The position numbers were made by a program, and so were the translations under genes. Positions 1 through 47,187 of a stretch of DNA of 47,187 nucleotides are shown piece after piece; positions within the stretch are counted from its first letter, which is position 1; the number at the start of each line of letters is the position of its first letter. The notes below the pieces were generated by a model. The model was not told the DNA's origin. It did not search any database and worked only from the letters and a program-made list of their open reading frames with translations. This DNA is from an uncultured Clostridia bacterium (GTDB lineage: Bacteria > Bacillota > Clostridia > TANB77 > CAG-508): positions 1 to 47,187 of the forward strand of contig CALXFF010000011.1 in NCBI GenBank assembly GCA_944387525.1, read 5' to 3'.

Positions 1-1419
1 ATAAATACAGACCAAGAAGTAAGAGAAGATTTAAGATTAGAATATAGATTTTTAGATTTAAGAAATGAAAAATTGCACAAAAACATTTTATTACGTTCAG
101 AAATTATAAAAACAATAAGAAATAAAATGGATGAACTAGGATTTACCGAAATACAAACACCAATACTTGCAAACTCATCGCCAGAAGGTGCAAGAGACTA
201 TTTAGTACCAAGTAGATTAAATCCAGGAGAATTCTATGCACTTCCACAAGCGCCACAACAATTTAAGCAATTACTAATGGTTGGAGGATTTAATAAATAC
301 TATCAAATAGCACCATGTTTTAGAGATGAAGATCCTAGAGCAGATAGAGCACCAGGTGAATTCTATCAATTAGATTTTGAAATGAGTTTTGCAACACAAG
401 AAGATGTATTTAATGTAATTGAAGAAGTTGTACCATACACTTTCGAAAAATTTACAAATTGGAAAGTAGATAAAGGACCATTTATACGTATTCCATATAG
501 AGAAGCAATGGAAAAATACGGAATAGATAAACCAGATTTAAGAAATCCATTGATAATACAAGATGTAACAAAACTATTTGAAAATTCAGACTTTAATGCA
601 TTTAAAGGAAAAACAGTAAAAGCAATAGTTGTGCCAAATGGTGCAGAACAAGGAAGAAAATTCTTTGATAAAATGGGAGAATTTGCAACAACTGAAGAAG
701 TTGGAGCAAAAGGTTTAGCATGGACGAAATTTGAACAATCAGGAGAAGTTACAGGAGGAATTGCTAAATTTATAACATCAGACATTAAAGAAAAATTAGA
801 AAAAGAATATGATGTAAAACCAAATTCAAGCATTTTCTTTATAGCAGACGAATTTGAAAAAGCTCAAAAAATAGCAGGGCTAGTTAGAATAGAATTAGGA
901 AAAAGACTAGACTTATTAGAAAAAGATGTATATAGATTCTGCTTTATAGTTGATTTTCCAATGTATGAATTATCAGATGAAGGAACAATTGACTTTAGCC
1001 ACAATCCATTTTCAATGCCACAAGGTGGATTAGATGCATTAGAAAATAAAGACCCACTAGAAATACTTGCATATCAATATGACTTAGTATGTAATGGATA
1101 TGAAATGGCATCAGGAGCGGTAAGAAATCACAATCCAGAAATTATGGTTAAAGCATTTGAAATAGCAGGATATACTGAAGAAGAAGTAAAAAATAGATTT
1201 GGAGCATTATATAATGCCTTCCAATATGGAACACCACCACATGCAGGAGCAGCACCTGGATTAGATAGAATGGTAATGCTAATTGCAAATTCACAAAACA
1301 TAAGAGAAATAATAGCATTTCCAAAAAACAAAAAAGCAAGAGATTTATTAATGAGAGCACCATCACAAGTATCAGAACAACAACTTAAAGATGTCCACAT
1401 CAAACTAGATTTAGAATAA
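1..1419 (+). CDS. aspS: aspartyl-tRNA synthetase, 5'-truncated by the window edge
   Basis: Charges tRNA-Asp with aspartate (class II aminoacyl-tRNA synthetase, cytoplasm). The reading frame is open from base 1 and the first visible residues ([13 protein letters not shown]) are the conserved stretch after the OB-fold, so the N-terminal anticodon-binding domain lies outside the window; about 472 codons are present of a family length near 590. Class II motif 2 is visible as [10 protein letters not shown] and motif 3 as GLDRMVML near the C-terminus, with the bacterial GAD insertion domain between them. The next gene starts 12 bases downstream and is probably co-transcribed. Whether the enzyme is discriminating or also charges tRNA-Asn cannot be decided without the missing part. 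Confidence 0.96.
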
Positions 1420-1431
1420 GGAGCAAAGTAA

Positions 1432-2889
1432 ATGAAAAAATATATGTTAGAAATCACAGTATTCATATGTGGAGCAATAGGAATGATACTAGAACTAATT
1501 GCAGCAAGAGTTTTATCACCATACGTAGGAAGCTCAAACCTAATATGGACGACAATCATAGGAGTAATGCTAATTAGCATGAGTATAGGATACTGGTTAG
1601 GAGGAAAAAGAGCAGACAAAGATCCTAATATAAACAATTTATCAACAACAATACTATTAGGAGCTCTAACAACTAGCCTAATACCAATATTTGAAACAGT
1701 ACTAGTAAAAAACTTTGCAAGCATCTCAAATAACTTAGTATTAATTGCATTAGTAACATCTGCAATAATATTTGGAATACCAAGTTTTGTTATGGCAACA
1801 GTATCACCATTTGCAGTAAAATTAAGAGATAAAGAATACTCAAATGTAGGCGAGATATCAGGAAGGACATCATCATTATCAACAATAGGAAGTATATTTG
1901 GAACATTTTTAGCAGGATTTTTCTTAATCCCAACATTTGGAGTAAGAGCAATTGTATTTGGAACAACAGTAGTTTTATTAATCCTATCAATAGCACTATA
2001 CGAAAATAAAACAAGAAAATTTTATATGATGATTGCAATAGTTGCAATAGCAATATTTGCATTCCAAGGTTTAGGAAAAGTAATTTATGATAGAGCAAAT
2101 CCGGATGTTATAAAAGATGTGGATTCAGAATACAGTAGAATATTAATAAAACAAGTAGCTGCAAATGATACAACATATAAAACAATGCAAGTTGAAAATG
2201 GATTAGAGTCATATATAGATGAAACAACAGGAGAAATGGGAGCAAGATACTTATACTATTATGATTTAGCAGATTATTATCTAAAAGATTTTAAATCAAC
2301 ATTAATGATAGGTGGAGCAGCATATACATATCCAACACACTATCTAGATAAATATGAAGATAAAACAATTGATGTTTCAGAAATTGACGAAAAAATGACT
2401 GAACTTGCAGTAGAACAATTCAATTTAGATATTAATAATGAAAGATTAAATGTTTATCACCAAGATGGAAGAAGTTTTTTAAATACAACAGATAATAAAT
2501 ATGATGTAATTTTAATAGATGCTTTTAAAGGGGAAAATGCTCCTTTTGAATTAACAACTTATGAAGCTATGAAAAATGCAAGAAATATTTTAAATGATAA
2601 TGGAATGGTTATTACAAATATTATTTCCTCAGTTACAGGAGATGATTCTGATTTCATTAAATATGAGTATAGTACATATAAAAAAGTTTTTGATGACGTA
2701 AAAGTCTTTAAAGTTAAAGATGTTAATGATAATATAAATCAGAATTTGATTTTAATTGGTTTTAAGGGTAATACAGATATTGATGATAGTAAATATGAAG
2801 AGTATAAGGATTTACTTAATATGGAGATTATAGATTTTTCTTCTGATAAGGGGATTTCGACTGATAACTACGCCCCAATAGGAAACTAG
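1432..2889 (+). CDS. membrane-fused spermidine synthase-like methyltransferase-fold protein
   Basis: The protein has 485 residues. Residues 1-220 form about seven hydrophobic segments (fused-MFS/spermidine synthase type). The C-terminal half has a Rossmann methyltransferase-like fold with the class signatures IGGAAYTYPTHYL (cofactor loop), DVSEID (acidic residue ending strand 2) and DVILIDAFKG (strand 4). Known relatives bind decarboxylated S-adenosylmethionine and a polyamine, but many membrane-fused members have no proven substrate, so polyamine synthesis is an inference. The start ATG follows a GGAGCAAAG ribosome site, 12 bases after aspS. Its TAG stop lies on the left edge of a 127-bp palindrome. 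Confidence 0.8.
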   Translation: MKKYMLEITVFICGAIGMILELIAARVLSPYVGSSNLIWTTIIGVMLISMSIGYWLGGKRADKDPNINNLSTTILLGALTTSLIPIFETVLVKNFASISNNLVLIALVTSAIIFGIPSFVMATVSPFAVKLRDKEYSNVGEISGRTSSLSTIGSIFGTFLAGFFLIPTFGVRAIVFGTTVVLLILSIALYENKTRKFYMMIAIVAIAIFAFQGLGKVIYDRANPDVIKDVDSEYSRILIKQVAANDTTYKTMQVENGLESYIDETTGEMGARYLYYYDLADYYLKDFKSTLMIGGAAYTYPTHYLDKYEDKTIDVSEIDEKMTELAVEQFNLDINNERLNVYHQDGRSFLNTTDNKYDVILIDAFKGENAPFELTTYEAMKNARNILNDNGMVITNIISSVTGDDSDFIKYEYSTYKKVFDDVKVFKVKDVNDNINQNLILIGFKGNTDIDDSKYEEYKDLLNMEIIDFSSDKGISTDNYAPIGN

Positions 2890-3013
2890 TTTGAAAAATA
2901 ATTAGCATTTGGCGTTGTTGCACTGAATTTGGAATTTAATCAACGTACAAAAAGTACGCCTCATAAATTTCAAATTTGTGCGCCTAGCCAAATATCTAAT
3001 TCTTTTCCAAACT
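2887..3013. repeat. 127-bp near-perfect long palindrome (MITE-like or hairpin element)
   Basis: The arms AGTTTGAAAAATAATTAGC (from 2888) and the reverse complement of the right end at 3013 (AGTTTGGAAAAGAATTAG) match along most of their length. The pairing continues inward to an apex CGTAC-AAAAA-GTACG at 2944-2958, so the whole element is one hairpin centred near 2951. Its left edge contains the stop codon of the upstream gene. It has no coding capacity. It may act as a terminator in RNA form or be a non-autonomous mobile element; the sequence does not decide which. Confidence 0.7.
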
Positions 3014-3084
3014 GATATATAAATGTAAATTTTTTAAGCCAACATTTTATGATGTAAATGAAAGGAAAGAGGTGAGAAGTGGAA

Positions 3085-4176
3085 ATGAAGAGAGTTTTGC
3101 TTGGAATGAGTGGAGGAGTTGATAGTTCTGTTTCAGCAATCTTGTTAAAAAATCAAGGTTATGAAGTAATTGGAGCTACAATGAAATTATGGTGTGGAGC
3201 AAATAAAGAAGAGAAAGAAAAGAACGAAAAATCAATTCAAGATGCTAAAAAGGTTTGTGAAAAACTAGGAATAGAACATTATATATTTGATGCACAAAAA
3301 GAATTTGAGAAATACGTAATAAATGATTTTGTAGAACAATATAAAAATGCCAAAACACCAAATCCATGCATAGAATGTAATAAGAAAATAAAATTTGGAT
3401 ACTTTTTTGATAAAGCGCAAGAATTAAATTGTGATTATGTAGCAACTGGCCATTATGCCAGAATTGAATATTCTGAAAAATATAATCAATATGTGTTGAG
3501 AAAATCAAGTGAAGAAAAAAAAGACCAAAGTTATTTCTTATACACAATTCCAAAAGAAAAACTAGATAAAATTATTTTTCCACTTCAAGATTTTAAATCG
3601 AAAGAAGAAATAAGAAAAATAGCACAAGAAAATAATTTAGAAGTTGCAGAAAAAAAAGATAGTCAAGAAATATGTTTTATTCCAGACAATTGTTATCAAA
3701 ACTTTTTAGAAAGTAGAATAAATAAACCAAAAGAAGGAAATATCATACTAAGAAATGGTGAAATTCTAGGAAAACATAATGGATTAATTAACTATACAAT
3801 AGGACAAAGAAAAGGAATTGGCATATCATATAAAGAGCCATTATATGTACTTGAATTAAATCAAGAAAAAAATGAAGTGATTGTTGGACCAGAGTCAGAA
3901 TTATATACGAATAAGTTATTTGCAAATAATATAAATTGGCAAGTAGAGCCAAATAGAAATCAAGATTTGTGTTGTTTAGCTAAAATAAGATATAGAGCAA
4001 AAGAAGCGGAAGCAATAGTGAGAATAAGAAAAAGCGAATTACGAGATGAAAATAAAATTACAAATAGTCAAGATGAAGTAGAATTCAAAGAACCACAAAG
4101 AGCAATTACAAAAGGACAGTCGGTAGTTTTTTATGATGAAACTGGAATTGTATTAGGAGGAGGAAAAATTTTGTAA
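3085..4176 (+). CDS. mnmA: tRNA-specific 2-thiouridylase MnmA
   Basis: Adds sulfur at C2 of the wobble uridine 34 in tRNA Lys, Glu and Gln, using ATP and a persulfide relay (cytoplasm). The PP-loop ATP-binding motif GMSGGVDSS is at the N-terminus. The catalytic cysteine pair is visible as NPCIEC (about residue 95) and SQEICF (about residue 197), with the tRNA-binding GHYARIE between them. Length (363 residues) is normal. I prefer ATG 3085, which sits 9 bases after GAGGTGA; a GTG at 3079 is in frame but too close to the ribosome site. The gene ends inside a strong terminator hairpin shared with the convergent ABC transporter gene. Confidence 0.97.
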   Translation: MKRVLLGMSGGVDSSVSAILLKNQGYEVIGATMKLWCGANKEEKEKNEKSIQDAKKVCEKLGIEHYIFDAQKEFEKYVINDFVEQYKNAKTPNPCIECNKKIKFGYFFDKAQELNCDYVATGHYARIEYSEKYNQYVLRKSSEEKKDQSYFLYTIPKEKLDKIIFPLQDFKSKEEIRKIAQENNLEVAEKKDSQEICFIPDNCYQNFLESRINKPKEGNIILRNGEILGKHNGLINYTIGQRKGIGISYKEPLYVLELNQEKNEVIVGPESELYTNKLFANNINWQVEPNRNQDLCCLAKIRYRAKEAEAIVRIRKSELRDENKITNSQDEVEFKEPQRAITKGQSVVFYDETGIVLGGGKIL

Positions 4177-4199
4177 AATTTTAATACAAAATTTTTCCT
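4161..4199. terminator. bidirectional intrinsic terminator between mnmA and the ABC transporter gene
   Basis: Perfect 15-bp stem: AGGAAAAATTTTGTA at 4161-4175 pairs with TACAAAATTTTTCCT at 4185-4199, with A/T runs on both sides. It overlaps the mnmA stop codon and sits between two convergent genes. Confidence 0.8.
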
Positions 4200-4217
4200 A
4201 AAAAAATATCAAATTTT

Positions 4218-6563
4218 CTATAAATTTTTCTTTATATTCTTTTTTAAAGCAATAAAACTAGCTATTAATAATACAAAAGTCATTAGCAAAATAACTAATA
4301 TAACTTGAATCATATGCTCAGAAGTAAATGTAAAATAATCTTCTGGTTCAATTTCGGCTAAAGGATTATATGTCTGAACAAGATGTGTTAAATCATTTAA
4401 ATTAGTACTTGTACCTAAACCTTCTACAGACCATCTACACAATATAAAATTGGATATAAAATTAGTTATTCCTTCTAACTTAAATAGCATTCCTGAAAAT
4501 AGTAATTGTGGAACTAATATTAAAGGTATTAAAGACATAGCAATATTTCCATTTTTTACTATTGAAGAAATAAATAAACCTAATGTTGCTGCAGACCATA
4601 TTGATAAAAAGCATATTAGTTGAATATCCCAAAATGAATCTATTAATATACTATATTCAGAAGCACCTTCTATTTTTTGAAAAACAAATACTAATAGATA
4701 AGCTTGTATAAAAGCAATAACTCCCTGAACAATAAATTTAGAGAGTAAATATGCTGGTAACTTTAAGTCTGACATATGTTCTTTTTGTAAAATAATTTTT
4801 TCTTTACATATTTCTTGCACAGAATTTAATAATCCTAACCAAATAGAAGCACAACCTAATGAAAACAGTATAGCCTTTGTATCATCATAACTTGTATATA
4901 TATCTTCTGTAGAGACTAATGTTAATAAGAGTCCAACGACTGGAGCTTGAGCAAATAGAAGCAATAATTGTTGAAAATCATTTGAAATTAGTTTAACATA
5001 TCGTCTTATCAAAGTTAATAATTGTTTTACAAAAGATTTTTTCTGATTAGTAGGTTTATTATTAATTTTCTTTTCAATAATATTCGTAGTAGTGTTCTTA
5101 GGTTCATTAATAGCTTTAAACTTGTTATTCCATTTCTCCATATCTTCATTTAATAAAGTATATATATCTACAAAATCATCTACTTCAAAAAAATCCAAAG
5201 CCTCTTGAGGAGAACCATAAAAACATAGATGACCACCTTTGCCAAAGAAAGCAACTTTATCACATAAATGCAAATTTAAAGTATTATGAGTTACAAGGAT
5301 AATAGTTTTACCCATTTTTGACATTTCTCTTAAGGTTTTCATGAGGCTTCTCTCTGTATCAGGATCTAATCCGCTAGTTGGTTCATCAAGAAAAAATAAA
5401 CTTGGATCAGCTATAAGTTCAACAGCAATACTAGCCCTTTTCCTCTGACCACCACTTAGTTGCCTTATATAAGAATTTTTAAAATCCGTAAGTTGTACAG
5501 TATTTAATACATCATCAATTCTTTCTTCTCTTTCAAATCTAGTAGAATTATCAGGCATCCTAAGCTTAGTAGTATATTTTAACATATCATATAATGTTAA
5601 ATTAGAATATACAATATCTTCTTGTGGGACGTAGCCAATATTATGTTTTAATTCAGCATAATTTTCATACAAATTCTCACCATTTAAAAGGACAACTCCT
5701 GAAGAAGGTTCATCTACTCCGCTAATACATTTCATAAAAGTTGTTTTACCTGCACCAGAGCCTCCAACAAAGGCAACAAATTCAGAAGGATTAACAGTCA
5801 TACTAACATGTGAAGAAATTTCTTTTACCTTAAATTTTATTTTAACACGTTTAACAATGTCAATTGCTTCAAGTTTAATTCCCTTCTGATATATTTGATA
5901 TATCAATTTCTCATTATATAAAATGATTTTTGTATTTCCAATTAAAATAACATCAAAATTATTTAAAAATATATCCCTGTTTGGCAATAATTTCATTCCA
6001 TTAACATATGTTCCATTTAAACTAGAATAGTCACGTATGGTTATATTATGACCTGATTTATTAATAGAGGCATGAGTTTTAGCAACACCGTTTGGAGGTA
6101 AAACTATATCACTTGTTCCACTACTTCCAATTGTAGTTTTTCCGGAATTTAAAGATTTAGTTTGCCACTCGTCTAAAGTCTTGCTTATTGACATTATAAT
6201 TATTACAGCATTTGAATCATCTAAGTCAGGATTCATAATTTTTACAAAACTACCTTCTGATAAATACAAATCATCAAAAGATTTCTTATTATTTCCGAAC
6301 ATTGGTATATGTGCACTTGTATTAGTCACTAAAACACCAAATTCTGTTATTTCTAGATAACCTTGTTGGTAATCTAAAGAATCAGAATTTATAACAATAT
6401 CATTATCTGAACCTTTTCCAAAGGTAAATAGGTTCTTATTTTTTTCAGTTAAATTAATTACAGTTACACCGTTATCACATATTATTGTTATAAAATAATT
6501 TTCATTAGGTTTTGCCTTACGTTTAAAATTTTCAAATTCATTAAATTCTCGATTTTGTTTCAT
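4218..6563 (-). CDS. ABCG-like half transporter with two N-terminal FHA domains
   Basis: 781 residues: two FHA-like domains (about residues 25-125 and 140-215, the second with IGSSGTSDIVLP and SLNGTYVNG), one ABC ATPase (about 230-460) and a C-terminal ABC2-type membrane domain with about six helices (530-780). ATPase motifs are complete: Walker A GGSGAGKTT (267-275), signature LSGGQRKR (369-376), Walker B LFFLDEP (389-395) and switch His in ILVTHN. FHA domains bind phosphothreonine, so transport is probably controlled by a Ser/Thr kinase, as for the similarly built mycobacterial Rv1747; no such kinase is in this window. Substrate unknown (lipid or cell-envelope precursor export is a family-based guess). 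Transcribed divergently from the response regulator. Confidence 0.9.
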   Translation of the reverse strand: MKQNREFNEFENFKRKAKPNENYFITIICDNGVTVINLTEKNKNLFTFGKGSDNDIVINSDSLDYQQGYLEITEFGVLVTNTSAHIPMFGNNKKSFDDLYLSEGSFVKIMNPDLDDSNAVIIIMSISKTLDEWQTKSLNSGKTTIGSSGTSDIVLPPNGVAKTHASINKSGHNITIRDYSSLNGTYVNGMKLLPNRDIFLNNFDVILIGNTKIILYNEKLIYQIYQKGIKLEAIDIVKRVKIKFKVKEISSHVSMTVNPSEFVAFVGGSGAGKTTFMKCISGVDEPSSGVVLLNGENLYENYAELKHNIGYVPQEDIVYSNLTLYDMLKYTTKLRMPDNSTRFEREERIDDVLNTVQLTDFKNSYIRQLSGGQRKRASIAVELIADPSLFFLDEPTSGLDPDTERSLMKTLREMSKMGKTIILVTHNTLNLHLCDKVAFFGKGGHLCFYGSPQEALDFFEVDDFVDIYTLLNEDMEKWNNKFKAINEPKNTTTNIIEKKINNKPTNQKKSFVKQLLTLIRRYVKLISNDFQQLLLLFAQAPVVGLLLTLVSTEDIYTSYDDTKAILFSLGCASIWLGLLNSVQEICKEKIILQKEHMSDLKLPAYLLSKFIVQGVIAFIQAYLLVFVFQKIEGASEYSILIDSFWDIQLICFLSIWSAATLGLFISSIVKNGNIAMSLIPLILVPQLLFSGMLFKLEGITNFISNFILCRWSVEGLGTSTNLNDLTHLVQTYNPLAEIEPEDYFTFTSEHMIQVILVILLMTFVLLIASFIALKKNIKKNL

Positions 6564-6663
6564 AATTTCCCTCTTATCTTATGTTTATTATTTGCATTTT
6601 ATCATTGAATAAAAAAATTTTCAATATATAAAGAAAATTTAGAATGAAAATTAATAAAAAAAC

Positions 6664-6692
6664 TTGTATATTTTAAGCACTTGTGATATAAA
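6664..6692 (+). promoter_or_regulatory. predicted sigma-A-type promoter of the response regulator gene
   Basis: TTGTAT (6664-6669), 17-base spacer, TATAAA (6687-6692), in the 162-base divergent intergenic region. A ribosome site AAAGAAAGGG follows at about 6709. Confidence 0.5.
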
Positions 6693-6725
6693 TATGATAT
6701 AAAGCTAAAGAAAGGGCTGAGTTTA

Positions 6726-7490
6726 GTGGAAGATGAAGATATGATAAATATTAGAGATATGAAAGACGCAAAAACAATATTAATTGTTGATGATGAACAA
6801 CCAATTGTTGATATATTGGTCCATAATCTGATTAAAGAAGGTTATAAAACTTTAGAAGCAAATGATGGTATAACAGCAGTAAATATGGCATTAGAAAAAA
6901 AGCCTGATTTAATTTTATTAGATATAATGCTTCCTAAAATGGACGGATTATCTGTATGTAAAAGAATAAAGAACTCATATAATGTACCTATATTAATGCT
7001 AACAGCCAAGGATGAAGAAATAGATAAAATTTTAGGTTTAGAGTTAGGAGCAGATGATTATATAACAAAACCTTTTAGTGTAAGAGAACTTATGGCAAGA
7101 ATTAAAGCAAATTTAAGAAAAGCAGATATAATTGCAGACAATCAAGTAATAGAGCAAACTTCAAGTAATGATAAGAAAAAAGATAGTAAGATAAAAGTAG
7201 GAGATTTAGAATTAGATTTAGATAAATTTGAAGTTAAAGTTAGAGGAGAAATAATAGATTTAACATTAAGAGAATTTGAAGTATTGAAATTCTTAGCATC
7301 ACAACCAGAGCAAGTAGTAACAAGAGAAACTTTACTTGAAAAAGTTTGGGGATATGAATATTATGGTGATATTAGAACAGTTGATGTAACAGTAAGAAGA
7401 ATCCGTGAAAAAATAGAAAAAGATACTTCAGCACCAAAGATATTAATAACAAAAAGAGGTGTAGGCTACTATATAGCAGACAGGGATTAG
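6726..7490 (+). CDS. OmpR/PhoB-family response regulator
   Basis: Two-component transcription factor of 254 residues: receiver domain (about 16-130) with acidic pair D22-D23, phospho-acceptor D66 (LLDIMLP), T93 and K115 (TKPF), then a linker and a winged-helix DNA-binding domain (about 155-252) ending RTVDVTVRRIREKIE...RGVGYYIADRD. GTG 6726 is 7 bases after AAAGAAAGGG; ATG 6741 is an alternative. No kinase gene is adjacent; the window's only histidine kinase is 27 kb away and of the PhoR/WalK type that pairs with this family, so pairing is possible but unproven. The last codons AGG GAT and the TAG stop are part of a REP-like repeat. Confidence 0.95.
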   Translation: MEDEDMINIRDMKDAKTILIVDDEQPIVDILVHNLIKEGYKTLEANDGITAVNMALEKKPDLILLDIMLPKMDGLSVCKRIKNSYNVPILMLTAKDEEIDKILGLELGADDYITKPFSVRELMARIKANLRKADIIADNQVIEQTSSNDKKKDSKIKVGDLELDLDKFEVKVRGEIIDLTLREFEVLKFLASQPEQVVTRETLLEKVWGYEYYGDIRTVDVTVRRIREKIEKDTSAPKILITKRGVGYYIADRD

Positions 7491-7511
7491 GGGACGGTCC
7501 TAAAAATCCCT
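7482..7511 (+). repeat. REP-like palindrome, subfamily I, supplying the stop of the response regulator gene
   Basis: AGGGATTAGGGGACGG followed by TCCTAAAAATCCCT. Outer stem AGGGATT/AATCCCT, inner palindrome GGAC-G-GTCC. Its first nine bases encode Arg-Asp-stop of the upstream gene. Confidence 0.8.
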
Positions 7512-7513
7512 AA

Positions 7514-7570
7514 TTAAAAAAGATAGAACTAAATTTGTAACTAGTACAAAATTAGCTCTATCTTTTTTAA
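7514..7570. terminator. bidirectional terminator between the response regulator and PBP genes
   Basis: TTAAAAAAGATAGAACTAA... (7514-7539) pairs with ...TTAGCTCTATCTTTTTTAA (7545-7570) with two mismatches and a five-base loop; A- and T-runs at the ends allow function on both strands. It overlaps the stop codon of the convergent PBP gene. Confidence 0.8.
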
Positions 7571-9888
7571 TGGGCATCTGTCAAAGTACTACGTAAAGTA
7601 ACCTTTATAATCGTACCTTCAGGAACTTGCTCATTTGCCATATAATCTTGAGTAATAACAGTTCCACTACCTTCAATATTAATATTCAAATTTTTATCTC
7701 TCAAAGTAGTTGTAGCTTGTGAAGCGTTCATACCCTTTAAATCTGGAACTGTGACAGAAGTAGAAGTAGTACTTCCTTCACCATAAAGCACAATTAAAGA
7801 ATTTTTAGGTAATTGACTACCAGGTTTTGGATTTTGGTCTCCAACTAAAATAGTATTTGCGTCCCCATTTACATATGTTTTAGTATTAAATCCAGCATCT
7901 TTTAAAATCTTTTCAGCTTCCGCAACGGTTCTATTTCTAACATCAGGAACAGTAATATAATTACTAGAATTACTATTACTATCAGCAGTAGCATCTGAAA
8001 CAACACCCATATATGGTAAAATTTCAGATAGCATTTGAGAAACAACTGGTCCTGCAACTTGACCACCTTGATGACCATTTTCACCTTTAGGATCATATAA
8101 AGTAACTAAAAGAACAATTTTAGTATCCTCAACCGGAGAAATTGCAACATATGAAGCAACATAACCTTCTTCTGCATTTGCTTCTGTTGGTTCGGAAGTA
8201 CCAGTTTTTCCTCCTATAGAATAACCGTTTACAGCAGCATGTCTACCAGTACCTTCTGTAACTACAGACTCCATCATAGATTTTACTTTTGCAGCAGTTT
8301 GACTAGAAATTACTTGCCTTACTTGAGTAACAGGAATTTCAGTAACTGCTCCTGTATCAGTATTTGTAACAGATTTAACAATTCTAGGTTGCATCAATAC
8401 CCCATCATTAGCCACACAAGAAATTGCTGTAATCATTTGAAGAGGTGTAATATTTAACCTTTGTCCAAATGACATAGTAGCAAGTTCTACAGGACCAACA
8501 TTTTCTAGCTTTTGGAATATACTACTTTGCTCACCATAAAGACCAGAGTTAGTTGAATCGAACAATCCAAATGCCTCATAGTATTTATATAAAGTAGAAG
8601 CACCAATTCTTGCTCCAAGTTGCATAAATGCGGGGTTACATGAATTCATCAATGCTTGTCTTAAAGTTTGAGAACCGTGAGGGTTTGCTCTCCAGCATTT
8701 AATTTTAATAGTTGAACCATTTACATCTTCAAATTCTTCATAACCTTTACAATAAAAATCGCCAGCAACATCTGTTGAAGTGATATTTTCTTCTAAAGCA
8801 ACTGCAGAAGTTATAACTTTAAAAGTAGAACCAGGCTCATAAGTTTCAGCAACAGATTTATTTGCCCACATTCTATATAATGCCTCACTTTTTTCTTCTG
8901 TAGATAAACTATCATAAGTTTGAGCCAATGTGCTATTAGGTGTATAAGGTGAGTTTAAATCATAATCAGGATAAGATGCCATAGCTAAAATATCACCTGT
9001 TGAAGGATTCATTGCAATAACATTTCCACCTCTAGAGCATTCATTTTCTTCAACCGCTTGTTTTAAATATTTTTCAACAATAGTTTGAATATTTAAATCA
9101 ATTGTTAAAGTTAAATCACTACCATTTTCAGCTGCAATATATGTTTCCTCAGCATCAGGAATTTCTTGTTGGTCGCTTCCTTGTGAACTAACAATCTTTC
9201 CTGGAGTACCAGTTAATACTGAATCCCATTTAGATTCAATTCCACTTAAACCTTGATTATCACTTCCACAAAAGCCAATTACTGCTGAAGCAACAGTACT
9301 ATATGGATAATATCTTTTTGTATCTTCATCAATATTAATACCAACAGAAATCTTATTTTCTTTCATCCAAGCTGTTAACTCATCAACTTTATCTTGTTCA
9401 ACTTTTTTTGCAATTGTTTCAACTTGTGAATCACTACTTACTTTTTCCAAAGTTTCATTGTAATCAAGCCCAAAAATTTCTGAAAGACCTTTTGCAACAG
9501 TTTCTTGATATGTAGCAGTTTCTTCATCACTATCTTTTTTGAACTTTGAAGGATTAATTGTAATAGTATCTACTTGAGCACTTATAGCTAAAGCTTTTCC
9601 AGTAGAATCGTAAATATTTCCACGTTTTGGACTTATAATTTGATTAATAGCTTGTTGTTTATATGCTTGTTCTTTTAAATAACTTCCTTGAACAAATTGT
9701 AAAAATCCAATTCTACAAATTAAAAGAACAAAAATTATTACTGTAACTAAAAGAATTAATCTTAGCTTTTTTGTATATATAAAATTTTTCGATTCGAAAT
9801 CTGAATTTATTTTTACTACATTTGAAGTTTTTTTAGACCTATTATTATTTAATCTCTTGTTTTTATCTGGACGTCTTTTATCAGTCAT
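7567..9888 (-). CDS. class B penicillin-binding protein with two PASTA domains (FtsI/SpoVD type)
   Basis: Peptidoglycan DD-transpeptidase with one N-terminal membrane anchor (about residues 45-63). Order: anchor, PBP dimerisation domain (SPKRGNIYDSTG), transpeptidase with active-site STFK (Ser near 354 from the chosen start), SCN in MNSCNP and KTGT in IGGKTGTSEP, then two PASTA domains beginning ITVPDVRN and VTVPDLKG. ATG 9888 is chosen because the in-frame GTG at 9897 belongs to the ribosome site AGAGGTGG. It is a paralogue of the PBP at 16791, sharing long stretches such as IGFCGSDNQGL and GINIDEDTKRYYPY, but is longer by one PASTA domain. Which of the two serves vegetative division and which sporulation (SpoVD) cannot be told here. 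Confidence 0.93.
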   Translation of the reverse strand: MTDKRRPDKNKRLNNNRSKKTSNVVKINSDFESKNFIYTKKLRLILLVTVIIFVLLICRIGFLQFVQGSYLKEQAYKQQAINQIISPKRGNIYDSTGKALAISAQVDTITINPSKFKKDSDEETATYQETVAKGLSEIFGLDYNETLEKVSSDSQVETIAKKVEQDKVDELTAWMKENKISVGINIDEDTKRYYPYSTVASAVIGFCGSDNQGLSGIESKWDSVLTGTPGKIVSSQGSDQQEIPDAEETYIAAENGSDLTLTIDLNIQTIVEKYLKQAVEENECSRGGNVIAMNPSTGDILAMASYPDYDLNSPYTPNSTLAQTYDSLSTEEKSEALYRMWANKSVAETYEPGSTFKVITSAVALEENITSTDVAGDFYCKGYEEFEDVNGSTIKIKCWRANPHGSQTLRQALMNSCNPAFMQLGARIGASTLYKYYEAFGLFDSTNSGLYGEQSSIFQKLENVGPVELATMSFGQRLNITPLQMITAISCVANDGVLMQPRIVKSVTNTDTGAVTEIPVTQVRQVISSQTAAKVKSMMESVVTEGTGRHAAVNGYSIGGKTGTSEPTEANAEEGYVASYVAISPVEDTKIVLLVTLYDPKGENGHQGGQVAGPVVSQMLSEILPYMGVVSDATADSNSNSSNYITVPDVRNRTVAEAEKILKDAGFNTKTYVNGDANTILVGDQNPKPGSQLPKNSLIVLYGEGSTTSTSVTVPDLKGMNASQATTTLRDKNLNINIEGSGTVITQDYMANEQVPEGTIIKVTLRSTLTDAH

Positions 9889-10012
9889 AATATCCACCTC
9901 TTTAGTTTTTAAGTAGCTATATTTTATAATAAAATGTAAAAAAAAGCAAGATGTTGCAAATAAAAGAAAATCATGTTATCCTATTATTAAAGTTAAGAAA
10001 GGATAATTAAAA

Positions 10013-10870
10013 ATGAGTAATTTATGGGATGAAACATCTTTTATAATGAAAAAATATCATATAAAAGCAAATAAAAATTTAGGACAAAACTTTTTAATAG
10101 ATGAACAAGTAATAGAAAAAATAGTAAATGCAAGTGAAATAACAAAAGAAGATTGTGTAATTGAAATAGGACCAGGATTAGGAACATTAACAAAAGAGTT
10201 ATTAGAAAAAGCAGGAAAAGTTATCTCGATAGAACTAGATAAAAAAATGATAACTATATTAAAAGATAGATTTGCTTTATATGACAATTTTGAATTAATA
10301 AATAATGACATTCTCCAAGTAGATTTAAAAAATATAATATCAACTGAAAAAGAAAAAGGATTAAAAAATATAAAAGTTGTAGCAAATCTTCCATATTATA
10401 TTACAACACCAATAATAATGAAACTTTTAGAAGAAAAACTAGATTTAGAAAGTATAACAGTTATGGTACAAAAAGAAGTTGCAGATAGACTAATTGCAAT
10501 TCCAAGTGATAAAGAGACAGGAGCAATTACATATAGTGTATATTATTATGCTAAGGGAGAAGAGATAATAGAAGTACCAAAAGAATCATTTATACCAGAA
10601 CCAGAAGTGACATCAAAAGTAATAAAATTAAACATCAGAAAAGAACCACCTGTTAAAGTCAAAAGTCCAGAAGTAATGTTTAGGATAATTAAATGTGCAT
10701 TTATGCAAAGGAGAAAAACTTTATTAAATGCTCTTGTAAATACTAAAGTTTTTTTGAATAAAGATGAAGGAATAAAAATTTTGAAGAAAATAGGACTTAG
10801 AGAAGATGTTAGAGCTGAAAAATTAAAAATAGAAGATTTTGCAAAAATAACAGATAGTATATTAAAATAA
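10013..10870 (+). CDS. rsmA: 16S rRNA dimethyladenosine transferase RsmA (KsgA)
   Basis: Dimethylates two adjacent adenines of the 3'-terminal helix 45 of 16S rRNA during small-subunit maturation. Signatures: NLGQNFLID at the N-terminus, SAM-binding IEIGPGLGTLT, and catalytic NLPYY (VVANLPYYITTP). 285 residues, normal length. GAAAGGATAATTAAAA precedes the ATG. It is divergent from the PBP gene, with 115 bases between. A QRRKTLLNAL stretch near the C-terminus is typical of the family. Confidence 0.97.
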   Translation: MSNLWDETSFIMKKYHIKANKNLGQNFLIDEQVIEKIVNASEITKEDCVIEIGPGLGTLTKELLEKAGKVISIELDKKMITILKDRFALYDNFELINNDILQVDLKNIISTEKEKGLKNIKVVANLPYYITTPIIMKLLEEKLDLESITVMVQKEVADRLIAIPSDKETGAITYSVYYYAKGEEIIEVPKESFIPEPEVTSKVIKLNIRKEPPVKVKSPEVMFRIIKCAFMQRRKTLLNALVNTKVFLNKDEGIKILKKIGLREDVRAEKLKIEDFAKITDSILK

Positions 10871-10991
10871 TATAAATATCTCATTTGCTAATATATAAAG
10901 TATAAAATGGATATGAACTGAGCTCAAAAAATTAATTCAACAAAAAATATTGGATTTTTTAGAAAAATCTATTTAAAAAAGTTTTCTAACA

Positions 10992-11000
10992 TGATATAAT
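10992..11000 (+). promoter_or_regulatory. extended -10 promoter upstream of the sortase gene
   Basis: TGATATAAT (TG-n-TATAAT) about 90 bases before the sortase ATG, in a 219-base gap that otherwise holds only AT-rich sequence. No good -35 box is visible (TTTAAA at the expected position). Confidence 0.45.
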
Positions 11001-11089
11001 ATTATAGAATATGCAAATTTAAATATGAAACATAATATTAGAAGCATAAACAAAATGTATCAAAATACTAAAGGAAGGAAAAATCAAGA

Positions 11090-11830
11090 ATGAATCAAAT
11101 TTTGGTAACAAAAAAATTATATATAACACCAGAATTAAAAAGAAAAAAGAAAATCTACAAATTTGATTTCTTTTTATCTGTTTTTTTAGTATGCATTTTA
11201 ATTTCCTTTTATATTTATGCCGAATATGCTAGAAACAAAGATGAAGAAGTATCACAGGAAATTTTAGCAAATATGAATATAACACAAGATGACACAGTTG
11301 CAGACAGTAATGTTTTAATTGCAGTATTAGATGATGAAGAACAAACAGAAGAACTAAATTCAGAAGTTAAGCAACAGGTGGAAAATGCAAGCAAAACAGT
11401 ACAAACAACAGATAGTGGATTTAGATATGCAACAATTGCAACAATAAATATACCAAAAATAAATGTAGAATATCCAATATTAGATGGAGAAACTGATTCA
11501 GTAGAAGAAACAGAAGCACTACTAAAGATTTCTCCTACAAAGTTCTGGGGACCAGAACCAAATGAAGTAGGAAACTTCTGTATAGTAGGGCATAATTATA
11601 GAAATACAAGATTTTTTAGTAAAGTACCAACATTAGAAAATGGAGATATTATAGAAATAACAGACTTAACAGGAAGAAAGATTAGTTATAGAGTATATAA
11701 TAAATACACTGTAGACCCAACAGATGTTAGTTGTACAAGCCAATTAACAAATGGAAATAAAGAAATTACATTAATTACTTGTACAAATGATAGTAAGATG
11801 AGAGTTATAGTTAAGGCAAGGGAAGTTTAA
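11090..11830 (+). CDS. sortase, probably class D-like
   Basis: Membrane cysteine transpeptidase that joins surface proteins to the wall or to each other. Single N-terminal helix (about 27-44), a polar linker, then the sortase barrel from about residue 110. Catalytic residues are visible: His in VGHNYR, Cys in LITCTN and Arg in SKMRVIVKA near the C-terminus. The short barrel lacks the class B insertion, so it differs from the sortase at 18812. No substrate with a clear sorting signal is adjacent. It is separated from rdgB by 7 bases and probably co-transcribed with it. Confidence 0.9.
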   Translation: MNQILVTKKLYITPELKRKKKIYKFDFFLSVFLVCILISFYIYAEYARNKDEEVSQEILANMNITQDDTVADSNVLIAVLDDEEQTEELNSEVKQQVENASKTVQTTDSGFRYATIATINIPKINVEYPILDGETDSVEETEALLKISPTKFWGPEPNEVGNFCIVGHNYRNTRFFSKVPTLENGDIIEITDLTGRKISYRVYNKYTVDPTDVSCTSQLTNGNKEITLITCTNDSKMRVIVKAREV

Positions 11831-11837
11831 GGTTGAA

Positions 11838-12428
11838 ATGAGAATGAAAAAAGATATTGTAATGGCGTCAGGAAATAGTGGAAAGATAAAAGAAGCACAA
11901 GAAATTTTAAAAGAATATAAAATAATCCCTATGAAAGAATTAGGAATTAATATAGATGTCGAAGAAGATAAAGAAACTTTTGTAGAAAATGCTATAAAAA
12001 AAGCAGAAGAGATAGCGAAAGAAACAAATGGTAAAATGTGCTTAGCAGATGATTCTGGAATTGAAATTGAATATTTAAATGGATTTCCAGGAGTACATAC
12101 TAAAAGATGGTTCAATGGAACAGATAGAGAAAGAAATCTAGCGATTTTAGATAAATTGCAAGGAGTTCCTAAAGAAAAAAGAAATATAAAATTTATTACA
12201 GCAATGGCACTTTCAGATGGTAATAAAACAATTTCGGTAGAAGCAAGTATAGATGGATATGTAACCGAAACTCCTAGAGGAGAAAATGGTTTTGGTTTTG
12301 ATGAAATTTTTGAATTAGAAGATGGAAGAACTTTGGCAGAATTATTAAATGAAGAGAAAAATGAGATAAGTGCTAGAAGAAAAGCTTTAGAAAAATTAGC
12401 AGAAAAAGTAATAATGTTAGAATTTTAA
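11838..12428 (+). CDS. rdgB: XTP/dITP diphosphatase RdgB (HAM1 family)
   Basis: Hydrolyses non-canonical purine triphosphates (XTP, ITP, dITP) to monophosphates and keeps them out of nucleic acids. Family signatures: ASGNSGKIKEAQEI at the N-terminus, LADDSGIEI, FPGVHTKRW and GENGFGFDEIF. 196 residues is normal. Overlapping starts ATG AGA ATG AAA; the first is used. A terminator hairpin follows. Confidence 0.95.
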   Translation: MRMKKDIVMASGNSGKIKEAQEILKEYKIIPMKELGINIDVEEDKETFVENAIKKAEEIAKETNGKMCLADDSGIEIEYLNGFPGVHTKRWFNGTDRERNLAILDKLQGVPKEKRNIKFITAMALSDGNKTISVEASIDGYVTETPRGENGFGFDEIFELEDGRTLAELLNEEKNEISARRKALEKLAEKVIMLEF

Positions 12429-12445
12429 TAAAATATGATAATTTT

Positions 12446-12484
12446 AAGTATTAGCGAGTGTAAATGCTAATGCTTATTTTTATA
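12446..12484 (+). terminator. intrinsic terminator after rdgB
   Basis: AAGTATTAGC (12446-12455) pairs with GCTAATGCTT (12466-12475), one mismatch, followed by ATTTTTAT. Confidence 0.65.
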
Positions 12485-12516
12485 GAAAAAATTGCTAATA
12501 ATTGGATATAAACTGA

Positions 12517-12545
12517 TTGACAAAAGAACAAAAGTTTGATAATAT
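12517..12545 (+). promoter_or_regulatory. predicted promoter of the RhuM-family gene
   Basis: TTGACA (12517-12522), 17-base spacer, TAATAT (12540-12545), 30 bases before the start codon. Confidence 0.65.
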
Positions 12546-12574
12546 ATGGCAAATAAATAGAGGTGAATTTAAAA

Positions 12575-13594
12575 ATGAGTAACAAAGATTTATATATAAG
12601 AAGTAGTAGTGCAGAATTTCTAATATTTGAACAACAGAAAAAAGAACATGGAATCGAAGTGCGTTTTGAAGATGGAGATTTGTGGCTAACTCAAAAGGCA
12701 TTGGGAGAATTGTATAATACATCAAAACAAGATATAAGTTATCACATAAAAAATATTTATAATGATTTAGAATTAAATCAAAAATCAACTGTCAAAGAAT
12801 TTTTGACAGTTCAAAATGAGGGGAATAGAGAGGTAAAAAGAAAAACTATATACTACAATCTAGATGCAGTAATTTCTGTTGGATATAGAGTAAATACAGA
12901 TAGAGCAATTCAATTTAGAAGATGGGCAACAAATGTATTAAAAGAGTTTTCAAAAAAAGGATATATTATAGATAAAAAAAGAATGGAAAATGGAACATTT
13001 TTTGATGAAGATTATTTCGAATCATTACTTGCAGAAATTAGAGAAATAAGATTATCAGAAAGAAGATTTTACCAAAAAATAACAGATATATATGCGACAT
13101 CCATTGATTATGACAGCAAATCTCCTACAACAATCAAATTTTTCAAAAAAGTCCAAAATAAGATGCACTATGCAGTAACCCATCAAACAGCAGCAGAGAT
13201 AATTTATAATAGAGCAGACCATAAAAAAGAACATATGAATTTAACTAATTGGAAAAATTCTCCGAATGGTAAAATATTAGAAACAGATGTGATTATTGCT
13301 AAAAATTGCTTAAAAAAGGAAGAATTAGAACAATTAGAACTTATTGTTTCAGCTTTCTTAGACTTGGCAGAGGCAAGAGCGAAAAGAAATATTCCCATGA
13401 CTATGGAAGATTGGGCAAAAAGAATAGACAAATATTTATTATCAGATGATAGAGATGTATTAAAAGATGCTGGTAAGATATCACACGAGATAGCGAAAGA
13501 AAAAGCATTAACAGAATTTGAAAAATACAGGGTTATACAAGATAAATTGTATAAATCTGATTTTGATAAATTAATAGAAAGTAGTAAAAATTAG
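12575..13594 (+). CDS. RhuM-family protein
   Basis: The N-terminal half resembles the RhuM virulence-protein family: EVRFEDGDLWLTQKALGELYNTS, a predicted winged-helix-like start, then YYNLDAVISVGYRVN and FRRWATNVLKEF. RhuM proteins occur on islands and next to restriction or phage genes; their biochemical role is not established. ATG 12575 is chosen, 9 bases after GAGGTG; an in-frame GTG at 12563 lies inside that site. The C-terminal half contains AVTHQTAAEIIYNRADHKKEHMNL, also typical of the family. It has its own promoter, is flanked by terminators, and looks like a single-gene cargo unit between rdgB and the wall hydrolase. Confidence 0.8.
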   Translation: MSNKDLYIRSSSAEFLIFEQQKKEHGIEVRFEDGDLWLTQKALGELYNTSKQDISYHIKNIYNDLELNQKSTVKEFLTVQNEGNREVKRKTIYYNLDAVISVGYRVNTDRAIQFRRWATNVLKEFSKKGYIIDKKRMENGTFFDEDYFESLLAEIREIRLSERRFYQKITDIYATSIDYDSKSPTTIKFFKKVQNKMHYAVTHQTAAEIIYNRADHKKEHMNLTNWKNSPNGKILETDVIIAKNCLKKEELEQLELIVSAFLDLAEARAKRNIPMTMEDWAKRIDKYLLSDDRDVLKDAGKISHEIAKEKALTEFEKYRVIQDKLYKSDFDKLIESSKN

Positions 13595-13666
13595 CAAGGT
13601 AAAGTAACAAAAAAATAATCCTTTCATACAATATAAAAAGATTTAAATATGGGAGGATTATTTTTT

Positions 13667-14349
13667 ATGGCAAAGATATTAGTATTTAACAATGACAGTG
13701 ATAGAATGGAAACATATTACAGAAATGAAGCAGACCCAATGCCATACAACACAAATGGAACGCTAAGAGTAAGAGAATTTAGAGGATCAAGCAAAAGTAA
13801 TATCCTATGGACAACAAAAAGAACAATGCAAACATGGAATAGCCAAAGATACTTATATGGAGGACCAATACCAGTAGGATTTGCATTTAAAAGACCATAT
13901 GAAGGACGGACATCGGAAATCAAAGTCAACATTATGCAGGAGTTGCATTTGATGTAGGGCAAACATTAACACAAAGTCAAAGAACAAGACTATGGAATAG
14001 TGCAAATAATGCACAGATTTGGTCATATTTAGAACCACTTTCTCTGACACCAACTTGGGTACATTTCGACAAAAGATGGGGACGTCCTGCCTGCAGTACA
14101 GGTGGATATCCAACTATCAGAAGAGGCAGTTTAAGCAATTATGTATTAATAGCACAAGACGATTTAAATACATTAGGATATAGAACTAATGGATTAGATG
14201 GAATTTTTGGTTCTGCAACACAAAATGCAGTAATTAGTTATCAACGTTCAAGAGGATTAACAGCTGATGGAATTGTTGGCTGTAATACATGGCGTTCATT
14301 ACAAGAAGATGTTGTTGGGACAGGTGCAACAAGTACGACAATAAATTAA
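13667..14349 (+). pseudogene. frameshifted M15-like zinc peptidase with peptidoglycan-binding domain
   Basis: A start ATG 13667 follows GGGAGG, and the first frame reads to a stop at 13957. From about 13905 the homologous sequence continues in another frame: DIGNQSQHYAGVAFDVGQ, then PTWVHFDKRWGRPAC, then a PG_binding_1 domain (TIRRGSLSNYVLIAQDD...FGSATQNAVISYQ...GIVGCNTW) to TAA at 14349. The zinc-ligand pattern HxxGxAxD plus WVHFD fits VanY/M15-type DD-carboxypeptidases. One base is missing (or two are extra) near 13905, in GAAGGACGGACATCGG. It may be a real decay event or a sequencing error; the second part shows no other damage. Restored, it would be a protein of about 227 residues with no signal peptide visible. 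Confidence 0.8.
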
Positions 14350-14355
14350 AAAAGA

Positions 14356-14385
14356 TGAGGTGTCTAATTTGACACCTCAAAAATT
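14356..14385 (+). terminator. intrinsic terminator after the peptidase pseudogene
   Basis: Perfect stem TGAGGTGTC (14356-14364) / GACACCTCA (14371-14379), six-base loop, then AAAATTTTCT. It insulates the dcw block from upstream transcription. Confidence 0.75.
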
Positions 14386-14418
14386 TTCTATAAAATTTAA
14401 CAAATTTTCAAAAAACAC

Positions 14419-14447
14419 TTGCAAAACAAAAAAAGTTATATTAAAAT
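14419..14447 (+). promoter_or_regulatory. promoter of the mraZ (dcw) operon
   Basis: TTGCAA (14419-14424), 17-base spacer, TAAAAT (14442-14447). Predicted transcription starts just before the GTGG repeats. Confidence 0.65.
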
Positions 14448-14456
14448 GATGGTGAA

Positions 14457-14490
14457 GTGGAGAAAAGTGGTACAAAGTGGTAGGAAGTGA
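14457..14490 (+). promoter_or_regulatory. MraZ operator: four 10-bp-spaced GTGG/GTGA boxes
   Basis: GTGG at 14457, 14467 and 14477 and GTGA at 14487, exactly 10 bases apart, between promoter and start codon. MraZ is known to bind direct repeats of this kind upstream of its own gene and to repress the operon, so autoregulation is expected. Confidence 0.75.
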
Positions 14491-14507
14491 AAAAGGAGGT
14501 CCATTCA

Positions 14508-14933
14508 TTGTTAATAGGCGAATATGAGCATTCTCTAGATGCAAAAGGCAGACTAATAATGCCAGCAAAACTAAGACAAGACATGGGAGACAAGTTCATC
14601 GTAACAAAAGGGTTAGATGGATGTCTATTTGCGTTTTCACAAGAAGAATGGAATAACTTTGAAACAAAATTAAAAGCATTACCACTTTCAGATAGAAATG
14701 CAAGAAACTTTGTAAGATTTTTCTTATCAGGAGCAACAGAATGTGAAATAGACAAACAAGGAAGATTTCTACTTCCAAACAATTTAAGAGTCGCAGCAAA
14801 ACTTGAAAAAGAAACAGTAATAATTGGAGTTGGGACAAGACTAGAAATTTGGGATAAAGAAACATGGCAAAATTGCGATGAAAATATATCTGCAGATGAA
14901 ATTGCAGAAAATATGGCAAATTTAGGTATATAG
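14508..14933 (+). CDS. mraZ: transcriptional regulator MraZ
   Basis: DNA-binding regulator of the division and cell-wall operon; forms ring-shaped oligomers of AbrB-fold domains. The protein should begin [15 protein letters not shown], which places the start at TTG 14508, 8 bases after AAAGGAGG; an in-frame GTG at 14487 lies upstream of that ribosome site. Two MraZ repeats are visible, each with the DxKGR / DKQGR motif ([13 protein letters not shown] and [13 protein letters not shown]). 141 residues is the usual size. Its operator lies immediately upstream. A 336-base gap with a repeat array separates it from rsmH, an unusual distance for this pair. Confidence 0.95.
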
Positions 14934-14956
14934 CTTGCAAAAGTTTATATATAAAA

Positions 14957-15180
14957 TACCAAAGAAAAAAATACTAAAGATAACTATACAAAAGATAAAA
15001 GTACAAAAGATGATTATGCAAAAGAAAAATGTACAAAAGATTTTTCTATGCACAAAAGATAAAGAGATAGAGTTTATTCAAAAGAAAAATTAAAAGTACA
15101 AATGTTTAATCAAATAGTAACAAAAGAAACATTTGCTAAAGAAAACAGTAAAAAACCAAAAGACAAATACATAGAGTAAA
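14957..15180 (+). repeat. decayed 15-bp tandem repeat array between mraZ and rsmH
   Basis: The core C-A/T-AAAG recurs at 14959, 14974, 14989, 15004, 15019 and 15034, exactly 15 bases apart, and again in phase at 15079; a further pair 15 bases apart lies at 15121 and 15136. In one frame the repeats encode pentads of the type T-K-D-x-x (NTKDN, YTKDK, STKDD, YAKEK, CTKDF), but this frame has a stop just upstream (14952), no start codon, and an internal TAA at 15060 before ending at 15177-15179. Another frame gives IQKIK-VQKMI-MQKKN-VQKIF from a TTG at 14935 without a ribosome site. Probably a remnant of a repetitive coding sequence, or a non-coding minisatellite. Confidence 0.7.
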
Positions 15181-15181
15181 G

Positions 15182-15213
15182 ACAGCTGGTAGTTTTTCGG
15201 AATTACCAGCTGT
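15182..15213 (+). promoter_or_regulatory. perfect hairpin in the mraZ-rsmH gap
   Basis: ACAGCTGGTA (15182-15191) pairs with TACCAGCTGT (15204-15213), 12-base loop. No T-run follows, so it is not a standard terminator; it could be an RNA processing or mRNA-stability element upstream of rsmH. Confidence 0.5.
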
Positions 15214-15269
15214 AATTGTAAATTTAGAAAAAAGATAAAAATTTACAAGCAAAAAGGAACGTGGAAAAA

Positions 15270-16211
15270 ATGGAATTTAAACATAAGCCAGTTATGTTGA
15301 TGCCATGTATAGAAGGTCTAGAAATAAAAAAAGACGGAATATATGTTGATGGAACTTTAGGAGGAGCAGGACATAGTATAGAAATTGCAAAAAGACTATC
15401 TCAAAAAGGAAAATTAATAGGTATTGACAGAGACGAAGAGGCTTTACGAGCAGCACAAGAAAAATTGAAAGATTTTAGCAATGTAATATATGTACATGAT
15501 AATCATGACAATATAAAAGAAATATTAGAAAAATTAGAAATAGAAAAAGTAGATGGAATTCTTTTAGACTTAGGAGTATCTTCATATCAATTAGATGAAA
15601 GAAACAGAGGATTTAGCTATTTAGGAGAAAATAAACTTGACATGAGAATGGACAAAACACAAGAGTTAACAGCCGAAACTGTTGTAAACACATATGAAGA
15701 AAAAGAATTAGCAGATATCATTTATCAATATGGAGAAGAAAGATTTTCAAGACAAATTGCAAGAAACATATGCAAACAAAGAGAAAAAGAAAAAATAACA
15801 ACTACAAAGCAATTAGTAGAAATAATTGAAAATTCAATTCCAAAATCTAAACAAAAAGATGGACATCCAGCAAAAAGAACATTTCAAGCAATTAGAATTG
15901 AAGTAAATAATGAAATAAAACCTTTATATAACACAGTAATGGACTGTATAGATTGTTTAAAAGATAAAGGAAGATTATGCATCATAACATTTCATTCATT
16001 AGAAGATAGGGCAGTTAAAAATGCATATATAGAAGCCCAAGGAAAATGCACATGTCCAAGTGATTTGCCATATTGTGTATGTGGAGCAAAATCATTAGGA
16101 AAGATTATAACAAGAAAACCAATAATAGCAAGCGAAGAAGAACAGTTAGAAAATTCAAGAAGTAAAAGTGCGAAACTAAGAATATTCGAAAGAAGAATAG
16201 ATAAAGAATAA
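15270..16211 (+). CDS. rsmH: 16S rRNA (cytosine1402-N4)-methyltransferase RsmH (MraW)
   Basis: Methylates N4 of C1402 in the 16S rRNA decoding centre using SAM. Signatures: [13 protein letters not shown] at the N-terminus, [12 protein letters not shown] (SAM loop), [14 protein letters not shown], and [13 protein letters not shown] near the C-terminus. 313 residues from ATG 15270, which is 10 bases after AAAAGGAA; an in-frame GTG at 15261 is only one base from that site. Four cysteines in [12 protein letters not shown] are common in Firmicute members. It is followed after 21 bases by the ftsL-like gene. Confidence 0.96.
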
Positions 16212-16232
16212 TACAAAGGAGGTGAATAACTT

Positions 16233-16736
16233 ATGGCAGGAACAAGATATCAATATACAACAAGTCCTAGAAAACTAGAACCAGATATACAAAGAAAAAG
16301 AAACAAAAAGCAACGTAAATTAAAAGTTGTAGAAGATTTACCAAGACAAAAAGTAGAATTATCTAAAGAACAAAAAAAGAGACAAAAAAATCTAACTCTA
16401 GTCGTTGTAGGAATATTTATCTTGTTGTTTACTATAAGTTATAGAAACTCCCAAATAAACGAAAAATTCAATGAAGTACAAGACCTAAAAGAACAATTAT
16501 CATCACTTGAAAAAGAAAATCAACAACTAGAAGTAACAATACAAAATAGTTTAAATCTAAATAATATAGAAAAACAAGCAAAAGAAAAATTAGGTATGCA
16601 AAAATTAACAAATAAGCAAACAGTATATGTAACATTACCTAAAAAAGATTATATAGAGCCAGCAACTGAAGAAGTAATAAAAAAAGAAGAAAAAAATTGG
16701 TTTCAACAATTTGTAGATAAAATATTTAACAGATAA
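16233..16736 (+). CDS. FtsL-like septum formation protein
   Basis: Small bitopic division protein, predicted inside-out: a basic cytoplasmic N-terminus (KRKRNKKQRKLKV-like composition), one membrane helix (about residues 50-68) and an extracellular coiled coil (about 75-110, QDLKEQLSSLEKENQQLE), then a tail. This is the FtsL/DivIC layout, and its position between rsmH and a class B PBP is the canonical place of ftsL. FtsL and DivIC cannot be told apart on sequence alone; gene order favours FtsL. An AGGAGGTGAAT ribosome site precedes the ATG. Confidence 0.85.
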   Translation: MAGTRYQYTTSPRKLEPDIQRKRNKKQRKLKVVEDLPRQKVELSKEQKKRQKNLTLVVVGIFILLFTISYRNSQINEKFNEVQDLKEQLSSLEKENQQLEVTIQNSLNLNNIEKQAKEKLGMQKLTNKQTVYVTLPKKDYIEPATEEVIKKEEKNWFQQFVDKIFNR

Positions 16737-16754
16737 TATTTTTGGTATAAATAA

Positions 16755-16790
16755 AAAACCTTCTAATAAAATTGATTAGGAGGTTTTTTT
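16755..16790 (+). promoter_or_regulatory. terminator-like hairpin that contains the ribosome site of the next PBP gene
   Basis: AAAACCTTCTAAT (16755-16767) pairs with ATTAGGAGGTTTT (16775-16787), one mismatch, seven-base loop, followed directly by the T-run 16784-16790. The AGGAGG Shine-Dalgarno of the PBP gene (16778-16783) lies inside the 3' arm, and ATG follows at 16791. The structure could attenuate transcription and at the same time hide the ribosome site. Confidence 0.7.
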
Positions 16791-18788
16791 ATGATTACAA
16801 CAAAACTATCTAGTAAAAAGAAAATGAGAAATACATTATTCATAACCTTTTTAATTTTAGTATGTTTAATAGGAAGATTAGGATATATACAATTAGTACA
16901 GGGAAAGGAATTATCAGAATTAGCATATGAGCAACAAACTTTAGATAGAAGCATAAATCCAAAAAGAGGGACAATTTATGATGCAAATGGAACAGCATTA
17001 GCAGTAAGTAGTACGGTAGAAACAGTAACAGTAAATCCAGGAAATATAGCAAAAGAAAATAAAGAAAAAGTAGCCAAAAAATTGTCAGAACTATTTGAAT
17101 TAGATTATGATACAGTATTGAAAAAGGTATCAAAAAGAAGTTCAATAGAAACAATTATAAAAAAAGTGGATAAAGAAAAAACAGATAATTTAAGAGTTTG
17201 GATGAAAGAAAATAATATAACAGAGGGAATAAATATTGATGAAGATACAAAAAGATATTATCCATATAACACAGTAGCTTCACAAATTATAGGATTTTGT
17301 GGGAGTGATAATCAAGGATTAGATGGAATTGAAGCAAAATATGAAAATGAACTAAAAGGGACAAAAGGTTCAATACAAAGACATACAGATGCAACAGGTG
17401 GAGAAATAGGAGAAGAAGGAGAAAATTACGTACCAGCAATTGATGGAAATGATTTAGTACTTACAATTGATTTAACAATACAATCAATTGCAGAAAAATA
17501 TTTGGAAGAAGCATGTATTGATAATGTTTGTACAGATGGTGGAAATATTATAGTAATGAATCCACAAAATGGAGATATTCTAGCAATGGCAACATATCCA
17601 TCATACAATTTAAATGAGCCATATGAACCATATACAGATGAATTAAGACTAACTTGGGATAGCTTGACACAGGAAGAAAAAACTAGAAATTTACAGGCTG
17701 TATGGAGAAATAAAGCAATAGCAGATACCTATGAACCGGGCTCAGTATTTAAGTTGATAACTGCATCAGCAGCAATAGAAGAAGGATTAGTTACAGATAT
17801 TGATAAAGAGGGGCAATTTACTTGTACAGGTGGAATAGAAGTTGCAGGTGTTAGGATAAAATGTTGGAGATACTATAGACCACATGGATCAGAAAGTTTA
17901 AGACAAGGATTAATGAATTCATGTAATCCGGTATTTATTGGATTAGGGCAACAACTAGGAGTAACAAAATATTACGAATATCTAGAAAAATTTAAATTAT
18001 TGCAAAAAACAGGAATAGATTTACCAGGTGAAGCAGGAAGTATATTCTTAGCCAAAGAAAAGGCAGGACCAGTAGAACTTGCAACAATAAGTTTTGGTCA
18101 AAGATTTGAAATAACACCAATACAACTTGCAACAGCAGTATCTTCAATTGCAAATGGTGGAACAAGTGTATCTCCTAGAGTTGTAAAACAGATTATCAAT
18201 AGCCAAACTAAAGAAGTTACTGATATACCAGTAAAAACAAATGGAACAGTAATTTCAAAAGAAACTTCTGAAAAAGTACTAAGCATGATGGAAAGTGTTG
18301 TATCAGAAGGAACTGGAAAAAATGCAAGAGTTGCAGGATACAGAATAGGTGGAAAAACAGGGACGTCTGAAGATGGTGTTAATACTAATAAATATGTTAC
18401 TTCTTTTTGTGGTGTTGCACCTATAGATAATCCTCAAGCAGTTGTTTTGGTTACTTTGTATAATCCGACAGGTGAGCGGACGGTCATCAACGGAGGTGGG
18501 GTCGCAGCACCAGTTGGTGGTCAAATTTTTAGTGAAATTTTGCCATACTTAGAAGTAAATCAAGGAAATACAGATGAGGTGGAAGTTGCTGAACAAGTTA
18601 CAACACCTGATGTGATTGGAAAAACTATAACTGAAGCGGAAAAAATTATGAAAGAGAATGGATTAGAGCTTGTTGTTCAAAACGAAGAAGAGGAAATGGA
18701 TAAGGATAATTCAATTATAAAAACTCAAACTCCTCAAGCAGGTATCACAATTAATGAAGGGAATAAAGTTTATGTGGAAAAAGAATAA
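16791..18788 (+). CDS. class B penicillin-binding protein with one PASTA domain (FtsI/SpoVD type)
   Basis: DD-transpeptidase in the pbpB/ftsI position of the dcw cluster. Membrane anchor at about residues 14-34, PBP dimerisation domain (NPKRGTIYDANG), active-site SVFK (Ser318), SCN in MNSCNP, KTGT in IGGKTGTSED, and a single PASTA domain from about 605 (TTPDVIGKTITEAEKIM). It acts outside the membrane with an SEDS partner such as the FtsW-like protein at 32088. Its ribosome site lies within a terminator-like hairpin. It is paralogous to the PBP at 7567. The dcw cluster breaks off after this gene. Confidence 0.94.
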   Translation: MITTKLSSKKKMRNTLFITFLILVCLIGRLGYIQLVQGKELSELAYEQQTLDRSINPKRGTIYDANGTALAVSSTVETVTVNPGNIAKENKEKVAKKLSELFELDYDTVLKKVSKRSSIETIIKKVDKEKTDNLRVWMKENNITEGINIDEDTKRYYPYNTVASQIIGFCGSDNQGLDGIEAKYENELKGTKGSIQRHTDATGGEIGEEGENYVPAIDGNDLVLTIDLTIQSIAEKYLEEACIDNVCTDGGNIIVMNPQNGDILAMATYPSYNLNEPYEPYTDELRLTWDSLTQEEKTRNLQAVWRNKAIADTYEPGSVFKLITASAAIEEGLVTDIDKEGQFTCTGGIEVAGVRIKCWRYYRPHGSESLRQGLMNSCNPVFIGLGQQLGVTKYYEYLEKFKLLQKTGIDLPGEAGSIFLAKEKAGPVELATISFGQRFEITPIQLATAVSSIANGGTSVSPRVVKQIINSQTKEVTDIPVKTNGTVISKETSEKVLSMMESVVSEGTGKNARVAGYRIGGKTGTSEDGVNTNKYVTSFCGVAPIDNPQAVVLVTLYNPTGERTVINGGGVAAPVGGQIFSEILPYLEVNQGNTDEVEVAEQVTTPDVIGKTITEAEKIMKENGLELVVQNEEEEMDKDNSIIKTQTPQAGITINEGNKVYVEKE

Positions 18789-18820
18789 AAGATAATAAGA
18801 GTTATTTCTTATTATCTTTT
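18787..18820. terminator. bidirectional terminator between PBP and class B sortase genes
   Basis: AAAAGATAATAAGA (18787-18800) pairs with TCTTATTATCTTTT (18807-18820), perfect 14-bp stem, followed by further T residues. It overlaps the 3' ends of both convergent genes. Confidence 0.85.
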
Positions 18821-19528
18821 TTGTGAATCAAGTAATTTTGCGTGTAATACAAGTTTATCGTTTTTATTAAAACATGTAGACAAAGTAATAATTCTATCAT
18901 TTTCATTTACATCATAACCAAAATTAAAATTACTTCTTTCTATTAACATTTGAATAAAATCAGAAAAATCATTATCAAAATCTATTTGTATATAATCATT
19001 AGTAGTTGGTATAACATAAAAGCTAAAAATTTGCCATACTGAATTTTCACTAGGAGTGGAAATTTGTATAATATGGTTATTAGAATTACTAACCCAGTCA
19101 TTGTCAAAAACATTCTGCAAAGTTCCAAACATAGTTTTATTATTTTGAGAATGACCATATATAATAGAATTTTTATCTTCGAAATTACAATTATTCCTAT
19201 AATCTAAAAATACCCAACCGGCAGGATTATATTTATCATAAAAAGAATGATTTAAATAATAATTATTGTCACTTGCTTGAACTATAGGATAATCTATATT
19301 TGTAGATGGTATTTTAATCCATGCAACAGTATGAGGATTAATAGAAAGAAGTTCATCAAAGTCAACCTCTAAAAAATTATAAAAAGATTTTTGATTTGAA
19401 ATTAATTGCAATTCAGAAATCTCAGTTTTATAATTTAAAAACCAAATAAATATATTATAAATGCTAAATATTAAAATAACTAATAAAATTATTAAAACAA
19501 AACAATATAAAAATCTTTTGAATCTCAT
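18812..19528 (-). CDS. class B sortase
   Basis: Membrane cysteine transpeptidase for surface anchoring. N-terminal helix (about 6-28), then a class B barrel: INPHTVAWIKIPSTNIDYPIVQ, NSIIYGH with the catalytic His, TLSTC with the catalytic Cys, and a C-terminal KLVLHAKL. The expected basic residue of the triad is not obvious near the end (KNDKLVLHAK instead of R-x-x-x-x-A-R); the Arg in NDRIITLSTC is not at the usual place, so activity should be treated with care. ATG 19528 (MRFKRF) follows GGAGGGGG; the in-frame ATG at 19540 is part of that site. It is transcribed away from the SipW/TasA operon, whose products are likely substrates or partners. Confidence 0.9.
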   Translation of the reverse strand: MRFKRFLYCFVLIILLVILIFSIYNIFIWFLNYKTEISELQLISNQKSFYNFLEVDFDELLSINPHTVAWIKIPSTNIDYPIVQASDNNYYLNHSFYDKYNPAGWVFLDYRNNCNFEDKNSIIYGHSQNNKTMFGTLQNVFDNDWVSNSNNHIIQISTPSENSVWQIFSFYVIPTTNDYIQIDFDNDFSDFIQMLIERSNFNFGYDVNENDRIITLSTCFNKNDKLVLHAKLLDSQKR

Positions 19529-19653
19529 ATCCCCCTCCATACTAAAACTATTATATCATAAAAAAAGAAAAAACAATATAAATAAAACTATAAAATATTT
19601 GTTAATAAAAAGTAAATAAAATGTAAAAAAACAAAAAAGGCTACGGAAATAGA

Positions 19654-19682
19654 TTGTTTGACAGATACAACCCAAATACAAT
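19654..19682 (+). promoter_or_regulatory. predicted promoter of the SipW/TasA-like operon
   Basis: TTGTTT (19654-19659), 17-base spacer, TACAAT (19677-19682), about 70 bases before the sipW ribosome site AAAGGAG at 19748. An overlapping TTGACA at 19658 has no good -10 partner. Confidence 0.45.
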
Positions 19683-19760
19683 ATTGAAATAAAAGAAAGA
19701 ATAAAATAAAATATATGTAACTGTCATATACAAGAACAAAATAAAAGAAAGGAGTGTCAT

Positions 19761-20273
19761 ATTATAAAAATATTAAAAAATACAGTAAATACAATTTTGT
19801 ACATAATAATATTCATAGAAATTGTTTTAGTTATCTTATTTCTTGGACCAAAACTATTTGGTATAAATACTTTTGTTGTTACAAGTGGTAGCATGGAACC
19901 TATATATCCAGTAGGTTCGCTAATATACGTAAAAAAAGTTAATCCAGAAGAAATAAAAGTAGAAGATACAATAACTTTTTATATGAACAATAGTAAAATA
20001 ATTGCTACACATCAAGTATATGAAATAGATGAAGAAAATGAGCAATTTAAAACACAAGGAATAAATAATAAGGACAATAAAGGAAATATCATACATGATG
20101 CAGAAGCAGTTGGATTTTCTAAACTAATTGGAAAGCCAATATTATGTATAAAGTATCTTGGATATATTAATAGATTTATAACACAGGCACCTGGAATTTA
20201 TATTGTTTTTGTAGCTACGCTCATCATTATTTTAATTAATTACATATTAGAAAGAAAAATGGAGGTAAAGTGA
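19761..20273 (+). CDS. SipW-type (ER-type) signal peptidase I, with a likely ATT start
   Basis: Membrane serine peptidase that cleaves special signal peptides of TasA/CalY-like proteins. Catalytic Ser in TSGSMEP and a His (ATHQVYE) in place of the usual Lys identify the S26B, SipW-like class. Hydrophobic segments lie at the N-terminus and near the end (GIYIVFVATLIIILINYIL). No ATG or GTG lies in frame before the catalytic region: ATT 19761 is 6 bases after AAAGGAG and gives a normal N-terminus (M)IKILKNTVN; the next start candidate, TTG 19797, would cut into the first helix and has no ribosome site. It heads an operon of putative substrates; the next gene begins one base after the stop. Confidence 0.88.
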   Translation: MIKILKNTVNTILYIIIFIEIVLVILFLGPKLFGINTFVVTSGSMEPIYPVGSLIYVKKVNPEEIKVEDTITFYMNNSKIIATHQVYEIDEENEQFKTQGINNKDNKGNIIHDAEAVGFSKLIGKPILCIKYLGYINRFITQAPGIYIVFVATLIIILINYILERKMEVK

Positions 20274-20274
20274 T

Positions 20275-20949
20275 ATGAAAAATGGAAAAAGAGCAAAACA
20301 GGGTAACAAGAAAACACTATCAGCTATTGTTTTATTATTAATATTAGCAATATTAGTATCAGCAGGAACAATAGCATGGTTAACAAAAACAAGTTCTGTA
20401 TCAAACATATTTACAGTAGGAAGTTTTGAAAATCCATCTACTTCACCAACAAATCCAGAAACACCTATAGATATTGATGGAAATATCTATGAGCCAAGTT
20501 GGAACGATGAAGAAGAACACAAATTGATTCCAGATGCAACATTTGCAAAAGACCCATATGTAGGAATTGGAGCAGGAAGTGAAGATGCAGCAGTATATGT
20601 ATATGTTGAAAATAGCTTTTCAAACAAAGTTTACTTCTCAATAAACACTGGATGGGAAGCAGTAGAAGCAACAGCAGGATCTAAAGAAGGAACATATACA
20701 AGTGGATTATTCAAATACACAGATGGATTAAAAAATGCTACAGATACAGACGTATGGACAGCTCAACCATTATTTAGTGAAGTTGTTACTGATGAAACAG
20801 CTACAAGTGAAGATTTTACAGTAGAAGAAAACGGAAAACTTGAAATTAAAGTTTCATGTTTCTTACATCAAACAAAAGACGCTGATGGAACTGAAATACC
20901 AAGTCAAACTATAGAAGATGCAGCAAAAGAAACATTTAAAATTTCATAA
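20275..20949 (+). CDS. TasA/CalY-like SipW-dependent secreted fibre subunit
   Basis: 224 residues with a SipW-type signal region: basic start, hydrophobic core LSAIVLLLILAILVSAGTIAWLT, then SVSNIFTVGSF, the conserved segment after cleavage in TasA-like proteins. The mature part is acidic and predicted beta-rich (DAAVYVYVENSF, KLEIKVSCFLHQT). TasA-family proteins polymerise into extracellular matrix fibres; that this one does is inferred from family and position directly after the signal peptidase. GGAGGT is 8 bases before the ATG. It is the most GC-rich and best codon-adapted gene of the operon, as expected for an abundant product. Confidence 0.85.
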   Translation: MKNGKRAKQGNKKTLSAIVLLLILAILVSAGTIAWLTKTSSVSNIFTVGSFENPSTSPTNPETPIDIDGNIYEPSWNDEEEHKLIPDATFAKDPYVGIGAGSEDAAVYVYVENSFSNKVYFSINTGWEAVEATAGSKEGTYTSGLFKYTDGLKNATDTDVWTAQPLFSEVVTDETATSEDFTVEENGKLEIKVSCFLHQTKDADGTEIPSQTIEDAAKETFKIS

Positions 20950-20971
20950 TTAATATGGAGGAAATATAAAC

Positions 20972-21544
20972 TTGAAAAGAAAAGTAGTAATCCTATTTTT
21001 TGTAATAATTGTATTTTTATTAGCAATTGTATCTACAATTGCTTTTCGAAATTATAATGCAAAAGCAAATAATATAATAACATTTGGAAATATAAAAATG
21101 CAATTATTACAAACCACTTTGGATAAAAATAACCAAGAAATAAATATAAATAATGATGAGAGTTTTGATATAACATATAATTCAAAAATAAATAGAATTA
21201 TAAAAGTTAAAAACTTAGGAAAACAAGAATTTTTCTTAAGAATATCTTTAGAGATGATAGGAACAAATAAAGATAATGAAGAATTCAATGCAAATAACCT
21301 TGTTGAATATGATATAAATGAAAGTGATTGGATATATAAAGATGGATGGTATTACTATAAAAACATAGTGAAAGAAAATGATATAACAAGTAACTTAATA
21401 ACAAACATAACTTTCGATATTAATCATATTACAAGCAATTATCCAGATGGAAAATTCAAATTTAATGCAAAAGCACAAGCTGTTCAAGCTAAAAATAATG
21501 CAGATAATGTATTAGAAGTAGAAGGATGGCCTGAAAACAAATAA
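20972..21544 (+). CDS. second TasA-like secreted subunit
   Basis: 190 residues, starting at TTG 20972 about ten bases after GGAGGAAA. The N-terminal helix is followed by STIAFRNYNAKANNIITFGNIKMQL, matching the SipW-dependent pattern in which an N-x-ITFG-x-I strand follows the cleavage region. IKVKNLGKQEFFLRISLEMIG and a WIYKDGWYYYKNIV motif recur in the third paralogue at 26456 (WIKEEDGYYYYKKQI), showing that these two are related. It may be a minor or capping subunit of the fibre. Exact role unknown. Confidence 0.78.
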   Translation: MKRKVVILFFVIIVFLLAIVSTIAFRNYNAKANNIITFGNIKMQLLQTTLDKNNQEININNDESFDITYNSKINRIIKVKNLGKQEFFLRISLEMIGTNKDNEEFNANNLVEYDINESDWIYKDGWYYYKNIVKENDITSNLITNITFDINHITSNYPDGKFKFNAKAQAVQAKNNADNVLEVEGWPENK

Positions 21545-21577
21545 TTTATTAAAGTAAAAAATAGAGGAGGAAATAAC

Positions 21578-24500
21578 ATGGAAAAGAAAAAAACAAAATT
21601 AAATAAATTTATTGCATCTACCATTATTTTTGCTCTATTTTTTTCTTTTTTTGCAATATTAATAACTTTTGCAGATTCAAATAAATATGAAATAAGCAAT
21701 TTTGATGAACTAGTGCAAGCAGCCGAAATGAGTAGACAAGAAGGTCATCAAAATGATACATATATATTAAAAAATAATATAGAAATACCAGAAGGAAATC
21801 AAATATCATTTGGAAGTTCTGAATATCCATTTAAAGGAACTTTTGATGGTAGTGGATATTCAATATCAAATTTAAAATATGAATCAACATTAGACCCAAA
21901 AACAGACACAGGACTATTTTCATACACTGGAGAAGGAGCAATAATAAAAAACTTAACATTACTTAATGCTGATGTACAAGCAGATTACAGAGGAGGACTA
22001 ATTGCTGGATATTCTGAAGGAACAACATTTGAAAATATAACAATTAAAGATAGTCATTTATTTGTTGCAGCAACAAATAATGTATTAACACTAATTACAG
22101 ATGGAGGAATTAGAGGAGGAGCAATAGTAGGTGAAGCAAAAAATAGTGTGATATATAATTGTGAATCAATAAATACAACAGTTAATACAAACAACACTTC
22201 TGCAGTTGCAGCATTATCTGGAAAAGGTCTATACTTAGGAGGATTAGTTGGAACATCTGTATCTACAACAGTTGAATATTCAAGAGTTGTAGGGGGATTA
22301 GTTAAAGAATATTATGATGTTGCTGTTGGAGCACTAGGTGGAAATACACTATATATTGGTGGAATAGTAGGACAAATGAAAGAACAATCTAAAGTAATAG
22401 ATAGTTATTCAACTGCAGAACTTAATTATTATTGTGCAACATATGTATCAGTCGGAGCAGGAAATACAGGAAATATTGGTGGAATTGCAGGAGCAATGTT
22501 TGGTAGTCAAAATGAAGTTATTAGAAGTGTATATTCAGGAAAGGCAACATCACAACAATATAATGCAATTCTTGTAATACCAATTATCCAAAATAATGTA
22601 AATATTTCAGGAATAACAAATGTGTATGAAGGAGGAAATGTTCAAAATACATATTATAAACCAAGTAGTAATCCTGATGTAAGCATGAAATCTTTAGGAA
22701 GTAGCACACAAACAGGTTCGTTTGGACCACTAACTGATGAACAATTTATTGATAAAGAATTTTGGAAATCAGAAGGATATGATTTACATGGAAATATAAT
22801 TAGAGATACATCATATAACAATAATCATTCAAATAAATGGGTAATTGATAAAGAACACAATTTTTTAGTACATGGAAAATCAATTTCTGCAACATTAGAT
22901 TTTGTAGGAGCAGGTAGCGTCACAATTAAGGGCACTCAACTTGTTAATGCAGAAGTTACTACTGAAAATCCATATTCATTTGCTTTACAAGGAATAGACA
23001 AAAAAGAAAACACTGCAAATATAATAGCTAACGAAAATCCTGGATATAGATTAGTTTCATGGTATAAAATACCAAATATTATGGTAGATAAAATAGAAGA
23101 AAACCATAAATATTTTGATGATATATTAAATGAAAATAATAAAATATCAAATGAAAAAGAATTGAACAATGTTACAGTAACAGATAATGACTTATTTGTT
23201 GCACATTATCAAACACAGGTCCTATATCATGACATAAATGGAAATATTATTGATACAAAAACAGGAAATTCTAAAACAATAGTAGATGAAAATGATTGGT
23301 ATGATTATGAAGAATTAATAAATTGTGCAGAACCAGTAAATAAACCAAACAGCGAAAATGCAAAACTAATTGGTTGGACAACTACAAAATCAGAAGAAGC
23401 TGGTGGGGGATACAGTAGTATTACTTCTCCAGAACTTATAGATTTAAAAAATGATGGAACTTTTTATGAAGTAGGAGATAAAATTATAAAAACAATGGAT
23501 TTATATCCTGTATATGTAGATACGATATCAAATGTAGAAACAGTATTCGAAGGAAATGAACAAGATAGCATAAATGATGAAAGTTTAAGAGATGGAGTAG
23601 GATATACAGAGATTAAAATGAATGAATCACAAAATGTAGTTATAACAGTTATTGGCGAAGGTGAAAATGGAACATTTCCTGAAGGATATAGATTTTTAGG
23701 TTGGTATGATGAAAATGGAAATAAAGTATCAAAAGAAACAAGTTATGAGTTAAAAGATGTAGATTTAACACAAAAACATAAATTTACTGCAAAATTTGAA
23801 TATTTAGTAGAATATTATGTAAGAGCATTTGGACAAAATTATGGAAATGGATTTAAGGATAGCCAATTGTTTATAAGCAAATATGAAAAATATAATACAG
23901 AATTTGAAAACATACCAGGACCAGCATATATAAAAGAAAATATAACACATTGGGGAACAGAACATAAAGACCATGGACAAAATGATGATACAAGTGATGC
24001 TTATAGTGGGAAAATAACAAAACCATTAAAAGTATATTCTCATAACTATGTACAAGAACCAGGAGGACAATCAGGTTGGAATGTGTTTATGACAACAGAT
24101 TTTCCAGGTTCAGGTAGAATAACAGACGAAGTTGCATATGCGGCTGGTGAATTTAAGTTTACACCAGTAAATGATAAGTATAAATTACAATTTTGGACAT
24201 TAGAAAGATCTAATGACTCATGGACATATGTAGGAAATCCAATGAATACAGGTATATTAACTTTAAGTAGGCAATATAAAGGAATGGCAATGGTAACAGC
24301 AGACATAGTATTTCATAAAAAACAAGGAGAAGATGTAACAGTAACAAGAAGATATGAAAATAATTTGTTTATGGAGCAAGACACAAATTATACATATAAA
24401 TATCCATTCTGGCATACAGATGATGAAGTAGATACAAAACCATATGATAGTAAAGAGGAATTAAATAATACAATAACATTACAAAAATCACCTGCAGATG

Positions 24501-26431
24501 CTGAAATGAAAATTTCAGGTTATGTATTCTTAGGTTGGATTTCGTCTAAAGATGTAAAAGAAAACAGCAGTGAGTGGAATTATATTTATGATGTAGAAGA
24601 TGACTTATATTGTACATCTGATATAAATAAAGTAAAACCATATTTACTAGAAAAAGAAAGTAAAGTATTAGAAGCAATAGATGTATATCCTGTTTATGCA
24701 AAATATAATGTAGAGACAAAAACAAATGTAAATATAAATTTGCCAGAAGAAATAAATGCAAATAAACCGGAAAAGCCAGGATATACAATAAATGAAAGTA
24801 GTGTAGATATTGGAAAAGCAACAGTAGTACTAACACCAGATGTAGATACTTATGTTATAGGAAATAGTGGAGAAAAATATGTTTTAAGTGCTATTGTCAG
24901 AGTATATGAAGATGGAACAGAAGAAGAAATAACAAAAGATGAAAAGGGTATTTATAAATATGAAATTGAAGCAGGCAAAAAATATACATTTATGGCAAAA
25001 TATGAAACAGTTATATTAGTATATCATTTAAATTCTCCAGAAGTAAAAACAGAAATTAAAAAAATGGGAGAAACAATAGGAGAAATGCCAAGACCAACAT
25101 ATGATATAGAAGATTTAAATAAAAACTATATTTTTGTTGGATGGTCAAATAAAAAACCAAGTAGCGGATATCATAAATTGCAAGAATATTCAGATATTAG
25201 TGATATTGGTATGGAAAATAGTTCAGATATAATAAATAATTCTATGGAACTATGGCCTGTATATGTAAAAATTCAAATAAAAGTAAATTCTAATATAGAT
25301 GATTATTTGAAAAATAATGGAATAAATTTAGAAACAGTAAGATTTATAACAAGACCAGATATTGATAAATCACAAATAGAAGCAAAAGATGTTGAAGGAT
25401 ATGATTTTATAGGGTGGTATAAAAATTATACAAGTGAAAACAACAAAGGCGAATTATTAACAAAAAATAAAACATATCTAATACAAAAAGAAAATAGCTT
25501 GCAACAAGAAAGATATACTGCAGTTTATGTTAAAGCATACAGAATAAATTATTATGATACAAAAGGAGAGGTTATTTATTCTGTAGGAGTTAAACAAGAT
25601 GAAAATAGAACTTTTGTAAATGAGGCATTAGATAACGAAGGAAATAAAGTTGTAACTCCTATAGATTATCAAGCATATCAAAATATTAGTAATGAACTAT
25701 CAAAAAATGAAATATTTAGAAATTGGCAATGGGTAAAAAATGATGGAACAACAGTACAATGGAATAATTTCTATGATAAAGAAATATCACAAGATATGGA
25801 TTTATATCCTATTGTAAGGGAATTCTCAGCAATAGATTCAGAAAATAAAGAAATAGACACTATTGGAACAAATGAAAAGATGCCAGATTTGATGTTAGGA
25901 ATGAGTAACGAAAAAATATATGGATATTTTACTACAACTTATAATCAACCAAAATTGACTATTCATGTAGAAGATATATTGTATAGCAAGAACAATAAAA
26001 AAGATATAGAAAAAATAGATAATATGGAAGTTATATTGTATAAAAACAATGATATAACAAAAGAACCACTAGCTATTAAGAAAACAGATATAAACGGAGA
26101 TGCAATAATAGAATTTATGGGAGAAATTATAATAAAAGCAACTACAGAAGAAAATAAAGCAGATTCATTTATCTTCCAAATACTAGACAAAAATGATGAT
26201 ATAGTAAGTGAAATATTAATATCTTCAAATGAAAGCAAAACAATAAAAATACCATATGGAGAATATAAAATAGTACAAAAAAATGAATGGTCATGGAGAT
26301 ATTCAAAAGTAGAAAATAAAAATATAGAAGTAAATACTAATAATGACAGAATAAATATTTCATATGAAGAAAATAAAGAAAATACAAAATGGTTTGATTT
26401 TACAGATAAAAAAGAAAATGAGTATAAATAA
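21578..26431 (+). CDS. giant secreted surface protein with GLUG-like and InlB-type repeats
   Basis: 1617 residues. N-terminal signal peptide (about 10-32, cleavage near ITFADS). Residues 40-420 resemble a GLUG-type beta-helix (GGLVGTSVSTTVEYSRV, IGGIVGQMKEQSKVIDSYS, IGGIAGAMFGSQNEVIRS). Residues 450-1440 hold InlB B-repeat (Listeria-Bacteroides)-like units recognisable by F-x-GW cores: LIGWTTTKSEE, FLGWYDENGNKV, FLGWISSKDV, FVGWSNKKPSSG, FIGWYKNYTSE. The end (about 1460-1600) resembles a prealbumin-like domain with IKIPYGEYKIVQKNEWSWRYS. No C-terminal membrane anchor or sorting signal is visible, so it may be held by the fibre subunits around it. An adhesive function is inferred from domain types only. 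AGAGGAGG precedes the ATG. Confidence 0.85.
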   Translation: MEKKKTKLNKFIASTIIFALFFSFFAILITFADSNKYEISNFDELVQAAEMSRQEGHQNDTYILKNNIEIPEGNQISFGSSEYPFKGTFDGSGYSISNLKYESTLDPKTDTGLFSYTGEGAIIKNLTLLNADVQADYRGGLIAGYSEGTTFENITIKDSHLFVAATNNVLTLITDGGIRGGAIVGEAKNSVIYNCESINTTVNTNNTSAVAALSGKGLYLGGLVGTSVSTTVEYSRVVGGLVKEYYDVAVGALGGNTLYIGGIVGQMKEQSKVIDSYSTAELNYYCATYVSVGAGNTGNIGGIAGAMFGSQNEVIRSVYSGKATSQQYNAILVIPIIQNNVNISGITNVYEGGNVQNTYYKPSSNPDVSMKSLGSSTQTGSFGPLTDEQFIDKEFWKSEGYDLHGNIIRDTSYNNNHSNKWVIDKEHNFLVHGKSISATLDFVGAGSVTIKGTQLVNAEVTTENPYSFALQGIDKKENTANIIANENPGYRLVSWYKIPNIMVDKIEENHKYFDDILNENNKISNEKELNNVTVTDNDLFVAHYQTQVLYHDINGNIIDTKTGNSKTIVDENDWYDYEELINCAEPVNKPNSENAKLIGWTTTKSEEAGGGYSSITSPELIDLKNDGTFYEVGDKIIKTMDLYPVYVDTISNVETVFEGNEQDSINDESLRDGVGYTEIKMNESQNVVITVIGEGENGTFPEGYRFLGWYDENGNKVSKETSYELKDVDLTQKHKFTAKFEYLVEYYVRAFGQNYGNGFKDSQLFISKYEKYNTEFENIPGPAYIKENITHWGTEHKDHGQNDDTSDAYSGKITKPLKVYSHNYVQEPGGQSGWNVFMTTDFPGSGRITDEVAYAAGEFKFTPVNDKYKLQFWTLERSNDSWTYVGNPMNTGILTLSRQYKGMAMVTADIVFHKKQGEDVTVTRRYENNLFMEQDTNYTYKYPFWHTDDEVDTKPYDSKEELNNTITLQKSPADAEMKISGYVFLGWISSKDVKENSSEWNYIYDVEDDLYCTSDINKVKPYLLEKESKVLEAIDVYPVYAKYNVETKTNVNINLPEEINANKPEKPGYTINESSVDIGKATVVLTPDVDTYVIGNSGEKYVLSAIVRVYEDGTEEEITKDEKGIYKYEIEAGKKYTFMAKYETVILVYHLNSPEVKTEIKKMGETIGEMPRPTYDIEDLNKNYIFVGWSNKKPSSGYHKLQEYSDISDIGMENSSDIINNSMELWPVYVKIQIKVNSNIDDYLKNNGINLETVRFITRPDIDKSQIEAKDVEGYDFIGWYKNYTSENNKGELLTKNKTYLIQKENSLQQERYTAVYVKAYRINYYDTKGEVIYSVGVKQDENRTFVNEALDNEGNKVVTPIDYQAYQNISNELSKNEIFRNWQWVKNDGTTVQWNNFYDKEISQDMDLYPIVREFSAIDSENKEIDTIGTNEKMPDLMLGMSNEKIYGYFTTTYNQPKLTIHVEDILYSKNNKKDIEKIDNMEVILYKNNDITKEPLAIKKTDINGDAIIEFMGEIIIKATTEENKADSFIFQILDKNDDIVSEILISSNESKTIKIPYGEYKIVQKNEWSWRYSKVENKNIEVNTNNDRINISYEENKENTKWFDFTDKKENEYK

Positions 26432-26455
26432 GAAAAGGAGGTGAAAGAAAATTTT

Positions 26456-27055
26456 ATGAATAATTATATAACCAATCATGAATATGGATATAAATTAGGA
26501 TTATTCGCAAAAGGAAAACGTTATAAAAAGATAAGACATAAAAAATATAAAAATAATTTATTTACACAAATTACTATAATCCTATTATTTTGCTTAGTAA
26601 CAGGAACAATTGCATATATGATAAAACAAAGTAGCATAACTAATGAATTCATAATGGGTGAAGTAAAAACACAAATAATAGAGAATTTTGATAGTAATAA
26701 TAAAACAAAAAAAGATGTTAATATCAAAAATATTGGAAATGTACCTGCATATATTAGAGCAACAATAGTTATATCATGGAAAGATAATGAAGGAAAAGTT
26801 TTAGGAGAGATTCCAGAAGAAAACGTAGATTATTCAATAAAATTTTCTGAATCCTCTAATTGGATAAAAGAAGAAGATGGTTACTATTATTATAAAAAAC
26901 AAATAGAACCAAATGAAAGCACTGAAATATTAATAGAAGAATGTAAGCAATTAAAAGAATATGACAATAAAATTCTAGAAGTAACTATAGCAAATCAAGC
27001 AATTCAAGCACAACCAACAAAGGCCATGAATGAAGCATGGGAGAAAGGAATATAA
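26456..27055 (+). CDS. third TasA-like subunit, with a long cytoplasmic-type N-terminus
   Basis: The hydrophobic segment LFTQITIILLFCLVTGTIAYMI is preceded by about 35 basic residues, longer than usual. After it comes SSITNEFIMGEVKTQI, the SipW-dependent post-cleavage pattern, then DVNIKNIGNVPAYIRATIVISW, a strand pattern typical of camelysin/TasA-like proteins, and ILEVTIANQAIQAQP near the end. ATG 26456 is 12 bases after GGAGGTG; an in-frame GTG at 26441 lies inside that site. It follows the giant gene by 24 bases and is probably a partner or connector of it. Confidence 0.75.
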   Translation: MNNYITNHEYGYKLGLFAKGKRYKKIRHKKYKNNLFTQITIILLFCLVTGTIAYMIKQSSITNEFIMGEVKTQIIENFDSNNKTKKDVNIKNIGNVPAYIRATIVISWKDNEGKVLGEIPEENVDYSIKFSESSNWIKEEDGYYYYKKQIEPNESTEILIEECKQLKEYDNKILEVTIANQAIQAQPTKAMNEAWEKGI

Positions 27056-27059
27056 ATAG

Positions 27060-27686
27060 ATGAAAAAAATAAAGATATCAATTATTTTATTAAGTATTAT
27101 AATATTTATTTTCTCTATAATAAAAATAAGTCAAGCATATACCACAATTCCAACAATATGTTTTGATGGAAATAAAAAAGAAATTTCATTTATTAATGAT
27201 AGTAATGGAGATTTATTTAATAATTTAAAAGATATCATGCCAGGAGATATAAGAGAACAAGAAATTTTATTGAAATTAGAAAATATGAATAATGAAATAA
27301 AGATATTTTTAAAGATAGAAGAAGATGAACTACCAAAAGGTGTAAATATTGAGACTTTCTTAGAAAATCAAAAATTAGAAAAAAAGGAAGATTATATAAT
27401 TTTAGGAACTTTTAATAAAAATCAAGAAATAAAATTAAAAGTTAAACTAGAAGTAGCTAAAGAGGTGGGAAATGAAGTTCAAGATTTAGAACGTAATATA
27501 AAATGGGATATACTTATACAAGAAAATCCAGAAGAAAACAATACAAATGGAGAAATGGATAAAAATGATTTAACACAAGTACCATATACCTATGATAATA
27601 GCAGAATCGAAATCTATATTATATTATGTTTGATATCTTTAATTGGAATTATAATAACAAGTTTTAAATTGAAAGAAAGAAAATAA
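27060..27686 (+). CDS. surface protein with C-terminal membrane anchor and possible degenerate sorting signal
   Basis: 208 residues. Signal peptide (about 1-26, ending ISQAYT) of the ordinary type, followed by FINDSNGDLFNNLKDIMPGDIREQEILLKLEN, a pattern seen in anchor proteins of Clostridial TasA-like operons. The C-terminus reads QVPYTYDNSR, a hydrophobic helix (IEIYIILCLISLIGIIITSF) and a basic tail KLKERK. This layout is that of an LPxTG sorting signal, but the motif is VPYTY: Pro and Thr are kept and the Gly is replaced by Tyr. Either a sortase accepts the variant or the protein simply stays in the membrane as the fibre base. Last gene of the operon; pyrB follows under its own promoter. 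Confidence 0.7.
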   Translation: MKKIKISIILLSIIIFIFSIIKISQAYTTIPTICFDGNKKEISFINDSNGDLFNNLKDIMPGDIREQEILLKLENMNNEIKIFLKIEEDELPKGVNIETFLENQKLEKKEDYIILGTFNKNQEIKLKVKLEVAKEVGNEVQDLERNIKWDILIQENPEENNTNGEMDKNDLTQVPYTYDNSRIEIYIILCLISLIGIIITSFKLKERK

Positions 27687-27695
27687 AAAATCGAC

Positions 27696-27724
27696 TTGAC
27701 AACTATTCTACTTTTTTGATAAAA
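27696..27724 (+). promoter_or_regulatory. predicted promoter of pyrBI
   Basis: TTGACA (27696-27701), 17-base spacer, ATAAAA (27719-27724), or GATAAA with a 16-base spacer. It starts 9 bases after the upstream stop codon. Confidence 0.6.
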
Positions 27725-27761
27725 CATATAAAGAAAATCAAAAAAGAAAGAGGGTTGAAAA

Positions 27762-28676
27762 ATGAAGCATTTAATTGATATTAAAAACCTAACAGTAGAA
27801 GAAATTAACGAATTAATCGAAGTAGCTAATGACATTATCCAAAACAAAGAGAAATATTCTCACAAATGTGATGGAAAGAAATTAGCTACTTTATTTTTTG
27901 AGCCAAGCACAAGAACAAGACTAAGTTTTGAAGCAGCAATGATGGAACTAGGAGGAAACGTAATAGGATTTTCATCAGCAGACACAAGTTCAGCATCAAA
28001 AGGAGAAACAGTATCAGATACAATTAGAGTAATAGGATGTTATGCAGACATAATAGCAATGAGGCATCCAAAAGAAGGAGCACCATTAGTAGCATCATTA
28101 AAATCAACAGTACCAGTAATAAATGCAGGAGATGGAGGTCATAACCATCCAACACAAACATTAACAGATTTATTAACAATACAAAGAGAAAAAGGAAGAT
28201 TAGAAAATTTAACAATTGGGCTATGTGGAGATTTGAAATTTGGAAGAACAGTCCATTCACTAATTACAGCTATGTCTAGATACAAAAATATAGAATTTAT
28301 TTTAATATCACCAGATGAGTTAAAAATTCCAGAATATATAAAAAGAGATATACTAGAAAAAAATAATATTAAATGGACAGAAACAAATGATATTGAAGAA
28401 TACATGGATAAGCTAGATATTTTATACATGACAAGAGTTCAAAAAGAGAGATTTTTCAATGAAGAAGATTATATAAGGCTAAAAGACTATTATATATTAA
28501 ACAAAGAAAAACTACGAAAAGCTAAAAAAGATTTATGCATTATGCACCCATTACCAAGAGTAAATGAAATTTCAGTTGATGTAGATGATGACCCAAGAGC
28601 TGCGTATTTTAGACAAGTTGAAAATGGAAAGCATATTAGGATGGCATTGATTTTGAAATTGTTAGGAATAAAATAA
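27762..28676 (+). CDS. pyrB: aspartate carbamoyltransferase catalytic chain
   Basis: Condenses carbamoyl phosphate and aspartate to carbamoyl aspartate, the committed step of pyrimidine synthesis. Signatures: [16 protein letters not shown] (carbamoyl-phosphate loop), [10 protein letters not shown], and [10 protein letters not shown] near the C-terminus. 304 residues is the normal length. AAAGAGGGTTGAAAA precedes the ATG. It is followed after 25 bases by pyrI, so the enzyme is probably the allosteric two-subunit type. The other pyr genes are not in the window. Confidence 0.97.
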
Positions 28677-28701
28677 ATATTGAGTGAAAGGAATAAAAAA
28701 G

Positions 28702-29118
28702 ATGAATATTGATAGTATAAAAAATGGAATTGTAATAGACCATATACAAGCTAAAAAAGGAATGGAAATTTATGAATTATTAAATCTAAACGAATTAGAT
28801 TGTTCAGTTGCAGTTATAACAAATGCAAAAAGCAAAAAAATGGGAAGGAAAGATATCATAAAAATAGATAAAGATTTTGAAGTAAATATAGATATGATAG
28901 GATTTTTAGATCCAAATATAACAATAAATATTGTAAAAGATGACAAAATAGTCAATAAATTTCATGCTGAATTACCAGAAAAAATTGTTAATATTGCTAA
29001 ATGTCAAAATCCAAGATGTATTACTTCTGAAGAAAGAGAATTAGATCAAGTATTTATCTTGACAGATAAGGAGAATCAGACTTATCGTTGTAAGTATTGT
29101 GAAATGAGTTTGAAATAA
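28702..29118 (+). CDS. pyrI: aspartate carbamoyltransferase regulatory chain
   Basis: Binds nucleotide effectors (CTP, ATP) and zinc and holds the PyrB trimers together. The N-terminal allosteric domain contains NGIVIDHIQAKKGMEIYELL. The C-terminal zinc domain has the four-cysteine pattern CQNPRC and CKYC. ATG 28702 is chosen, 9 bases after GAAAGGAA; an in-frame GTG at 28684 precedes that site. About 138 residues. Followed by a terminator. Confidence 0.95.
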   Translation: MNIDSIKNGIVIDHIQAKKGMEIYELLNLNELDCSVAVITNAKSKKMGRKDIIKIDKDFEVNIDMIGFLDPNITINIVKDDKIVNKFHAELPEKIVNIAKCQNPRCITSEERELDQVFILTDKENQTYRCKYCEMSLK

Positions 29119-29130
29119 AAGAATAAAAAT

Positions 29131-29179
29131 AAAATCCCTTAATATTATATAGTAGATACTTTAATATTAGGGGACTTTT
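29131..29179 (+). terminator. terminator after pyrI
   Basis: AAAATCCCTTAATATT (from 29131) pairs with AATATTAGGGGACTTTT (29163-29179), imperfect GC-rich base, followed by T. The sequence TTAGGGGAC recalls the REP repeats but the rest does not fit them. Confidence 0.65.
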
Positions 29180-29243
29180 TACCTTAGATTTTTTTCAAAA
29201 ATACTATACAAATTAAGGATTTAGTTATATAATGTAGAAAACT

Positions 29244-29270
29244 TTGACTAATTAAAAAATTAGATATAAA
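29244..29270 (+). promoter_or_regulatory. possible promoter of the murE gene
   Basis: TTGACT (29244-29249), short 15-base spacer, TATAAA (29265-29270), 34 bases before the murE start. The short spacer makes it a weak prediction. Confidence 0.35.
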
Positions 29271-29303
29271 AAAGGTATTTTTAAAGAAAGGATTGTGAAA
29301 AAT

Positions 29304-30794
29304 ATGAAGTTAAAAGAACTACTAGTTGGTTTAGAAGGACTAAAAGCAAAAGGATCATTAGATGTGGATATAAAAGGAATAGAAAGCAATTCAAAAAATA
29401 TAAAAGAAGGATATCTATTCGTTGCAATAAAAGGATTTTCCACAGATGGACACCAATATGTGGAAAATGCAATACAAAATGGTGCAGTAGCAATAATTAT
29501 TGAAGAAGGTTGTGACCTTAAAAGTTTAAAAGTACCTGAAGGAATTACAATTGTAATGTCACCTAATACAAGAAGAGCATTAGCAATAACTTCTAGTAAT
29601 TTCTATGGAAATCCAACTAAAAAATTCAAACTAATAGGAGTAACAGGAACAAAAGGTAAAACTACAACAACATTTATGATTAAAGAAATTCTAGAAAAAG
29701 CAGGAAAGAAAGTAGGACTAATTGGGACAATAGCTACATATATAAATGGCAAAAAAATTAAAGATAGTGACCGTACAACACCAGAAAGTTTAGAGTTACA
29801 ACAAATCTTTAGTCAAATGGTAGAAGAAAAAGTAGAAGTTGTTGTAATGGAAGTTTCTTCTCAAAGTTTAAAATTACATAGAGTAGATGGATGCAAATTT
29901 GATATTGTATTATTTACTAATTTTTCAGAAGATCATATCAGCAAAAACGAACATCCAGATATGGAAGATTATTTCCAATCAAAATTGAAATTATTCCAAA
30001 TGTGTAGAGTAGGAATAGTAAATACAGATGACTTGCATGGAGCAAAGATTCCAGGATTATTCCCAGATAGTGATATTACTACATATGGAATTGATAATTA
30101 TGCAAAAGTATTAGCAAAAGACATTACTATAACTAATTCATATGTTGATTTTAAAGTTAAAATAACTGATAGAAATGAAAGAGTAAAAACAGGAATTCCA
30201 GGAAGATTTAGTGTATATAATTCTCTTGCTGCAATTTGTGTTGCACAAAAATTTGGAATTTCACCTGAAGTTATAAAAGAAGCATTATTAGAAGTAAGAG
30301 TTCCAGGAAGGTCTGAACTAGTTGATAACAAATTAGAAATTCCAATAATGATAGATTATGCACATTCACCAGAAAGTTTGCAAAATATATTACAAGCAGT
30401 AAAAAGCTACACAAGAGGAAAAGTTATATCAGTATTTGGATGTGGTGGAGATAGAGATAGTGGAAAAAGACCTATAATGGGAGAAATATCAGGAAGAATA
30501 GCAGATTTTACATTTATAACATCAGATAATCCAAGAACAGAAGATCCACAAAAAATAGTTGATCAAATAGAAGAAGGAATGAAAAAGACAAAAGGGAAAT
30601 ATAAAGTTGTAGTAGATAGAACACAAGCTATAAAAGAAGCTATCAAAATGGCTACAAAAAGAGATATTGTGGTATTGGCAGGAAAAGGTCATGAACCATA
30701 TCAAGAAATTAATGGAGTTAAACATCCTTTTGATGAAAGAATTATAGTTAGAGATTTAATCGATGAAATAGAAAAGGAAAAATCTAAGAAATAA
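29304..30794 (+). CDS. murE: UDP-MurNAc-tripeptide synthetase MurE (meso-diaminopimelate type)
   Basis: Cytoplasmic ATP-dependent ligase that adds the third residue of the peptidoglycan stem peptide. ATP loop GVTGTKGKTTTT; Mur-ligase middle-domain motif NFSEDHI; C-terminal DNPR at about residues 408-411 (TSDNPRTEDP), the signature for meso-diaminopimelate rather than lysine. 496 residues. ATG 29304 is 11 bases after AAAGGA; an in-frame GTG at 29295 is too close to it. Followed after 42 bases by mraY, without murF in between as in most dcw clusters. Confidence 0.96.
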   Translation: MKLKELLVGLEGLKAKGSLDVDIKGIESNSKNIKEGYLFVAIKGFSTDGHQYVENAIQNGAVAIIIEEGCDLKSLKVPEGITIVMSPNTRRALAITSSNFYGNPTKKFKLIGVTGTKGKTTTTFMIKEILEKAGKKVGLIGTIATYINGKKIKDSDRTTPESLELQQIFSQMVEEKVEVVVMEVSSQSLKLHRVDGCKFDIVLFTNFSEDHISKNEHPDMEDYFQSKLKLFQMCRVGIVNTDDLHGAKIPGLFPDSDITTYGIDNYAKVLAKDITITNSYVDFKVKITDRNERVKTGIPGRFSVYNSLAAICVAQKFGISPEVIKEALLEVRVPGRSELVDNKLEIPIMIDYAHSPESLQNILQAVKSYTRGKVISVFGCGGDRDSGKRPIMGEISGRIADFTFITSDNPRTEDPQKIVDQIEEGMKKTKGKYKVVVDRTQAIKEAIKMATKRDIVVLAGKGHEPYQEINGVKHPFDERIIVRDLIDEIEKEKSKK

Positions 30795-30836
30795 TAAAAT
30801 TAGGTATTAGCGAAATCAAGAGAAAGGTTTGATAAA

Positions 30837-31820
30837 ATGAAGGTAGAAACAAGCGTATTAATAATATCGTTTATCGTAGCAATTATTTTAGGTTTTATTA
30901 TCATACCAATACTAAAAAAATTAAAAGTAGGGCAAATAGAAAGAGACGATGGTCCGAAATCTCATCTGAAAAAGCAAGGAACACCAACAATGGGTGGAAT
31001 AATTATGATAGTAACTATGATTGTAGTTATTACAGGAATATATATATATTTAATTGCAACAGGACAAAATGAAGTTGCAAATAAGATGTTACCACTTCTA
31101 TTAGTAAGTATAGGAATGGGACTAATTGGATTTATAGATGATTTCAAAAAATTAGTGCTAAAAAATACAAAAGGTTTAAAGCCAAGTTATAAGATGTTAG
31201 GATTATTAATTATCTCAGTAGCATATGTTGTATACTTGGTTTATGGAATAAAAATAGGAACTGATACATATATTCCAATTATGAAACAATACATATCAAT
31301 GCCAGTATATTTATATATTCCATTTGCGATAATTGTTATTTTAGCAACAACAAATGCAATAAATTTAACAGATGGGATAGATGGATTATCTTCTAGTGTT
31401 TCAGCAATTATAATTACATGTTTAACAATTATAGGAATATTATTTGGAATAGAAGAGATTGGAATCTTTGGAAGTGTAGTAGTAGGCGCAGTATTAGGAT
31501 TTTTAATGTTTAACCTACATCCTGCTAAAGTATTTATGGGAGATACTGGATCACTATTATTAGGTGGAGTTATTTCAGCAATAGCTTTATATATGAAAAT
31601 GCCATTACTTTTAATTATTATTGCACTAGTACCAGTTTTAGAAACTTTGTCTGTTATTATACAGGTTGCATATTTTAAAAAGACTGGAAATAGAATATTC
31701 AAAATGGCACCTTTACATCATCATTTTGAGCTTTCTGGTTGGAAGGAGAGTAAGGTTGTAATTGTGTTTAGTGCAGTTACTTTGGTGCTTTGTATAATAG
31801 GATTAAATGTGATTGTATAG
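30837..31820 (+). CDS. mraY: phospho-N-acetylmuramoyl-pentapeptide transferase MraY
   Basis: Integral membrane enzyme that moves phospho-MurNAc-pentapeptide onto undecaprenyl phosphate, giving lipid I. About ten hydrophobic helices. Conserved loops: DDGPKSHLKKQGTPTMGG, GFIDDFKKL, NAINLTDGIDGL, FMGDTGSLLLGG and the histidine-rich MAPLHHHFEL near the C-terminus. 327 residues, normal. GAAAGG precedes ATG 30837. A long palindromic element starts immediately after the stop codon, where murD would be expected. Confidence 0.97.
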   Translation: MKVETSVLIISFIVAIILGFIIIPILKKLKVGQIERDDGPKSHLKKQGTPTMGGIIMIVTMIVVITGIYIYLIATGQNEVANKMLPLLLVSIGMGLIGFIDDFKKLVLKNTKGLKPSYKMLGLLIISVAYVVYLVYGIKIGTDTYIPIMKQYISMPVYLYIPFAIIVILATTNAINLTDGIDGLSSSVSAIIITCLTIIGILFGIEEIGIFGSVVVGAVLGFLMFNLHPAKVFMGDTGSLLLGGVISAIALYMKMPLLLIIIALVPVLETLSVIIQVAYFKKTGNRIFKMAPLHHHFELSGWKESKVVIVFSAVTLVLCIIGLNVIV

Positions 31821-31998
31821 CTAGAATATTATATTAAATAATTTTGCAGTACCGCGTAGCGACCAAACGAGCCTTGTTAAAGGCGAGTGCGATTGAAGCA
31901 ACCTTCTTTCTAGAAAACAGAAAATTTTAAATTTTCTGTTTATAATCATAGGTTGCGACAACAAGGTACAAAAAAATATTTAATATAATATTCTAGCA
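31821..31998. repeat. 178-bp long-inverted-repeat element between mraY and ftsW
   Basis: Terminal arms CTAGAATATTATATTAAATA (31821-31840) and the reverse complement of 31979-31998 are identical over about 20 bases and continue imperfectly to a GTACC/GGTAC pair. Inside lies a second perfect hairpin (AAACAGAAAATTT / AAATTTTCTGTTT around 31932) and a GC-richer segment (GCGTAGCGACC, GGCGAGTGCG). It starts at the base after the mraY stop. No reading frame. Similar in design to the palindrome at 2887, though the arms differ in sequence. The remaining gap to ftsW (31999-32087) is purine-rich and ends in a ribosome site. Confidence 0.7.
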
Positions 31999-32087
31999 TA
32001 TAAATATAAAAAGATATTAATGTTAAATAAAAACAATTAGAAAAAGTTGCGAAAGAAAAAAGAAAAAGAGGGAGAAAGGAAAGAGGT

Positions 32088-33345
32088 ATGGCAAAGAAGA
32101 AAAGAAAAGAAAGAAATTTTTCTAGCTTTTTAAATAACCCGATAGATTTTACATTGTTAATTACTATATTGTTATTACTATGTATAGGATTGATAATGGT
32201 ATTATCTGCAAGTTCACCATCAGCATTAGCTGAAAGTGGTAATAGTTATTCATATTTTTCAAAACAATTGATATTTGCAGTATTAGGAATAATTGCAATG
32301 CTAATGATATCAAAAATAGATTATAGATTTTATCAGAAATTCTATAAGCATGCTTGGTGGATTGCATTAATTTTACTAGCATTAGTTTTAGCAGTAGGTA
32401 AAGAAGTTAATGGTGCAAAAAGATGGATATATGTAACAGAAACTCTATCAATACAACCATCTGAAATAGTAAAAATCTTAATGATTATTTTCTATGCAGG
32501 AATATTAGTGAAAAATAGGGATGAGTTATCAAAATATAGTAAAGGATTTTTAAAACATATTTGCTTATTAGCACCTATTATAGGATTATTATTGCTAGAG
32601 CCACATTTTAGTGCGTCAATTGTAATAATTGGAATATGTAGTGTTATGATGATAATGGCTGGATGTAGATTTTGGCACTTCTTAGTAACAGGAGTAGTTG
32701 CGGGAATTCCAGCATTAGCTTTTTTGATTATAAAAGAACCATATCGTTTGCAGAGGGTTATAACATTTTTAGACCCTTGGCAAGATGCAACAGGAGATGG
32801 ATGGCAGGTAATACAAAGTTTATATGCAATTGGTTCAGGAGGGCTATTTGGTGCAGGATTAGGAGAGAGTAAGCAAAAATTTTTATACATACCAGAGCCA
32901 CATAATGATTTTATATTCTCAATATTAGGAGAAGAATTAGGATTTATAGGTTGTGCAGTTGTATTAATACTATTTGCAATATTCATTTGGAGAGGTGTAT
33001 TAATAGCAATGCGTGCACCAGATATGTTTGGAAGTTTAGTTGCAATAGGAATAACAGCTTTAGTTGCAATTCAAGTAATAATAAATGTAGCAGTTGTGAC
33101 ATCTTCTATGCCAGCAACAGGTATGCCACTACCATTCTTTAGCTACCGGTGGAACAGCATTATTTATATTACTGTGTGAAATGGGAATTTTACTGAATAT
33201 TTCGAGAGCGGGAGTAAAAGGACGGAACATAGAGAGGGGGATTAGGGGGACGGTCCTAAAAATCCCTAAAATTAGGGATTTAGGGACGGACCTTTACCTA
33301 AAATCTATAAGCTTAAGAAGTCCGTCCCCTGTTCCCTGTTTTTAG
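32088..33345 (+). CDS. FtsW/SpoVE-type SEDS glycosyltransferase, with an apparent frameshift
   Basis: Polytopic membrane peptidoglycan polymerase of the SEDS family that works with a class B PBP. Conserved stretches: NGAKRWIYV, IQPSEIVKI, LEPHFSASIVI, PYRLQRVITFLDPW, IPEPHNDFIFSILGEELGF, and SSMPATGMPLPFFSY. At about 33147 one extra C (AGCTACCGGTGG instead of AGCTACGGTGG) breaks the conserved SYGGT; as read the protein stops at 33179 (363 residues). Removing one base restores GGTALFILLCEMGILLNISRAG and runs to TAG 33343, giving about 418 residues. The last 40 or so residues of that frame are encoded by REP-like repeats. Since the rest is intact, a sequencing error or a very recent mutation is likely. 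FtsW versus SpoVE is undecided. Confidence 0.88.
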
Positions 33346-33371
33346 GGATTTTTACCCCGTCCCAAAATCCC
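33235..33371. repeat. REP-like repeat cluster (subfamily I) between ftsW and murG
   Basis: Unit A: AGGGGGATTAGGGGGACGG then TCCTAAAAATCCCT (33235-33267), with two extra G in the first run. Unit B: AGGGATTTAGGGACGGAC (33274-33291) facing GTCCGTCCCCTGTTCCCT (33320-33337). Unit C, inverted: AGGGATTTTTACCCCGTC...ATCCC (33344-33371). Five bases of the murG ribosome site context (GGAAGGAGG) follow directly. Confidence 0.8.
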
Positions 33372-33385
33372 GGAAGGAGGAAAAA

Positions 33386-34504
33386 ATGAGAGCAATTATT
33401 GCAGCAGCAGGAACGGCAGGACATATTAATCCAGGAATTGCAATAGCAAATGAGATAAAAAGACAAGAAAAAGATTCAAAAATAATTTTTATAGGAACAA
33501 CCAGAGGACTAGAAAATGACTTAGTTCCAAGAGCAGGTTATGAATTAAGAACAATTGAAGCATATGGATTAAGCAAAAAACTATCAATAGATAATCTAAA
33601 AAAGATGTATAAAACATTAAAAGGATTTGGAGAAGCAAAAAGAATAATAAAAGAATTTAAACCTGATGTAGTTATAGGAACAGGTGGATATATCTGTGGA
33701 GCAACGATTTCAGAAGCACACAAATTAGGAATACCAACAGTATTACATGAGAGCAATGCATTTCCAGGAAAAGCAATTAAAATTTTAGCTAAAAAAACTA
33801 ATACTATATTAGTTTCTTTTAAAGATGCAATTCCTAGAATAAAAAATGCAAAAAATATAGTTTTTACAGGAACACCTGTAAAAATCAAAAAAATTAATTA
33901 TACAGATGAAATGAAGAAAAATAAAATTAAAGAATTAGGACTAAAAGATGATAAGCCAATAGTATTAATTTTTGGTGGAAGTCAAGGTGCACAAAAAATT
34001 AATGAGTCAATTATTGAAATAATAGAAAAAAATATGAATAAAGATTATCAAGTCATATGGGCAACAGGTCCTAAGCAATATGATATTATAAAAGAAGAAT
34101 TAGACAATAAGAATAAAAACATAAATAGAATTGAAAATATGAAAATAGTTCCATACATATATAACATGGAAGAAATAATGAATTTGGTAGATTTAATAGT
34201 TGCAAGAAGTGGAGCAATGACAGTTACAGAGATATCTAATTTAGGAAAGCCGTCAATTTTAGTACCATTACCAAATGTTAGTCATGATCATCAATTATAT
34301 AATGCAAAAGCATTAGAAAGTATAGGAGCATCAAAAATTTTACTAAATAATGAACTAACAGGAAAACTATTAAATGAACAAATTGAAAAAATAGTATTAG
34401 ATAAAAAAGAAATGATAAATATGGGAGAAAAAGCCTTAAGTATGGCAACTTCAAATGTTGAACAAAAAATTTATGATGAAATAAAAAAAGTTTGTAAAAA
34501 ATAA
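33386..34504 (+). CDS. murG: lipid II synthase MurG
   Basis: Peripheral membrane glycosyltransferase that adds GlcNAc to lipid I to form lipid II. GT-B fold: N-terminal GTAGHINPGIAIANEI loop (the usual GGTGGH is here AAGTAGH), YICGATISEAHKLGIPTVLHESN, and the C-terminal donor-binding IFGGSQGAQKINE and VARSGAMTVTEI. 372 residues. GGAAGGAGG is 5 bases before the ATG, right at the end of a REP cluster. The sensor-kinase gene follows after 25 bases. Confidence 0.95.
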   Translation: MRAIIAAAGTAGHINPGIAIANEIKRQEKDSKIIFIGTTRGLENDLVPRAGYELRTIEAYGLSKKLSIDNLKKMYKTLKGFGEAKRIIKEFKPDVVIGTGGYICGATISEAHKLGIPTVLHESNAFPGKAIKILAKKTNTILVSFKDAIPRIKNAKNIVFTGTPVKIKKINYTDEMKKNKIKELGLKDDKPIVLIFGGSQGAQKINESIIEIIEKNMNKDYQVIWATGPKQYDIIKEELDNKNKNINRIENMKIVPYIYNMEEIMNLVDLIVARSGAMTVTEISNLGKPSILVPLPNVSHDHQLYNAKALESIGASKILLNNELTGKLLNEQIEKIVLDKKEMINMGEKALSMATSNVEQKIYDEIKKVCKK

Positions 34505-34529
34505 AACTTTAAAAAAGGAAGTAAAAAAT

Positions 34530-36044
34530 ATGTTTAAAAACATACAATTTAAAATAATATTAGTTTTTTTCATAATAGGAATAATAATAATAAGTGGATT
34601 AGGAATTTCTTTTATAAATTCACTTCAAATGTTAAGTGTAAAAGTAGAAGAGGGACAGGTTACTGCAGAGCAAGTGGAACAAATATTAAATGTAATACAA
34701 CATAGAACATTTATCACATTAACAACTGCAGGAGTTGTTTTTGCAATAATTGGAATAATTTCAGCAATATTTTTATCAAGATTTGTTATTTATCCAATTA
34801 ACAAATTAATAAAAAGTGCAGAAAAAATTACAGAAGAAAATCCAGATAAAAAGGATAAAGAAACACTTGATGAAATAGATACTGCAGGTAAAGAAAATAT
34901 AGATAAAGATAAAAAATCAAGAAAAAAACCTTTCAAAAAGAAAAAAAGTAATGATTTAGGAGATCTAGAAAATGTATTTGGAGTCATGACAACAGAATTA
35001 AAAGAAAAACTAAGTGAAGTTTCAACTCAAAAAAATCAGATAGAAACAATATTGCTTCACATGACAGATGGAATCATAGCTTTTAACATGAAAGGTGAAA
35101 TAATCTTGATAAATCCAGCAGCAAAGAAATTTTTGAGTATTAGACCAGAAGATAATACATTTGATGATATATTTAAAAAATTCAATTTAGATATAAATAT
35201 GGAAAAAATAATTTACTTAGAAAATTGGACTTCAACAGAGCAAAGAATACAAGTAGAAGATAATTATATGAATGTATTTTTTGCACCATTTAAAAATGAA
35301 TCTGATAGACCAGATGGTGTAATAGCAGTAATTCAAGATATAACAGAACATGTAAAATTGGATAATATGCAAAAAGAATTTGTTGCAGATGTATCACATG
35401 AATTAAAAACTCCAATTACATCAATCATGGGATATGCTGATACTTTACTAGAAGGAGATTATGATAAGGAAACTCAAACTAAATTTTTAAATGTAATTGC
35501 AACAGAAGCAAGGAGAATGGCAAGATTAGTTACAGATTTATTAACACTTTCAAGATATGATAGTAATAAAAAGAAAACACATAAGGAATCATTTGACTTA
35601 GGTGAATTAGTAAAAAAATGTCAAGATAAATTAGCAATAGAAATTAAGAAGAAAAATCATAAAGTAAATTGTTTTGTTACAGCAGATGTGCCACCAGTAT
35701 ATGCTGATAAAGATGATATTGAAAGAGTGGTATTAAATATATTAACAAATAGTATAAAATACACAAAAGATGGTGGAGAAATCAAAATATATGTAGGATT
35801 TGTATATAATGATGCATATATAAAAATTTTTGACAATGGAATTGGAATTCCAGAAGAAGATTTGTCAAGAATATTTGAAAGATTCTACAGAGTGGACAAG
35901 GCTCGTACAAGAGAAATGGGAGGTACTGGTTTAGGTCTTTCAATTGCAAAAGAGATTTTGGATAAAAATGGTGGAAGTATAGATATAAAAAGTGTTGTTG
36001 GACAAGGTACAGAAGTTGTTGTGAGAATACCAACAAAACAATAA
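34530..36044 (+). CDS. membrane sensor histidine kinase (PhoR/WalK type)
   Basis: 504 residues: two membrane helices (about 8-30 and 66-88) enclosing a short outer loop of only about 35 residues, a HAMP-like segment (YPINKLIKSAEKI), a charged Lys/Asp-rich insert (105-142), a PAS domain (about 165-275), HisKA with phosphorylatable His290 in DVSHELKTP, and HATPase_c with N-box NILTNSIKYT, G1 DNGIGIP and G2 GGTGLGLS. Autophosphorylates and passes phosphate to an OmpR-type regulator; the only one here is at 6726. Its small outer domain and position among lipid II genes suggest it senses envelope state through the membrane, as an inference. Its stop is one base before a REP cluster. Confidence 0.93.
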   Translation: MFKNIQFKIILVFFIIGIIIISGLGISFINSLQMLSVKVEEGQVTAEQVEQILNVIQHRTFITLTTAGVVFAIIGIISAIFLSRFVIYPINKLIKSAEKITEENPDKKDKETLDEIDTAGKENIDKDKKSRKKPFKKKKSNDLGDLENVFGVMTTELKEKLSEVSTQKNQIETILLHMTDGIIAFNMKGEIILINPAAKKFLSIRPEDNTFDDIFKKFNLDINMEKIIYLENWTSTEQRIQVEDNYMNVFFAPFKNESDRPDGVIAVIQDITEHVKLDNMQKEFVADVSHELKTPITSIMGYADTLLEGDYDKETQTKFLNVIATEARRMARLVTDLLTLSRYDSNKKKTHKESFDLGELVKKCQDKLAIEIKKKNHKVNCFVTADVPPVYADKDDIERVVLNILTNSIKYTKDGGEIKIYVGFVYNDAYIKIFDNGIGIPEEDLSRIFERFYRVDKARTREMGGTGLGLSIAKEILDKNGGSIDIKSVVGQGTEVVVRIPTKQ

Positions 36045-36045
36045 A

Positions 36046-36148
36046 CAGGGATTAAGGGGACGGTCCTAAAAATCCCTGATTTTAGGGATTTAGGGACGGA
36101 CCTTGATCCCCTTTTTTAGGGATTTTTAGGACCGTCCCCTAATCCCTG
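36046..36148. repeat. REPIN-like 103-bp cluster (subfamily I) after the kinase gene
   Basis: CAGGGATTAAGGGGACGG + TCCTAAAAATCCCT at the left, a middle unit AGGGATTTAGGGACGGACC, and at the right the reverse complement of the left unit with a single-base difference (AGGGATTTTTAGGACCG + TCCCCTAATCCCTG). The whole block is a near-perfect inverted repeat, the classic REPIN arrangement. It could also terminate the kinase transcript. Confidence 0.85.
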
Positions 36149-36168
36149 CAAAAAAATTCGAAAATTCA

Positions 36169-36197
36169 TTGATAACTTAGCAAAAATAATGTATAAT
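36169..36197 (+). promoter_or_regulatory. predicted promoter of lepB-holB-ricT
   Basis: TTGATA (36169-36174), 17-base spacer, TATAAT (36192-36197), 39 bases before the lepB start. It lies directly after the REPIN block. Confidence 0.75.
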
Positions 36198-36235
36198 AGA
36201 GAAGTGAAAATCTAAAAAAGGAACGTGATAAAAGC

Positions 36236-36880
36236 ATGAGTGAAAAAACAAAAGAAATATTAGAGTGGGTATATTGTATAATTATAGCATTAGTATTGGC
36301 AATGCTATTTAGATATTTTATAGGAACACCAACAATTGTAAAGCAAGAATCAATGTATCCAACATTAATACAAGATGAAAGATTGTGGTTAAATAGATGG
36401 GGAAGAACAACAAAGACTTTACCCAAAAGAGGAGATATAATAACATTTGAAGAACCTGCAAAAATAAAATATACAGCATCTGAAATAGACGAAAGTAATC
36501 CAGTAGCACAATATAATGATAGAACAGGATTTGATTGGTTTATACATAACTTTTTGGAGATTGGAAAAAGAAGTTATATCAAAAGAGTAATAGCATTACC
36601 TGGTGAACATGTAGAAATTAAGGATGGAAGTGTATACATAGATGGAGAAAAATTAGATGAACCATACTTACAAGATGGAATTGTAACAGATTTGTACGTA
36701 AATACAAATGGTGTAGGATTTGATGATTTCGTTGTTCCAGAAAATTGTGTATTTGCAATGGGAGATAATAGAAATCATAGTACAGATTGTAGAGCTTTTG
36801 GATGTATACCACTGGAGAAAATTGAAAGTACAGTAGCGATTAGAATTTGGCCATTGAATAAATGGGGACACGTGGATTAA
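36236..36880 (+). CDS. lepB: signal peptidase I (bacterial type)
   Basis: Membrane serine protease that removes signal peptides from exported proteins. One N-terminal helix (about 12-32), catalytic Ser in KQESMYPTL, catalytic Lys in IKRVIALPGEHVEIKDG, and the conserved MGDNRNHSTDCRAFG. The Ser-Lys dyad makes it the ordinary S26A type, in contrast to the Ser-His SipW-type enzyme at 19761. 214 residues. AAAAAGGAACGTG precedes ATG 36236. Followed after 13 bases by holB. Confidence 0.95.
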   Translation: MSEKTKEILEWVYCIIIALVLAMLFRYFIGTPTIVKQESMYPTLIQDERLWLNRWGRTTKTLPKRGDIITFEEPAKIKYTASEIDESNPVAQYNDRTGFDWFIHNFLEIGKRSYIKRVIALPGEHVEIKDGSVYIDGEKLDEPYLQDGIVTDLYVNTNGVGFDDFVVPENCVFAMGDNRNHSTDCRAFGCIPLEKIESTVAIRIWPLNKWGHVD

Positions 36881-36893
36881 AGGATTTGATTAA

Positions 36894-37793
36894 ATGTTTG
36901 AAACAATTTTAGGAAATGAAAAAAATAAACAAATATTGCAAAAATCAATACAAAACAATACAATATCACACAGCTATATGTTTGTAGGAATACAAGGAAT
37001 AGGTAAAAAAATAATTGCAAAAGAATTCGCAAAAAATATATTATGTTTGAATCAGGAAAACGAAAATAGCAATACGAATTGTACATGTAAATCATGTATT
37101 GAGTTTGAAACAAATAATAATCCAGACTTCTCAATAATAGAACCAGATGGGAATAGCATCAAAATAGAGCAAATACGTGAATTACAAAAAAGAATACAAG
37201 AAAAACCTATAATATCAAATAGCAAAGTATATATAATAGATAATGCAGACATGATGACTCAAGAAGCACAAAATTGTTTATTAAAAACATTAGAAGAACC
37301 ACCAGAATATGCAACAATAATATTAATAGGCTCAAATGAAAACCTATTTTTAACAACAATAAAATCACGTTGTATGATTTTACACTTTGAACCAATATCA
37401 AATGAAAATATAAAAAAATATTTGCAAAATGAATTGGGAATTTCAAATATAGATGATGAAATGTTAGATATATTTAAAGGCAGTATAGGAAAAGCAATAG
37501 CGTTAAAAGACAAGAAAGAAGAATATGAAAAAATAATAGCATTTGTAGAAAATTTGGATAAGAAAGATATAATAGACTTATACAAATTAGCAGAACCAAT
37601 ATATAAATCAAAAGAAGAAATATTTGAGATATTAGATTATATAAATATTTTACTATTAAAAAAAGCAAGACAAAATTATTTATACACTGATTGTGTACAA
37701 ATTGTGGAAGATACTAAAAAAAGATTGAAACAAAATGGAAATTATGATATGTGTATAGATAATCTAGTATTTAATCTTAAAGAAAGGGTGTAA
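36894..37793 (+). CDS. holB: DNA polymerase III delta' subunit
   Basis: Clamp-loader AAA+ subunit. P-loop-like GIQGIGKK, zinc-module cysteines (CLNQEN...CTCKSC), and the family stretch IDNADMMTQEAQNCLLKTLEEPPEYATIIL followed by TIKSRCM, a sensor 1/SRC region. 299 residues. It lies between lepB and ricT, spaced by 13 and 6 bases; the holB-ricT (yaaT) pair is a common Firmicute arrangement. Confidence 0.9.
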   Translation: MFETILGNEKNKQILQKSIQNNTISHSYMFVGIQGIGKKIIAKEFAKNILCLNQENENSNTNCTCKSCIEFETNNNPDFSIIEPDGNSIKIEQIRELQKRIQEKPIISNSKVYIIDNADMMTQEAQNCLLKTLEEPPEYATIILIGSNENLFLTTIKSRCMILHFEPISNENIKKYLQNELGISNIDDEMLDIFKGSIGKAIALKDKKEEYEKIIAFVENLDKKDIIDLYKLAEPIYKSKEEIFEILDYINILLLKKARQNYLYTDCVQIVEDTKKRLKQNGNYDMCIDNLVFNLKERV

Positions 37794-37799
37794 AACAAT

Positions 37800-38669
37800 T
37801 TGAAAAATATAATAGGAGTAAGATTTAAAAAACTAGGAAAAATATATTTCTTCAATCCAAAAAACTTAAAAGTAAGAAGAGGAGACAAAGTAATAGTAGA
37901 AACAGCTCAAGGTGATGAGTATGGAGAAGTTGTTATACCAAACAGATATATTGAAGATGAAAAAATATTAGCACCTTTAAAAAAGGTTATACGTATAGCA
38001 AATTATAAAGACCATAAACAATACCAAGAATGTAGAAAAAAAGAGAAAGAAGCATTTCAAACATGTCTAAAAAAGATAAAAGAACACAAATTAGACATGA
38101 CATTAACAGATGTAGAATATAAATTTGATAATAGTAAAATACTATTTTACTTTACAGCAGATGGAAGAATAGACTTTAGAGACTTGGTAAAAGACTTAGC
38201 AGCAATATACAAAACAAGAATAGAACTAAGACAAATAGGAGTAAGAGACGAAGTAAAAAGAATAGGTGGAAATGGAGTTTGCGGTAGAGAACTATGTTGT
38301 TGCACATTCTTAAGCGATTTTGAAACAGTATCAATAAAAATGGCAAAAGAACAAAATCTATCATTAAATCCATCAAAAATATCAGGAAATTGCGGAAGAC
38401 TAATGTGTTGCTTAAAGTATGAAAATGACGTATATGAAGAAAAAGCAAAAAGATTACCAAAAGTCGGAGCAATAGTAAAAACAGAAGATGGAGTCGGAGA
38501 AGTAGACTCTGTAGAAACACTAAAAGAACAACTAAGAGTAAAATTCAAAGATGGAGAAGTAAACACATATAAAAAATATGATGCAAAAGATGTATTAGTA
38601 ATAAAAGATGTAGAAGAAGAAACAGACGAAACAGATGAAATAGTTGATCCAGAACTAGAGAGGGATTAG
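37800..38669 (+). CDS. ricT: PSP1-domain protein RicT (YaaT)
   Basis: 289 residues with a central PSP1 domain. Cysteine-rich motifs GNGVCGRELCCCTFLSDF and GNCGRLMCCLKYEND are typical of RicT, which in Bacillus forms an Fe-S complex with RicA and RicF that controls RNase Y and hence mRNA processing, competence and sporulation; function here is by homology. TTG 37800 is the start, 9 bases after GAAAGGGTG. The C-terminus is very acidic (EEETDETDEIVDPELERD). The last two codons and TAG stop (AGG GAT TAG) belong to a REP-like repeat. Confidence 0.92.
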   Translation: MKNIIGVRFKKLGKIYFFNPKNLKVRRGDKVIVETAQGDEYGEVVIPNRYIEDEKILAPLKKVIRIANYKDHKQYQECRKKEKEAFQTCLKKIKEHKLDMTLTDVEYKFDNSKILFYFTADGRIDFRDLVKDLAAIYKTRIELRQIGVRDEVKRIGGNGVCGRELCCCTFLSDFETVSIKMAKEQNLSLNPSKISGNCGRLMCCLKYENDVYEEKAKRLPKVGAIVKTEDGVGEVDSVETLKEQLRVKFKDGEVNTYKKYDAKDVLVIKDVEEETDETDEIVDPELERD

Positions 38670-38725
38670 GGGACGTTCTTTTAATCCCAGTTACAGGGAC
38701 TAAGGGACACTCTTAGTCTTTTTTT
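38661..38725. repeat. REP-like repeats (subfamily II) at the 3' ends of ricT and the RAYT gene
   Basis: Unit 1: AGGGATTAGGGGACG + TTCTTTTAATCCC (38661-38688), giving the ricT stop. Unit 2: AGGGACTAAGGGACACTC + TTAGTC (38695-38718), a hairpin GACTAAG/CTTAGTC followed by seven T, usable as a terminator. The RAYT stop codon (38713-38715, opposite strand) lies in unit 2. Confidence 0.8.
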
Positions 38726-39489
38726 AGTATATTGTGTATTCTATTTTTTCCTATTTTTAAGTGTTCGGATATTTCTTTATTATTAAAATTTGTATTCATT
38801 TTTATTTCATTTACTAATTTTAACAAGAAACAGTTATTATGTCTTATTAAATCAATTGTTAGATGATTATTTGTACAAAATTCTGTAATAATTTTGTCTA
38901 AGTCAATTGAAGCGGTTTTTGGTTCGACAATGTCTATAATATCATCTATTTTTACGATTTCCAAATTTTTGTGAATAGCATTAAATTCATTTATATAATT
39001 GGTATCAGCAAATATAAGTTTTATAACTTCCGAGTTAACTTTGAAATTTTTATACATATTATAAGAAGAAAATTGATATTCTTCCATAGTTTGTACAATA
39101 TTGGCTTTTACTGGATTATTATGAATATAAACTAGACAATTAAAAAGGTGTTGTTGACTTTCGATGATTTGAATGTGATATCTATTCCTAAATACATAAC
39201 CTACTCTATTTTCGTATTTGTTATACCATAATGCATAAGAAGTATTAGTTTGGCTCATTAATTTTGATAAGTGATTAATATCTTTACAATGAATTAATAA
39301 ATGTATATGATTATCCATAATGCAATATGCCAATATGAATATATCGTCGAAACCTGTTACGTTTTCGAATAATAATTTTTTATAATATTTTTTGTTTTTA
39401 TCAGTATTAAATATATTTCTCTTTTCAATTCCTTGAATCATTACGTGAAGATATGAGGAATTTATTTCTTTTCTTGCAATACGAGGCAT
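38713..39489 (-). CDS. REP-associated tyrosine transposase (RAYT, Y1/IS200-like)
   Basis: 258 residues of the TnpA-REP family. HUH motif HIHLLIH, preceded by AYCIMDN, and the catalytic Tyr in LVYIHNNPVKA; the N-terminus RIARKEINSSYLHVMIQGIEKRNIF and RNRYHIQIIES are family signatures. The C-terminal tail has a possible helix-turn-helix (NKEISEHLKIGKNRIHNILKK). RAYTs are single-copy, domesticated relatives of IS200 transposases that bind and cut REP hairpins. GGAGGAAAT lies directly before the ATG. REP-like repeats of one subfamily sit at both ends of the gene (38661-38725 and 39611-39664), and again at 39910. No IS ends of its own are visible. Confidence 0.9.
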   Translation of the reverse strand: MPRIARKEINSSYLHVMIQGIEKRNIFNTDKNKKYYKKLLFENVTGFDDIFILAYCIMDNHIHLLIHCKDINHLSKLMSQTNTSYALWYNKYENRVGYVFRNRYHIQIIESQQHLFNCLVYIHNNPVKANIVQTMEEYQFSSYNMYKNFKVNSEVIKLIFADTNYINEFNAIHKNLEIVKIDDIIDIVEPKTASIDLDKIITEFCTNNHLTIDLIRHNNCFLLKLVNEIKMNTNFNNKEISEHLKIGKNRIHNILKKD

Positions 39490-39610
39490 ATTTCCTCCTT
39501 TCGTTATTTAATTTGTATATAATAATAATTTGATATTAAATTTTGAATACAATATTTAATAAACTTATAAATAAAAAATAAAGAAAATAAAATAAAACTA
39601 AAAATTATAT

Positions 39611-39664
39611 GAAGGGGAGTCCATAAATCCCTTTAACAGGGATTAAAAGAGCATCCCCTAATCC
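39611..39664. repeat. REP-like repeat pair (subfamily II) between RAYT and ferredoxin genes
   Basis: GAAGGGGAGTCCATAAATCCCT (split here as GAAGGGGAG + TCCATAAATCCCT, 39611-39632) and inverted AGGGATTAAAAGAGC + ATCCCCTAATCC (39638-39664). It lies five bases from the ferredoxin stop codon and about 120 bases upstream of the RAYT start. Confidence 0.75.
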
Positions 39665-39668
39665 TTCC

Positions 39669-39839
39669 TTATTCTTCTTCTGGTGCCTCAACTGGACAAA
39701 CACCAGCGCATGTACCACATGATATACAAGCTGATTGATCTATTACAAATTTATCATCACCTTGTGAAATACATCCTACTGGACATTCAGCTGCACAAGC
39801 TCCACAAGATATACATTTATCTGTTATTTTATATGCCAT
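39669..39839 (-). CDS. 2[4Fe-4S] ferredoxin
   Basis: 56-residue clostridial-type ferredoxin with two CxxCxxCxxxCP clusters (CISCGACAAECP and CISCGTCAGVCP). ATG 39839 (MAYKITD) follows GGAGGTGATAA; an upstream in-frame ATG at 39875 has no ribosome site. It lies downstream of porB on the same strand and is the probable electron acceptor of the pyruvate:ferredoxin oxidoreductase. The 117-base gap to porB contains a REP pair. Confidence 0.95.
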   Translation of the reverse strand: MAYKITDKCISCGACAAECPVGCISQGDDKFVIDQSACISCGTCAGVCPVEAPEEE

Positions 39840-39909
39840 ATTTATCACCTCCATAATTTGTTTCATAAATTCCATAAATAATATCTATGTTGTAATCTTA
39901 CATTTTTTT

Positions 39910-39966
39910 AAAAGAGTGTCCCTTAATCCCTTTAGCAGGGATTAAAAGAACGTCCCCTAATCCCTG
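39910..39966. repeat. REP-like repeat pair (subfamily II) at the 3' end of porB
   Basis: AAAAGAGTGTCCCTTAATCCCT in two halves (AAAAGAGTG + TCCCTTAATCCCT, 39910-39931) and AGGGATTAAAAGAACG + TCCCCTAATCCCTG (39937-39966). On the minus strand the second unit begins AGGGATTAG and encodes the Arg-Asp-stop end of porB. Confidence 0.8.
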
Positions 39967-40910
39967 TTTGTGATTTCTTCTAAGTCTAATAGTTCTTGCC
40001 ATCTTTCATCTACTAGTTTTTGGAATTCTTCTATCATCCACTCATTTCCTGGTTTAAACATATGTCTAAATCTCTTTTGAGGTTTTAAGAATTCTTCTAC
40101 TGGTAATTTTTTAGCTGGTTTGTATGTTATTTTATATTTTCCATCTACAACTTCATATAATGGCCAATAACATGTTTCTACTGCAAGTTTGTTTATTTGC
40201 ATTAACATGTCTGTTGGATAACCCCAACCTCTAGGACATGGTGCTAAAACATTTAAAAATGCAGGTCCTTCTGTATAAATTGCTTTTTCAGCTTTTTCAT
40301 ATAAGTCTTTAAAATTCATATATCCAACTGTTTGTGCAACATATGGAATATGATGTCCTACCATGATTTTTGCTAAGTCTTTTCTTGGTTGAGCTTTTCC
40401 AGGTATTACTTTTCCTGCTGGTGATGTTGTTGTATCAGCAAATTTTGGTGTTGCTGATGAACGTTGTATACCTGTATTCATGTATGCACCATTATCGTAA
40501 CATACATATGTTATATCATGTCTACGTTCCATTGCACCTGATAAACTTTGTAAACCTATATCATAAGTTCCACCATCTCCACCAAATGCAATGAATTTTG
40601 TTTCACCATCTTGTGGTAACTTTCCTTGTTTTTTCATAGAATAATAAGCAGATTCAACACCTGATAGTGTTGCACCAGCACATTCAAATGCTGTGTGAAT
40701 AAATGAATCTGTCCAAGATGTGTATGGATAGATAAATGAAGAAACTTCCATACATCCAGTAGCTCCTGCGACAACTGCATGGTCTTCTGGTTTTAATGCT
40801 CTCATAACCATTCTGATAGCTGGTGGAGCTCCACATCCAGCACACATTCTATGACCACTTGTAAATCTTGAAGGTTTATTTGCTACAACTTCTTTTAAAT
40901 TATATGCCAT
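39957..40910 (-). CDS. porB: 2-oxoacid (pyruvate):ferredoxin oxidoreductase, beta subunit
   Basis: Thiamine-diphosphate subunit of the four-subunit oxidoreductase that converts pyruvate and CoA to acetyl-CoA, CO2 and reduced ferredoxin. Cysteine motif HRMCAGCGAPP near the N-terminus; ThDP/Mg site FGGDGGTYDIG and DNGAYMNTG; CPRGWGYPTD. 317 residues. It starts one base after porA ends. The last residues before the stop (Asn-Arg-Asp) include two codons supplied by the REP repeat; family members usually end nearby, so a few native residues may have been replaced. Confidence 0.95.
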   Translation of the reverse strand: MAYNLKEVVANKPSRFTSGHRMCAGCGAPPAIRMVMRALKPEDHAVVAGATGCMEVSSFIYPYTSWTDSFIHTAFECAGATLSGVESAYYSMKKQGKLPQDGETKFIAFGGDGGTYDIGLQSLSGAMERRHDITYVCYDNGAYMNTGIQRSSATPKFADTTTSPAGKVIPGKAQPRKDLAKIMVGHHIPYVAQTVGYMNFKDLYEKAEKAIYTEGPAFLNVLAPCPRGWGYPTDMLMQINKLAVETCYWPLYEVVDGKYKITYKPAKKLPVEEFLKPQKRFRHMFKPGNEWMIEEFQKLVDERWQELLDLEEITNRD

Positions 40911-40911
40911 A

Positions 40912-42102
40912 TTATTTTGCCTCCCTTCTTAATCCAAAGTAACGATATGGATTATCTATATTTCCTGTTTTTGCGATTTCTAATAAATCTTTATAAACTC
41001 CTTCTATTTCGTCTGCTCTAGTATCTCTACCACCAATACCATAAACGTAGTTTACTGCAGGTACATGACAATTATTTACATACATAGCAGATGTTACATC
41101 TTCATATAAAGCACCACCTGCAGCATTTAATGAAGAAGCTTTATCTAAAATTGCCATTGCTTTTAAATGAGATAATGCTTTAGCAATTTCATTTACAGGG
41201 AATGGTCTAAATACTCTTAATTTTAATAGACCAGCTTTAATTCCTTGTTCTCTTAAATTATCAACAACAAATTTTGTTGTTCCAGCAGTTGAGTTCATAC
41301 AAACAATTGCAACTTCTGCGTCATCTAATTTGTATTCTTCGAAAAATCCATATTTTCTACCTGTCATTTTTTCGAAATCTTCAGCAACTTCTAATATAAC
41401 TTTTTTAGCATTTTCCATTGCTTGTGCCTGTTGAGCCTTATGTTCAAATAAGTAACTTTGAACATCTAATGGACCAACTGCTATTGGTTCATCTCTATTT
41501 AATAAATAGTGTTCAGGATGATATTCCCCAACAAATTCTTTTACTTTGTCATCTTCTACTAATTCAATATTTTCAATAGAATGTGATGTTATAAATCCAT
41601 CTTGGCAAACCATTAAAGGTAACATTACATCTTTATGTTCTGCAATTCTGTGAGCCATTAAAGTGTTATCATATGCTTCTTGGTTGTTTTCTGAAAATAG
41701 CATAATCCAACCTGCATCTCTAACTCCCATTGCATCTGAATGGTCATTATGTATATTTAAAGGTCCTGATACAGCCCTATTTACTAATGATAAAACAATA
41801 GGAAGTCTTAAACTAGAAGCTATATAAATCATTTCCCACATTAATGATAAACCATTTGCAGATGTAGCTGTCATTGCTCTTGCTCCAGCAGCTTCTGCAC
41901 CGATACATGCACTCATTGCACTATGTTCACTTTCAACCGCAACGAAATCTGAATCCACACTACCATTTGCAACAAATGTTGAAAAGTATTGTGGTATTTC
42001 AGTTGAAGGAGTGATAGGGTATGCGGCAACAACATCAGGATTAATTTGTCTCATAGCTGTTGCAGCAGCTTCGTTTCCACTTAATCTTTCTCTTATTCCC
42101 AT
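40912..42102 (-). CDS. porA: 2-oxoacid (pyruvate):ferredoxin oxidoreductase, alpha subunit
   Basis: 396 residues. Pyrimidine-binding and substrate domain: GNEAAATAMRQINPDVVAAYPITPSTEI at the N-terminus, EHSAMSACIGAEAAGARAMTATSANG, and the C-terminal transketolase-C-like domain (LLKLRVFRPFPVNEI, DKASSLNAAGGALYEDV). Pyruvate is the likely substrate given high similarity to PorA-type sequences, but related 2-ketoisovalerate enzymes share the pattern. Tightly packed between porD and porB (1-base gaps). GGAGGACGA precedes the ATG. Confidence 0.94.
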   Translation of the reverse strand: MGIRERLSGNEAAATAMRQINPDVVAAYPITPSTEIPQYFSTFVANGSVDSDFVAVESEHSAMSACIGAEAAGARAMTATSANGLSLMWEMIYIASSLRLPIVLSLVNRAVSGPLNIHNDHSDAMGVRDAGWIMLFSENNQEAYDNTLMAHRIAEHKDVMLPLMVCQDGFITSHSIENIELVEDDKVKEFVGEYHPEHYLLNRDEPIAVGPLDVQSYLFEHKAQQAQAMENAKKVILEVAEDFEKMTGRKYGFFEEYKLDDAEVAIVCMNSTAGTTKFVVDNLREQGIKAGLLKLRVFRPFPVNEIAKALSHLKAMAILDKASSLNAAGGALYEDVTSAMYVNNCHVPAVNYVYGIGGRDTRADEIEGVYKDLLEIAKTGNIDNPYRYFGLRREAK

Positions 42103-42103
42103 A

Positions 42104-42403
42104 TTAGTCGTCCTCCTTTCTCATTTCAATTGCACCAAATGGACATGTTTTAGCACATACTCCACAACCTTTGCAATAATCATAATTAAAATCTTCTCTT
42201 TGTAAAGTTTCTTTATTAACTGGAATTGCATCATCTGGACAAACAGGGAAGCATAATCCGCATTGTTTACATTTTTCACTTAAGAAAACAGGTTTAACAC
42301 TTCTCCAATCTCCAGTTTTAAATTCTCTAGCATTTCCAGCAGTATAGATATCACCACCAGGAGTCATTTTCTCCATAGGTGTATTTGCGTTTATTTCTGT
42401 CAT
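42104..42403 (-). CDS. porD: 2-oxoacid (pyruvate):ferredoxin oxidoreductase, delta subunit
   Basis: 99-residue iron-sulfur subunit with two 4Fe-4S motifs (CKQCGLCFPVCPDDAI and CKGCGVCAKTCPFGAI). It carries electrons from the ThDP site towards ferredoxin. It overlaps the 3' end of porC by four bases (ATGA-type) and is followed by porA after one base. Confidence 0.94.
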   Translation of the reverse strand: MTEINANTPMEKMTPGGDIYTAGNAREFKTGDWRSVKPVFLSEKCKQCGLCFPVCPDDAIPVNKETLQREDFNYDYCKGCGVCAKTCPFGAIEMRKEDD

Positions 42404-42987
42404 ATCTTTTTAACCTCCTTTAATGCCATTTCTAAAGCCTTCATATTTCCATCAATAACTTCAGGCTTTTTAGCAAATTTATGTTTAAAAGAACCTTCCA
42501 TATCTGCAAGAAGTTCTTCATCTGTCATAATTTTAGCAACTTTGATAATAGCTGCAAGCATTGGAGTATTAGGGAAATATTTTCCTAATGCTTCTTCAGA
42601 GATTTTTCTTGCATCTATTGTATAGATATCTCCTTTATATCCTTTCAAAGCTTTTCTTAAATAATCTTCTGATTTTGTAGTATTAATAACAATTGCTCCT
42701 GTTTCTTTAAGACCAGCAGTTACATCAACTGATTCTAAAAGAGTATCATCAACAACTACAACATAATCTGGATAATAAATATTACTATGAATTCTGATTG
42801 GTGTATCACTGATTCTGTTGTATGCTGTTAATGGAGCACCCATTCTTTCAGGTCCATATTCAGGGAAACCTTGTATATATTTTCCTGTGTTAAATGCGGC
42901 ATCTGCTAAAAGTAATGATGCTGTTTTTGCACCTTGTCCACCTCTACCATGCCATCTGATTTCTATCATGTTGTCCATTTTTTTCAT
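42400..42987 (-). CDS. porC: 2-oxoacid (pyruvate):ferredoxin oxidoreductase, gamma subunit
   Basis: 195 residues: RWHGRGGQGAKTASLLLADAAF (glycine-rich CoA/ThDP-contact motif), FPEYGPERMGAPLTAYNRIS, and IDARKISEEALGKYFPNTPMLAAIIK. First gene of the porCDAB operon; this order is that of archaeal and deep-branching bacterial four-subunit enzymes rather than the single-chain clostridial PFOR. The start may be at Met1 (GAAAGGAATG context) or Met4 or Met7. A strong promoter lies 90 bases upstream. Confidence 0.94.
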   Translation of the reverse strand: MKKMDNMIEIRWHGRGGQGAKTASLLLADAAFNTGKYIQGFPEYGPERMGAPLTAYNRISDTPIRIHSNIYYPDYVVVVDDTLLESVDVTAGLKETGAIVINTTKSEDYLRKALKGYKGDIYTIDARKISEEALGKYFPNTPMLAAIIKVAKIMTDEELLADMEGSFKHKFAKKPEVIDGNMKALEMALKEVKKI

Positions 42988-43073
42988 TCCTTTCTAAGGC
43001 ATAAATTTAGTTTTTTAACTCCGCCTTTTTTATTGATTTTTTAAATAGAAAATTACTTCTATTTCATGCGTCT

Positions 43074-43102
43074 AGTATATGACTAAATTCGTTTATTGTC
43101 AA
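43074..43102 (-). promoter_or_regulatory. strong promoter of porCDAB
   Basis: On the minus strand: TTGACA (43102-43097), 17-base spacer, TATACT (43079-43074). The rest of the 301-base gap 42988-43288 holds the por leader, AT-rich sequence and a terminator at 43226. Confidence 0.8.
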
Positions 43103-43225
43103 GAGAAATTTGTTGTACGAATGAGTCGAAAAATGTAATTTTAAGAGTTGATGGTAAAGAGATTTAAAAGTTTATAAGAAATACTAGAATAATAAAGTTT
43201 AAATAAAATAATTGAATTTAAAACG

Positions 43226-43260
43226 AAACCACCTCTAGAGCATTGCTCTAGAGGTGGTTT
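43226..43260. terminator. strong hairpin terminator after the 539-codon gene
   Basis: Perfect 16-bp stem AAACCACCTCTAGAGC (43226-43241) / GCTCTAGAGGTGGTTT (43245-43260), three-base loop; on the minus strand it is followed by CGTTTTAAATT. Confidence 0.8.
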
Positions 43261-43288
43261 GTGAGATAAAAACTATTATTTAATTAAA

Positions 43289-44884
43289 CTATTTCTCATC
43301 TACTTCCTTGGTGGAAGCAGGAACAGTTTCTTCAGCTTCAGGAGTTGCTTTTTCTTCTGCATCTTCAGGAGAAGCTTCTTCGTTAGCTTCAACATCAACT
43401 ACATCTTCTTTAGGTTTGAGTATATGTTTTGTAACTAAGAAGGTTGTAGCTCCAGCAAAAGCAGTTGGCATAAGTTTTTCCATGATAGAAAGTAACTGAG
43501 AGATGAAAGCTTCGAGCTTTTCATTTCTTTCGTTCTTTGCTTCACTATCTTCGGAAACAGCTTTATCTCCGAAAATTTTCTTCCCGTAGACAAGAACACC
43601 GATGCCGACAATGACTCCAAGAACTGCAAACTTCTTGAATTTCTGAGCATCTTCTTCGGTGTCCAAATTTATATGAAGTGTATCAGTGATGAAAAGTTTT
43701 GCCATATTCAGATATACCGAAGCTCTAGTAGACAAGTTGCCACTAAGCTTATTTGCTTTTTCTTTTACAACTTCAAACCATTTAGGTTTCTGAGTCATCA
43801 CATATACAATGATGACAGAAGTTGCGATAGGAAGCATTGCTTCAGTTTGAGGCTGAATCCACTTGAACTTCTTTGCTGTTCCGTCAAGCTTATCCATGCC
43901 TGCTTCTATTTCTTCAACAGACACATCTGTTTCATCATCTTTTTTGTAAATGGTTGAAACAGCTTTTATTGCAGCATAGGCTCCAGCAGTCAACCCACCA
44001 AGGACCATCAGCTCACTGAGAGCCTTTTTGTCTTTAAGAAGGTCAAGGCTGAATCCAAGCTTGTTTTCGCACTCGCCGTCAATATTTTCGACGGTAAGAT
44101 TGGAATCTCTCGAGTTCAGAATCCGATAAGCAGCATAAATGCTTATTACTGGAATAACCCACTTCAATGTAGGTTTGTATTTGTTTGCCCACTCTTTTAA
44201 GATTTCAACATTCTCTTCCGGTGCATGTTTGTAGAGCTGGTCCCAGATAGTTGTTTTTGTTACCTGCGTTGTTTTTTCCATAGTTGAATCCTCCTTGCTT
44301 TTACTATCACGAATAGTTCCTTTTTCTTCATAATGTTTTTCAAGTTCCTGATAACAAATAGGTTTTTCTGCTTGTTGTTTTTCGAGTTCCTGTTGATGCA
44401 TAGCTTCTTTTTGTGCTGCTCTGTCTAATTGAACATATCTATCAAAGTATCTTGGAGCAAATTCGATCTCAAACTCTAAATTGAGTTTATATTCATCATC
44501 ACCATCGTCACGTTTATCACCACACTCTGGTAAATAGCATGAATCGCAATATGTACATTCATCAGAACAAATAATGTCATCAGTAAAAATAGAAGTAGAA
44601 AATCTGATAATAGGTTCTTCCATATCACAATTAATGTCATCTAAAAATATTGTATCATCAATACAATTATTGATTTTGCCGCAAAGATCTGATGATTCAA
44701 TACGAAGGCAATCGTCTTCTATCCATATGCGAAGTTCAACACTATTTTCAAGCTCGCACGTAAAAATATAAGGATTTTTCTCATCATATGATTGTAACGT
44801 TGTACCTTCCCAATCATGCCAAGAATCACAAATTGGGCAATGGATTCTTTTTGGGGTTAACCGAAAAATTCTCTTGTCTTTCAT
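43289..44884 (-). CDS. unknown two-part protein: cysteine-rich N-terminus and membrane C-terminus
   Basis: Not recognised. The first 200 residues hold paired cysteines (HCPICDSWHDW, CSDECTYCDSCYLPEC), a likely zinc-binding module, and a Glu/Gln/Lys-rich linker. The second part (from about MEKTTQVTKTT) has four to five hydrophobic segments (WVIPVISIYAAY, LMVLGGLTAGAYAAI, AMLPIATSVIIVYVM, FAVLGVIVGIGVLVYG, LMPTAFAGATTFLV) and ends in a Glu/Ala/Pro-rich tail. At 44281 an in-frame ATG has a perfect GGAGG 8 bases upstream, so the second half may also be made separately. The outer start is ambiguous: ATG 44884 or TTG 44908. Codon use is less A-rich than in the rest of the window, suggesting acquisition. 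Confidence 0.75.
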   Translation of the reverse strand: MKDKRIFRLTPKRIHCPICDSWHDWEGTTLQSYDEKNPYIFTCELENSVELRIWIEDDCLRIESSDLCGKINNCIDDTIFLDDINCDMEEPIIRFSTSIFTDDIICSDECTYCDSCYLPECGDKRDDGDDEYKLNLEFEIEFAPRYFDRYVQLDRAAQKEAMHQQELEKQQAEKPICYQELEKHYEEKGTIRDSKSKEDSTMEKTTQVTKTTIWDQLYKHAPEENVEILKEWANKYKPTLKWVIPVISIYAAYRILNSRDSNLTVENIDGECENKLGFSLDLLKDKKALSELMVLGGLTAGAYAAIKAVSTIYKKDDETDVSVEEIEAGMDKLDGTAKKFKWIQPQTEAMLPIATSVIIVYVMTQKPKWFEVVKEKANKLSGNLSTRASVYLNMAKLFITDTLHINLDTEEDAQKFKKFAVLGVIVGIGVLVYGKKIFGDKAVSEDSEAKNERNEKLEAFISQLLSIMEKLMPTAFAGATTFLVTKHILKPKEDVVDVEANEEASPEDAEEKATPEAEETVPASTKEVDEK

Positions 44885-44986
44885 TTCGCCATACCGTCCT
44901 TTCTGCAAATTTTAATAGTTTTTATCTCCTTTCATAATAGTGTACTCGTGCATATACACTTGAGCTATCAAAGTCAATATGCTTTT

Positions 44987-45015
44987 GATATATAATACAC
45001 AAAATACCTAGTCAA
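44987..45015 (-). promoter_or_regulatory. possible promoter of the unknown membrane-protein gene
   Basis: Minus strand: TTGACT (45015-45010), 17-base spacer, TATATC (44992-44987). A second TTGACT lies closer to the gene near 44975. The rest of the gap 44909-45069 shows no gene. Confidence 0.4.
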
Positions 45016-45069
45016 AATTATACCACATATTTACATAAAAAACAATAGTTTACAATAATAAACTGCTAA

Positions 45070-45106
45070 AAAGGTAGATAAAACTTGTTGCATTTTATCT
45101 ACCTTT
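45070..45106. terminator. terminator after the DUF4236 gene
   Basis: AAAGGTAGATAAAA (45070-45083) pairs perfectly with TTTTATCTACCTTT (45093-45106), nine-base loop. Confidence 0.75.
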
Positions 45107-45121
45107 CTAAGATTAGTACAA

Positions 45122-45304
45122 TTATTTCTTTTTCTTCTTCATTGAAGTTCTGTAAATTAATCCGTTACCTAAGTTGACTGTTGTCATTCCTTTCGAATTA
45201 ATAGTAGCTTTACCTACTTTTTGACTGATGGAAAATCCGCTTTTACTAATATTTAAAAAAGTACCATTTCCGATTTTAATCCGTTTGTGAAAGCTAAATC
45301 CCAT
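45122..45304 (-). CDS. DUF4236 small protein
   Basis: 60 residues: MGFSFHKRIKIGNGTFLNISKSGFSISQ... matches the DUF4236 pattern (FRK-x-I-x-GxxxNxSKSG, then VNLGNGLIYR). It ends in a lysine run. Function unknown; members are found on many bacterial and mobile genomes. ATG 45304 follows GAAAGGAGACATCTAT; an in-frame upstream ATG at 45322 precedes that site. Confidence 0.8.
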   Translation of the reverse strand: MGFSFHKRIKIGNGTFLNISKSGFSISQKVGKATINSKGMTTVNLGNGLIYRTSMKKKKK

Positions 45305-45348
45305 ATAGATGTCTCCTTTCAAAATAAATGTACTTAACTAAAATAATA

Positions 45349-46329
45349 TTAATAGTTTAAGATTTCAGAAGCAATCAATTCAATTACATCAGAATATGAA
45401 CCAATTGCTGTGCACCCTGCAGAATAGCTATGACCGCCACCTTTCAAGAACTTTCCTTCTGACACTAATTTAGAGCAAATTTTATTTAAATCAAGATTAG
45501 AGTCAAAAGTACGTAAAGAGCCTTTAAACTCTCCTTTTTCATGCTCTATCAATAAAATAAGAGAAGTATACTTTACTGATTTCTGGAGCTCTGAAATAAT
45601 AGCCTTATGATTTACCGTATTCAAATTCTTTTCTGAATCCAATAAATCAGATTGCAATAAATAAGTACAAAAGATAACATTACCTGAACTTATTTTTAAC
45701 CATCCTCTATCTTTTGCAATTCGGACTAATTCAAGAGTTCTGCTACTTTGAGAATTTAACTTAGATAAAATGTAGTTTGTATCTACGCCAAAATTCTCAA
45801 GAGATTTAATAGTAGCCTTAGCAAAATCTGTTACATTTAAAGACAAATTAGCCGTATCTGAAATTAATCCAGTAGCAATGCAAGTAAGAAAATTTTTCTC
45901 CTTACAATGAAAAGTGTCGTAAAGAATACAAGTACATGAAGGAGCGGACCTCTCAATAATGCAGTAATTAGCATTTATGGAAGTCTCTTCATGATGATCA
46001 AAACAAATAATTTGTTTTGCAGATTTTAAAAGGTTGATACCTTTTAATAAATGCATATTAGCACAATCAACAACTATTAATACATCATATTCTTCTTTCG
46101 TAGGTTCTTTTTTCAGATGCTCAATTCCCGGAATAAAAGAAAAATCATTAAGAAATTCAGGAATGATGACATCAATATATTTTGATGACTTTCCGATATC
46201 AATTAGATACCAAAACAATGCCAGTGAACTAGAGATTGCATCTCCGTCTGGCCGCCTATGTGTTATAATTGCATAGCTTTTACCATCTGCAATAATTTTG
46301 GATAAGTTTTCAGTTGAAATAGTATCCAT
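45349..46329 (-). CDS. DHH/DHHA1 phosphoesterase (NrnA-like oligoribonuclease/pAp phosphatase)
   Basis: 326 residues. N-terminal DHH domain: ITHRRPDGDAISSSLAL, VIVVDCANMHLL and the namesake FDHHEET; C-terminal DHHA1 domain ending KGGGHSYSAGCTA (GGGH motif). NrnA enzymes degrade nano-RNAs and pAp; members also hydrolyse linear di-nucleotides. GGAGG lies 7 bases before the ATG. Single gene in the accessory block; whether it is the genome's only NrnA cannot be told. Confidence 0.88.
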   Translation of the reverse strand: MDTISTENLSKIIADGKSYAIITHRRPDGDAISSSLALFWYLIDIGKSSKYIDVIIPEFLNDFSFIPGIEHLKKEPTKEEYDVLIVVDCANMHLLKGINLLKSAKQIICFDHHEETSINANYCIIERSAPSCTCILYDTFHCKEKNFLTCIATGLISDTANLSLNVTDFAKATIKSLENFGVDTNYILSKLNSQSSRTLELVRIAKDRGWLKISSGNVIFCTYLLQSDLLDSEKNLNTVNHKAIISELQKSVKYTSLILLIEHEKGEFKGSLRTFDSNLDLNKICSKLVSEGKFLKGGGHSYSAGCTAIGSYSDVIELIASEILNY

Positions 46330-46407
46330 TTTAATACCTCCTTTATTTTTATATGTAGTAGTATAACATAAAAAGGCCCAGAATTCAACTTAAATACAAT
46401 ATTAAAT

Positions 46408-46436
46408 TTGACATAATTCTGAAAAACGTATATAAT
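46408..46436 (+). promoter_or_regulatory. consensus promoter of the last gene
   Basis: TTGACA (46408-46413), exactly 17 bases, TATAAT (46431-46436). Both hexamers are perfect consensus, the strongest promoter in the window. Confidence 0.9.
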
Positions 46437-46460
46437 GTGTGATGTAACACATTCACAATC

Positions 46461-46478
46461 GCACTGCTTTAGCAGTGC
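46461..46478 (+). promoter_or_regulatory. hairpin in the 5' leader of the last gene
   Basis: GCACTGC (46461-46467), loop TTTA, GCAGTGC (46472-46478), 15 bases before the AAAGGAGG ribosome site. It could be an operator or stabilise the mRNA 5' end. Confidence 0.5.
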
Positions 46479-46503
46479 ACATACAATGAAAGGAGGCAAT
46501 ATT

Positions 46504-47163
46504 ATGCCTGGTTATTATCTTCATTTTGCAGCATGTGGAGGAGATTCATTAAAGAATCGGAGTTTTGTTCTTGGGGTAGAAGCACCTGACATCTTAAAAA
46601 AACATGTCAAGGTTTGTGGTGGAATCGAGGCAGCACATGCAAAGTATGACTCAATTCGAACAAGTGAAATGCCTGAGTATTGTGAGTTGCAGGCACGCAT
46701 CTTGCAGAAGGAAAGAGCAGACAGCAATGAAGGCTTACATTATGGGCTGAGCAGTAAGCCTGATATTAGGGCATGCTGGTCTGGATTATCAGAAACACAG
46801 AAGGCGAACCCGTTTTACAGGGGATATGTCTGGCATCTTATCACTGATGCAATCATGTATGGGCGTCTGAACATTGATGCTAAGTTTATGAAAGTACTTC
46901 AGGAAAATAAGGGAAATCCAAACTTGGAAGAAGTCAAAATGAATGAACGAGAAAAGTTGCATGCTGACTGGGATAAGACTAATGCTCTTGTTCGCGATAC
47001 CTATCCAGAGGTTACCCTACCTGATGAAGTCAAAGAGCTCGGTGTAGTTCAGTTCATTGAAGAAGGGGAATTAGTATATGTTGATTGGCATATACTTAAA
47101 GATACAATTGCTGACGTAGGGACACTAAAATGGAAAAATATAGAAAAGAGCTCAAAGGCTTGA
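46504..47163 (+). CDS. possible zinc-dependent phospholipase C-like protein of unknown function
   Basis: 219 residues. MPGYYLHFAACGGDSLKNRSFVLGVEAPDI at the start and FYRGYVWHLITDAIMYG in the middle resemble small proteins related to the zinc-dependent phospholipase C fold, in which His and Asp residues bind metal; candidate ligands are His7, Asp in EAPDI, His in AAHAKYD and His-Asp in HLITD. No signal peptide. Assignment is tentative; no catalytic proof in sequence. ATG 46504 is 7 bases after AAAGGAGG. GC content is higher than in the wall cluster. No gene is visible after 47163. Confidence 0.6.
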   Translation: MPGYYLHFAACGGDSLKNRSFVLGVEAPDILKKHVKVCGGIEAAHAKYDSIRTSEMPEYCELQARILQKERADSNEGLHYGLSSKPDIRACWSGLSETQKANPFYRGYVWHLITDAIMYGRLNIDAKFMKVLQENKGNPNLEEVKMNEREKLHADWDKTNALVRDTYPEVTLPDEVKELGVVQFIEEGELVYVDWHILKDTIADVGTLKWKNIEKSSKA

Positions 47164-47187
47164 AACTGTAACAAATTTGTAATTCGA

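Follow-up and report, generated by a model that had tools for sequence, protein, structure and literature searches.

A clostridial repeat family lies head-first at gene ends and supplies stop codons to its neighbours

Introduction

Why should three unrelated genes of one bacterium end in the same nine bases, and why should these bases also be the start of a repeat? The question is raised by a stretch of 47,187 nt (hereafter the window) from an uncultured Clostridia bacterium (Bacillota; Clostridia; TANB77; CAG-508; assembly GCA_944387525.1, contig CALXFF010000011.1). A preliminary description of this DNA reported that the response regulator, ricT and porB genes all end in AGG GAT TAG at the start of a repeat, and proposed that the repeat acts as a portable stop codon plus hairpin, inserted by targeting to, or selected at, exact gene ends. 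It is an old question whether REPs lie near stop codons by insertion, through usefulness or by loss elsewhere; it becomes testable in this clostridial genus, where filled, empty and remnant states can be compared at the same sites.

Results

The shared ending can be read directly at all three genes. The response regulator (Response_reg and Trans_reg_C domains; 6726..7490, forward strand) ends ...GCA GAC AGG GAT TAG (IAD-RD*), its stop at 7488-7490 being the TAG of a repeat unit that occupies 7482..7511 (forward strand) and begins with the head AGGGATTAG; its counterparts in the relatives G005, G009 and G017 end IASK*, IATK* and IATK*, all with TAA. The RicT-like PSP1 protein (37800..38669, forward strand) ends ...CTA GAG AGG GAT TAG (ELE-RD*), with its stop at 38667-38669 and the head at 38661. 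PorB (TPP_enzyme_C; 39957..40910, reverse strand) ends ...ACA AAC AGG GAT TAG (ITN-RD*), its stop at 39959-39957 belonging to the head, at 39965, of a reverse-strand repeat pair (39912..39965), and its relatives end ITNR* (G017) and ITNRKTEE* (G009).

The stop of the RAYT gene also lies within a repeat, as had been noticed: the RicT head opens a repeat pair of the GGGACGTTC / GGGACACTC subfamily (38661..38715, forward strand), and the last three bases of its tail are the stop (38715-38713) of this IS200-like Y1 transposase (38713..39489, reverse strand; 258 aa; PF01797, 2e-10). On the other side of the RAYT, a diverged copy of the pair (39619..39666, reverse strand) has its head, at 39666, 2 nt after the retained native TAA of a small ORF of 56 aa (39669..39839, reverse strand), which we take, from its cysteine motifs, to be ferredoxin-like. 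A native TAA, at 36042-36044, is likewise retained by the sensor histidine kinase (HisKA, HATPase_c; 34530..36044, forward strand), which is followed by an A>B>A< array (36047..36147, forward strand). The kinase stop had been placed one base before the repeat, which holds if the preceding C is counted, but the distance to the AGGG head itself is 2 nt.

These elements belong to a family whose core, GGGACGGTCCT, occurs in 73 exact copies in the 1.8 Mb assembly (reversed control, 0). The family is built from an A unit and a B half-unit, and each element has a fixed 5' head, approximately WA[C/G]-AGGGATTAGGGGACGG, while the distance from the tail to the next gene varies. The family is short, palindromic, present in 70 clusters with an A unit and mainly intergenic (1/71 GGACGGTCC heads was scored within a gene); it is of the REP/RAYT type and has probably been spread by IS200-like Y1 transposases. 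The window RAYT is flanked on both sides by its own repeat, the GGACGTTC subfamily; the four PF01797 genes found in the assembly, which is 94.9% complete, include none with the dominant GGACGGTCC subfamily on both sides. Close relatives differ from one another in the presence or absence of elements at given sites.

The heads sit at stop codons in one orientation. Head-to-stop distances were taken for all 70 A-unit clusters of the two subfamilies, B-only copies being excluded; the repeat set was pooled from several searches, one of which contributed the best 100 of 140 places, so that diverged copies are under-sampled. Among the matches listed, the AGGGATTAG end faces a stop in 56 of 75, and for 54 of these 56 heads the distance is -5..+23 nt, compared with 5/29 for the other end, the tail (Fisher p 4e-14). 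One of the only two exceptions is an A>B>B< array in the window (33237..33337, forward strand), whose head lies 57 nt downstream of the stop. The association of repeats with gene ends is thus stronger than the preliminary description had claimed. In a compact genome, scarce non-coding room might place any insertion near a stop by chance, and 24/56 residual gaps are indeed shorter than 60 nt. Such an origin is nevertheless very improbable: in gaps of at least 60 nt (61-321 nt), 30/32 heads overlap the stop or lie at most 5 nt downstream of it, where uniform placement predicts 1.6, and the tails do not follow the rule of the heads. Repeat-to-stop distances are therefore far from random. Of the 19 heads that face no stop, 13 are 13-23 nt away from an opposite-strand start codon and so abut the ribosome-binding region of that gene, which indicates that stop codons are not the only boundary covered by the rule.

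A positive distance says little by itself, because an ORF that runs into a head necessarily terminates there. When ORFs of 79 codons or more are considered, 52 heads have a stop at -6..+12 (C24:6019 and C44:1770, which have the same ends, may be a single gene counted twice, and C5:52399, at +23, falls outside the set), and 31 of the 52 supply the TAG themselves, as Arg-Asp-TAG (18), Gly-Ile/Asn-TAG (5), Phe-TAG (1) or T|AG (7). The native stops retained before heads in this genome are 11 TAA and 10 TAG; a TGA is retained at one site, in a relative. Arg-Asp-TAG ends 18/52 head-adjacent genes, 3/38 window genes and 0/101 background genes, the last drawn from six 20-kb stretches picked blind to repeats and containing a single Arg-Asp end, AGG GAT TGA. 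A genome search for AGGGATTAG[A/C/T], which left out AGGGATTAGG outside repeats (reversed control, 4), found 12/12 sites inside reading frames and none at gene ends.

The head variant matches the reading frame that enters it. With ORFs of 79 codons or more, those reading into the head in frame 0 meet AGGGATTAG in 18/18 cases, and those in frame 2 meet an ATTTAG- or AACTAG-type head in 5/5 (Fisher p 3e-5, from a hand-entered table, 18/0/0/5). Frame 1 comprises seven T|AG junctions, two stops at +11 and +23, and an ORF of 80 codons, itself doubtful, at +38. Nearly all genes that read into a head end after 0-2 added residues, with one clear exception of about seven; the forms are AGG GAT TAG (RD*), xGG ATT TAG (GI*) or T|AG.

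As ORF-based distances are circular for heads that carry a stop, we turned to orthologues. The far-relative set comprises 60 of 82 listed regions from four genomes (G012 and G013 not among them) and covers 18 of 24 query genes, one listed region having been removed as a likely mis-assignment. The 60 orthologues stop at 47 TAA, 11 TAG and 2 TGA, and most terminate near the same residue with a stop of their own. The exceptions are RicT, whose tails do not align, and the RlmN-like protein of G009, whose tail is unrelated; differences of several residues occur in RlmN-like G005, RbgA-like G001 and G009, ClpC-like G001 and G017, and PorB of G009. Across close relatives, a script sorted 58 cells into 30 with the element, 6 with a remnant, 2 with another repeat and 20 empty; all 20 cells scored as empty have an in-frame stop whose end lies at -1..+12 nt relative to the junction, and 3 of these 20 are, by eye, diverged elements or remnants.

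Close relatives also point to the loss of native stops. In L143, RicT has a longer end, ELEELEKED*, and a TAA 1 nt before the head; this TAA is absent in the window, L142 and L144. The HtrA-like gene of G055 has a TGA 1 nt before the head, and G000 is without 5 nt there. The UvrD-like gene of G056 has a TAG and a 26-nt spacer before the head; the native stop is missing here. There are only three such cases, and their polarity is read from an outgroup. Remnants are found in G057 at the UvrD-like gene (AGGGATTAGGG) and the PFL-like gene (AGGGATTA), and in G055 and G057 at the C2:36344 gene (AGGGAT). Two further candidates were set aside: RbgA-like G057 as an ancestral empty site, since G056 suggests a deletion derivative, and a native stop surviving right after the tail (GGACCT|TAA), seen by eye and likely due to chance in AT-rich DNA. 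Taken together, the orthologue ends, the empty cells and the native-stop losses and remnants support the portable stop codon: the head provides TAG at the place where orthologues use a stop of their own, and this TAG can outlast the rest of the repeat.

The hairpin half of the earlier proposal survives in part. The full element has a stable predicted RNA fold (-22.4 kcal/mol, z -2.85), but in this fold the opening 7 nt (AGGGATT) stay single-stranded, the TAG spans the base of the stem, and only 2/53 elements are themselves intrinsic-terminator-like (a raw count with no shuffled control); intrinsic termination was rejected as a general role on the same count. A terminator-like hairpin lies at most 200 nt downstream of 12/53 head-at-stop elements (again with no shuffled control), which suggests that those 12 are inside transcripts. 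Both the fold and this position would suit a use in the mRNA that retains heads at stops, for instance by impeding 3' exonucleases or the progress of terminating ribosomes, which is reported for E. coli REPs that lie within 15 nt of a stop (PMC12306157). We nonetheless consider such a use rather improbable as the cause, since protection would require neither 5-nt precision nor frame matching, element-free orthologues exist, and in some relatives only the head has escaped deletion.

Other repeat families were compared after skipping exact duplicates and places near locus ends (G032 repeat, 30/125 copies; F2, 30/38 places; F4, 15/15). Within -6..+12 we found 3/32 F2 heads, 0/27 heads of the G032 repeat, which has the same core and places 10/13 sense-facing heads 9-25 nt after a stop, and 6/15 F4 heads, four of them T|AG. 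At the HisC-like and response-regulator genes, relatives have different repeats at the same stop. The F4 heads and these doubly used stops, together with the narrow distribution in the longer gaps, would fit active targeting, in which the transposase or the folded element recognises stop codons or the edge of the translated region. So would the PfkA-like gene, where a head lies 1 nt after TAA in G000 and is absent in three relatives; the site is filled only here, but even so it is not a clean insertion, because the downstream flanks do not align with those of the relatives. Targeting to exact gene ends, as originally proposed, is nevertheless unlikely. Target duplication is not significant (mean shared string 4.97 versus 4.74 in shuffled sequence, 24/300 shuffles being as high), the strings that look suggestive at single sites giving no significant signal over 40 elements, and we found no motif beyond an A-rich flank. 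Moreover, heads abut ribosome-binding regions of opposite-strand genes too, the UvrD-like head of G056 lies 26 nt beyond the native stop, and the exact window contains few heads of F2 and none of the G032 repeat.

Discussion

The account that we favour, and which on the sequence comparisons is probably correct, is that the elements landed beside stops and that selection for frame-matched junctions and a head-side deletion ratchet then fixed the position of their heads. Elements would land in the short non-coding space adjoining a stop codon. Should an element land in the last codons, or a deletion reach into them, the event would be survivable because the head TAG halts translation at once, and selection would therefore retain frame-matched junctions, the gene thereafter depending on the head. 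Small head-side deletions would act as a ratchet, pulling heads towards functional boundaries, whether stop codons or the ribosome-binding regions of genes on the opposite strand. A stronger version, which we regard as possible but hold only tentatively, is that a head-specific process, either direct targeting or the deletion ratchet, brings elements to gene ends and progressively replaces host stops. If so, genes would become addicted to the head, and their C-termini and stop usage would be rewritten (TAA to TAG, with added Arg-Asp). The different states suggest a route by which a selfish repeat becomes part of a gene, at first as a neighbour, then as the sole stop codon and finally as a fossil that outlasts the element.

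Several known systems resemble this one. The termini of GTAG REPs often supply TAG to flanking ORFs (Di Nocera et al. 2013, PMC3733652), and both families are short palindromes beside Y1 transposases that mostly adjoin the 3' ends of ORFs; our family differs in having AGGGATTAGGGGAC as its head in place of GTAG and in its clostridial host. Assignment to the GTAG or CGTC superfamilies does not fit a head of AGGGATTAG or its variants with TTAG at the predicted hairpin foot, and frame-matched head variants, native-stop loss and remnants, found here, are absent from the parts of the GTAG-REP account drawn on above. In E. coli, 446/4,072 predicted REPs (~11%) are within 15 nt of a stop (PMC12306157); the two systems are alike in having repeats directly after stop codons, but here 54/56 stop-facing heads are at the stop and 31/52 supply it. 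REPtrons and REPINs (PMC2817692, PMC8266576, PMC3116915) share a RAYT/TnpA-REP transposase gene flanked by its own repeats and a short motif 5' of the hairpin, where GTAG sits, whereas our family has no GTAG and consists of an A unit and a B half-unit; neither PMC8266576 nor PMC3116915 uses the words 'stop codon' in its main text. The TIRtrons (TIRYT; GGGGWSAS; PMC3733652) likewise have Y1 transposases flanked by repeats with a GGGGAC-like motif; the dominant family here, GGGGACGG, breaks that consensus at position 7, and F2 (GGGGACAG) is the only family to fit it among those looked at. What the present family adds to these systems is a different head, a host among the Clostridia, an orientation that is strictly kept, head variants matched to the reading frame, and evidence from relatives that stops have been captured.

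Results

The repeat core GGGACGGTCCT is present in 73 copies in the 1.80 Mb assembly that holds the window, compared to 0 for the reversed control. In a typical element, a unit A (AGGGATTAGGGGACGGTCCTAAAAATCCCT) is followed, after a short spacer, by a half unit B (AGGGATTTAGGGACGGACCTT). The element is polar, with a fixed AGGGATTAG end carrying a TAG (the head) and an opposite end (the tail). The preliminary description reported that the response regulator, RicT and PorB genes all end in Arg-Asp-TAG at the start of a repeat; direct reading confirmed these ends as genuine, and they proved to be an instance of a broader rule. Five window proteins were identified by Pfam scan; all other gene names (e.g. 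HtrA-like, UvrD-like, PFL-like, HisC-like, PfkA-like) are presumed identities that we assigned by recognition.

Of the 75 head ends examined, 56 are directed towards a stop codon; 54 of the 56 are located at -5 to +23 nt from the stop end (53 at -5 to +11), versus only 5 of the 29 tails that face a stop (Fisher p = 4e-14). The repeats do not fall at random distances from stops: where the gap remaining after removal of the element is at least 60 nt, the head is at the stop in 30 of 32 cases, against 1.6 predicted under uniform placement. The other 19 heads face the start of an opposite-strand gene; in 13 cases the distance to the start codon is 13-23 nt, which places the head about where the ribosome-binding site ends. 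Together, these two classes indicate that the fixed end tends to lie right at the boundary of a translated unit. A minus-strand head in the window, at 36147, is start-facing and lies 88 nt from the start codon.

At fifty-two heads, a sense ORF of 79 codons or more ends at -6 to +12. The stop lies within the element in 31 and is always TAG: Arg-Asp-TAG in frame 0 (18), T|AG at +2 (7), Gly-Ile-TAG or Gly-Asn-TAG at +10 in frame 2 (5) and a single case at +11. A native stop closely precedes the head in the other 21 (TAA 11, TAG 10). The head is spelled AGGGATTAG at 18/18 frame-0 junctions and is of the ATTTAG or AACTAG type at 5/5 frame-2 junctions. The one clear frame misfit, C5:52399, has an ORF running through to +23; a doubtful 80-codon ORF runs to +38 past a head. 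Background stops (101 genes) are TAA 73, TAG 19 and TGA 9, with no Arg-Asp-TAG. The sole Arg-Asp end among them (L080:8966-9418, minus strand) reads AGG GAT TGA, closely followed by an apparent repeat of the type found at the RAYT locus L227, and is possibly an old head remnant.

Since an ORF entering a head must terminate there, these counts need to be tested against orthologues. In four same-genus relatives, 60 orthologues of 18 of the genes mostly terminate near the same residue, with stops of their own (TAA 47, TAG 11, TGA 2). The response regulator ends YYIASK* or YYIATK* in relatives versus YYIAD-RD* in the window, and PorB ends EEITNR* in a relative versus EEITN-RD*. The exceptions are the RicT tails, which cannot be aligned, and single PorB, RlmN-like, RbgA-like and ClpC-like rows that are off by several residues or more.

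Closer relatives, represented by the uncultured Clostridia records L142, L144 and L143 (about 97, 95 and 91% DNA identity to the window over 5-6 kb), provided filled, empty and remnant sites. Script scoring of 58 orthologue cells in their genomes (G055-G057) gave 30 with an element, 6 with a remnant, 2 with another repeat and 20 empty. An in-frame stop ends -1 to +12 nt from the junction in 20/20 of the latter, 3 of which are diverged elements or remnants by eye (UvrA-like in G056, the C24:8953 gene in G057, HtrA-like in G055). RicT in L143 ends ELEELEKED TAA and the head follows 1 nt later; the window, L142 and L144 lack this stretch, and the head supplies the RD-TAG end. The HtrA-like gene in G055 has a native TGA, a C and then the head; in the window's genome (G000) those 5 nt are absent and the head's TAG is the stop. 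The UvrD-like gene has a native TAG and a 26 nt spacer before the head in G056, is fused to the head in G000 and G055, and in G057 has lost the element except for AGGGATTAGGG, which contains its stop. The PFL-like gene also keeps a head remnant, as a truncated element in G055 and as AGGGATTA in G057, and AGGGAT is retained at the C2:36344 gene in both genomes. At L221 and L223, GGAGGGAT is left after element loss ahead of the next gene, and may also serve as its ribosome-binding site.

Sites also differ in what occupies them. At the HisC-like stop, G000 has the GGACGGTCC subfamily and G057 the GGACGTTC subfamily, and neither G055 nor G056 has an element. The response-regulator orthologue in G056 (L169) has a different palindromic repeat (TAGTGCATTGGGGACGG...), which supplies the stop as its first three letters. 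At the PfkA-like gene, the head lies 1 nt past TAA in G000; G055-G057 have no element and their downstream flanks cannot be aligned.

Four PF01797 transposase genes were found in the genome, each flanked by its own repeat. These RAYTs (L227, L228, L229 in the window, and L230) differ, and each has a GGGGAC-type terminal repeat of its own. Copies of the GGACGTTC subfamily flank the window RAYT; the dominant GGACGGTCC subfamily flanks none of the four in that way. In family F4 (TTAGGGACGTGCCAAAT, L291-L305), 4/15 heads form T|AG stops. Exact overlap of head and stop is not shown by family F2 (3/32 heads at -6 to +12) or by the G032 repeat (0/27), although 10/13 sense-facing G032 heads lie 9-25 nt past a stop.

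Discussion

The best-supported explanation of these observations is that the head is a portable stop, as the preliminary description proposed, which captures genes once an insertion or a deletion has affected their ends, with frame-matched junctions kept by selection: the TAG comes from the element at 31 of 52 heads, and relatives mostly have their own stops near the same residue. The longer tails in more distant relatives suggest that native stops were lost rather than gained. The precision of the heads could also reflect targeting of insertion. We lean towards selection and head-side deletion for three reasons: the element flanks have no clear motif or target duplication; heads are found against ribosome-binding regions as well; and at three sites a native stop that stands beside the head in a relative is missing.

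It is possible that the element acts in mRNA. The A+B RNA is predicted to fold with its first 7 nt (AGGGATT) unpaired beside a long stem and the TAG straddling the stem foot (-22.4 kcal/mol, z -2.85); in the A unit alone these 7 nt are paired, weakly relative to shuffles (z -1.13). Terminator-like hairpins occur further downstream of 12/53 elements and within 2/53, as raw counts without a shuffled control.

Our literature search, mainly of open-licence papers, found nothing on this clostridial repeat family or on left-behind stop remnants. In earlier reports, GTAG REP termini often give TAG to flanking ORFs and REPs lie near 3' ends (Di Nocera et al., 2013, PMC3733652), 446/4,072 E. coli REPs lie within 15 nt of a stop, with work on translation effects cited (PMC12306157), REPs lie very near or directly downstream of rayt stops (PMC2817692), and some small repeats hold stop codons in all frames (PMC2229807). 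The supply of stops by repeats is thus already known, and the clostridial case appears, from this search, to be a new form of it. In the predicted A+B fold, the head and its TAG occupy a position comparable to that of the GTAG tag of REPs.
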